From Eunapius fragilis (Eukaryota; Porifera; Demospongiae; Spongillida; Spongillidae), in the NCBI GenBank assembly GCA_963681505.1, contig OY811977.1, positions 654,001 to 718,000 on the forward strand: a DNA stretch of 64,000 bases. The letters are read 5' to 3'. Position 1 is the first letter of the stretch. Every line of letters starts with the position of its first letter. The notes under the pieces are model-generated. The model had not been told where the DNA came from and searched no databases. It saw only the letters and a list, made by a program, of their open reading frames with translations. The translations under genes and the position numbers were made by a program. Below, piece by piece: positions 1-64,000 of this stretch.

Positions 1-18
1 AGCAATTCGGAGCAATTA

Positions 19-53
19 GTTTGGACCAATTGCTCCCAATTGCCCCCGCATTC
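19..53 (+). repeat. 35-bp deletion monomer, example of a recurrent marker class
   Basis: From one GTTTGGACC to the next is 35 bp instead of 52. The unit keeps X and most of the second X as ATTGCCCCCGCATTCG but lacks 17 bp, essentially one right-hand X' and part of the next. It recurs many times, nearly always after a unit with AATTCGGAGCAATTAG, for example near 182, 955, 3,470, 7,485, 12,890, 22,850, 40,350 and 55,555, and as its reverse complement in the minus blocks. It breaks the 52-bp register and is a useful bar code. Confidence 0.9.
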
Positions 54-402
54 GTTTGGACCAATTGCTCCCAATTGCTCCCGCGGGAGCGATTCGGAGC
101 AATTCGTTTGGACCAATTGCTCCCAATTGCTCCCTCGGGAGCAATTCGGAGGAATTAGTTTGGACCAATTGCTCCCAATTGCCCCCGCATTCGTTTGGAC
201 CAATCGCTCCCAATTGCTCCCGCGGGAGCGATTGGGAGCAATTCGTTTGGACCAATTGCTCCCAATTGCTCCCGCGGGAGCGATTGGGAGCAATTCGTTT
301 GGACCAATTGCTCCCAATTGCTCCCGCGGGAGCGATTGGGAGCAATTCGTTTGGACCAATTGCTCCCAATTGCTCCCGCGGGAGCGATTGGGAGCAATTA
401 GT

Positions 403-2560
403 TTAGACCAATTGCTCCCAATTGTCCCCGCATTCGTTTGGACCAATTGCTCCCAATTGCTCCCGCGGGAGCGATTCGGAGCAATTCGTTTGGACCAATG
501 GCTCCCAATTGCTCCCGCAGGAGCGATTGGGAGCAATTCGTTTGGACCAATTGCTCCCAATTTCTCCCGCGGGACGATTCGAAGCAATTCGTTTGGACCA
601 ATTGCTCCCAATTGCTCCCGCGAGAGCGATTCGGAGCAATTCGTTTGTACCAATTGATCCCAATTGCTCCCGCGGGAGCGATTGGGAGCAATTCGTTTGG
701 ACCAATTGCTCCCAATTGCTCCCGAGAGAGCGATTCGGAGCAATTCGTTTGGACCAATTGATCCCGCGGGAGCGATTCGGAGCAATTCGTTTGGACCAAT
801 TGCTCCCGTGGGAGCGATTGGGAGCAATTCGTTTCGACCAATTGCTCCCAATTGCTCCAGCGGGAGCGATTGGGAGCATTTCGTATGGACCAATTGCTCC
901 CAATTGCTCCCGCGGGAGCAATTCGGAGCAATTAGTTTGGACCAATTGCTCCCAATTGCCCCCGCATTCGTTTGGACCAATGGCTCCCAGTTGCTCCCGC
1001 GGGAGCGATTGGGAGCAATTCGTTTGGACCAATTGCTCCCAATTGCTCCCGCGGGAGCGATTGGGAGCAATTCGTTTGGACCAATTGCTCCCAATTGCTC
1101 CCGCGGGAGCGATTAGGAGCAATTCGCTTGGACCAATTGCACCCAATTGCTCCCGCGGGAGCAATTCGGAGCAATTCGTTTGGACCAATTGCTCCCAATA
1201 GCTGCCGCGGGAGCGATTGGGAGTGATTCGTTTGGACAAATTGCTATCAATTGCTCCCGCGGGAGCGATTGGGAGCAATTCGTTTGGACCAATTGCTCCC
1301 AATTGCTCCCGCGGGAGCGATTCGAAGCAATTCGTTTGGACCAATTGCTCCCAATTGCTCCCGCGGGAGCGATTGGGAGCAATTCGATTGGACCAATTGC
1401 TCCCAATTGCTCCCGCGGGAGCGATTCGGAGCAATTCGTTTAGACCAATTGCTCCCAATTGCTCCCGCGGGAGCGATTGGGAGCAGTTCGTTTGGACCAA
1501 TTGCTCCCAATTGCTCTCGCGGGAGCGATTGGGAGCAATTCGTATGGACCAATTGCTCCCAATTGCTCCCGCGGGAGCGATTGGGAGCAATTCGTTTGGA
1601 CCAATTGCTCCCAATTGCTCCCGCGGGAGCATTAGGAGCAATTTGTTTGGACCAATTGCTCGCAATTGCTCCCCCGGGAGCGATTGGGAGCAATTCGTTT
1701 GAACCAATTGCTCCCGTGGGAGCGATTGGGAGCAATTCGTTTGGACCAATTGCTCCCAATTGCTCCCGCGGGAGCGATTGGGAGCAATTCGTATGGACCA
1801 ATTGCTCCCAATTGCTCCCGCGGGAGCAATTCGGAGCAATTAGTTTGGACCAATTGCTCCCAATTGCCCCCGCATATTCGTTTGGACAAATTGCTCCCAA
1901 TTGCACCCGCGGGGGCGATTCGGAGCAATTCGCATCGACCAATTGCTCCCAATTGCTCCCGCGGGAGCGATTCGGAGCAATTCGTTTGGACCAATTGCTC
2001 CCGTGGGAGCGATTGGGAGCAATTCGTCTGGCCCAATTGCTCCCAATTGCTCCCGCGGGAGCGATTGGGAGCAATTCGTATGGACCAATTGCTCCCAATT
2101 GCTCCCGCGGAAGCGATTGGGAGCAATTCGTTTGGACCAATTGCACCCAATTTCTCCCGCGGGACGATTCGAAGCAATTCGTTTGGACCAATTGCTCCCA
2201 ATTGCACCCGCAGGAGCGATTGGGAGCAATTTGTTTGGACCAATTGCTCCCAATTGCTCCCGAGAGAGCGATTCGGAGCAATTCGTTTGGACCAATTGAT
2301 CCCAATTGCTCCCGCGGGAGCGATTCGGAGCAATTCGTTTGGACCAATTGCTCCCAATACCTGCCGCGGGAGCGATTGGGAGTAATTCGTTTGGACAAAT
2401 TGCTATCAATTGCTCCCGCGGGAGCGATTGGGAGCAATTCGTTTGGACCAATTGCTCCCAATTGCTCCCGCGGGAGTGATTCGAAGCAATTCGTTTGGAC
2501 CAATTGCTCCCAATTGCTCCCGCGGGAGCGATTGGGAGCAATTCGATTGGACCAATTGCT
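403..2560 (+). repeat. segment repeated at 48,624-50,781
   Basis: The rare ATTGTCCCCGCATTCG monomer at about 421 and the markers that follow it, up to about 2,560, recur at 48,624-50,781 with an offset of 48,221 bp. Part of the same segment (about 0.40-1.4 kb) also recurs at 4.8, 10.2 and 27.5 kb. This is a long-range bar-code match across the full array. Confidence 0.78.
1697..1738 (+). repeat. 42-bp deletion monomer, example of a recurrent marker class
   Basis: The spacing from GTTTGAACC to the next GTTTGG is 42 bp, because one of the two X decamers is missing: a single AATTGCTCCC is followed by the variant centre GTGGGAGCG. The same unit recurs near 2,857, 6,948, 8,223, 12,355, 30,715 and elsewhere. 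Loss of exactly one decamer supports the decamer structure of the monomer. Confidence 0.88.
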
Positions 2561-3959
2561 CCCAATTGCTCCCGCGGGAGCGATTCGGAGCAATTCGTTT
2601 AGACCAATTGCTCCCAATTGCTCCCGCGGGAGCGATTGGGAGCAATTCGTTTGGACCAATTGCTCCCAATTGCTCCCGCGGGAGCGATTGGGAGCAATTC
2701 GTATGGACCAATTGCTCCCAATTGCTCCCGGGGAGCGATTGGGAGCAATTCGTTTGGACCAATTGCTCCCAATTGCTCCCGCGGGAGCATTAGGAGCAAT
2801 TTGTTTGGACCAATTGCTCCCAATTGCTCCCGCGGGAGCGATTGGGAGCAATTCGTTTGAACCAATTGCTCCCGTGGGAGCGATTGGGAGCAATTCGTTT
2901 GGACCAATTGCTCCCAATTGCTCCCGCGGGAGCGATTGGGAGCAATTCGTATGGACCAATTGCTCCCAATTGCTCCCGCGCGAGCAATTCGGAGCAATTA
3001 GTTTGGACCAATTGCTCCCAATTGCCCCCGCATTCGTTTGGACAAATTGCTCCCAATTGCTCCCGCGGGGGCGATTCGGAGCAATTCGCTTGGACCAACT
3101 GCTCCCAAATGCTCCCGCGGGAGCGATTCGGAGCAATTCGTTTGGACCAATTGCTCCCAATTGCTCCCGCGGGAGCGATTGGGAGCAATTCGTTTGGACC
3201 AATTGCTCCCAATTGCTCCCGCGGGAGTGATTGGGAGCAATTCATATGGACCAATTTCTCCCAATTGCTCCCGCGGGAGCGATTAGGAGCAATTCGTTTG
3301 GACCAATTGCTCCCAATTGCTCCCGCGGGAGCGATTGGGAGCAATTCGTTTGGACCAATTGCTCCCAAATGCTCCTGCGGGAGCGATTAGGAGCAATTCG
3401 TTTGGACCAATTGCTCCCAATTGCTCCCGCGGGAGCAATTCGGAGCAATTAGTTTGGACCAATTGCTCCCAATTGCCCCCGCATTCGTTTGGACCAATTG
3501 CTCCCAATTGCTCCCGCGGGAGCGATTCGGAGCAATTCGTTTGGACCAATTGCTCCCATTTGCTCCCGCGGGAGCGATTGGGAGCAATTCGTTTGGACCA
3601 ATTGCTCCCAATTGCTCCCGCGGGAGCGATTCGGAGCAATTCGTTTGGACCAATTGCTCCCTATTGCTCCCGCGGGAGCGATTCGGAGCAATTCGTTTGG
3701 ACCAATTGCTCCCAATAGCTCCCGCGGGAGCGATTGGGAGCAATCCGTTTGGACCAATTGCTATCAATTGCTCCTGCGGGAGCGATTGGGAGCAATTCGT
3801 TTGGACCAATTGCTCCCAATTGCTCCCGCGTGAGCGAATCGAAGCAATTCGTTTGGACCAATTGCTCCCAATTGCTCCCGCGGGAGCGATTGGGAGCAAT
3901 TCGTTTGGACCAACTGCTCCCAATTGCTCCCGCGGGAGCGATTCGGAGCAATTCGTTTA

Positions 3960-6900
3960 GACCAATTGCTCCCAATTGCTCCCGCGGGAGCGATTGGGAG
4001 CAATTCGTTTGGACCAATTGCTCCCAATTGCTCCCGCTGGAGTGATTGGGAGCAATTCGTATGGACCAATTGCTCCCATTTGCTCCCGCGGGAGCGATTG
4101 GGAGCAATTCGTTTGCTCCCAATTGCTCCCGCGGGAGCGATTGGGAGCAATTCGTTTGCACCAATTGCTCCCAATTGCTCCCGCGGGAGCATTAGGAGGA
4201 ATTTGTTTGGACCAATTGCTCCCAATTGCTCGATTAGGAGCAATTCGCTTGGACCAATTGCACCCAATTGCTCCCGCGGGAGCAATTCGGAGCAATTAGT
4301 TTGGACCAATTGCTCCCAATTGCTCCCGCGGGAACGATTCAGAGCAATTCGTTAGGACCAATTGCTCCCAATTGCTCCCGCGGGTGCGATTCGGAGCAAT
4401 TAGTTTAGACCAATCGTTTGGGCCAATTGCTCCCAATTGCTCCTGCGGGAGCGTTTCGGAGGAATTCGTTTGGACCATATGCTCCCAATTGCTCCCGCGG
4501 GAGCGATTGGGAGCAATTCGTTTGGACCAATTGCTCCCAATTGCCCCCGCATTCGTTTGGACAAATTGCTCCCAATTGCTCCCGCGGGGGCGATTCGGAG
4601 CAATTCGCTTGGACCAATTGCTCCCAATTGCTCCCGCGGGAGCGATTGGGAGCAATTCGTTTGGACCAATTGCTCCCAATTGCTCCCGCGGGAGCGATTG
4701 GGAGCAATTCGTTTGGACCAATTGCGCCCAATTGCTCCCGCGGGAGCGATTAGGAGCAATTCGTTTGGACCAATTGCTCCCAATTGCTCCCGCGGGAGCA
4801 ATTCGGAGCAATTAGTTTAGACCAATTGCTCCCAATTGTCCCCGCATTCGTTTGGACCAATTGCTCCCAATTGCTCCCGCGGGAGCGATTCGGAGCAATT
4901 CGTTTGGACCAATTGCTCCCAATTGCTCCCGCAGGAGCGATTGGGAGCAATTCGTTTGGACCAATTGCTCCCAATTTCTCCCGCGGGACGATTCGAAGCA
5001 ATTCGTTTGGACCAATTGCTCCCAATTGCTCCCGCGAGAGCGATTCGGAGCAATTCGTTTGTACCAATTGATCCCATTTGCTCCCGCGGGAGCAATTGGG
5101 AGCAATTCGTTTGGACCAATTGCTCCCAATTGCTCCCGAGAGAGCGATTCGGAGCAATTCGTTTGGACCAATTGATCCCGCGGGAGCGATTCGGAGCAAT
5201 TCGTTTGGACCAAATGCTCCCGTGGGAGCGATTGGGAGCAATTCGTTTCGACCAATTGCTCCCAATTGCTCCAGCGGGAGCGATTGGGAGCATTTCGTAT
5301 GGACCAATTGCTCCCAATTGCTCCCGCGGGAGCAATTCGGAGCAATTAGTTTGGACCAATTGCTCCCAATTGCCCCCGCATTCGTTTGGACCAATGGCTC
5401 CCAGTTGCTCCCGCGGGAGCGATTGGGAGCAATTCGTTTGGACCAATTGCTCCCAATTGCTCCCGCGGGAGCGATTGGGAGCAATTCGTTTGGACCAATT
5501 GCTCCCAATTGCTCCCGCGGGAGCGATTAGGAGCAATTCGCTTGGACCAATTGCACCCAATTGCTCCCGCGGGAGCAATTCGGAGCAATTCGTTTGGACC
5601 AATTGCTCCCAATAGCTGCCGCGGGAGCGATTGGGAGTGATTCGTTTGGACAAATTGCTATCAATTGCTCCCGCGGGAGCGATTGGGAGCAATTCGTTTG
5701 GACCAATTGCTCCCAATTGCTCCCGCAGGAGCGATTCGAAGCAATTCGTTTGGACCAATTGCTCCCAATTGCTCCCGCGGGAGCGATTGGGAGCAATTCG
5801 ATTGGACCAATTGCTCCCAATTGCTCCCGCGGGTGCGATTCGGAGCAATTAGTTTAGACCAATCGTTTGGGCCAATTGCTCCCAATTGCTCCTGCGGGAG
5901 CGTTTCGGAGGAATTCGTTTGGACCATATGCTCCCAATTGCTCCCGCGGGAGCGATTGGGAGCAATTCGTTTGGACCAATTGCTCCCGATTGCCCCCGCA
6001 TTCGTTTGGACAAATTGCTCCCAATTGCTCCCGCGGGGGCGATTCGGAGCAATTCGCTTGGACCAATTGCTCCCAATTGCTCCCGCGGGAGCGATTCGGA
6101 GCAATTCGTTTGGACCAATTGCTCCCAATTGCTCCCGCGGGAACGATTGGGTGCAATTCGTTTGGACCAATTGCTCCCAATTGCTCCCGCGGGAGGAGCA
6201 ATTCGTTTGGACCAATTGCTCCCATTTGCTCCCGCGGGAGCGATTGGGAGCAATTCGTTTGGACCAATTGCTCCCAATTGCTCCCGCGGGAGCGATTAGG
6301 AGCAATTCGTTAGGACCAATTGATCCCAATTGCTCCCGCGGGAGCAATTCGAGCAATTAGTTTGGACCAATTGCTCCCAATTGCCCCCGCATTCGTTTGG
6401 ACCAATTGCTCCCAATTGCTCCCGCGGGAGCGATTCGGAGCAATTCGTTTGGACCAATTGCTCCCAATTGCTCCCTCGGGAGCAATTCGGAGGAATTAGT
6501 TTGGACCAATTGCTCCCAATTGCCCCCGCATTCGTTTGGACCAATCGCTCCCAATTGCTCCCGCGGGAGCGATTGGGAGCAATTCGTTTGGACCAATTGC
6601 TCCCAATTGCTCCCGCGGGAGCGATTGGGAGCAATTCGTTTGGACCAATTGCTCCCAATTGCTCCCGCGGGAGCGATTCGGAGCAATTCGTTTAGACCAA
6701 GTGCTCCCAATTGCTCCCGCGGGAGCGATTGGGAGCAATTCGTTTGGACCAATTGCTCCCAATTGCTCCCGCGGGAGCGATTGGGAGCAATTCGTATGGA
6801 CCAATTGCTCCCAATTGCTCCCGCGGGAGCGATTGGGAGCAATTCGTTTGGACCAATTGCTCCCAATTGCTCCCGCGGGAGCATTAGGAGCAATTTGTTT

Positions 6901-9900
6901 GGACCAATTGCTCCCAATTGCTCCCGCGGGAGCGATTGGGAGCAATTCGTTTGAACCAATTGCTCCCGTGGGAGCGATTGGGAGCAATTCGTTTGGACCA
7001 ATTGCTCCCAAATGCTCCCGCGGGAGCGATTGGGAGCAATTCGTATGGACCAATTGCTCCCAATTTCTCCCGCGCGAGCAATTCGGAGCAATTCGCTTGG
7101 ACCAACTGCTCCCAAATGCTCCCGCGGGAGCGATTCGGAGCAATTCGTTTGGACCAATTGCTCCCAATTGCTCCCGCGGGAGCGATTGGGAGCAATTCGT
7201 TTGGACCAATTGCTCCCAATTGCTCTCGCGGGAGTGATTGGGAGCAATTCATATGGACCAATTTCTCCCAATTGCTCCCACGGGAGCGATTAGGAGCAAT
7301 TCGTTTGGACCAATTGCTCCCAATTGCTCCCGCGGGAGCGATTGGGAGCAATTCGTTTGGACCAATTGCTCCCAAATGCTCCTGCGGGAGCGATTAGGAG
7401 CAATTCGTTTGGACCAATTGCTCCCAATTGCTCCCGCGGGAGCAATTCGGAGCAATTAGTTTGGACCAATTGCTCCCAATTGCCCCCGCATTCGTTTGGA
7501 CCAATTGCTCCCAATTGCTCCCGCGGGAGCGATTCGGAGCAATTCGTTTGGACCAATTGCTCCCATTTGCTCCCGCGGGAGCGATTGGGAGCAATTCGTT
7601 TGGACCAATTGCTCCCAATTGCTCCCGCGGGAGCGATTCGGAGCAATTCGTTTGGACCAATTGCTCCCAATTGCTCCCGCGGGAGCGATTCGGAGCAATT
7701 CGTTTGGACCAATTGCTCCCAATAGCTCCCGCGGGAGCGATTGGGAGCAATTCGTTTGGACCAATTGCTATCAATTACTCCTGCGGGAGCGATTGGGAGC
7801 AATTCGTTTGGAACAATTGCTCCCAATTGCTCCTGCGTGAGCGAATCGAAGCAATTCGTTTGGACCAATTGCTCCCAATTGCTCCCGCGGGAGCGATTGG
7901 GAGCAATTCGTTTGGACCAACTGCTCCCAATTGCTCCAGCGGGAGCGATTCGGAGCAATTCGTTTAGACCAATTGCTCCCAATTGCTCCCGCGGGAGCGA
8001 TTGGGAGCAATTCGTATGGACCAATTGCTCCCAATTGCTCCCGCGGGAGCGATTGGGAGCAATTCGTATGGACCAATTGCTCCCAATTGCTCCCGCGGGA
8101 GCGATTGGGAGCAATTCGTTTGGACCAATTGCTCCCAATTGCTCCCGCGGGAGCATTAGGAGCAATTTGTTTGGACCAATTGCTCCCAATTGCTCCCGCG
8201 GGAGCGATTGGGAGCAATTCGTTTGAACCAATTGCTCCCGTGGGAGCGATTGGGAGCAATTCGTTTGGACCAATTGCTCCCAATTGCTCCCGCGGGAGCG
8301 ATTGGGAGCAATTCGTATGGACCAATTGCTCCCAATTGCTCCCGCGCGAGCAATTCGGAGCAATTAGTTTGGACCAATTGCTCCCAATTGCCCCCGCATT
8401 CGTTTGGACAAATTGCTCCCAATTGCTCCCGCGGGGGCGATTCGGAGCAATTCGCTTGGACCAACTGCTCCCAGATGCTCCCGCGGGAGCGATTGGGAGC
8501 AATTCGTTTGGACCAATTGCTCCCAATTGCTCCCGCGGGAGCGATTGGGAGCAATTCGTATGGACCAATTGCTCCCAATTGCTCCCGCGGGAGCGATTGG
8601 GAGCAATTCGTTTGGACCAATTGCTCCCAATTGCTCCCGCGGGAGCATTAGGAGCAATTTGTTTGGACCAATTGCTCCCAATTGCTCCCGCGGGAGCGAT
8701 TGGGAGCAATTCGTTTGAACCAATTGCTCCCGTGGGAGCGATTGGGAGCAATTCGTTTGGACCAATTGCTCCCAATTGCTCCCGCGGGAGCGATTGGGAG
8801 CAATTCGTATGGACCAATTGCTCCCAATTTCTCCCGCGCGAGCAATTCGGAGCAATTCGCTTGGACCAACTGCTCCCAAATGCTCCCGCGGGAGCGATTC
8901 GGAGCAATTCGTTTGGACCAATTGCTCCCAATTGCTCCCGCGGGAGCGATTGGGAGCAATTCGTTTGGACCAATTGCTCCCAATTGCTCTCGCGGGAGTG
9001 ATTGGGAGCAATTCATATGGACCAATTTCTCCCAATTGCTCCCGCGGGAGCGATTAGGAGCAATTCGTTTGGACCAATTGCTCCCAATTGCTCCCGCGGG
9101 AGCGATTGGGAGCAATTCGTTTGGACCAATTGCTCCCAAATGCTCCTGCGGGAGCGATTAGGAGCAATTCGTTTGGACCAATTGCTCCCAATTGCTCCCG
9201 CGGGAGCAATTCGGAGCAATTAGTTTGGACCAATTGCTCCCAATTGCCCCCGCATTCGTTTGGACCAATTGCTCCCAATTGCTCCCGCGGGAGAGATTCG
9301 GAGCAATTCGTTTGGACCAATTGCTCCCATTTGCTCCCGCGGGAGCGATTGGGAGCAATTCGTTTGGACCAATTGCTCCCAATTGCTCCCGCGGGAGCGA
9401 TTGGGAGCAATTCGTTTGGACCAATTGCTCCCAATTGCTCCCGCTGGAGCGATTGGGAGCAATTCGTATGGACCAATTGCTCCCATTTGCTCCCGCGGGA
9501 GCGATTGGGAGCAATTCGTTTGCTCCCAATTGCTCCCGCGGGAGCGATTGGGAGCAATTCGTTTGCACCAATTGCTCCCAATTGCTCCCGCGGGAGCATT
9601 AGGAGGAATTTGTTTGGACCAATTGCTCCCAATTGCTCGATTAGGAGCAATTCGCTTGGACCAATTGCACCCAATTGCTCCCGCGGGAGCAATTCGGAGC
9701 AATTAGTTTGGACCAATTGCTCCCAATTGCTCCCGCGGGAACGATTCAGAGCAATTCGTTAGGACCAATTGCTCCCAATTGCTCCCGCGGGTGCGATTCG
9801 GAGCAATTAGTTTAGACCAATCGTTTGGGCCAATTGCTCCCAATTGCTCCTGCGGGAGCGTTTCGGAGGAATTCGTTTGGACCATATGCTCCCAATTGCT

Positions 9901-12900
9901 CCCGCGGGAGCGATTGGGAGCAATTCGTTTGGACCAATTGCTCCCAATTGCCCCCGCATTCGTTTGGACAAATTGCTCCCAATTGCTCCCGCGGGGGCGA
10001 TTCGGAGCAATTCGCTTGGACCAATTGCTCCCAATTGCTCCCGCGGGAGCGATTGGGAGCAATTCGTTTGGACCAATTGCTCCCAATTGCTCCCGCGGGA
10101 GCGATTGGGAGCAATTCGTTTGGACCAATTGCGCCCAATTGCTCCCGCGGGAGCGATTAGGAGCAATTCGTTTGGACCAATTGCTCCCAATTGCTCCCGC
10201 GGGAGCAATTCGGAGCAATTAGTTTAGACCAATTGCTCCCAATTGTCCCCGCATTCGTTTGGACCAATTGCTCCCAATTGCTCCCGCGGGAGCGATTCGG
10301 AGCAATTCGTTTGGACCAATTGCTCCCAATTGCTCCCGCAGGAGCGATTGGGAGCAATTCGTTTGGACCAATTGCTCCCAATTTCTCCCGCGGGACGATT
10401 CGAAGCAATTCGTTTGGACCAATTGCTCCCAATTGCTCCCGCGAGAGCGATTCGGAGCAATTCGTTTGTACCAATTGATCCCATTTGCTCCCGCGGGAGC
10501 AATTGGGAGCAATTCGTTTGGACCAATTGCTCCCAATTGCTCCCGAGAGAGCGATTCGGAGCAATTCGTTTGGACCAATTGATCCCGCGGGAGCGATTCG
10601 GAGCAATTCGTTTGGACCAAATGCTCCCGTGGGAGCGATTGGGAGCAATTCGTTTCGACCAATTGCTCCCAATTGCTCCAGCGGGAGCGATTGGGAGCAT
10701 TTCGTATGGACCAATTGCTCCCAATTGCTCCCGCGGGAGCAATTCGGAGCAATTAGTTTGGACCAATTGCTCCCAATTGCCCCCGCATTCGTTTGGACCA
10801 ATGGCTCCCAGTTGCTCCCGCGGGAGCGATTGGGAGCAATTCGTTTGGACCAATTGCTCCCAATTGCTCCCGCGGGAGCGATTGGGAGCAATTCGTTTGG
10901 ACCAATTGCTCCCAATTGCTCCCGCGGGAGCGATTAGGAGCAATTCGCTTGGACCAATTGCACCCAATTGCTCCCGCGGGAGCAATTCGGAGCAATTCGT
11001 TTGGACCAATTGCTCCCAATAGCTGCCGCGGGAGCGATTGGGAGTGATTCGTTTGGACAAATTGCTATCAATTGCTCCCGCGGGAGCGATTGGGAGCAAT
11101 TCGTTTGGACCAATTGCTCCCAATTGCTCCCGCAGGAGCGATTCGAAGCAATTCGTTTGGACCAATTGCTCCCAATTGCTCCCGCGGGAGCGATTGGGAG
11201 CAATTCGATTGGACCAATTGCTCCCAATTGCTCCCGCGGGTGCGATTCGGAGCAATTAGTTTAGACCAATCGTTTGGGCCAATTGCTCCCAATTGCTCCT
11301 GCGGGAGCGTTTCGGAGGAATTCGTTTGGACCATATGCTCCCAATTGCTCCCGCGGGAGCGATTGGGAGCAATTCGTTTGGACCAATTGCTCCCGATTGC
11401 CCCCGCATTCGTTTGGACAAATTGCTCCCAATTGCTCCCGCGGGGGCGATTCGGAGCAATTCGCTTGGACCAATTGCTCCCAATTGCTCCCGCGGGAGCG
11501 ATTCGGAGCAATTCGTTTGGACCAATTGCTCCCAATTGCTCCCGCGGGAACGATTGGGTGCAATTCGTTTGGACCAATTGCTCCCAATTGCTCCCGCGGG
11601 AGGAGCAATTCGTTTGGACCAATTGCTCCCATTTGCTCCCGCGGGAGCGATTGGGAGCAATTCGTTTGGACCAATTGCTCCCAATTGCTCCCGCGGGAGC
11701 GATTAGGAGCAATTCGTTAGGACCAATTGATCCCAATTGCTCCCGCGGGAGCAATTCGAGCAATTAGTTTGGACCAATTGCTCCCAATTGCCCCCGCATT
11801 CGTTTGGACCAATTGCTCCCAATTGCTCCCGCGGGAGCGATTCGGAGCAATTCGTTTGGACCAATTGCTCCCAATTGCTCCCTCGGGAGCAATTCGGAGG
11901 AATTAGTTTGGACCAATTGCTCCCAATTGCCCCCGCATTCGTTTGGACCAATCGCTCCCAATTGCTCCCGCGGGAGCGATTGGGAGCAATTCGTTTGGAC
12001 CAATTGCTCCCAATTGCTCCCGCGGGAGCGATTGGGAGCAATTCGTTTGGACCAATTGCTCCCAATTGCTCCCGCGGGAGCGATTCGGAGCAATTCGTTT
12101 AGACCAAGTGCTCCCAATTGCTCCCGCGGGAGCGATTGGGAGCAATTCGTTTGGACCAATTGCTCCCAATTGCTCCCGCGGGAGCGATTGGGAGCAATTC
12201 GTATGGACCAATTGCTCCCAATTGCTCCCGCGGGAGCGATTGGGAGCAATTCGTTTGGACCAATTGCTCCCAATTGCTCCCGCGGGAGCATTAGGAGCAA
12301 TTTGTTTGGACCAATTGCTCCCAATTGCTCCCGCGGGAGCGATTGGGAGCAATTCGTTTGAACCAATTGCTCCCGTGGGAGCGATTGGGAGCAATTCGTT
12401 TGGACCAATTGCTCCCAAATGCTCCCGCGGGAGCGATTGGGAGCAATTCGTATGGACCAATTGCTCCCAATTTCTCCCGCGCGAGCAATTCGGAGCAATT
12501 CGCTTGGACCAACTGCTCCCAAATGCTCCCGCGGGAGCGATTCGGAGCAATTCGTTTGGACCAATTGCTCCCAATTGCTCCCGCGGGAGCGATTGGGAGC
12601 AATTCGTTTGGACCAATTGCTCCCAATTGCTCTCGCGGGAGTGATTGGGAGCAATTCATATGGACCAATTTCTCCCAATTGCTCCCACGGGAGCGATTAG
12701 GAGCAATTCGTTTGGACCAATTGCTCCCAATTGCTCCCGCGGGAGCGATTGGGAGCAATTCGTTTGGACCAATTGCTCCCAAATGCTCCTGCGGGAGCGA
12801 TTAGGAGCAATTCGTTTGGACCAATTGCTCCCAATTGCTCCCGCGGGAGCAATTCGGAGCAATTAGTTTGGACCAATTGCTCCCAATTGCCCCCGCATTC

Positions 12901-14773
12901 GTTTGGACCAATTGCTCCCAATTGCTCCCGCGGGAGCGATTCGGAGCAATTCGTTTGGACCAATTGCTCCCATTTGCTCCCGCGGGAGCGATTGGGAGCA
13001 ATTCGTTTGGACCAATTGCTCCCAATTGCTCCCGCGGGAGCGATTCGGAGCAATTCGTTTGGACCAATTGCTCCCAATTGCTCCCGCGGGAGCGATTCGG
13101 AGCAATTCGTTTGGACCAATTGCTCCCAATAGCTCCCGCGGGAGCGATTGGGAGCAATTCGTTTGGACCAATTGCTATCAATTACTCCTGCGGGAGCGAT
13201 TGGGAGCAATTCGTTTGGAACAATTGCTCCCAATTGCTCCTGCGTGAGCGAATCGAAGCAATTCGTTTGGACCAATTGCTCCCAATTGCTCCCGCGGGAG
13301 CGATTGGGAGCAATTCGTTTGGACCAACTGCTCCCAATTGCTCCAGCGGGAGCGATTCGGAGCAATTCGTTTAGACCAATTGCTCCCAATTGCTCCCGCG
13401 GGAGCGATTGGGAGCAATTCGTATGGACCAATTGCTCCCAATTGCTCCCGCGGGAGCGATTGGGAGCAATTCGTATGGACCAATTGCTCCCAATTGCTCC
13501 CGCGGGAGCGATTGGGAGCAATTCGTTTGGACCAATTGCTCCCAATTGCTCCCGCGGGAGCATTAGGAGCAATTTGTTTGGACCAATTGCTCCCAATTGC
13601 TCCCGCGGGAGCGATTGGGAGCAATTCGTTTGAACCAATTGCTCCCGTGGGAGCGATTGGGAGCAATTCGTTTGGACCAATTGCTCCCAATTGCTCCCGC
13701 GGGAGCGATTGGGAGCAATTCGTATGGACCAATTGCTCCCAATTGCTCCCGCGCGAGCAATTCGGAGCAATTAGTTTGGACCAATTGCTCCCAATTGCCC
13801 CCGCATTCGTTTGGACAAATTGCTCCCAATTGCTCCCGCGGGGGCGATTCGGAGCAATTCGCTTGGACCAACTGCTCCCAGATGCTCCCGCGGGAGCGAT
13901 TGGGAGCAATTCGTTTGGACCAATTGCTCCCAATTGCTCCCGCGGGAGCGATTGGGAGCAATTCGTATGGACCAATTGCTCCCAATTGCTCCCGCGGGAG
14001 CGATTGGGAGCAATTCGTTTGGACCAATTGCTCCCAATTGCTCCCGCGGGAGCATTAGGAGCAATTTGTTTGGACCAATTGCTCCCAATTGCTCCCGCGG
14101 GAGCGATTGGGAGCAATTCGTTTGAACCAATTGCTCCCGTGGGAGCGATTGGGAGCAATTCGTTTGGACCAATTGCTCCCAATTGCTCCCGCGGGAGCGA
14201 TTGGGAGCAATTCGTATGGACCAATTGCTCCCAATTTCTCCCGCGCGAGCAATTCGGAGCAATTCGCTTGGACCAACTGCTCCCAAATGCTCCCGCGGGA
14301 GCGATTCGGAGCAATTCGTTTGGACCAATTGCTCCCAATTGCTCCCGCGGGAGCGATTGGGAGCAATTCGTTTGGACCAATTGCTCCCAATTGCTCTCGC
14401 GGGAGTGATTGGGAGCAATTCATATGGACCAATTTCTCCCAATTGCTCCCGCGGGAGCGATTAGGAGCAATTCGTTTGGACCAATTGCTCCCAATTGCTC
14501 CCGCGGGAGCGATTGGGAGCAATTCGTTTGGACCAATTGCTCCCAAATGCTCCTGCGGGAGCGATTAGGAGCAATTCGTTTGGACCAATTGCTCCCAATT
14601 GCTCCCGCGGGAGCAATTCGGAGCAATTAGTTTGGACCAATTGCTCCCAATTGCCCCCGCATTCGTTTGGACCAATTGCTCCCAATTGCTCCCGCGGGAG
14701 AGATTCGGAGCAATTCGTTTGGACCAATTGCTCCCATTTGCTCCCGCGGGAGCGATTGGGAGCAATTCGTTTG
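3960..14773 (+). repeat. 5,407-bp tandem higher-order duplication (two copies)
   Basis: Variant bar codes at about 3,960-9,366 reappear in the same order at about 9,367-14,773 with a constant offset of 5,407 bp (close to 104 monomers). The conceptual translations of both strands that I compared between the copies are identical, so the nucleotide identity must be very high. The boundaries are estimated to within about 50 bp from where variants stop matching. The duplication is either very recent or a duplicated piece of assembly. Confidence 0.85.
7238..9360 (+). repeat. 1,764-bp internal offset repeat
   Basis: The marker stretch with CATATGGACC at about 7,249 recurs at about 9,013 (offset 1,764 bp). 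The same spacing occurs between about 12,656 and 14,420, and between about 29.8 and 31.55 kb. It is 34 monomers minus a few bases, which fits one or more shortened monomers inside the unit. Confidence 0.75.
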
Positions 14774-16428
14774 GACCAATTGCTCCCAATTGCTCCCGCG
14801 GGAGCGATTCGGAGCAATTCGTTTGGACCAATTGCTCCCAATTGCTCCCGCGGGAGCGATTCGGAGCAATTCGTTTGGACCAATTGCTCCCAATAGCTCC
14901 CGCGGGAGCGATTGGGAGCAATTCGTTTGGACCAATTGCTATCAATTACTCCTGCGGGAGCGATTGGGAGCAATTCGTTTGGACCAATTGCTCCCAATTG
15001 CTCCCGCGTGAGCGAATCGAAGCAATTCGTTTGGACCAATTGCTCCCATTTGCTCCCGCGGGAGCGATTGGGAGCAATTCGTTTGGACCAACTGCTCCCA
15101 ATTGCTCCAGCGGGAGCGATTCGGAGCAATTCGTTTAGACCAATTGCTCCCAATTGCTCCCGCGGGAGCGATTGGGAGCAATTCGTATGGACCAATTGCT
15201 CCCAATTGCTCCCGCGGGAGCGATTGGGAGCAATTCGTATGGACCAATTGCTCCCAATTGCTCCCGCGGGAGCGATTGGGAGCAATTCGTTTGGACCAAT
15301 TGCTCCCAATTGCTCCCGCGGGAGCATTAGGAGCAATTTGTTTGGACCAATTGCTCCCAATTGCTCCCGCGGGAGCGATTGGGAGCAATTCGTTTGAACC
15401 AATTGCTCCCGTGGGAGCGATTGGGAGCAATTCGTTTGGACCAATTGCTCCCAATTGCTCCCGCGGGAGCGATTGGGAGCAATTCGTATGGACCAATTGC
15501 TCCCAATTGCTCCCGCGCGAGCAATTCGGAGCAATTAGTTTGGACCAATTGCTCCCAATTGCCCCCGCATTCGTTTGGACAAATTGCTCCCAATTGCTCC
15601 CGCGGGGGCGATTCGGAGCAATTCGCTTGGACCAACTGCTCCCAGATGCTCCCGCGGGAGCGATTCGGAGCAATTCGTTTGGACCAATTGCTCCCAATTG
15701 CTCCCGCGTGAGCGATTGGGAGCAATTCGTTTGGACCAATTGCTCCCAATTGCTCCCGCGGGAGTGATTGGGAGCAATTCATATGGACCAATTTCTCCCA
15801 ATTGCTCCCGCGGGAGCGATTAGGAGCAATTCGTTTGGACCAAATGCTCCCAATTGCTCCCGCGGGAGCGATTGGGAGCAATTCGTTTGGACCAATTGCT
15901 CCCAAATACTCCTGCGGGAGCGATTAGGAGCAATTCGTTTGGACCAATTGCTCCCAATTGCTCCCGCGGGAGCAATTCGGAGCAATTAGTTTGGACCAAT
16001 TGCTCCCAATTGCCCCCGCATTCATTTGGACCAATTGCTCCCAAGTGCTCCCGCGGGAGCGATTCGGAGCAATTCGTTTGGACCAATTGCTCCCAATTGC
16101 TCCCGAGAGAGCGATTCGGAGCAATTCGTTTGGACCAATTGATCCCAATTGCTCCCGCGGGAGCGATTCGGAGCAATTTGTTTGGACCAATTGCTCCCAA
16201 TAGCTGCCGCGGGAGCGATTGGGAGTAATTCGTTTGGACAAATTGCTATCAATTGCTCCCGCGGGAGCGATTGGGAGCAATTCGTTTGGACCAATTGCTC
16301 CCAATTGCTCCCGCGGGAGCGATTCGAAGCAATTCGTTTGGACCAATTGCTCCCAATTGCTCCCGCGGGAGCGATTGGGAGCAATTCGATTGGACCAATT
16401 GCTCCCAATTGCTCCCGCGGGAGCGATT

Positions 16429-16439
16429 CGGAGCAATTG
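16429..16439. other. orientation switch 1 (plus to minus)
   Basis: Plus-type sequence runs through the CCGCGG centre at 16,415-16,420 and the X'-like GGAGCAATT at 16,430-16,438, then continues as GGTCCAAACG, the reverse complement of Y. The breakpoint cannot be placed more finely because GGAGCAATT occurs before Y in plus units and before Y' in minus units. Around 16,417/16,418 the sequence forms an inverted repeat that runs from one array into the other. Confidence 0.9.
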
Positions 16440-19400
16440 GTCCAAACGAATTGCTCCCAATCGCTCCCGCAGGAGCAATTGGGGGCAATTGGTCTAAACG
16501 AATTGCTCCGAATCGCTCCCGCGGGAGCAATTGGGAGCAATTGGTCCAATCGAATTGCTCCCAATCGCTCCCGCGGGAGCAATTGGGAGCAATTGGTCCA
16601 AACGAATTGCTCCCAATCGCTCCCGCGGGAGCAATTGGGAGCAATTGGTCCAAACGAATTGCTCCCAATCGCTCCCGCGGGAGCAATTGGGAGCAATTGG
16701 TCCAAACGAATTGCTCCGAATCGCTCCCGCGGGAGCAATTGGGAGCAATTGGTCCAAGCGAATTGCTCCAAATCGTCCCCGAGGGAGCAATTGGGAGCAA
16801 TTTGTCCAAACGAATGCGGGGGCAATTGGGAGCAATTGGTCCAAACTAATTGCTCCGAATTGCTCCCGCGGGAGCAATTGGGAGCAATTGGTCCATACGA
16901 ATTGCTCCCAATCTCTCCCGCGGGAGCAATTGGGAGCAATTTGTCCAAACGAATAGCTCCCAATCGCTCCCACGGGAGCAATTGGTCCAAACGAATTGCT
17001 CCGAATCGCTCCCGCGGGAGCAATTGGGAGCAATTGGTCCATATGAATTGATCCCATTCGCTCTCGCGGGAGCAATTGGGAGCAATTGGTCCAAACGAAT
17101 TGCTCCCAATCGCTCCCGCGGGAGCAATTGGGAGCAATTGGTCCAAACGAATTGCTCCCAATTGCTCCCGCGGGACCAATTGGGAGCAATTGGTCCAAAC
17201 GAATTGCTCCCAATCGCTCCCGCGGGAGCAATTGGGAGCAATTGGTCCAAACGAATTGCTCCGAATCGCTCCCGCGGGAGCAATTGGGAGCATTTGGTCC
17301 AAGCGAATTGCTCTGAATCGCCCCCGCGGGAGCAATTGGGAGCAATTTGTCCGAACGAATGCGGGGGCAATTTGGAGCAATTGGTCCAAACTAATTGCTC
17401 CGAATTGGTCCCGCGGGAGCAATTGGGAGCAATTGGTCCATTCGAATTGCTCCCAATCGCTCCCGCGGGAGCAATTGGGAGCAATTGGTCCAAACGAATT
17501 GCTCCCAATCGCTCCCGCGGGAGCAATTGGGAACAATTGGTCCATATGAATTGCTCCCAATCGCTCCCGCGGGAGCAATTGGGAGCAATTGGTCCAAACG
17601 AATTGCTCCCAATCGCTCCAGCGGGAGCAATTGGGAGCAATTGGTCCAAACGAATTGCTCCCAATCGCTCCCGCGGGAGCAATTGGGAGCAATTGGTCCA
17701 GACGAATTGCTCCGAATCGCTCCCGCGGGAGCAATTGGGAGCAATTGGTCCAAACGAATTGCTCCCAATCGCTCCCGCGGGAGCAATTGGGAGCAATTGG
17801 TCCAAACGAATTGCTCCCAATCGCTCCCACGGGAGCACTTGGTCCAAACGAATTGCTCCGAATCGCTCCCGCGGGAGCAATTGGGAGCAATTGGTCCATA
17901 TGAATTGCTCCCATTCGCTCTCGCGGGAGCAATTGGGAGCAATTGGTCCAAACGAATTGCTCCCAATCGCTCCCGCGGGAGCAATTGGAGCAATTGGTCC
18001 AAACGAATTGCTCCCAATTGCTCCCGCGGGACCAATTGGGAGGAATTGGTCCAAACGAATTGCTCCCAATCGCTCCCGCGGGAGCAATTGGGATCAATTG
18101 GTCCAAACAAATTGATCCGAATCGCTCTCTCGGGAGCAATTGGGAGCAATTGGTCCAAACGAATTGCTCCGAATCGCTCCCACGGGAGCAATTGGGAGCA
18201 TATGGTCCAAACGAATTCCTCCGAATCGCTCCCGCGGGAGCAATTGGGAGCAATTGGCCCAAACGAATTGCTCGCAATCGGTCCCGCGGGAGCAAATGGG
18301 AGCAATTGGTCCAAACGAATTGCTTCGAATCGCTCCCGCGGGAGCAATTGGGAGCAATTGGTCTTAACGAATTGCTCCGAATCGCACCCGCGGGAGCAAT
18401 TGGGAGCAATTGGTCCTAACGAATTGCTCTGAATCGCTCCCGCGGGAGCAATTGGGAGCAATTGGTCCAAACTAAATGCTCCGAATTGCTCCCGCGGGAG
18501 CAATTGGGATCAATTGGTCAAAACGAATTGATCCGAATCGCTCTCTCGGGAGCAATTGGGAGCAATTGGTCCAAACGAATTGCTCCCAATCGCTCCCGCG
18601 GGAGCAATTGGGAGCAATTGGTCCAAACGAATTGCTCCGAATCGCTCCCGCGGGAGCAATTGGGAGCAATTGGTCCAAGCGAATTGCTCCAAATCGTCCC
18701 CGAGGGAGCAATTGGGAGCAATTTGTCCAAACGAATGCGGGGGCAATTGGGAGCAATTGGTCCAAACTAATTGCTCCGAATTGCTCCCGCGGGAGCAATT
18801 GGGAGCAATTGGTCCATACGAATTGCTCCCAATCTCTCCCGCGGGAGCAATTGGGAGCAATTTGTCCAAACGAATAGCTCCCAATCGCTCCCACGGGAGC
18901 AATTGGTCCAAACGAATTGCTCCGAATCGCTCCCGCGGGAGCAATTGGGAGCAATTGGTCCATATGAATTGATCCCATTCGCTCTCGCGGGAGCAATTGG
19001 GAGCAATTGGTCCAAACGAATTGCTCCCAATCGCTCCCGCGGGAGCAATTGGGAGCAATTGGTCCAAACGAATTGCTCCCAATTGCTCCCGCGGGACCAA
19101 TTGGGAGCAATTGGTCCAAACGAATTGCTCCCAATCGCTCCCGCGGGAGCAATTGGGAGCAATTGGTCCAAACGAATTGCTCCGAATCGCTCCCGCGGGA
19201 GCAATTGGGAGCATTTGGTCCAAGCGAATTGCTCTGAATCGCCCCCGCGGGAGCAATTGGGAGCAATTTGTCCGAACGAATGCGGGGGCAATTTGGAGCA
19301 ATTGGTCCAAACTAATTGCTCCGAATTGGTCCCGCGGGAGCAATTGGGAGCAATTGGTCCATTCGAATTGCTCCCAATCGCTCCCGCGGGAGCAATTGGG

Positions 19401-22400
19401 AGCAATTGGTCCAAACGAATTGCTCCCAATCGCTCCCGCGGGAGCAATTGGGAACAATTGGTCCATATGAATTGCTCCCAATCGCTCCCGCGGGAGCAAT
19501 TGGGAGCAATTGGTCCAAACGAATTGCTCCCAATCGCTCCAGCGGGAGCAATTGGGAGCAATTGGTCCAAACGAATTGCTCCCAATCGCTCCCGCGGGAG
19601 CAATTGGGAGCAATTGGTCCAGACGAATTGCTCCGAATCGCTCCCGCGGGAGCAATTGGGAGCAATTGGTCCAAACGAATTGCTCCCAATCGCTCCCGCG
19701 GGAGCAATTGGGAGCAATTGGTCCAAACGAATTGCTCCCAATCGCTCCCACGGGAGCACTTGGTCCAAACGAATTGCTCCGAATCGCTCCCGCGGGAGCA
19801 ATTGGGAGCAATTGGTCCATATGAATTGCTCCCATTCGCTCTCGCGGGAGCAATTGGGAGCAATTGGTCCAAACGAATTGCTCCCAATCGCTCCCGCGGG
19901 AGCAATTGGAGCAATTGGTCCAAACGAATTGCTCCCAATTGCTCCCGCGGGACCAATTGGGAGGAATTGGTCCAAACGAATTGCTCCCAATCGCTCCCGC
20001 GGGAGCAATTGGGATCAATTGGTCCAAACAAATTGATCCGAATCGCTCTCTCGGGAGCAATTGGGAGCAATTGGTCCAAACGAATTGCTCCGAATCGCTC
20101 CCACGGGAGCAATTGGGAGCATATGGTCCAAACGAATTCCTCCGAATCGCTCCCGCGGGAGCAATTGGGAGCAATTGGCCCAAACGAATTGCTCGCAATC
20201 GGTCCCGCGGGAGCAAATGGGAGCAATTGGTCCAAACGAATTGCTTCGAATCGCTCCCGCGGGAGCAATTGGGAGCAATTGGTCTTAACGAATTGCTCCG
20301 AATCGCACCCGCGGGAGCAATTGGGAGCAATTGGTCCTAACGAATTGCTCTGAATCGCTCCCGCGGGAGCAATTGGGAGCAATTGGTCCAAACTAAATGC
20401 TCCGAATTGCTCCCGCGGGAGCAATTGGGATCAATTGGTCAAAACGAATTGATCCGAATCGCTCTCTCGGGAGCAATTGGGAGCAATTGGTCCAAACGAA
20501 TTGCTCCCAATCGCTCCCGCGGGAGCAATTGGGAGCAATTGGTCCAAACGAATTGCTCCGAATCGCTCCCGCGGGAGCAATTGGGAGCAATTGGTCCATA
20601 TGAATTGCTCCCATTCGCTCTCGCGGGAGCAATTGGGAGCAATTGGTCCAAACGAATTGCTCCCAATCGCTCCCGCGGGAGCAATTGGGAGCAATTGGTC
20701 CAAACGAATTGCTCCCAATTGCTCCCGCGGGACCAATTGGGAGCAATTGGTCCAAACGAATTGCTCCCAATCGCTCCCGCGGGAGCAATTGGGAGCAATT
20801 GGTCCAAACGAATTGCTCCGAATCGCTCCCGCGGGAGCAATTGGGAGCATTTGGTCCAAGCGAATTGCTCCGAATCGCCCCCGCGGGAGCAATTGGGAGC
20901 AATTTGTCCGAACGAATGCGGGGGCAATTTGGAGCAATTGGTCCAAACTAATTGCTCCGAATTGGTCCCGCGGGAGCAATTGGGAGCAATTGGTCCATTC
21001 GAATTGCTCCCAATCGCTCCCGCGGGAGCAATTGGGAGCAATTGGTCCAAACGAATTGCTCCCAATCGCTCCCGCGGGAGCAATTGGGAACAATTGGTCC
21101 ATATGAATTGCTCCCAATCGCTCCCGCGGGAGCAATTGGGAGCAATTGGTCCAAACGAATTGCTCCCAATCGCTCCAGCGGGAGCAATTGGGAGCAATTG
21201 GTCCAAACGAATTGCTCCCAATCGCTCCCGCGGGAGCAATTGGGAGCAATTGGTCCAAACGAATTGCTCCCAATCGCTCCCACGGGAGCACTTGGTCCAA
21301 ACGAATTGCTCCGAATCGCTCCCGCGGGAGCAATTGGGAGCAATTGGTCCATATGAATTGCTCCCATTCGCTCTCGCGGGAGCAATTGGGAGCAATTGGT
21401 CCAAACGAATTGCTCCCAATCGCTCCCGCGGGAGCAATTGGAGCAATTGGTCCAAACGAATTGCTCCCAATTGCTCCCGCGGGACCAATTGGGAGGAATT
21501 GGTCCAAACGAATTGCTCCCAATCGCTCCCGCGGGAGCAATTGGGATCAATTGGTCCAAACAAATTGATCCGAATCGCTCTCTCGGGAGCAATTGGGAGC
21601 AATTGGCCCAAACGAATTGCTCGCAATCGGTCCCGCGGGAGCAAATGGGAGCAATTGGTCCAAACGAATTGCTTCGAATCGCTCCCGCGGGAGCAATTGG
21701 GAGCAATTGGTCTTAACGAATCGCTCCGAATCGCACCCGCGGGAGCAATTGGGAGCAATTGGTCCTAACGAATCGCTCCGAATCGCACCCGCGGGAGCAA
21801 TTGGGAGCAATTGGTCCTAACGAATTGCTCTGAATCGCTCCCGCGGGAGCAATTGGGAGCAATTGGTCCAAACTAATTGCTCCGAATTGCTCCCGCGGGA
21901 GCAATTGGGATCAATTGGTCCAAACGAATTGATCCGAATCGCTCTCTCGGGAGCAATTGGGAGCAATTGGTCCAATCGAATTGCTCCCAATCGCTCCCGC
22001 GGGAGCAATTGGGAGCAATTGGTCCAAACGAATTGCTTCGAATCGTCCCGCGGGAGCAATTGGGAGGATTTGGTCCAAACGAATTGCTCCCAATCGCTCC
22101 CGAAGGCGCAATTGGGAGCAAATGGTCCAAACGAATTGCTCCGAATCGCTCCCGCGGGAGCAATTGGGAGCAATTGGTCCAAACGAATTGCTCCCAATCG
22201 CTCCCGCAGGAGCAATTGGGAGCAAATGGTCCAAACGAATTGCTCCCAATCGCTCCCGCGGGAGCAATTGGGAGCAATTGGTCCAAACGAATTTCTCCCA
22301 ATCGCTCCCACGGGAGCAATTGGTCCACACGAATTGCTCTAATCGCTCCCGCGGGAGCAATTGGGAGGAATTGGTCCATGCGAATTGCTCCGAATCGACC

Positions 22401-22735
22401 CCGCGGGTGCAATTGGGAGCAATTTGTCCAAACGAATGCGGGGGCAATTGGGAGCAATTGGTCCAAACTAATTGCTCCGAATTGCTCCCGCGGGAGCAAT
22501 TGGGATCAATTGGTCCAAACGAATTGCTCCGAATCGCTCTCTCGGGAGCAATTGGGAGCAATCGGTCCAAACAAATTGCTCCCAATCGCTCCCGCGGGAG
22601 CAATTGGGATCAATTGGTCCAAACGAATTGCTCCGAATCGCTCTCTCGGGAGCAATTGGGAGCAATCGGTCCAAACAAATTGCTCCCAATCGCTCCCGCG
22701 GGAGCAATTGGGAGCAATTGGTCCAAACGAATTGC
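16435..22735 (-). repeat. 52-bp satellite array, inverted block A
   Basis: The same 52-bp unit in opposite orientation: Y now reads GGTCCAAACG on the plus strand, once per monomer throughout. About 120 monomers. The block carries reverse complements of variants seen in the plus blocks, including the 35-bp deletion monomer (GAATGCGGGGGCAATT at about 16,813, 17,356 and 18,734), so it comes from the same family and is not a separate satellite. It contains a 1,921-bp tandem duplication. No gene is visible. Confidence 0.95.
16680..20590 (-). repeat. 1,921-bp tandem duplication inside inverted block A
   Basis: Marker variants at about 16,846-18,503 recur at 18,767-20,424 with an offset of 1,921 bp (about 37 monomers). 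The bases compared agree closely, for example the GGACCAATTGGGAGGAATTG segment at about 18,030 and 19,950. A partial third copy with rearranged order continues to about 21.8 kb. Confidence 0.82.
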
Positions 22736-22741
22736 TCCCAA
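22730..22741. other. orientation switch 2 (minus to plus)
   Basis: A minus-type GGTCCAAACG at 22,720-22,729 is followed by AATTGCTCCCAA (22,730-22,741), shared by both orientations, and then by plus-type AATGCTCCTGCGGGAGCG and CGTTTGGACC. The 62 bp from 22,720 to 22,781 form a palindrome with 27 of 31 pairs matched. The plus-side variant with CTCCTGCGGGAG also occurs in ordinary plus units (about 3,360), so the join used an existing plus monomer. Confidence 0.9.
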
Positions 22742-25700
22742 ATGCTCCTGCGGGAGCGATTAGGAGCAATTCGTTTGGACCAATTGCTCCCCATTGCTCC
22801 CGCGGGAGCAATTCGGAGCAATTAGTTTGGACCAATTGCTCCCAATTGCCCCCGCATTCGTTTGGACCAATTGCTCCCAATTGCTCCCGCGGGAGTGATT
22901 CGGAGCAATTCGTTTGGACCAATTGCTCCCAATTGCTCCCGAGAGAGCGATTCGGAGCAATTCGTTTGGACCAATTGATCCCAATTGCTCCCGCGGCAGC
23001 GATTCGGAGCAATTCGTTTGGACCAATTGCTCCCAATAGCTGCCGCGGGAGCGATTGGGAGTAATTCGTTTGGACAAATTGCTATCAATTGCTCCCGCGG
23101 GAGCGATTGGGAGCAATTCGTTTGGACCAATTGCTCCCAATTGCTCCCGCGGGAGTGATTCGAAGCAATTCGTTTGGACCAATTGCTCCGAATTGCTCCC
23201 GCGGGAGCGATTGGGAGCAATTCGATAGGACCAATTGCTCCCAATTGCTCCCGCGGGAGCGATTCGGAGCAATTCGTTTAGACCAATTGCTCCCAATTGC
23301 TCCCGCGGGAGCGATTGGGAGCAATTCGTTTGGACCAATTGCTCCCAATTGCTCCCGCGGGAGCGATTGGGAGCAATTCGTATGGGCCAATTGCTCCCAA
23401 TTGCTCCCGCGGGAGCGATTGGGAGCAATTCGTTTGGACCAATTGCTCCCAATTGCTCCCGCGGGAGCATTAGGAGCAATTTGTTTGGACCAATTGCTCC
23501 CAATTGCTCCCGCGGGAGCGATTGGGAGCAATTCGTTTGAACCAATTGCTCCCGTGGGAGCGATTGGGAGCAATTCGTTTGGACCAATTGCTCCCAATTG
23601 CTCCCGCGGGAGCGATTGGGAGCAATTCGTATGGACCAAATGCTCCCAATTGCTTCCGCGCGAGCAATTCGGAGCAATTAGTTTGGACCAATTGCTCCCA
23701 ATTGCCCCCGCATTCGTTTGGACAAATTGCTGCCAATTGCTCCCGCGGGGGCGATTCGGAGCAATTCGCTTGGACCAACTGCTCCCAGATGCTCCCGCGG
23801 GAGCGATTCGGAGCAATTCGTTTGGACCAATTGCTCCCAATTGCTCCCGCGGGAGCGATTGGGAGCAATTCGTTTGGACCAATTGCTCCCAATTGCTCCC
23901 GCGGGAGTGATTGGGAGCAATTCATATGGACCAATTTCTCCCAATTGCTCCCGCGGGAGCGATTAGGAGCAATTCGTTTGGACCAATTGCTCCCAATTGC
24001 TCCCGCGGGAGCGATTGGGAGCAATTCGTTTGGACCAATTGCTCCCAAATGCTCCTGCGGGAGCGATTAGGAGCAATTCGTTTGGACCAATTGCTCCCAA
24101 TTGCTCCCGCGGGAGCAATTCGGAGCAATTAGTTTGGACCAATTGCTCCCAATTGCCCCCGCATTCGTTTGGACCAATTGCTCCCAATTGCTCCCGCGGG
24201 AGCGATTCGGAGCAATTGGTTTGGACCAATTGCTCCCATTTGCTCCCGCGGGAGCGATTGGGAGCAATTCGTTTGGACCAATTGCTCCCAATTGCTCCCG
24301 CGGGAGCGATTCTGAGCAATTCGTTTGGACCAATTGCTCCCAATTGCTCCCGCGGGAGCGATTCGGAGCAATTCGTTTGGACCAATTGCTCCCAATAGCT
24401 CCCGCGGGAGCGATTGGGAGCAATCCGTTTGGACCAATTGCTATCAATTGCTCCTGCGGGAGCGATTGGGAGCAATTCGTATGGACCAATTGCTCCCATT
24501 TGCTCCCGCGGGAGCGATTGGGAGCAATTCGTTTGCTACGAATTGCTCCCGCGGGAGCGATTGGGAGCAATTCGTTTGCACCAATTGCTCCCAATTGCTC
24601 CCGCGGGAGCATTAGGAGGAATTTGTTTGGACCAATTGCTCCCAATTGCTCGATTCGGAGCAATTCGCTTGGACCAACTGCTCCCAAATGCTCCCGCAGG
24701 AGCGATTCGGAGCAATTCGTTTGGACCAATTGCTCCCAATTGCTCCCGCGGGAGCGATTGGGAGCAATTCGTTTGGACCAATTGCTCCCAATTGCTCCCG
24801 CGGGAGTGATTGGGAGCAATTCATATGGACCAATTTCTCCCACTTGCTCCCGCGGGAGCGATTAGGAGCAATTTGTTTGGACCAATTGCTCCCAATTGCT
24901 CCCGCGGGAGCGATTGGGAGCAATTCGTTTGGACCAATTGCTCCCAAATGCTCCTGCGGGAGCGATTAGGAGCAATTCGTTTGGACCAATTGCTCCCAAT
25001 TGCTCCCGCGGGAGCAATTCGGAGCAATTAGTTTGGACCAATTGCTCCCAATTGCCCCCGCATTCGTTTGGACCAATTGCTCCCAATTGCTCCCGCGGGA
25101 GCGATTCGGAGCAATTCGTTTGGACCAATTGCTCCCATTTGCTCCCGCGGGAGCGATTGGGAGCAATTCGTTTGGACCAATTGCTCCCAATTGCTCCCGC
25201 CGGAGCGATTCGGAGCAATTCGTTTGGACCAATTGCTCCCAATTGCTCCCGCGGGAGCGATTCGGAGCAATTCGTTTGGACCAATTGCTCCCAATAGCTC
25301 CCGCGGGAGCGATTGGGAGCAATTCGTTTGGACCAATTGCTATCAATTGCTCCTGCGGGAGCGATTGGGAGCAATTCGTTTGGACCAATTGCTCCCAATT
25401 GCTCCCGCGTGAGCGAATCGAAGCAATTCGTTTGGACCAATTGCTCCCAATTGCTCCCGCGGTAGCGATTGGGAGCAATTCGTTTGGACCAACTGCTCCC
25501 AATTGCTCCTGCGGGAGCGATTCGGAGCAATTCGTTTAGACCAATTGCTCCCAATTGCTCCCGCGGGAGCGATTGGGAGCAATTCGTTTAGACCAATTGC
25601 TCCCAATTGCTCCCGCTGGAGCGATTGGGAGCAATTCGTATGGACCAATTGCTCCCATTTGCTCCCGCGGGAGCGATTGGGAGCAATTCGTTTGCTCCCA

Positions 25701-28700
25701 ATTGCTCCCGCGGGAGCGATTGGGAGCAATTCGTTTGCACCAATTGCTCCCAATTGCTCCCGCGGGAGCATTAGGAGGAATTTGTTTGGACCAATTGCTC
25801 CCAATTGCTCGATTAGGAGCAATTCGCTTGGACCAATTGCACCCAATTGCTCCCGCGGGAGCAATTCGGAGCAATTAGTTTGGACCAATTGCTCCCAATT
25901 GCTCCCGCGGGAACGATTCAGAGCAATTCGTTAGGACCAATTGCTCCCAATTGCTCCCGCGGGTGCGATTCGGAGCAATTAGTTTAGACCAATCGTTTGG
26001 GCCAATTGCTCCCAATTGCTCCTGCGGGAGCGTTTCGGAGGAATTCGTTTGGACCATATGCTCCCAATTGCTCCCGCGGGAGCGATTGGGAGCAATTCGT
26101 TTGGACCAATTGCTCCCAATTGCCCCCGCATTCGTTTGGACAAATTGCTCCCAATTGCTCCCGCGGGGGCGATTCGGAGCAATTCGCTTGGACCAATTGC
26201 TCCCACGGGAGCGATTCGGAGCAATTCGTTTGGACCAATTGCTCCCAATTGCTCCCGCGGGAACGATTTGGTGCAATTCGTTTGGACCAATTGCTCCCAA
26301 TTGCTCCCGCGGGAGGAGCAATTCGTTTGGACCAATTGCTCCCAATTGCTCCCGCGGGAGCGATTGGGGCGCAATTCGTTTCGACCAATTGCTCCCAATT
26401 GCTCCCGCGGGAGCGATTAGGAGCAATTCGTTTGGACCAATTGCTCCCAATTGCTCCCGCGGGAGCAATTCGGAGCAATTAGTTTGGACCAATTGCTCCC
26501 AATTGCCCCCGCATTCGTTTGGACCAATTGCTCCCAATTGCTCCCGCGGGAGCGATTCGGAGCAATTCGTTTGGACCAATTGCTCCCAATTGCTCCCTCG
26601 GGAGCAATTCGGAGGAATTAGTTTGGACCAATTGCTCCGAATTGCCCCCGCATTCGTTTGGACCAATCGCTCCCAATTGATCCCGCGGGAGCGATTGGGA
26701 GCAATTCGTTTGGACCAATTGCTCCCATTTGCTCCCGCGGGAGCGATTGGGAGCAATTCGTTTGCTCCCAATTGCTCCCGCGGGAGCGATTGGGAGCAAT
26801 TCGTTTGCACCAATTGCTCCCAATTGCTCCCGCGGGAGCATTAGGAGGAATTTGTTTGGACCAATTGCTCCCAATTGCTCGATTAGGAGCAATTCGCTTG
26901 GACCAATTGCACCCAATTGCTCCCGCGGGAGCAATTCGGAGCAATTAGTTTGGACCAATTGCTCCCAATTGCTCCCGCGGGAACGATTCAGAGCAATTCG
27001 TTAGGACCAATTGCTCCCAATTGCTCCCGCGGGTGCGATTCGGAGCAATTAGTTTAGACCAATCGTTTGGGCCAATTGCTCCCAATTGCTCCTGCGGGAG
27101 CGTTTCGGAGGAATTCGTTTGGACCATATGCTCCCAATTGCTCCCGCGGGAGCGATTGGGAGCAATTCGTTTGGACCAATTGCTCCCAATTGCCCCCGCA
27201 TTCGTTTAGACAAATTGCTCCCAATTGCTCCCGCGGGGGCGATTCGGAGCAATTCGCTTGGACCAATTGCTCCCAATTGCTCCCGCGGGAGCGATTGGGA
27301 GCAATTCGTTTGGACCAATTGCTCCCAATTGCTCCCGCGGGAGCGATTGGGAGCAATTCGTTTGGACCAATTGCGCCCAATTGCTCCCGCGGGAGCGATT
27401 AGGAGCAATTCGTTTGGACCAATTGCTCCCAATTGCTCCCGCGGGAGCAATTCGGAGCAATTAGTTTAGACCAATTGCTCCCAATTGTCCCCGCATTCGT
27501 TTGGACCAATTGCTCCCAATTGCTCCCGCGGGAGCGATTCGGAGCAATTTGTTTGGACCAATTGCTCCCAATTGCTCCCGCAGGAGCGATTGGGAGCAAT
27601 TCGTTTGGACCAATTGCTCCCAATTTCTCCCGCGGGACGATTCGAAGCAATTCGTTTGGACCAATTGCTCCCAATTGCTCCCGCGAGAGCGATTCGGAGC
27701 AATTCGTTTGTACCAATTGATCCCATTTGCTCCCGCGGGAGCAATTGGGAGCAATTCGTTTGGACCAATTGCTCCCAATTGCTCCCGAGAGAGCGATTCG
27801 GAGCAATTCGTTTGGACCAATTGATCCCGCGCGAGCGATTCGGAGCAATTCGTTTGGACCAAATGCTCCCGTGGGAGCGATTGGGAGCAATTCGTTTCGA
27901 CAAATTGCTCCCAATTGCTCCAGCGGGAGCGATTGGGAGCATTTCGTATGGACCAATTGCTCCCAATTGCTCCCGCGGGAGCAATTCGGAGCAATTAGTT
28001 TGGACCAATTGCTCCCAATTGCCCCCGCATTCGTTAGGACCAATGGCTCCCAGTTGCTCCCGCGGGAGCGATTGGGAGCAATTCGTTTGGACCAATTGCT
28101 CCCAATTGCTCCCGCGGGAGCGATTGGGAGCAATTCGTTTGGACCAATTGCTCCCAATTGCTCCCGCGGGAGCGATTAGGAGCAATTCGCTTGGACCAAT
28201 TGCACCCAATTGCTCCCGCGGGAGCAATTCGGAGCAATTCGTTTGGACCAATTGCTCCCAATAGCTGCCGCGGGAGCGATTGGGAGTGATTCGTTTGGAC
28301 AAATTGCTATCAATTGCTCCCGCGGGAGCGATTGGGAGCAATTCGTTTGGACCAATTGCTCCCAATTGCTCCCGCGGGAGCGATTCGAAGCAATTCGTTT
28401 GGACCAATTGCTCCCAATTGCTCCCGCGGGAGCGATTGGGAGCAATTCGATTGGACCAATTGCTCCCAATTGCTCCCGCGGGTGCGATTCGGAGCAATTA
28501 GTTTAGACCAATCGTTTGGGCCAATTGCTCCCAATTGCTCCTGCGGGAGCGTTTCGGAGGAATTCGTTTGGACCATATGCTCCCAATTGCTCCCGCGGGA
28601 GCGATTGGGAGCAATTCGTTTGGACCAATTGCTCCCGATTGCCCCCGCATTCGTTTGGACAAATTGCTCCCAATTGCTCCCGCGGGGGCGATTCGGAGCA

Positions 28701-31700
28701 ATTCGCTTGGACCAATTGCTCCCAATTGCTCCCGCGGGAGCGATTCGGAGCAATTCGTTTGGACCAATTGCTCCCAATTGCTCCCGCGGGAACGATTGGG
28801 TGCAATTCGTTTGGACCAATTGCTCCCAATTGCTCCCGCGGGAGGAGCAATTCGTTTGGACCAATTGCTCCCAATTGCTCCCGCGGGAGCGATTGGGAGC
28901 AATTCGTTTGGACCAATTGCTCCCAATTGCTCCCGCGGGAGCGATTAGGAGCAATTCGTTAGGACCAATTGATCCCAATTGCTCCCGCGGGAGCAATTCG
29001 GAGCAATTAGTTTGGACCAATTGCTCCCAATTGCCCCCGCATTCGTTTGGACCAATTGCTCCCAATTGCTCCCGCGGGAGCGATTCGGAGCAATTCGTTT
29101 GGACCAATTGCTCCCAATTGCTCCCTCGGGAGCAATTCGGAGGAATTAGTTTGGACCAATTGCTCCCAATTGCCCCCGCATTCGTTTGGACCAATCGCTC
29201 CCAATTGCTCCCGCGGGAGCGATTGGGAGCATTTCGTTTGGACCAATTGCTCCCAATTGCTCCCGCGGGAGCGATTGGGAGCAATTCGTTTGGACCAATT
29301 GCTCCCAATTGCTCCCGCGGGAGCGATTCGGAGCAATTCGTTTAGACCAAGTGCTCCCAATTGCTCCCACGGGAGCGATTGGGAGCAATTCGTTTGGACC
29401 AATTGCTCCCAATTGCTCCCGCGGGAGCGATTGGGAGCAATTCGTATGGACCAATTGCTCCCAATTGCTCCCGCGGGAGCGATTGGGAGCAATTCGTTTG
29501 GACCAATTGCTCCCAATTGCTCCCGCGGGAGCATTAGGAGCAATTTGTTTGGACCAATTGCTCCCAATTGCTCCCGCGGGAGCGATTGGGAGCAATTCGT
29601 TTGAACCAATTGCTCCCGTGGGAGCGATTGGGAGCAATTCGTTTGGACCAATTGCTCCCAAATGCTCCCGCGGGAGCGATTGGGAGCAATTCGTATGGAC
29701 CAATTGCTCCCAATTTCTCCCGCGCGAGCAATTCGGAGCAATTCGTTTGGACCAATTGCTCCCAATTGCTCCCGCGGGAGCGATTAGGAGCAATTCGTTT
29801 GGACCAATTGCTCCCAATTGCTCCCGCGGGAGCGATTGGGAGCAATTCGTTTGGACCAATTGCTCCCAAATGCTCCTGCGGGAGCGATTAGGAGCAATTC
29901 GTTTGGACCAATTGCTCCCAATTGCTCCCGCGGGAGCAATTCGGAGCAATTAGTTTGGACCAATTGCTCCCAATTGCCCCCGCATTCGTTTGGACCAATT
30001 GCTCCCAATTGCTCCCGCGGGAGCGATTCGGAGCAATTCGTTTGGACCAATTGCTCCCATTTGCTCCCGCGGGAGCGATTGGGAGCAATTCGTTTGGACC
30101 AATTGCTCCCAATTGCTCCCGCGGGAGCAATTCGGAGCAATTCGTTTGGACCAATTGCTCCCAATTGCTCCCGCGGGAGCGATTCGGAGCAATTCGTTTG
30201 GACCAATTGCTCCCAATAGCTCCCGCGGGAGCGATTGGGAGCAATTCGTTTGGACCAATTGCTATCAATTACTCCTGCGGGAGCGATTGGGAGCAATTCG
30301 TTTGGAACAATTGCTCCCAATTGCTCCTGCGTGAGCGAATCGAAGCAATTCGTTTGGACCAATTGCTCCCAATTGCTCCCGCGGGAGCGATTGGGAGCAA
30401 TTCGTTTGGACCAACTGCTCCCAATTGCTCCAGCGGGAGCGATTCGGAGCAATTCGTTTAGACCAATTGCTCCCAATTGCTCCCGCGGGAGCGATTGGGA
30501 GCAATTCGTATGGACCAATTGCTCCCAATTGCTCCCGCGGGAGCGATTGGGAGCAATTCGTATGGACCAATTGCTCCCAATTGCTCCCGCGGGAGCGATT
30601 GGGAGCAATTCGTTTGGACCAATTGCTCCCAATTGCTCCCGCGGGAGCATTAGGAGCAATTTGTTTGGACCAATTGCTCCCAATTGCTCCCGCGGGAGCG
30701 ATTGGGAGCAATTCGTTTGAACCAATTGCTCCCGTGGGAGCGATTGGGAGCAATTCGTTTGGACCAATTGCTCCCAATTGCTCCCGCGGGAGCGATTGGG
30801 AGCAATTCGTATGGACCAATTGCTCCCAATTGCTCCCGCGCGAGCAATTCGGAGCAATTAGTTTGGACCAATTGCTCCCAATTGCCCCCGCATTCGTTTG
30901 GACAAATTGCTCCCAATTGCTCCCGCGGGGGCGATTCGGAGCAATTCGCTTGGACCAACTGCTCCCAGATGCTCCCGCGGGAGCGATTGGGAGCAATTCG
31001 TTTGGACCAATTGCTCCCAATTGCTCCCGCGGGAGCGATTGGGAGCAATTCGTATGGACCAATTGCTCCCAATTGCTCCCGCGGGAGCGATTGGGAGCAA
31101 TTCGTTTGGACCAATTGCTCCCAATTGCTCCCGCGGGAGCATTAGGAGCAATTTGTTTGGACCAATTGCTCCCAATTGCTCCCGCGGGAGCGATTGGGAG
31201 CAATTCGTTTGAACCAATTGCTCCCGTGGGAGCGATTGGGAGCAATTCGTTTGGACCAATTGCTCCCAATTGCTCCCGCGGGAGCGATAGGGAGCAATTC
31301 GTATGGACCAATTGCTCCCAATCTCTCCCGCGCGAGCAATTCGGAGCAATTCGCTTGGACCAACTGCTCCCAAATGCTCCCGCGGGAGCGATTCGGAGCA
31401 ATTCGTTTGGACCAATTGCTCCCAATTGCTCCCGCGGGAGCGATTGGGAGCAATTCGTTTGGACCAATTGCTCCCAATTGCTCTCGCGGGAGTGATTGGG
31501 AGCAATTCATATGGACCAATTTCTCCCAATTGCTCCCGCGGGAGCGATTAGGAGCAATTCGTTTGGACCAATTGCTCCCAATTGCTCCCGCGGGAGCGAT
31601 TGGGAGCAATTCGTTTGGACCAATTGCTCCCAAATGCTCCTGCGGGAGCGATTAGGAGCAATTCGTTTGGACCAATTGCTCCCAATTGCTCCCGCGGGAG

Positions 31701-34300
31701 CAATTCGGAGCAATTAGTTTGGACCAATTGCTCCCAATTGCCCCCGCATTCGTTTGGACCAATTGCTCCCAATTGCTCCCGCGGGAGCGATTCGGAGCAA
31801 TTTGTTTGGACCAATTGCTCCCATTTGCTCCCGCGGGAGCGATTGGGAGCAATTCGTTTGGACCAATTGCTCCCAATTGCTCCCGCGGGAGCGATTCGGA
31901 GCAATTCGTTTGGACCAATTGCTCCCAATTGCTCCCGCGGGAGCGATTCGGAGCAATTCGTTTGGACCAATTGCTCCCAATAGCTCCCGCGGGAGCGATT
32001 GGGAGCAATTCGTTTGGACCAATTGCTATCAATTACTCCTGCGGGAGCGATTGGGAGCAATTCGTTTGGACCAATTGCTCCCAATTGCTCCCGCGTGAGC
32101 GAATCGAAGCAATTCGTTTGGACCAATTGCTCCCATTTGCTCCCGCGGGAGCGATTGGGAGCAATTCGTTTGGACCAACTGCTCCCAATTGCTCCAGCGG
32201 GAGCGATTCGGAGCAATTCGTTTAGACCAATTGCTCCCAATTGCTCCCGCGGGAGCGATTGGGAGCAATTCGTATGGACCAATTGCTCCCAATTGCTCCC
32301 GCGGGAGCGATTGGGAGCAATTCGTATGGACCAATTGCTCCCAATTGCTCCCGCGGGAGCGATTGGGAGCAATTCGTTTGGACCAATTGCTCCCAATTGC
32401 TCCCGCGGGAGCATTAGGAGCAATTTGTTTGGACCAATTGCTCCCAATTGCTCCCGCGGGAGCGATTGGGAGCAATTCGTTTGAACCAATTGCTCCCGTG
32501 GGAGCGATTGGGAGCAATTCGTTTGGACCAATTGCTCCCAATTGCTCCCGCGGGAGCGATTGGGAGCAATTCGTATGGACCAATTGCTCCCAATTGCTCC
32601 CGCGCGAGCAATTCGGAGCAATTAGTTTGGACCAATTGCTCCCAATTGCCCCCGCATTCGTTTGGACAAATTGCTCCCAATTGCTCCCGCGGGGGCGATT
32701 CGGAGCAATTCGCTTGGACCAACTGCTCCCAGATGCTCCCGCGGGAGCGATTCGGAGCAATTCGTTTGGACCAATTGCTCCCAATTGCTCCCGCGGGAGC
32801 GATTGGGAGCAATTCGTTTGGACCAATTGCTCCCAATTGCTCCCGCGGGAGTGATTGGGAGCAATTCATATGGACCAATTTCTCCCAATTGCTCCCGCGG
32901 GAGCGATTCGGAGCAATTCGTTTGGACCAATTGCTATCAATTACTCCTGCGGGAGCGATTGGGAGCAATTCGTTTGGACCAATTGCTCCCAATTGCTCCC
33001 GCGTGAGCGAATCGAAGCAATTCGTTTGGACCAATTGCTCCCATTTGCTCCCGCGGGAGCGATTGGGAGCAATTCGTTTGGACCAACTGCTCCCAATTGC
33101 TCCAGCGGGAGCGATTCGGAGCAATTCGTTTAGACCAATTGCTCCCAATTGCTCCCGCGGGAGCGATTGGGAGCAATTCGTATGGACCAATTGCTCCCAA
33201 TTGCTCCCGCGGGAGCGATTGGGAGCAATTCGTATGGACCAATTGCTCCCAATTGCTCCCGCGGGAGCGATTGGGAGCAATTCGTTTGGACCAATTGCTC
33301 CCAATTGCTCCCGCGGGAGCATTAGGAGCAATTTGTTTGGACCAATTGCTCCCAATTGCTCCCGCGGGAGCGATTGGGAGCAATTCGTTTGAACCAATTG
33401 CTCCCGTGGGAGCGATTGGGAGCAATTCGTTTGGACCAATTGCTCCCAATTGCTCCCGCGGGAGCGATTGGGAGCAATTCGTATGGACCAATTGCTCCCA
33501 ATTGCTCCCGCGCGAGCAATTCGGAGCAATTAGTTTGGACCAATTGCTCCCAATTGCCCCCGCATTCGTTTGGACAAATTGCTCCCAATTGCTCCCGCGG
33601 GGGCGATTCGGAGCAATTCGCTTGGACCAACTGCTCCCAGATGCTCCCGCGGGAGCGATTCGGAGCAATTCGTTTGGACCAATTGCTCCCAATTGCTCCC
33701 GCGGGAGCGATTGGGAGCAATTCGTTTGGACCAATTGCTCCCAATTGCTCCCGCGGGAGTGATTGGGAGCAATTCATATGGACCAATTTCTCCCAATTGC
33801 TCCCGCGGGAGCGATTAGGAGCAATTCGTTTGGACCAAATGCTCCCAATTGCTCCCGCGGGAGCGATTGGGAGCAATTCGTTTGGACCAATTGCTCCCAA
33901 ATACTCCTGCGGGAGCGATTAGGAGCAATTCGTTTGGACCAATTGCTCCCAATTGCTCCCGCGGGAGCAATTCGGAGCAATTAGTTTGGACCAATTGCTC
34001 CCAATTGCCCCCGCATTCAATTGGACCAATTGCTCCCAAGTGCTCCCGCGGGAGCGATTCGGAGCAATTCGTTTGGACCAATTGCTCCCAATTGCTCCCG
34101 AGAGAGCGATTCGGAGCAATTCGTTTGGACCAATTGATCCCAATTGCTCCCGCGGGAGCGATTCGGAGCAATTCGTTTGGACCAATTGCTCCCAATTGCT
34201 CCCGCGGGAGCGATTCGAAGCAATTCGTTTGGACCAATTGCTCCCAATTGCTCCCGCGGGAGCGATTGGGAGCAATTCGATTGGACCAATTGCTCCCAAT
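22736..34300 (+). repeat. 52-bp satellite array, plus-oriented block 2
   Basis: Plus-oriented monomers resume after the switch near 22,730-22,741 and run to 34,288-34,313, about 222 copies. The section from about 26,700 repeats block 1 from about 9,460 at an offset of 17,242 bp, falling to 17,087 bp. It also holds a 908-bp tandem duplication (about 32.0-33.8 kb). No gene is visible. Confidence 0.95.
32000..33800 (+). repeat. 908-bp tandem duplication
   Basis: Variant order at about 32,029-32,826 is repeated at 32,937-33,734 (offset 908 bp). The join near 32,900 brings GATTCGGAGCAATTCG next to the CTATCAATTACTCCTGCGG marker. The extra copy explains why the offset to super-repeat copy 1 rises from 17,087 to 17,995 bp after this point. 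Confidence 0.82.
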
Positions 34301-34313
34301 TGCTCCCGCGGGA
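34288..34313. other. orientation switch 3 (plus to minus)
   Basis: The shared stretch is X-X-GC-GGGA (26 bp). To its left is a plus-type TTGGACC; to its right is CCAATTGGGAGCAATT and then GGTCCAAACG, a minus-type monomer variant also seen near 17,165. The 96 bp from 34,261 to 34,356 form an inverted repeat with no spacer and only two mismatched pairs. The switch point differs from switch 1 although the blocks to the right are copies. Confidence 0.88.
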
Positions 34314-37300
34314 CCAATTGGGAGCAATTGGTCCAAACGAATTGCTCCCAATCGCTCCCGCGGGAGCAATTGGGAGCAATTGGTCCAAACTAATTGCTCC
34401 GAATTGCTCCCGCGGGAGCAATTGGGAGCAATTGGTCCATACGAATTGCTCCCAATCTCTCCCGCGGGAGCAATTGGGAGCAATTTGTCCAAACGAATTG
34501 CTCCCAATCGCTCCCACGGGAGCAATTGGTCCAAACGAATTGCTCCGAATCGCTCCCGCGGGAGCAATTGGGAGCAATTGGTCCATATGAATTGATCCCA
34601 TTCGCTCTCGCGGGAGCAATTGGGAGCAATTGGTCCAAACGAATTGCTCCCAATCGCTCCCGCGGGAGCAATTGGGAGCAATTGGTCCAAACGAATTGCT
34701 CCCAATTGCTCCCGCGGGACCAATTGGGAGCAATTGGTCCAAACGAATTGCTCCCAATCGCTCCCGCGGGAGCAATTGGGAGCAATTGGTCCAAACGAAT
34801 TGCTCCGAATCGCTCCCGCGGGAGCAATTGGGAGCATTTGGTCCAAGCGAATTGCTCCGAATCGCCCCCGCGGGAGCAATTGGGAGCAATTTGTCCGAAC
34901 GAATGCGGGGGCAATTTGGAGCAATTGGTCCAAACTAATTGCTCCGAATTGGTCCCGCGGGAGCAATTGGGAGCAATTGGTCCATTCGAATTGCTCCCAA
35001 TCGCTCCCGCGGGAGCAATTGGGAGCAATTGGTCCAAACGAATTGCTCCCAATCGCTCCCGCGGGAGCAATTGGGAACAATTGGTCCATATGAATTGCTC
35101 CCAATCGCTCCCGCGGGAGCAATTGGGAGCAATTGGTCCAAACGAATTGCTCCCAATCGCTCCAGCGGGAGCAATTGGGAGCAATTGGTCCAAACGAATT
35201 GCTCCCAATCGCTCCCGCGGGAGCAATTGGGAGCAATTGGTCCAGACGAATTGCTCCGAATCGCTCCCGCGGGAGCAATTGGGAGCAATTGGTCCAAACG
35301 AATTGCTCCCAATCGCTCCCGCGGGAGCAATTGGGAGCAATTGGTCCAAACGAATTGCTCCCAATCGGTCCCACGGGAGCACTTGGTCCAAACGAATTGC
35401 TCCGAATCGCTCCCGCGGGAGCAATTGGGAGCAATTGGTCCATATGAATTGCTCCCATTCGCTCTCGCGGGAGCAATTGGGAGCAATTGGTCCAAACGAA
35501 TTGCTCCCAATCGCTCCCGCGGGAGCAATTGGAGCAATTGGTCCAAACGAATTGCTCCCAATTGCTCCCGCGGGACCAATTGGGAGGAATTGGTCCAAAC
35601 GAATTGCTCCCAATCGCTCCCGCGGGAGCAATTGGGATCAATTGGTCCAAACAAATTGATCCGAATCGCTCTCTCGGGAGCAATTGGGAGCAATTGGTCC
35701 AAACGAATTGCTCCGAATCGCTCCCACGGGAGCAATTGGGAGCATATGGTCCAAACGAATTCCTCCGAATCGCTCCCGCGGGAGCAATTGGGAGCAATTG
35801 GCCCAAACGAATTGCTCGCAATCGGTCCCGCGGGAGCAAATGGGAGCAATTGGTCCAAACGAATTGCTTCGAATCGCTCCCGCGGGAGCAATTGGGAGCA
35901 ATTGGTCTTAACGAATTGCTCCGAATCGCACCCGCGGGAGCAATTGGGAGCAATTGGTCCTAACGAATTGCTCTGAATCGCTCCCGCGGGAGCAATTGGG
36001 AGCAATTGGTCCAAACTAATTGCTCCGAATTGCTCCCGCGGGAGCAATTGGGATCAATTGGTCAAAACGAATTGATCCGAATCGCTCTCTCGGGAGCAAT
36101 TGGGAGCAATTGGTCCAAACGAATTGCTCCCAATCGCTCCCGCGGGAGCAATTGGGAGCAATTGGTCCAAACGAATTGCTCCGAATCGCTCCCGCGGGAG
36201 CAATTGGGAGCAATTGGTCCATATGAATTGCTCCCATTCGCTCTCGCGGGAGCAATTGGGAGCAATTGGTCCAAACGAATTGCTCCCAATCGCTCCCGCG
36301 GGAGCAATTGGGAGCAATTGGTCCAAACGAATTGCTCCCAATTGCTCCCGCGGGACCAATTGGGAGCAATTGGTCCAAACGAATTGCTCCCAATCGCTCC
36401 CGCGGGAGCAATTGGGAGCAATTGGTCCAAACGAATTGCTCCGAATCGCTCCCGCGGGAGCAATTGGGAGCATTTGGTCCAAGCGAATTGCTCCGAATCG
36501 CCCCCGCGGGAGCAATTGGGAGCAATTTGTCCGAACGAATGCGGGGGCAATTTGGAGCAATTGGTCCAAACTAATTGCTCCGAATTGGTCCCGCGGGAGC
36601 AATTGGGAGCAATTGGTCCATTCGAATTGCTCCCAATCGCTCCCGCGGGAGCAATTGGGAGCAATTGGTCCAAACGAATTGCTCCCAATCGCTCCCGCGG
36701 GAGCAATTGGGAACAATTGGTCCATATGAATTGCTCCCAATCGCTCCCGCGGGAGCAATTGGGAGCAATTGGTCCAAACGAATTGCTCCCAATCGCTCCA
36801 GCGGGAGCAATTGGGAGCAATTGGTCCAAACGAATTGCTCCCAATCGCTCCCGCGGGAGCAATTGGGAGCAATTGGTCCAAACGAATTGCTCCCAATCGC
36901 TCCCACGGGAGCACTTGGTCCAAACGAATTGCTCCGAATCGCTCCCGCGGGAGCAATTGGGAGCAATTGGTCCATATGAATTGCTCCCATTCGCTCTCGC
37001 GGGAGCAATTGGGAGCAATTGGTCCAAACGAATTGCTCCCAATCGCTCCCACGGGAGCACTTGGTCCAAACGAATTGCTCCGAATCGCTCCCGCGGGAGC
37101 AATTGGGAGCAATTGGTCCATATGAATTGCTCCCATTCGCTCTCGCGGGAGCAATTGGGAGCAATTGGTCCAAACGAATTGCTCCCAATCGCTCCCGCGG
37201 GAGCAATTGGAGCAATTGGTCCAAACGAATTGCTCCCAATTGCTCCCGCGGGACCAATTGGGAGGAATTGGTCCAAACGAATTGCTCCCAATCGCTCCCG

Positions 37301-40234
37301 CGGGAGCAATTGGGATCAATTGGTCCAAACAAATTGATCCGAATCGCTCTCTCGGGAGCAATTGGGAGCAATTGGTCCAAACGAATTGCTCCGAATCGCT
37401 CCCACGGGAGCAATTGGGAGCATATGGTCCAAACGAATTCCTCCGAATCGCTCCCGCGGGAGCAATTGGGAGCAATTGGCCCAAACGAATTGCTCGCAAT
37501 CGGTCCCGCGGGAGCAAATGGGAGCAATTGGTCCAAACGAATTGCTTCGAATCGCTCCCGCGGGAGCAATTGGGAGCAATTGGTCTTAACGAATTGCTCC
37601 GAATCGCACCCGCGGGAGCAATTGGGAGCAATTGGTCCTAACGAATTGCTCTGAATCGCTCCCGCGGGAGCAATTGGGAGCAATTGGTCCAAACTAATTG
37701 CTCCGAATTGCTCCCGCGGGAGCAATTGGGATCAATTGGTCAAAACGAATTGATCCGAATCGCTCTCTCGGGAGCAATTGGGAGCAATTGGTCCAAACGA
37801 ATTGCTCCCAATCGCTCCCGCGGGAGCAATTGGGAGCAATTGGTCCAAACGAATTGCTCCGAATCGCTCCCGCGGGAGCAATTGGGAGCAATTGGTCCAT
37901 ATGAATTGCTCCCATTCGCTCTCGCGGGAGCAATTGGGAGCAATTGGTCCAAACGAATTGCTCCCAATCGCTCCCGCGGGAGCAATTGGGAGCAATTGGT
38001 CCAAACGAATTGCTCCCAATTGCTCCCGCGGGACCAATTGGGAGCAATTGGTCCAAACGAATTGCTCCCAATCGCTCCCGCGGGAGCAATTGGGAGCAAT
38101 TGGTCCAAACGAATTGCTCCGAATCGCTCCCGCGGGAGCAATTGGGAGCATTTGGTCCAAGCGAATTGCTCCGAATCGCCCCCGCGGGAGCAATTGGGAG
38201 CAATTTGTCCGAACGAATGCGGGGGCAATTTGGAGCAATTGGTCCAAACTAATTGCTCCGAATTGGTCCCGCGGGAGCAATTGGGAGCAATTGGTCCATT
38301 CGAATTGCTCCCAATCGCTCCCGCGGGAGCAATTGGGAGCAATTGGTCCAAACGAATTGCTCCCAATCGCTCCCGCGGGAGCAATTGGGAACAATTGGTC
38401 CATATGAATTGCTCCCAATCGCTCCCGCGGGAGCAATTGGGAGCAATTGGTCCAAACGAATTGCTCCCAATCGCTCCAGCGGGAGCAATTGGGAGCAATT
38501 GGTCCAAACGAATTGCTCCCAATCGCTCCCGCGGGAGCAATTGGGAGCAATTGGTCCAAACGAATTGCTCCCAATCGCTCCCACGGGAGCACTTGGTCCA
38601 AACGAATTGCTCCGAATCGCTCCCGCGGGAGCAATTGGGAGCAATTGGTCCATATGAATTGCTCCCATTCGCTCTCGCGGGAGCAATTGGGAGCAATTGG
38701 TCCAAACGAATTGCTCCCAATCGCTCCCACGGGAGCACTTGGTCCAAACGAATTGCTCCGAATCGCTCCCGCGGGAGCAATTGGGAGCAATTGGTCCATA
38801 TGAATTGCTCCCATTCGCTCTCGCGGGAGCAATTGGGAGCAATTGGTCCAAACGAATTGCTCCCAATCGCTCCCGCGGGAGCAATTGGAGCAATTGGTCC
38901 AAACGAATTGCTCCCAATTGCTCCCGCGGGACCAATTGGGAGGAATTGGTCCAAACGAATTGCTCCCAATCGCTCCCGCGGGAGCAATTGGGATCAATTG
39001 GTCCAAACAAATTGATCCGAATCGCTCTCTCGGGAGCAATTGGGAGCAATTGGTCCAAACGAATTGCTCCGAATCGCTCCCACGGGAGCAATTGGGAGCA
39101 TATGGTCCAAACGAATTCCTCCAAATCGCTCCCGCGGGAGCAATTGGGAGCAATTGGCCCAAACGAATTGCTCGCAATCGGTCCCGCGGGAGCAAATGGG
39201 AGCAATTGGTCCAAACGAATTGCTTCGAATCGCTCCCGCGGGAGCAATTGGGAGCAATTGGTCTTAACGAATCGCTCCGAATCGCACCCGCGGGAGCAAT
39301 TGGGAGCAATTGGTCCTAACGAATTGCTCTGAATCGCTCCCGCGGGAGCAATTGGGAGCAATTGGTCCAAACTAATTGCTCCGAATTGCTCCCGCGGGAG
39401 CAATTGGGATCAATTGGTCCAAACGAATTGATCCGAATCGCTCTCTCGGGAGCAATTGGGAGCAATTGGTCCAATCGAATTGCTCCCAATCGCTCCCGCG
39501 GGAGCAATTGGGAGCAATTGGTCCAAACGAATTGCTTCGAATCGTCCCGCGGGAGCAATTGGGAGGATTTGGTCCAAACGAATTGCTCCCAATCGCTCCC
39601 GAAGGAGCAATTGGGAGCAAATGGTCCAAACGAATTGCTCCGAATCGCTCCCGCGGGAGCAATTGGGAGCAATTGGTCCAAACGAATTGCTCCCAAACGC
39701 TCCCGCAGGAGCAATTGGGAGCAAATGGTCCAAACGAATTGCTCCCAATCGCTCCCGCGGGAGCAATTGGGAGCAATTGGTCCAAACGAATTTCTCCCAA
39801 TCGCTCCCACGGGAGCAATTGGTCCACACGAATTGCTCTAATCGCTCCCGCGGGAGCAATTGGGAGGAATTGGTCCATGCGAATTGCTCCGAATCGACCC
39901 CGCGGGTGCAATTGGGAGCAATTTGTCCAAACGAATGCGGGGGCAATTGGGAGCAATTGGTCCAAACTAATTGCTCCGAATTGCTCCCGCGGGAGCAATT
40001 GGGATCAATTGGTCCAAACGAATTGCTCCGAATCGCTCTCTCGGGAGCAACTGGGAGCAATCGGTCCAAACAAATTGCTCCCAATCGCTCCCGCGGGAGC
40101 AATTGGGATGAATTGGTCCAAACGAATTGCTCTGAATCGCTCTCTCGGGAGCAATTGGGAGCAATCGGTCCAAACAAATTGCTCCCAATCGCTCCCGCGG
40201 GAGCAATTGGGAGCAATTGGTCCAAACGAATTGC
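34301..40234 (-). repeat. 52-bp satellite array, inverted block B
   Basis: Minus-oriented block (GGTCCAAACG on the plus strand), about 114 monomers. From about 34,390 it follows inverted block A at an offset of 17,544 bp, and 17,499 bp near its right end, so it is a copy of block A. Its left breakpoint is different from that of A; its right junction is the same. It has its own 1,678-bp tandem duplication. No gene is visible. Confidence 0.95.
36000..39360 (-). repeat. 1,678-bp tandem duplication inside inverted block B
   Basis: Markers at about 36,006-37,337 recur at 37,684-39,015 with an offset of 1,678 bp. Inverted block A has a 1,921-bp unit at the related position, so the two homologous blocks expanded differently after they were copied. 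Confidence 0.82.
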
Positions 40235-40240
40235 TCCCAA
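40229..40240. other. orientation switch 4 (minus to plus), copy of switch 2
   Basis: Same join as at 22,730: GGTCCAAACG, AATTGCTCCCAA, then AATGCTCCTGCGGGAGCG. The offset of 17,499 bp equals that of the flanking sequence on both sides, so this junction was copied and did not arise a second time. Confidence 0.9.
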
Positions 40241-42394
40241 ATGCTCCTGCGGGAGCGATTAGGAGCAATTCGTTTGGACCAATTGCTCCCCATTGCTCCC
40301 GCGGGAGCAATTCGGAGCAATTAGTTTGGACCAATTGCTCCCAATTGCCCCCGCATTCGTTTGGACCAATTGCTCCCAATTGCTCCCGCGGGAGCGATTC
40401 GGAGCAATTCGTTTGGACCAATTGCTCCCAATTGCTCCCGAGAGAGCGATTCGGAGCAATTCGTTTGGACCAATTGATCCCAATTGCTCCCGCGGCAGCG
40501 ATTCGGAGCAATTCGTTTGGACCAATTGCTCCCAATAGCTGCCGCGGGAGCGATTGGGAGTAATTCGTTTGGACAAATTGCTATCAATTGCTCCCGCGGG
40601 AGCGATTGGGAGCAATTCGTTTGGACCAATTGCTCCCAATTGCTCCCGCGGGAGTGATTCGAAGCAATTCGTTTGGACCAATTGCTCCGAATTGCTCCCG
40701 CGGGAGCGATTGGGAGCAATTCGATTGGACCAATTGCTCCCAATTGCTCCCGCGGGAGCGATTCGGAGCAATTCGTTTAGACCAATTGCTCCCAATTGCT
40801 CCCGCGGGAGCGATTGGGAGCAATTCGTTTGGACCAATTGCTCCCAATTGCTCCCGCGGGAGCGATTGGGAGCAATTCGTATGGGCCAATTGCTCCCAAT
40901 TGCTCCCGCGGGAGCGATTGGGAGCAATTCGTTTGGACCAATTGCTCCCAATTGCTCCCGCGGGAGCATTAGGAGCAATTTGTTTGGACCAATTGCTCCC
41001 AATTGCTCCCGCGGGAGCGATTGGGAGCAATTCGTTTGAACCAATTGCTCCCGTGGGAGCGATTGGGAGCAATTCGTTTGGACCAATTGCTCCCAATTGC
41101 TCCCGCGGGAGCGATTGGGAGCAATTCGTATGGACCAAATGCTCCCAATTGCTTCCGCGCGAGCAATTCGGAGCAATTAGTTTGGACCAATTGCTCCCAA
41201 TTGCCCCCGCATTCGTTTGGACAAATTGCTGCCAATTGCTCCCGCGGGGGCGATTCGGAGCAATTCGCTTGGACCAACTGCTCCCAGATGCTCCCGCGGG
41301 AGCGATTCGGAGCAATTCGTTTGGACCAATTGCTCCCAATTGCTCCCGCGGGAGCGATTGGGAGCAATTCGTTTGGACCAATTGCTCCCAATTGCTCCCG
41401 CGGGAGTGATTGGGAGCAATTCATATGGACCAATTTCTCCCAATTGCTCCCGCGGGAGCGATTAGGAGCAATTCGTTTGGACCAATTGCTCCCAATTGCT
41501 CCCGCGGGAGCGATTGGGAGCAATTCGTTTGGACCAATTGCTCCCAAATGCTCCTGCGGGAGCGATTAGGAGCAATTCGTTTGGACCAATTGCTCCCAAT
41601 TGCTCCCGCGGGAGCAATTCGGAGCAATTAGTTTGGACCAATTGCTCCCAATTGCCCCCGCATTCGTTTGGACCAATTGCTCCCAATTGCTCCCGCGGGA
41701 GCGATTCGGCGCAATTGGTTTGGACCAATTGCTCCCATTTGCTCCCGCGGGAGCGATTGGGAGCAATTCGTTTGGACCAATTGCTCCCAATTGCTCCCGC
41801 GGGAGCGATTCTGAGCAATTCGTTTGGACCAATTGCTCCCAATTGCTCCCGCGGGAGCGATTCGGAGCAATTCGTTTGGACCAATTGCTCCCAATAGCTC
41901 CCGCGGGAGCGATTGGGAGCAATCCGTTTGGACCAATTGCTATCAATTGCTCCTGCGGGAGCGATTGGGAGCAATTCGTATGGACCAATTGCTCCCATTT
42001 GCTCCCGCGGGAGCGATTGGGAGCAATTCGTTTGCTCCGAATTGCTCCCGCGGGAGCGATTGGGAGCAATTCGTTTGCACCAATTGCTCCCAATTGCTCC
42101 CGCGGGAGCATTAGGAGGAATTTGTTTGGACCAATTGCTCCCAATTGCTCGATTCGGAGCAATTCGCTTGGACCAACTGCTCCCAAATGCTCCCGCAGGA
42201 GCGATTCGGAGCAATTCGTTTGGACCAATTGCTCCCAATTGCTCCCGCGGGAGCGATTGGGAGCAATTCGTTTGGACCAATTGCTCCCAATTGCTCCCGC
42301 GGGAGTGATTGGGAGCAATTCATATGGACCAATTTCTCCCATTTGCTCCCGCGGGAGCGATTAGGAGCAATTCGTTTGGACCAATTGCTCCCAA
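40235..42394 (+). repeat. 52-bp satellite array, plus-oriented block 3
   Basis: Short plus-oriented block of about 41 monomers between inverted blocks B and C. It matches 22,736 to about 24,900 at an offset of 17,499 bp. Most of it is repeated again at about 44.44-46.5 kb at offsets of 4,156 and then 4,104 bp. No gene is visible. Confidence 0.94.
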
Positions 42395-42397
42395 TTG
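42392..42397. other. orientation switch 5 (plus to minus), CAATTG microhomology
   Basis: Plus-type TTGGACCAATTGCTCC leads into CAATTG (42,392-42,397) and then minus-type GTCCTAACGAATTGCTCT. The six shared bases are self-complementary. No other junction in the window has this structure, and the left side is a plus monomer cut after its first X. Confidence 0.88.
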
Positions 42398-44442
42398 GTC
42401 CTAACGAATTGCTCTGAATCGCTCCCGCGGGAGCAATTGGGAGCAATTGGTCCAAACTAATTGCTCCGAATTGCTCCCGCGGGAGCAATTGGGATCAATT
42501 GGTCAAAACGAATTGATCCGAATCGCTCTCTCGGGAGCAATTGGGAGCAATTGGTCCAAACGAATTGCTCCCAATCGCTCCCGCGGGAGCAATTGGGAGC
42601 AATTGGTCCAAACGAATTGCTCCGAATCGCTCCCGCGGGAGCAATTGGGAGCAATTGGTCCATATGAATTGCTCCCATTCGCTCTCGCGGGAGCAATTGG
42701 GAGCAATTGGTCCAAACGAATTGCTCCCAATCGCTCCCGCGGGAGCAATTGGGAGCAATTGGTCCAAACGAATTGCTCCCAATCGCTCCCACGGGAGCAC
42801 TTGGTCCAAACGAATTGCTCCGAATCGCTCCCGCGGGAGCAATTGGGAGCAATTGGTCCATATGAATTGCTCCCATTCGCTCTCGCGGGAGCAATTGGGA
42901 GCAATTGGTCCAAACGAATTGCTCCCAATCGCTCCCACGGGAGCACTTGGTCCAAACGAATTGCTCCGAATCGCTCCCGCGGGAGCAATTGGGAGCAATT
43001 GGTCCATATGAATTGCTCCCATTCGCTCTCGCGGGAGCAATTGGGAGCAATTGGTCCAAACGAATTGCTCCCAATCGCTCCCGCGGGAGCAATTGGAGCA
43101 ATTGGTCCAAACGAATTGCTCCCAATTGCTCCCGCGGGACCAATTGGGAGGAATTGGTCCAAACGAATTGCTCCCAATCGCTCCCGCGGGAGCAATTGGG
43201 ATCAATTGGTCCAAACAAATTGATCCGAATCGCTCTCTCGGGAGCAATTGGGAGCAATTGGTCCAAACGAATTGCTCCGAATCGCTCCCACGGGAGCAAT
43301 TGGGAGCATATGGTCCAAACGAATTCCTCCAAATCGCTCCCGCGGGAGCAATTGGGAGCAATTGGCCCAAACGAATTGCTCGCAATCGGTCCCGCGGGAG
43401 CAAATGGGAGCAATTGGTCCAAACGAATTGCTTCGAATCGCTCCCGCGGGAGCAATTGGGAGCAATTGGTCTTAACGAATCGCTCCGAATCGCACCCGCG
43501 GGAGCAATTGGGAGCAATTGGTCCTAACGAATTGCTCTGAATCGCTCCCGCGGGAGCAATTGGGAGCAATTGGTCCAAACTAATTGCTCCGAATTGCTCC
43601 CGCGGGAGCAATTGGGATCAATTGGTCCAAACGAATTGATCCGAATCGCTCTCTCGGGAGCAATTGGGAGCAATTGGTCCAATCGAATTGCTCCCAATCG
43701 CTCCCGCGGGAGCAATTGGGAGCAATTGGTCCAAACGAATTGCTTCGAATCGTCCCGCGGGAGCAATTGGGAGGATTTGGTCCAAACGAATTGCTCCCAA
43801 TCGCTCCCGAAGGAGCAATTGGGAGCAAATGGTCCAAACGAATTGCTCCGAATCGCTCCCGCGGGAGCAATTGGGAGCAATTGGTCCAAACGAATTGCTC
43901 CCAAACGCTCCCGCAGGAGCAATTGGGAGCAAATGGTCCAAACGAATTGCTCCCAATCGCTCCCGCGGGAGCAATTGGGAGCAATTGGTCCAAACGAATT
44001 TCTCCCAATCGCTCCCACGGGAGCAATTGGTCCACACGAATTGCTCTAATCGCTCCCGCGGGAGCAATTGGGAGGAATTGGTCCATGCGAATTGCTCCGA
44101 ATCGACCCCGCGGGTGCAATTGGGAGCAATTTGTCCAAACGAATGCGGGGGCAATTGGGAGCAATTGGTCCAAACTAATTGCTCCGAATTGCTCCCGCGG
44201 GAGCAATTGGGATCAATTGGTCCAAACGAATTGCTCCGAATCGCTCTCTCGGGAGCAATTGGGAGCAATCGGTCCAAACAAATTGCTCCCAATCGCTCCC
44301 GCGGGAGCAATTGGGATCAATTGGTCCAAACGAATTGCTCCGAATCGCTCTCTCGGGAGCAATTGGGAGCAATCGGTCCAAACAAATTGCTCCCAATCGC
44401 TCCCGCGGGAGCAATTGGGAGCAATTGGTCCAAACGAATTGC
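42395..44442 (-). repeat. 52-bp satellite array, inverted block C
   Basis: Smallest minus-oriented block, about 39 monomers. Its left part corresponds to block B from about 37,634 (offset 4,763 bp) and its right part to block B from about 38,700 to 40,234 (offset 4,208 bp), so roughly 555 bp are missing relative to B. Its right junction is identical to those of A and B. Its left junction is private to this block. Confidence 0.93.
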
Positions 44443-44448
44443 TCCCAA
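44437..44448. other. orientation switch 6 (minus to plus), copy of switch 2
   Basis: Same join as at 22,730 and 40,229 (AATTGCTCCCAA followed by AATGCTCCTGCGGGAGCG). The offsets are 21,707 and 4,208 bp, matching those of the surrounding sequence. Confidence 0.9.
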
Positions 44449-47400
44449 ATGCTCCTGCGGGAGCGATTAGGAGCAATTCGTTTGGACCAATTGCTCCCCA
44501 TTGCTCCCGCGGGAGCAATTCGGAGCAATTAGTTTGGACCAATTGCTCCCAATTGCCCCCGCATTCGTTTGGACCAATTGCTCCCAATTGCTCCCGCGGG
44601 AGCGATTCGGAGCAATTCGTTTGGACCAATTGCTCCCAATTGCTCCCGCGGCAGCGATTCGGAGCAATTCGTTTGGACCAATTGCTCCCAATAGCTGCCG
44701 CGGGAGCGATTGGGAGTAATTCGTTTGGACAAATTGCTATCAATTGCTCCCGCGGGAGCGATTGGGAGCAATTCGTTTGGACCAATTGCTCCCAATTGCT
44801 CCCGCGGGAGTGATTCGAAGCAATTCGTTTGGACCAATTGCTCCGAATTGCTCCCGCGGGAGCGATTGGGAGCAATTCGATTGGACCAATAGCTCCCAAT
44901 TGCTCCCGCGGGAGCGATTCGGAGCAATTCGTTTAGACCAATTGCTCCCAATTGCTCCCGCGGGAGCGATTGGGAGCAATTCGTTTGGACCAATTGCTCC
45001 CAATTGCTCCCGCGGGAGCGATTGGGAGCAATTCGTATGGGCCAATTGCTCCCAATTGCTCCCGCGGGAGCGATTGGGAGCAATTCGTTTGGACCAATTG
45101 CTCCCAATTGCTCCCGCGGGAGCATTAGGAGCAATTTGTTTGGACCAATTGCTCCCAATTGCTCCCGCGGGAGCGATTGGGAGCAATTCGTTTGAACCAA
45201 TTGCTCCCGTGGGAGCGATTGGGAGCAATTCGTTTGGACCAATTGCTCCCAATTGCTCCCGCGGGAGCGATTGGGAGCAATTCGTATGGACCAAATGCTC
45301 CCAATTGCTTCCGCGCGAGCAATTCGGAGCAATTAGTTTGGACCAATTGCTCCCAATTGCCCCCGCATTCGTTTGGACAAATTGCTGCCAATTGCTCCCG
45401 CGGGGGCGATTCGGAGCAATTCGCTTGGACCAACTGCTCCCAGATGCTCCCGCGGGAGCGATTCGGAGCAATTCGTTTGGACCAATTGCTCCCAATTGCT
45501 CCCGCGGGAGCGATTGGGAGCAATTCGTTTGGACCAATTGCTCCCAATTGCTCCCGCGGGAGTGATTGGGAGCAATTCATATGGACCAATTTCTCCCAAT
45601 TGCTCCCGCGGGAGCGATTGGGAGCAATTCGTTTGGACCAATTGCTCCCAAATGCTCCTGCGGGAGCGATTAGGAGCAATTCGTTTGGACCAATTGCTCC
45701 CAATTGCTCCCGCGGGAGCAATTCGGAGCAATTAGTTTGGACCAATTGCTCCCAATTGCCCCCGCATTCGTTTGGACCAATTGCTCCCAATTGCTCCCGC
45801 GGGAGCGATTCGGAGCAATTGGTTTGGACCAATTGCTCCCATTTGCTCCCGCGGGAGCGATTGGGAGCAATTCGTTTGGACCAATTGCTCCCAATTGCTC
45901 CCGCGGGAGCGATTCTGAGCAATTCGTTTGGACCAATTGCTCCCAATTGCTCCCGCGGGAGCGATTCGGAGCAATTCGTTTGGACCAATTGCTCCCAATA
46001 GCTCCCGCGGGAGCGATTGGGAGCAATCCGTTTGGACCAATTGCTATCAATTGCTCCTGCGGGAGCGATTGGGAGCAATTCGTATGGACCAATTGCTCCC
46101 ATTTGCTCCCGCGGGAGCGATTGGGAGCAATTCGTTTGCTCCGAATTGCTCCCGCGGGAGCGATTGGGAGCAATTCGTTTGCACCAATTGATCCCAATTG
46201 CTCCCGCGGGAGCATTAGGAGGAATTTGTTTGGACCAATTGCTCCCAATTGCTCGATTCGGAGCAATTCGCTTGGACCAACTGCTCCCAAATGCTCCCGC
46301 AGGAGCGATTCGGAGCAATTCGTTTGGACCAATTGCTCCCAATTGCTCCCGCGGGAGCGATTGGGAGCAATTCGTTTGGACCAATTGCTCCCAATTGCTC
46401 CCGCGGGAGTGATTGGGAGCAATTCATATGGACCAATTTCTCCCATTTGCTCCCGCGGGAGCGATTAGGAGCAATTCGTTTGGACCAATTGCTCCCAATT
46501 GCTCCCGCGGGAGCGATTGGGAGCAATTCGTTTGGACCAATTGCTCCCAAATGCTCCTGCGGGAGCGATTAGGAGCAATTCGTTTGGACCAATTGCTCCC
46601 AATTGCTCCCGCGGGAGCAATTCGGAGCAATTAGTTTGGACCAATTGCTCCCAATTGCCCCCGCATTCGTTTGGACCAATTGCTCCCAATTGCTCCCGCG
46701 GGAGCGATTCGGAGCAATTCGTTTGGACCAATTGCTCCCATTTGCTCCCGCGGGAGCGATTGGGAGCAATTCGTTTGGACCAATTGCTCCCAATTGCTCC
46801 CGCCGGAGCGATTCGGTGCAATTCGTTTGGACCAATTGCTCCCAATTGCTCCCGCGGGAGCGATTCGGAGCAATTCGTTTGGACCAATTGCTCCCAATAG
46901 CTCCCGCGGGAGCGATTGGGAGCAATTCGTTTGGACCAATTGCTATCAATTGCTCCTGCGGGAGCGATTGGGAGCAATTCGTTTGGACCAATTGCTCCCA
47001 ATTGCTCCCGCGTGAGCGAATCGAAGCAATTCGTTTGGACCAATTGCTCCCAATTGCTCCCGCGGTAGCGATTGGGAGCAATTCGTTTGGACCAACTGCT
47101 CCCAATTGCTCCAGCGGGAGCGATTCGGAGCAATTCGTTTAGACCAATTGCTCCCAATTGCTCCCGCGGGAGCGATTGGGAGCAATTCGTTTAGACCAAT
47201 TGCTCCCAATTGCTCCCGCTGGAGCGATTGGGAGCAATTCGTATGGACCAATTGCTCCCATTTGCTCCCGCGGGAGCGATTGGGAGCAATTCGTTTGCTC
47301 CCAATTGCTCCCGCGGGAGCGATTGGGAGCAATTCGTTTGCACCAATTGCTCCCAATTGCTCCCGCGGGAGCATTAGGAGGAATTTGTTTGGACCAATTG

Positions 47401-49099
47401 CTCCCAATTGCTCGATTAGGAGCAATTCGCTTGGACCAATTGCACCCAATTGCTCCCGCGGGAGCAATTCGGAGCAATTAGTTTGGACCAATTGCTCCCA
47501 ATTGCTCCCGCGGGAACGATTCAGAGCAATTCGTTAGGACCAATTGCTCCCAATTGCTCCCGCGGGTGCGATTCGGAGCAATTAGTTTAGACCAATCGTT
47601 TGGGCCAATTGCTCCCAATTGCTCCTGCGGGAGCGTTTCGGAGGAATTCGTTTGGACCATATGCTCCCAATTGCTCCCGCGGGAGCGATTGGGAGCAATT
47701 CGTTTGGACCAATTGCTCCCAATTGCCCCCGCATTCGTTTGGACAAATTGCTCCCAATTGCTCCCGCGGGGGCGATTCGGAGCAATTCGCTTGGACCAAT
47801 TGCTCCCACGGGAGCGATTCGGAGCAATTCGTTTGGACCAATTGCTCCCAATTGCTCCCGCGGGAACGATTGGGTGCAATTCGTTTGGACCAATTGCTCC
47901 CAATTGCTCCCGCGGGAGGAGCAATTCGTTTGGACCAATTGCTCCCAATTGCTCCCGCGGGAGCGATTGGGAGCAATTCGTTTCGACCAATTGCTCCCAA
48001 TTGCTCCCGCGGGAGCGATTAGGAGCAATTCGTTTGGACCAATTGCTCCCAATTGCTCCCGCGGGAGCAATTCGGAGCAATTAGTTTGGACCAATTGCTC
48101 CCAATTGCCCCCGCATTCGTTTGGACCAATTGCTCCCAATTGCTCCCGCGGGAGCGATTCGGAGCAATTCGTTTGGACCAATTGCTCCCAATTGCTCCCT
48201 CGGGAGCAATTCGGAGGAATTAGTTTGGACCAATTGCTCCGAATTGCCCCCGCATTCGTTTGGACCAATCGCTCCCAATTGATCCCGCGGGAGCGATTGG
48301 GAGCAATTCGTTTGGACCAATTGCTCCCAATTGCTCCCGCGGGAGCGATTGGGAGCAATTCGTTTGGACCAATTGCTCCCAATTGCTCCCGCGGGAGCGA
48401 TTGGGAGCAATTCGTTTGGACCAATTGCTCCCAATTGCTCCCGCGGGAGCGATTGGGAGCAATTCGTTTGGACCAATTGCTCCCAATTGCTCCCGCGGGA
48501 GCGATTGGGAGCAATTCGTTTGGACCAATTGCGCCCAATTGCTCCCGCGGGAGCGATTAGGAGCAACTCGTTTGGACCAATTGCTCCCAATTGCTCCCGC
48601 GGGAGCAATTCGGAGCAATTAGTTTAGACCAATTGCTCCCAATTGTCCCCGCATTCGTTTGGACCAATTGCTCCCAATTGCTCCCGCGGGAGCGATTCGG
48701 AGCAATTCGTTTGGACCAATTGCTCCCAATTGCTCCCGCAGGAGCGATTGGGAGCAATTCGTTTGGACCAATTGCTCCCAATTTCTCCCGCGGGACGATT
48801 CGAAGCAATTCGTTTGGACCAATTGCTCCCAATTGCTCCCGCGAGAGCGATTCGGAGCAATTCGTTTGTACCAATTGATCCCAATTGCTCCCGCGGGAGC
48901 GATTGGGAGCAATTCGTTTGTACCAATTGCTCCCAATTGCTCCCGAGAGAGCGATTCGGAGCAATTCGTTTGGACCAATTGATCCCGCGGGAGCGATTCG
49001 GAGCAATTCGTTTGGACCAATTGCTCCCGTGGGAGCGATTGGGAGCAATTCGTTTCGACCAATTGCTCCCAATTGCTCCAGCGGGAGCGATTGGGAGCA

Positions 49100-52000
49100 T
49101 TTCGTATGGACCAATTGCTCCCAATTGCTCCCGCGGGAGCAATTCGGAGCAAATAGTTTGGACCAATTGCTCCCAATTGCCCCCGCATTCGTTTGGACCA
49201 ATGGCTATCAGTTGCTCCCGCGGGAGCGATTGGGAGCAATTCGTTTGGACTAATTGCTCCCAATTGAACCCGCGGGAGCGATTGGGAGCAATTCGTTTGG
49301 ACCAATTGCTCCCAATTGCTCCCGCGGGAGGGATTAGGAGCAATTCGCTTGGACCAATTGCACCCAATTGCTCCCGCGGGAGCAATTCGGAGCAATTCGT
49401 TTGGACCAATTGCTCCCAATAGCTGCCGCGGGAGCGATTGGGAGTGATTCGTTTGGACAAATTGCTATCAATTGCTCCCGCGGGAGCGATTGGGAGCAAT
49501 TCGTTTGGACCAATTGCTCCCAATTGCTCCCGCGGGAGCGATTCGAAGCAATTCGTTTGGACCAATTGCTACCAATTGCTCCCGCGGGAGCGATTGGGAG
49601 CAATTCGATTGGACCAATTGCTCCCAATTGCTCCCGCGGGAGCGATTCGGAGCAATTCGTTTAGACCAATTGCTCCCAATTGCTCCCGCGGGAGCGATTG
49701 GGAGCAATTCGTTTGGACCAATTGCTCCCAATTGCTCTCGCGGGAGCGATTGGGAGCAATTCGTATGGACCAATTGCTCCCAATTGCTCCCGCGGGAGCG
49801 ATTGGGAGCAATTCGTTTGGACCAATTGCTCCCAATTGCTCCCGCGGGAGCATTAGGAGCAATTTGTTTGGACCAATTGCTCGCAATTGCTCCCGCGGGA
49901 GCGATTGGGAGCAATTCGTTTGAACCAATTGCTCCCATGGGAGCGATTGGGAGCAATTCGTTTGGACCAAATGCTCCCAATTGCTCCCGCGGGAGCGATT
50001 GGGAGCAATTCGTATGGACCAATTGCTCCCAATTGCTCCCGCGGGAGCAATTCGGAGCAATTAGTTTGGACCAATTGCTCCCAATTGCCCCCGCATATTC
50101 GTTTGGACAAATTGCTCCCAATTGCACCCGCGGGGGCGATTCGGAGCAATTCGCATCGACCAATTGCTCCCAATTGCTCCCGCGGGAGCGATTCGGAGCA
50201 ATTCGTTTGGACCAATTGCTCCCGTGGGAGCGATTGGGAGCAATTCGTCTGGCCCAATTGCTCCCAATTGCTCCCGCGGGAGCGATTGGGAGCAATTCGT
50301 ATGGACCAATTGCTCCCAATTGCTCCCGCGGAAGCGATTGGGAGCAATTCGTTTGGACCAATTGCACCCAATTGCTCCCGCGGGACGATTCGAAGCAATT
50401 CGTTTGGACCAATTGCTCCCAATTGCTCCCGCAGGAGCGATTGGGAGCAATTCGTTTGGACCAATTGCTCCCAATTGCTCCCGAGAGAGCGATTCGGAGC
50501 AATTCGTTTGGACCAATTGATTTCAATTGCTCCCGCGGGAGCGATTCGGAGCAATTCGTTTGGACCAATTGCTCCCAATAGCTGCCGCGGGAGCGATTGG
50601 GAGTAATTCGTTTGGACAAATTGCTATCAATTGCTCCCGCGGGAGCGATTGGGAGCAATTCGTTTGGACCAATTGCTCCCAATTGCTCCCGCGGGAGTGA
50701 TTCGATGCAATTCGTTTGGACCAATTGCTCCCAATTGCTCCCGCGGGAGCGATTGGGAGCAATTCGATTGGACCAATTGCTCCCAAATGCTCCCGCGGGA
50801 GCGATTCGGAGCAATTCGTTTGGACCAATTGCTCCCAATTGCTCCCGCGGGAGCGATTGGGAGCAATTCGTTTGGACCAATTGCTCCCAATTGCTCCCGC
50901 GGGAGTGATTGGGAGCAATTCATATGGACCAATTGCTCCCAATTGCTCCCGCGGGAGCGATTAGGAGCAATTCGTTTGGACCAATTGCTCCCAATTGCTC
51001 CCGCGGGAGCAATTCGGAGCAATTAGTTTGGACCAATTGCTCCCAATTGCCCCCGCATTCGTTTGGACCAATTGCTCCCAATTGCTCCCGCGGGAGCGAT
51101 TCGGAGCAATTCGTTTGGACCAATTGCTCCCAATTGCTCCCTCGGGAGCAATTCGGAGGAATTAGTTTGGACCAATTGCTCCCAATTGCCCCCGCATTCG
51201 TTTGGACCAATCGCTCCCAATTGCTCCCGCGGGAGCGATTGGGAGCAATTCGTTTGGACCAATTGCTCCCAATTGCTCCTGCGGGAGCGATTGGGAGCAA
51301 TTCGTTTGGACCAATTGCTCCCAATTGCTCCCGCGGGAGTGATTCGATGCAATTCGTTTGGACCAATTGCTCCCAATTGCTCCCGCGGGAGCGATTGGGA
51401 GCAATTCGATTGGACCAATTGCTCCCAAATGCTCCCGCGGGAGCGATTCGGAGCAATTCGTTTGGACCAATTGCTCCCAATTGCTCCCGCGGGAGCGATT
51501 GGGAGCAATTCGTTTGGACCAATTGCTCCCAATTGCTCCCGCGGGAGTGATTGGGAGCAATTCATATGGACCAATTGCTCCCAATTGCTCCCGCGGGAGC
51601 GATTAGGAGCAATTCGTTTGGACCAATTGCTCCCAATTGCTCCCGCGGGAGCAATTCGGAGCAATTAGTTTGGACCAATTGCTCCCAATTGCCCCCGCAT
51701 TCGTTTGGACCAATTGCTCCCAATTGCTCCCGCGGGAGCGATTCGGAGTAATTCGTTTGGACCAATTGCTCCCAATTGCTCCCTCGGGAGCAATTCGGAG
51801 GAATTAGTTTGGACCAATTGCTCCCAATTGCCCCCGCATTCGTTTGGACCAATCGCTCCCAATTGCTCCCGCGGGAGCGATTGGGAGCAATTCGTTTGGA
51901 CCAATTGCTCCCAATTGCTCCCGCGGGAGCGATTGGGAGCAATTCGTTTGGACCAATTGCTCCCAATTGCTCCCGCGGGAGCGATTGGGAGCAATTCGTT

Positions 52001-53750
52001 TGGACCAATTGCTCCCAATTGCTCCCGCGGGAGCGATTGGGAGCAATTCGTTTGGACCAATTGCTCCCAATTGCTCCCGCGGGAGCGATTGGGAGCAATT
52101 CGTTTGGACCAATTGCGCCCATTTGCTCCCGCGGGAGCGATTAGGAGCAATTCGTTTGGACCAATTGCTCCCAATTGCTCCCGCGGGAGCAATTCGGAGC
52201 AAATAGTTTGGACCAATTGCTCCCAATTGCCCCCGCATTCGTTTGGACCAATGGCTATCAGTTGCTCCCGCGGGAGCGATTGGGAGCAATTCGTTTGGAC
52301 CAATTGCTCCCAATTGAACCCGCGGGAGCGATTGGGAGCAATTCGTTTGGACCAATTGCTCCCAATTGCTCCCGCGGGAGGGATTAGGAGCAATTCGCTT
52401 GGACCAATTGCACCCAATTGCTCCCGCGGGAGCAATTCGGAGCAATTCGTTTGGACCAATTGCTCCCAATAGCTGCCGCGGGAGCGATTGGGAGTGATTC
52501 GTTTGGACAAATTGCTATCAATTGCTCCCGCGGGAGCGATAGGGAGCAATTCGTTTGGACCAATTGCTCCCAATTGCTCTCGCGGGAGCGATTGGGAGCA
52601 ATTCGTATGGACCAATTGCTCCCAATTGCTCCCGCGGGAGCGATTGGGAGCAATTCGTTTGGACCAATTGCTCCCAATTGCTCCCGCGGGAGCATTAGGA
52701 GCAGTTTGTTTGGACCAATTGCTCGCAATTGCTTCCGCGGGAGCGATTGGGAGCAATTCGTTTGAACCAATTGCTCCCGTGGGAGCGATTGGGAGCAATT
52801 CGTTTGGACCAAATGCTCCCAATTGCTACCGCGGGAGCGATTGGGAGCAATTCGTATGGACCAATTGCTCCCAATTGCTCCCGCGGGAGCAATTCGGAGC
52901 AATTAGTTTGGACCAATTGCTCCCAATTGCCCCCGCATATTCGTTTGGACAAATTGCTCCCAATTGCACCCGCGGGGGCGATTCGGAGCAATTCGCATCG
53001 ACCAATTCCTCCCAATTGCTCCCGCGGGAGCGATTCGGAGCAATTCGTTTGGACCAATTGCTCCCGTGGGAGAGATTGGGAGCAATTCGTCTGGCCCATT
53101 TGCTCCCAATTGCTCCCGCGGGAGCGATTGGGAGCAATTCGTATGGACCAATTGCTCCCAATTGCTCCCGCGGAAGCGATTGGGAGCAATTCGTTTGGAC
53201 CAATTGCACCCAATTGCTCCCGCGGGACGATTCGAAGCAATTCGTTTGGACCAATTGCTCCCAATTGCTCCCGCAGGAGCGATTGGGAGCAATTCGTTTG
53301 GACCAATTGCTCCCAATTGCTCCCGAGAGAGCGATTCGGAGCAATTCGTTTGGACCAATTGATCCCAATTGCTCCCGCGGGAGCGATTCGGAGCAATTCG
53401 TTTGGACCAATTGCTCCCAATAGCTGCCGCGGGAGCGATTGGGAGTAATTCGTTTGGACAAATTGCTATCAATTGCTCCCGCGGGAGCGATTGGGAGCAA
53501 TTCGTTTGGACCAATTGCTCCCAATTGCTCCCGCGGGAGTGATTCGATGCAATTCGTTTGGACCAATTGCTCCCAATTGCTTCCGCGGGAGCGATTGGGA
53601 GCAATTCGATTGGACCAATTGCTCCCAAATGCTCCCGCGGGAGCGATTCGGAGCAATTCGTTTGGACCAATTGCTCCCAATTGCTCCCGCGGGAGCGATT
53701 GGGAGCAATTCGTTTGGACCAATTGCTCCCAATTGCTCCCGCGGGAGTGA
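49100..53750 (+). repeat. 2,842-bp offset repeat with nested 642-bp tandem duplication
   Basis: Markers at about 49,853-50,606 recur at 52,695-53,448 (offset 2,842 bp), including the rare CGCATATTCG monomer at about 50,093 and 52,935. Between them, 50,909-51,550 is repeated at 51,551-52,192 with an offset of 642 bp. Confidence 0.8.
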
Positions 53751-55099
53751 TTGGGAGCAATTCATATGGACCAATTTCTCCCAATTGCTCCCGCGGGAGC
53801 GATTAGGAGCAATTCGTTTGGACCAATTGCTCCCAATTGCTCCCGCGGGAGCGATTGGGAGCAATTCGTTTGGACCAATTGTTCCCAAATTCTCCTGCGG
53901 GAGCGATTAGGAGCAATTCGTTTGGACCAATTGCTCCCAATTGCTCCCGCGGGAGCGATTCGGAGCAATTCGTTTGGACCAATTGCTCCCAATTGCTCCC
54001 GCGGGAGCGATTCGGAGCAATTCGTTTGGACCAATTGCTCCCAATAGCTCCCGCGGGAGCGATTGGGAGCAATCCGTTTGGACCAATTGCTATCAATTGC
54101 TCCTGCGGGAGCGATTGGGAGCAATTCGTTTGGACCAATTGCTCCCAATTGCTACCGCGTGAGCGAATCGAAGCAATTCGTTTGGACCAATTGCTCCCAT
54201 TTGCTCCCGCGGGAGCGATTGGGAGCAATTCGTTTGGACCAACTGCTCCCAATTGCTCCCGCGGGAGCGATTCGGAGCAATTCATTTAGACCAATTGCTC
54301 CCAATTGCTCCCGCGGGAGCGATTGGGAGCAATTCGTTTGGACCAATTGCTCCCAATTGCTCCCACTGGAGCGATTGGGAGCAATTCGTATGGACCAATT
54401 GCTCCCATTTGCTCCCGCGGGAGCGATTGGGAGCAATTCGTTTGCTCCCAATTGCTCCCGCGGGAGCGATTGGGAGCAATTCGTTTGCACCAATTGCTCC
54501 CAATTGCTCCCGCGGGAGCATTAGGAGGAATTTGTTTGGACCAATTGCTCCCAATTGCTCAATTAGGAGCAATTCGCTTGGACCAATTGCACCCAATTGC
54601 TCCCGCGGGAGCAATTCGGAGCAATTAGTTTGGACCAATTGCTCCCAATTGCTTTCGCGGGAACGATTCAGAGCAATTCGTTAGGACCAATTGCTCCCAA
54701 TTGCTCTCGCGGGTGCGATTCGGAGCAATTAGTTTAGACCAATCGTTTGGGCCAATTGCTCCCAATTGCTCCTGCGGGAGCGTTTCGGAGGAATTCGTTT
54801 GGACCATATGCTCCCAATTGCTCCCGCGGGAGCGATTGGGAGCAATTCGTTTGGACCAATTGCTCCCAATTGCCCCCGCATTCGTTTGGACAAATTGCTC
54901 CCAATTGCTCCCGCGGGGGCGATTCGGAGCAATTCGCTTGGACCAATTGCTCCCAATTGCTCCCGTGGGAGCGATTGGGAGCAATTCGTTTGGACCAATT
55001 GCTCCCAATTGCTCCCGCGGGAGCGATTGGGAGCAATTCGTTTGGACCAATTGCTCCCAATTGCTCCCGCAAGACGATTCAAAGCAATTCGTTTGGACC

Positions 55100-58000
55100 A
55101 ATTGCTCCCAATTGCTCCCGCGGGAGCGATAGGGAGCAATTCGTTTGGACCAATTGCTCCCAATTGCTCCCGAGAGAGCGATTCGGAGCAATTCGTTAGG
55201 ACCAATTGATCCCAATTGCTCCCGCGGGAGCAATTCGGAGCAATTAGTTTGGACCAATTGCTCCCAATTGCCCCTGCATTCGTTTGGACAAATTGCTCCC
55301 AATTGCACCCGCGGGGGTGATTCGGAGCAATTCGCTTGGACCAATTGCTCCCAATTGCTCCCGCGGGAGCGATTCGGAGCAATTCGTATGGACCAATTAC
55401 TCCCGCGGGAGCGATTGGGAGCAATTCGTTTGGACCAATTGCTCCCAATTGCTCCCGCGGGAGCGATTGGGAGCAATTCGTATGGACCAATTGCTCCCAA
55501 TTGCTCCCGCGGGAGCAATTCGGAGCAATTAGTTTGGACCAATTGCTCCCAATTGCCCCCGCATTCGTTTGGACAAATTGCTCCCAATTGCTCCCGCGGG
55601 GGCGATTCGGAGCAATTCGCTTGGACCAATTGCTCCCAATTGCTCCCGCAGGAGCGATTCGGAGCAATTCGTTTGGACCAATTGCTCCCAATTGCTCCCG
55701 CGGGAACGATTGGGAGCAATTCGTTTGGACCAATTGCTCCCAATTGCTCCCGCGGGAGGAGCAATTCGTTTGGACCAATTGCTCCCAATTGCTCCCGCGG
55801 GAGCGATTGGGAGCAATTCGTTTGGACCAATTGCTCCCAATTGCTCCCGCGGGAGCGATTAGGAGCAATTCGTTTGGACCATTGCTCCCAATTGCTCCCG
55901 CGGGAGCAATTCGGAGCAATTAGTTTGGACCAATTGCTCCCAATTGCCCCCGCATTCGTTTGGACCAATTGCTCCCATTTGCTCCCGCGGGAGCGATTGG
56001 GAGCAATTCGTTTGGACCAATTGCTCCCAATTGCTCCCGCGGGAGCGATTCGGAGCATTTCGTTTGGACCAATTGCTCCCAATTGCTCCCGCGGGAGCAA
56101 TTCGGAGCAATTAGTTTGGACCAATTGCTCCCAATTGCCCCCGCATTCGTTTGGACCAATTGCTCCCAATTGCTCCCGCGGGAGCGATTCGGAGCAACTC
56201 GTTTGGACCAATTGCTCCCATTTGCTCCAGCGGGAGCGATTGGGAGCAATTCGTTTGGACCAATTGCTCCCAATTGCTCCCGCGGGAGTGATTCGGAGCA
56301 TTTCGTTTGGACCAATTGCTCCCAATTGCTCCCGCGGGAGCGATTCGGAGCAATTCGTTTGGACCAATTGCTCCCAATTGCTCCCGCGGGAGCGATTCGG
56401 AGCAATTCGTTTGGACCAATTGCTCCCAATAGCTGCCGCGGGAGCGATTGGGAGTAATTCGTTTGGACAAATTTCTATCAATTGCTCCCGCGGGAGCGAT
56501 TGGGAGCAATTCGTTTGGACCAATTGCTCCCAATTGCTCCCGCGGGAGCGATTCGAAGCAATTCGTTTGGACCAATTGCTCCCAATTGCTCCCGCGGGAG
56601 CGATTGGGAGCAATTCGATTGGACCAATTGCTCCCAATTGCTCCCGCGGGAGCGATTTGGAGCAATTCGTTTAGACCAATTGCTCGAAATTGCTCCCGCG
56701 GGAGCGATTGGGAGCAATTCGTTTGGACCAATTGCTCCCAATTGCTCCCGCGGGAGCGATTGGGAGCAATTCGAATGGACCAATTGCTCCCAATTGCTCC
56801 CGTGGGAGCGATTGGGAGCAATTCGTTTGGACCAATTGCTCCCAATTGCTCCCGCGGGAGCATTAGGAGCAATTTGTTTGGACCAATTGCTCCCAATTGC
56901 TCCCGCGGGAGCGATTGGGAGCAATTCGTTTGAACCAATTGCTCTCGTGGGAGCGATTGGGAGCAATTCGTTTGGACCAATTGATCCCAATTGCCCCCGC
57001 ATTCGTTTGGAAAAATTGCACCCAATTGCACCCGCGGGGGCGATTCGGAGCAATTCGCTTGGACCAATTGCTCCCAATTGCTCCCGCGGGAGCGATTCGG
57101 AGCAATTCGTTTGGACCAATTGCTCCCGCGGGAGCGATTGGGAGCAATTCGTTGGGACCAATTGCTCCCAATTACCCCCGCATTCGTTTGGACAAATTGC
57201 TCCCAATTGCTCCCGCGGGGGCGATTCGGAGCAATTCGCTTGGACCAAATGCTCCCAATTGCTCCCGCGGGAGCGATTCGGAGCAATTCGTTTGGACCAA
57301 TTGCTCCCAATTGCTCCCGCGGGAGCGATTGGGAGCAATTCATATGGACCAATTGCTCCCAATTGCTCCCGCGGGAGCAATTGGGAGCAATTCGTTTGGA
57401 CCAATTGCTCCCAATTGCTCCCGCGGGAGCGATTTGGAGCAATTCGTTTGGACCAATTGCTCCCAATTGCTCCCGCGGGAGCGATTGGGAGCAATTCGTT
57501 TGGACAAATTGCTCCCAATTGTACCCGCGGGAGCGATTGGGAGCAATTCGTTTGGACCAATTGCTCCCATTTGCTCCAGCGGGAGCGTTTGGGAGCAATT
57601 CGTTTGGACCAATTGCTCCCAATTGCTCCCGCGGGAGCGATTAGGAGCAATTCGCTTGGACCAATTGCACCCAATTGCTCCCGCGGGAGCATTTCGGAGC
57701 AATTAGTTTGGACCAATTGCTCCCAATTGCCCCCGCATTCGTTTGGAAAAATTGCTCCCAATTGCTCCCGCGGGGGCGATTCGGAGCAATTCGCTTGGAC
57801 CAATTGCTCCCAATTGCTCCCGCGGGAGCGATTGGGAGCAATTCGTTTGGACCAATTGCTCCCAATTGCTCCCGAGAGAGCGATTCGGAGCAATTCGTTT
57901 GGACCTATAGCTCCCAATTGCTCCCGCGGGAGCAATTGGGAGCAATTCGTTTGGACCAATTGCTCCCAATTGCTCCCGCGGGACTATTCGAAGCAATTCG

Positions 58001-60229
58001 TTTTAACCAATTGCTCCCAATTGTTCCCGTGGGAGCGATTGGGAGCAATTCGTTTGGACCAATTGCTCCCAATTGCTCCCGAGAGAGCGATTCGGAGCAA
58101 TTCGTTTGGACCAATTGATCCCAATTGCTCCCGCGGGAGCAATTCGGAGCAATTTGTTTGGACCAATTGCTCCCAATTGCCCCCGCATTGGATTGGAAAA
58201 ATTGCTCCCAATTGCACCCGCGGGGGCGATTCGGAGCAATTCGTTTGGACCAATTGCTCCCGCGGGAGCGATTGGGAGCAATTCGTTTGGACCAATTGCT
58301 CCCAGTTGCTCCCGCGGGAGCGATTGGGAGCAATTCGTATGGACCAATTGCTCCCAATTGCTCCCGCATTCGTTTGGACAAATAGCTCCCAATTGCTCCC
58401 GCGGGGGCGATTTGGAGCAATTCGCTTGGACCAATTGCTCCCAATTGCTCCCGCGGGAGCGATTGGGAGCAATTCGTTTGGACCAATTGCTCCCAATTGC
58501 TCCCGCGGGAGCGATTGGGACCAATTGGAATGGACCAATTGCTCCCAATTGCTCCCGCGGGAGCGATTGGGAGCAATTCATATGGACCAATTGGTCCCAA
58601 TTTCTCCCGCGGGAGCGATTGGGAGCAATTCGTTTTGACCAATTGCTCCCAATTGCTCCCGCGGGAGCGATTGGGAGCAATTCGTTTGGACCAATTGCTC
58701 CCAATTGCTCCCGAGAGAGCGATTTGGAACAATACGTTTGGACCAATTGATCCCAATTGCCCCTGCATTCGTTTGGAAAAATTGCTCCCAATTGCACCCG
58801 CGGGGGCGATTCGGAGCAATTCGCTTGGACCAATTGCTCCCAATTGCTCCCGCGGGAGCGATTCGGAGCAATTCGTTTGGACCAATTGCTCCCGCGGGAG
58901 CGATTGGGAGCAATTCGTTTGGACCAATTGCTCCCAATTGCCCCCGCATTCGTTTGGACAAATTGCTCCCAATTGCTCCCGCGGGGGCGATTCGGAGCAA
59001 TTCGCTTGGACCAATTGCTCCCAATTGCTCCCGCGGGAGCGATTCGGAGCAATTCGTTTGGACCAATTGCTCCCAATTGCTCCCGCTGTAGCGATTCGGA
59101 GCAATTCGTTTGGACCAATTGCTCCCAATTGCTCCCGCGGGAGCGATTGGGAGCAATTCATATGAACCAATTGCTCCCGCGGGAGCAATTGGGAGCAATT
59201 CGTTTGGACCAATTGCTCCCAATTGCTCCCGCAGGAGCGATTTGGAGCAATTCGTTTGGACCAATTGCTCCCAATTGCTCCCGCGGGAGCGATTGGGAGC
59301 AATTCGTTTGGACAAATTGCTCCCAATTGCTCCCGCGGGAGCGATTGGGAGCAATTCGCTTGGACCAATTGCTCCCATTTGCTCCAGCGAGAGCGATTGG
59401 GAGCAATTCGTTTGGACCAATTGCTCCCAATTGCTCCCGCGGGAGCGATTCGGAGCAATTCGTTTGGACCAATTGCTCCCAATTGCTCCCGCGGGAGCGA
59501 TTCGGAGCAATTCGTTTGGACCAATTGCTCCCAATTGCTCCCGCAGGAGCGATTTGGAGCAATTCGTTTGGACCAATTGCTCCCAATTGCTCCCGCGGGA
59601 GCGATTGGGAGCAATTCGTTTGGACCAATTGCTCCCAATTGCTCCCGAGAGAGCGATTCGGAGCAATTCGTTTGGACCAATTGATCCCAATTGCCCCCGC
59701 ATTCGTTTGGAAAAATTGCTACCAATTGCACCCGCGGGGGCGATTCGGAGCAATTCGCTTGGACCAATTGCTCCCAATTGCTCCCGCGGGAGCAATTCGG
59801 AGCAATTCGTTTGGACCAATTGCTCCCGCGGGAGCGATTGGGAGCAATTCGTTTGGACCAATTGCTCCCAGTTGCTCCCGCGGGAGCGATTGGGAGCAAT
59901 TCGTATGGACCAATTGCTCCCGCGGGAGCAATTCGGAGCAATTAGTTTGGACCAATTGCTCCCAATTGCCCCCGCATTCGTTTGGACAAATTGCTCCCAA
60001 TTGCTCTCGCAGGGGCGATTCGGAGGAATTCGCTTGGACCAATTGCTCCCAATTGCTCCCGCGGGAGCGATTCGGAGCAATTCGTTTGGACCAATTGCTC
60101 CCGCGGGAGCGATTGGGAGCAATTCGTTTTGACCAATTGCTCCCAATTGCTCCCGCGGGAGCGATTGGGAGCAATTCGTATGGACCAATTGCTCCCAATT
60201 GCTCCCGCGGGAGCAATTCGGAGCAATTA
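55100..60229 (+). repeat. divergent right edge of the 52-bp array
   Basis: This part lacks the long exact duplications seen elsewhere. It holds private variants, notably the 35-bp-type monomer followed by TTTGGAAAAATTGC at about 57,006, 57,745, 58,773 and 59,705, and a related form with GATTGGAAAAATTGC at about 58,190. It still has loose repeats, such as resemblance of about 57.2-57.7 kb to 59.1-59.5 kb. Lower homogeneity near an array end is expected from unequal exchange. Confidence 0.7.
57351..57392. repeat. perfect 42-bp palindrome (X-X-GC-X'-X')
   Basis: At this monomer the usual GATT in the first X' is AATT, so X-X-GC-X'-X' is self-complementary over all 42 bases with no loop. Most other monomers have one mismatched pair in this stretch. 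It can form a cruciform with 21-bp arms without mismatch. Confidence 0.95.
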
Positions 60230-60414
60230 GAACCACTAATGTATTTGAATGGTACAGCCAATCCAATGAGCTGATTATAGAGGAGGCATTATTGTGTAAA
60301 AGAAAACAGGTTACTCGTTCGTTCCATTAAGAAGGATCGCAACTCCACTAGTTTGTTAAATTGACACCTTGGTGGGAAGATAGCCAATTTTCTCCCATAG
60401 AAATGTATGGGAGG
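60220..60414. other. junction between the two satellites and first, degenerate 185-bp monomer
   Basis: The 52-bp array ends in GGAGCAATTAG at about 60,230, where TTTGGACC would be expected, and continues directly as AACCACTAATGTATTTG, a 185-bp monomer in its normal register. No transposon, target-site duplication or unique spacer is visible. This first monomer is the most divergent one (TGTGTAAAAG, CCATTAAGAAGGATCG, TTGACACC), as expected at an array edge. Confidence 0.88.
60392..60413. repeat. small hairpin present in most 185-bp monomers
   Basis: CTCCCATA, a six-base loop GAAATG, then TATGGGAG: an 8-bp perfect stem. It recurs in most monomers at the same place just before GGAACCACT; some have one or two changes in the stem (for example CTCCCACAG...TAGGGGAG at about 60,762 and ATGGTAGG near 61,147). 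The stem reuses the CTCCC/GGGAG core seen in the 52-bp repeat. Confidence 0.85.
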
Positions 60415-60544
60415 GAACCACTAATCTATTTGCATCGTACAGCCAAACCAATGAGCTGAATATATAGGAGGCATTATTTAGAGAAAGAAGACAGGTTACT
60501 CGTTCGTTCCATGACTAAATATGGCAACTCCACTAGTTTGTTAA

Positions 60545-62762
60545 ATTAACACCGTGGTTGGAACATAGCCAATTTTCTCCCATAGAAATGTATGGGAGGG
60601 AACCACTAATCTATATGCATCGTACAGCCAAACCAATGAGCAGAATATATAGGAGGCGTTATTTAGAGAAAGAAAACAGGTTACTCGTTCGTTCCATGAA
60701 TACATATATCAACTCCACTAGTTTGTTAAATTAACACCGTGGTTGGAACATTGCCAATTGTCTCCCACAGAAATGTAGGGGAGGGAACCAATAATCTATT
60801 TGCATCGTACAGCCAAGCCAATGTGCTGCATATATTGAAGGCATAACTTAGAGAAAGAAAATAGGTTACTCGTTCGTTCCATGAATACATATCGCAACTC
60901 CACTAGTTTGTTAAAATAACACCTTGGTTGGAACATAGATAATTTACTCCCATAGAAATGTATGGGGGGAACTACTAATCTATTTGCATCGTACAGCCAA
61001 ACCAATATGCTGAATAAATAGGAGGCATTATTTAGAGAAAGAAAACAGGTTACTTGTTCGTTCCATGAATACATATCGCAATTCCACTAGTTTGTTAAAT
61101 TAACACCTTGGTTGGAACATAGATACTTTTCTCCCATAGAAATGTATGGTAGGGAACCACTTATCTATTTGCATCGTACAGCCAAACCAATGAACTGAAT
61201 AAACAGGAGGCATTATTTAGAGAAAGAAAACAGGTTACTTGTTCGTTCCATGAATACATATCGCAACTCCACTAGTTTGTTAAATTAACACCTTGATTGG
61301 AACATAGATACTTTTCTCCCATAGAAATGTATGGTAGGGAACCACTAATCTATTTGCATCGTACAGCGAAACCAATGAACTGAATATATAGGAGGCATTA
61401 TTTAGAGAAAGAAAACAGGTTACTCGTTCGTTCCATGAATACATATCGCAATTCCACTAGTTTGTTAAATTAACACTTTGGTGGGAAGATAACCAATTTT
61501 CTCCCATAGAAATGTATGGGAGGGAACCACTAATCTATATGCATCGTACAGCCAAATCAATGTGCTGAATATATTGGAAGCATTATTTAGAGAAAGAAAA
61601 CAGGTTACTCGTTCGTTCCATGATTACATATCGCAACTCCACTAGTTTGTTTAATTAACACCGTGGTTGGAACATAGCCAATTTTCTCCCATAGAAATGT
61701 ATGGGAGGGAACCACTAATCTATATGCATCGTACAGCCAAACCAATGAGCAGAATATATAGGAGGCGTTATTTAGAGAAAGAAAACAGGTTACTCGTTCG
61801 TTCCATGAATACATATATCAACTCCACTAGTTTGTTAAATTAACACCGTGGTTGGAACATTGCCAATTGTCTCCCACAGAAATGTAGGGGAGGGAACCAA
61901 TAATCTATTTGCATCGTACAGCCAAGCCAATGTGCTGCATATATTGAAGGCATAACTTAGAGAAAGAAAATAGGTTACTCGTTCGTTCCATGAATACATA
62001 TCGCAACTCCACTAGTTTGTTAAAATAACACCTTGGTTGGAACATAGATAATTTACTCCCATAGAAATGTATGGGGGGAACTACTAATCTATTTGCATCG
62101 TACAGCCAAACCAATATGCTGAATAAATAGGAGGCATTATTTAGAGAAAGAAAACAGGTTACTTGTTCGTTCCATGAATACATATCGCAATTCCACTAGT
62201 TTGTTAAATTAACACCTTGGTTGGAACATAGATACTTTTCTCCCATAGAAATGTATGGTAGGGAACCACTTATCTATTTGCATCGTACAGCCAAACCAAT
62301 GAACTGAATAAACAGGAGGCATTATTTAGAGAAAGAAAACAGGTTACTTGTTCGTTCCATGAATACATATCGCAACTCCACTAGTTTGTTAAATTAACAC
62401 CTTGGTTGGAACATAGATACTTTTCTCCCATAGAAATGTATGGTAGGGAACCACTAATCTATTTGCATCGTACAGCGAAACCAATGAACTGAATATATAG
62501 GAGGCATTATTTAGAGAAAGAAAACAGGTTACTCGTTCGTTCCATGAATACATATCGCAATTCCACTAGTTTGTTAAATTAACACTTTGGTGGGAAGATA
62601 ACCAATTTTCTCCCATAGAAATGTATGGGAGGGAACCACTAATCTATATGCATCGTACAGCCAAATCAATGTGCTGAATATATTGGAAGCATTATTTAGA
62701 GAAAGAAAACAGGTTACTCGTTCGTTCCATGATTACATATCGCAACTCCACTAGTTTGTTTA
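60545..62762 (+). repeat. 1,109-bp six-monomer tandem duplication in the 185-bp satellite
   Basis: About 60,545-61,653 and 61,654-62,762 are nearly identical six-monomer blocks at an offset of 1,109 bp, and the match continues to about 62,857. They share rare variants such as CTCCCACAGAAATGTAGGGG and ATGGGGGGAACTACTAATC. One difference I saw is CCTTGATTGG at about 61,291 against CCTTGGTTGG in the second copy. Confidence 0.88.
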
Positions 62763-64000
62763 ATTAACACCGTGGTTGGAACATAGCCAATTTTCTCCCA
62801 TAGAAATGTATGGGAGGGAACCACTAATCTATATGCATCGTACAGCCAAACCAATGAGGTGAATATATAGGAGGCAATATTTAGGGAAAGAAAACAGGTT
62901 ACTCGTTCGTTCCATGAATACATATATCAACTCCACTAGTTTGTTAAATTAACACCTTGGTTGGAACACAGCCAATTTTCTCCCATAGAAATGTATGGGA
63001 TGGAACCACTAATCTATTTGCATCATACAGCCAAACCAATATACTGAATAAATACGAGGCATTGTTTAGAGAAAGAAAACAGGTTACTCGTTCGTTCCAT
63101 GAATACATATCGCAATTCCACTAGTTTGTTAAATTAACACCTTGGTTGGAGCATAGATACTTTTCTCCCTTAGAAATGTATGGGAGGGAACCACTAATCT
63201 ATTTGCATCGTACAGCCAAACCAATATGCTTGATCAATAGGAGGCATTATTTAGAGAAAGAAAACAGGTTACTCGTTCGTTCCATGAATTCATATCGCAA
63301 TTCCCTAGTTTTTTAAATTAACACCCTGGTGGGAAGATAGCCAATATTCTCCCATAGAAAGGTACGGGAGGGAACCACTAATCTATTTGCATCGTACAGC
63401 CGAACCAATGTGCTGAATATACTGTAGGCATTATTTAGAGAAAGAAAACAGGTTACTCGTTCGTTCCATGATTATATATCGCAACTCCACTAGTTTGTTA
63501 AATTAACACCGTGGTTGGAACATAGCCAATTGTCTCCCATAGTAATGTATGGGAGGGAACCACTAATCTATTTGCATCGTACAGCCAAACCAATATGCTG
63601 TATAAATAGTAGGTATTTATTAGATAAAGAAAACAGGTTACTCGTTCGTTCCATGAATACATATCGCAACTCCACTAGTTTGTTAAATTAACACCATGGT
63701 TGGAACGTAGCCAATTTTCTCCCATAGAAATGTATGCGAGGGAACCACTAATCTATTTGCATCGTACAGCCAAACCAATATGCTGAATAAATAGGAGGCA
63801 TTATTTTGAGAAAGAAAACAGGTTACTCGTTCGTTCCATGAATACATATCGCAATTCCACTAGTTTGTTGAATTAACAGCGTGGTTGGAACATAGCCAAT
63901 TTTCTCCCATAGAAATTATGGGATGGAACCACTAATCTATTTGCATCATACAGCCAAACCAATATGCTGAATAAATACGAGGCATTGTTTAGAGAAAGAA

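What the first reader, a model, noticed from the sequence alone, without database searches (positions are those of the whole stretch)
16429..44448. Six orientation switches, each inside sequence shared by both orientations
Direction, read from Y, changes at 16,429-16,439, 22,730-22,741, 34,288-34,313, 40,229-40,240, 42,392-42,397 and 44,437-44,448. Each break falls in X, X' or CAATTG, which both orientations contain because the unit is palindromic. I infer that the palindrome itself allows turn-around, by template switching at a hairpin, cruciform resolution or microhomology repair.
Basis: partly seen in the sequence, partly recalled or inferred. Interest (0 to 1): 0.75.

Follow-up and report, generated by a model that had tools for sequence, protein, structure and literature searches.

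The report
One inverted satellite block, repeatedly copied
A long stretch of a palindromic repeated DNA unit changes direction six times, but most of those turns are copies of the same two older turns spread by ordinary duplication, so the repeat does not seem to turn itself around often.

Summary
An orientation HMM finds exactly six switches at the stated places in a 60-kb array of a 52-bp palindromic satellite.

They are not six events. J2, J4 and J6 are one R-to-F junction in three copies (4-8 mismatches in about 2 kb). J3 is a copy of J1: its left flank matches only J1's left flank collinearly (99.8% over 1 kb, two units missing), and its R side was replaced. J5 is the joint of a tandem duplication of about 4-5 kb whose ends lay in opposite blocks. 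One inverted block plus direct duplication and deletion explains all six.

Frequent turn-around is contradicted: 0 inverted against 178 direct pairs at 97% or more over 300 bp, and 0 of 1,095 recognisable Y tags is flipped. "Breaks fall in X/X'" is uninformative (p about 0.28).

One part of the interpretation survives. Junctions share 6-26 bp, reached by only 0.15-3.9% of simulated random joins, and J1-J3 keep the 52-bp phase. The palindrome probably guided rare exchanges, as homology that reads alike in both orientations. How the first inverted block formed is unresolved: my register test was not significant.

The parts
50..60228 (.). 52-bp palindromic satellite array; 42-bp core AATTGCTCCCAATTGCTCCCGCGGGAGCGATTGGGAGCAATT plus 10-bp asymmetric tag Y
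   Evidence: TRF period 52, 1200 copies; 40 of 42 core positions of the consensus self-complementary
16429..16439 (.). J1, F-to-R junction, in phase (centre spacing 52), 12-bp overlap between F-type and R-type sequence
16440..22729 (-). R block 1, with an internal 1921-bp tandem duplication (about 16816-18736 to 18737-20657)
22729..22748 (.). J2, R-to-F junction, in phase, 13-bp overlap
34289..34328 (.). J3, F-to-R junction at the palindrome (34308.5) that corresponds to the last F palindrome of J1 (16417.5); in phase, 26-bp overlap; two upstream units missing
34328..40228 (-). R block 2, a copy of R block 1 (34360-37937 against 18737-22323, 97.2%), with an internal 1678-bp duplication
40228..40247 (.). 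J4, copy of J2 at lag 17499
   Evidence: 8 mismatches in 2001 bp across the junction; 261-bp exact match through it
42391..42399 (.). J5, F-to-R joint of a tandem duplication; out of phase (centre spacing 76), 6-bp overlap CAATTG
   Evidence: F side 42088-42397 identical to 46192-46501 (310 bp), R side 42392-42783 identical to 37629-38020 and to 35951-36342 (392 bp)
42399..44436 (-). R block 3, second copy of the end of R block 2 (37629-40235 against 42392-44443: 26 mismatches in 2052 aligned bases, 555 bp in gaps)
44436..44455 (.). J6, copy of J2 and J4 (697-bp exact match with J2; one 52-bp unit missing downstream)
9410..26340 (+). segment containing J1 and J2, present again at about 26652-47943 with insertions and deletions (tandem duplication of about 17 kb)
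   Evidence: lags 17242, 17087, 17995, 17499 and 21603

Best explanation
The window holds a satellite array that originally ran one way and acquired one inverted block (R) bounded by one F-to-R and one R-to-F junction. Later events were all in direct orientation. (1) A tandem duplication of about 17 kb copied both junctions (J1, J2 to J3, J4). (2) A deletion or exchange at the copied J1 joined the same last F palindrome to another R unit (J3). (3) A tandem duplication of about 4-5 kb that contained J4 gave J6 as a copy and J5 as the joint of the duplication. The palindromic core reads nearly the same in both orientations, so an F unit and an R unit share up to 32-33 identical bases in direct alignment. 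That lets rare exchanges between opposite blocks land in the core and keep the unit phase. It does not turn the array around often. Shown: the six switches, the copy relations, the overlaps, the absence of recent inverted copies. Inferred: the order of events, and that the core's homology guided J1, J2 and J3. Likely but untested: that the first R block arose by one inversion between two palindromic units rather than by inverted copying.
For: J2/J4/J6: 8 of 2001, 6 of 1949 and 4 of 1949 mismatches over stretches spanning the junction, with exact matches of 697 and 261 bp through it. J3/J1: the 1000 bp before 34165 match the J1 flank at 99.8% with a 104-bp shift, whereas the three other places tested that carry the same 148-149-bp piece match at 62-64%; R block 2 follows as a copy of R block 1 and ends in J4. 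J5: exact flanks of 310 and 392 bp at the two ends of a tandem duplication, the F parts of which differ by 3 of 2059 bases. No flipped unit among 1,095 recognisable tags; direct against inverted HSPs 178:0 (at least 300 bp, 97%) and 89:0 (at least 1000 bp, 96%), although F-R pairs make up 36% of pairs of places. Overlaps 12, 13, 26 and 6 bp at J1, J2, J3 and J5; under the same rule 0.8%, 1.1%, 0.15% and 3.9% of 1,372 random joins per direction do as well. Centre spacing 52 at J1, J2, J3. Longest exact direct F-R match 32-33 bp away from junctions.
Against: My test for a plain inversion failed to decide. Re-joining the R sequence of J1 to the F sequence of J2 gives the best match in the array only if one unit is skipped (rank 1 of 115; the actual place ranks 39), and 29 of 150 random F positions choose the same R places. 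On the J1 side the actual place ranks 110 of 115. A tree of 133 segments (33 R) does not put R in one clade: at least 11 changes are needed and well-supported branches force 4; the rows mix positions of the higher-order repeat, so this does not cleanly test a single origin. The R-side parent of J5 has two equally exact candidates. If J1 and J2 come from one inversion, their phase and their overlap are not independent.
Confidence: 0.75

Rival explanations
1. One reading: the palindrome itself makes the array turn around (hairpin template switch or cruciform resolution), each switch a separate event.
For: The core forms a strong hairpin and all breaks lie in the palindromic part.
Against: Copy relations of J2/J4/J6, J1/J3 and J5; no flipped unit among 1,095 tags and no inverted copy of 97% or more over 300 bp.
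Confidence: 0.06
2. The first R block came from inverted copying (fold-back or template switching) rather than from inversion, followed by the same direct duplications.
For: A 520-bp F piece ends at J1 and is found again at the start of F after J2 (15912-16431 against 22748-23267, 98.3%), as flanking duplication by template switching would give. R next to J1 is 95-96% like the reverse complement of F copies, including F about 0.5 kb left of J1.
Against: If copied, the inverted twin should be as similar as the 520-bp direct pair; it is not (95.4% against 98.3%). Both halves of the 520-bp piece have other copies of 96-99% in the array.
Confidence: 0.25
3. Some junctions are assembly joins between separate arrays of opposite direction.
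For: No reads could be examined; satellite arrays are prone to misassembly.
Against: J2 occurs three times with copies that differ by a few substitutions and a unit deletion, and R is a distinct sequence, not flipped F (best inverted HSP of at least 300 bp 96.5%). This protects J2 better than J1, J3 or J5, each of which occurs once.
Confidence: 0.12

Closest known systems
Tribolium madens satellites TmSat1/TmSat2 with macro-dyad symmetries (PMC13081366; abstract, section 7 part 1 of 2 and the whole discussion seen)
   Same: Satellite arrays made of oppositely oriented sub-arrays; inversion sites that recur as near-identical copies (2044 INV_1a sequences 98.9% similar, 3486 INV_1b 98.2%); the authors note that the preservation could reflect the way these segments are spread and exchanged.
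   Different: There the monomers are about 110-704 bp and one subunit at the TmSat1 inversion site is degenerate; here the unit is a 52-bp near-perfect palindrome, the junction units are normal in length except J5, and no conserved special subunit is seen. Sequences were not compared.
Inversions inside alpha-satellite arrays of primates (PMC11062924 and PMC9549924; passages seen)
   Same: Blocks of reversed monomers inside otherwise one-way arrays. PMC9549924 calls the inversion in human centromere 1 the single such event in live centromeres, in line with rarity.
   Different: Alpha-satellite monomers are not near-perfect palindromes (recalled), so F and R units there do not share a core in direct alignment; the orangutan inversion is 3.2 Mb, the blocks here 2-6 kb.

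Membership tests
Satellite array with macro-dyad symmetry (Tribolium type) | Multi-kilobase sub-arrays of one satellite in opposite orientation | tested here: met
   Three R blocks of about 6.3, 5.9 and 2.0 kb inside F
Satellite array with macro-dyad symmetry (Tribolium type) | Inversion sites conserved in many copies | tested here: met
   J2 in three copies, J1 in two; small number, one window
Satellite array with macro-dyad symmetry (Tribolium type) | Direct and inverted sub-arrays of about equal length | tested here: not met
   76% forward in the window; only 60 kb seen
Satellite array with macro-dyad symmetry (Tribolium type) | Verified on raw long reads | not testable with these tools
   No reads and no host genome held
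CENP-B-binding centromeric satellite | CENP-B box (core TTCGnnnnAnnCGGG, recalled) | tested here: not met
   0 core matches on either strand; 0 full-box matches with up to 3 mismatches

The most novel reading that the evidence does not exclude
Because each unit is a palindrome, ordinary direct unequal exchange can take place between units of opposite orientation, so an orientation boundary can be moved or re-made without any inversion. J3 would be a caught example: the same last F palindrome as J1 joined, in phase and over 26 identical bases, to a different R unit. The short length of identity available in direct F-R alignment (32-33 bp at most away from the junctions) would then set how rare this is.
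Probability: 0.4. Interest if true: 0.5.

Novelty: new member of a known kind. Interest (0 to 1): 0.35.

Why it matters
It shows how a count of orientation switches in a satellite can be misleading: six junctions reduce to one inverted block plus direct duplications. It also makes a specific idea testable in complete arrays, namely that palindromic monomers let direct exchange cross orientation boundaries while homogenisation stays within one orientation.

Tried and rejected
Counting breaks in X/X' against Y: rejected as a test, since 42/52 gives 0.28 for 6 of 6.

Register test for a plain inversion: rank 1 of 115 one unit away from the actual place looked good, but 29 of 150 random F positions pick the same two R places, so I do not use it as evidence; the J1 side ranks 110 of 115.

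Tree of 133 segments: R is not one clade, but rows mix positions of the higher-order repeat; no conclusion drawn.

Simple overlap simulation: replaced, which treats random and real joins by the same rule.

I first took the units shared by J1 and J3 as rare variants. One search shows they are not (the 76-bp string occurs 8 times forward and 3 times reversed), so the J1/J3 link rests on 1 kb of collinear flank.

Host: no genome held; the unit has no exact match in viral contigs or genome contigs, and the 185-bp satellite none in viral contigs (not tried in genome contigs). Paper searches for a 52-bp satellite (one hit, on Merlin transposons, only listed), a 185-bp satellite (none) and palindromic satellite (four listed, judged unrelated from titles and abstracts) did not name it. 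Rfam on 58000-64000: no match. These are limited phrase searches in an open-access library, so I do not claim that the satellite is unpublished.

The middle of the output was cut; I use only rows that I saw.

Full report
What is there. Window 50-60228 is an array of a 52-bp unit, followed from 60230 by a 185-bp satellite. Each unit has a 42-bp core, 40 of whose 42 positions are self-complementary in the consensus, and a 10-bp asymmetric tag Y. No host genome is held and the organism is not identified.

Observation. A profile HMM with both orientations finds six switches and no more, at J1 16429-16439, J2 22729-22748, J3 34289-34328, J4 40228-40247, J5 42391-42399 and J6 44436-44455. Inside the blocks 1,095 Y tags agree with their block and 0 disagree, at up to one mismatch.

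The junctions are not independent. Self-comparison shows long direct duplications: 5407 bp, about 17.2-17.5 kb, 4208 bp, and 1921 and 1678 bp inside R. J2, J4 and J6 lie in corresponding places of these copies: stretches of about 2 kb spanning them differ by 8 of 2001, 6 of 1949 and 4 of 1949 bases, with one 52-bp unit missing in the J6 copy. J3 and J1: 34021-34173 is identical to 16026-16178, and 34165-34313 to 16274-16422. The last piece also occurs at 1272, 56503 and (148 bp) 28335, but the 1000 bp before it match only the J1 flank (99.8% with a 104-bp shift, against 62-64% at the three others). So J3 ends at the same F palindrome as J1. Its R side corresponds to 16816 or 18737 onwards instead. 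J5: the 310 bp on its left equal 46192-46501 and the 392 bp on its right equal 37629-38020 and 35951-36342. With the 4208-bp duplication this is the joint between two tandem copies of an R-F segment; the F parts of the two copies differ by 3 of 2059 bases and the R parts by 26 of 2052, with gaps of 555 bp.

Is turn-around frequent? With seeds of 48 bp, direct HSPs number 178 at 97% or more over at least 300 bp and 89 at 96% or more over at least 1000 bp; inverted HSPs number 0 in both classes, although 36% of pairs of places are F-R. HSPs overlap and share history, so these are not independent counts. At 95% over 300 bp the numbers are 1047 direct and 421 inverted. Recent duplication and homogenisation in this window are therefore confined to one orientation. 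This excludes a recent inverted duplication. It does not date a conservative inversion, which leaves no twin.

Did homology guide the joins? Under one rule applied to real and random joins, overlaps between F-type and R-type sequence are 12 bp (J1), 13 (J2), 26 (J3) and 6 (J5); 0.8%, 1.1%, 0.15% and 3.9% of 1,372 random joins of the same direction reach these. Distances between palindrome centres are 52 across J1, J2 and J3 and 76 across J5. If J1 and J2 are the two ends of one inversion, they count once for phase. Away from junctions the longest exact direct match between F and R is 32-33 bp. I infer that the core, which reads alike in both orientations, supplied this homology, and that its short length keeps such events rare.

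Origin of the first R block. I could not settle it. The in-register test favours a place one unit from the actual break on the J2 side but is matched by 29 of 150 random F positions, and fails on the J1 side. A 520-bp F piece stands on both sides of R block 1 at 98.3%, which fits template switching, but the inverted twin expected next to J1 is only about 95% similar. A mixed tree does not make R one clade.

Comparison. Satellite arrays with opposite sub-arrays and recurrent inversion sites are described for Tribolium (PMC13081366), whose authors state that such macro-dyads are so far documented only in that genus; inversions inside alpha-satellite arrays are described for primates (PMC11062924, PMC9549924; passages seen). 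The present array is a further case with a palindromic unit. The search that came closest to the exchange idea returned one ape-genome paper, seen only in the listing.

Verdict. Real and correctly located, but mostly copies. Interest moderate to low as six switches; somewhat higher for J3 as a possible case of direct exchange between units of opposite orientation.

Noticed in passing
60229-60230: Abrupt change from the 52-bp array to a 185-bp satellite, with no intervening sequence.
   Followed up: partly
60230-64000: The 185-bp satellite runs one way (20 forward and 0 reverse hits with a 30-bp probe), and carries a short dyad CTCCCATAGAAATGTATGGGAG at 19 regular places; 6 exact copies recur at 1109 bp, suggesting a six-unit higher-order repeat.
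   Followed up: partly
50-60228: Recurrent shortened units: 17 bases of the right arm missing (79 in F, 11 in R) and 10 bases missing across core positions 24-33 (36 in F, 16 in R); both kinds occur in both orientations.
   Followed up: partly
3847-9522 and 9254-14929: Very recent 5407-bp tandem duplication, 99.77% identical.
   Followed up: no
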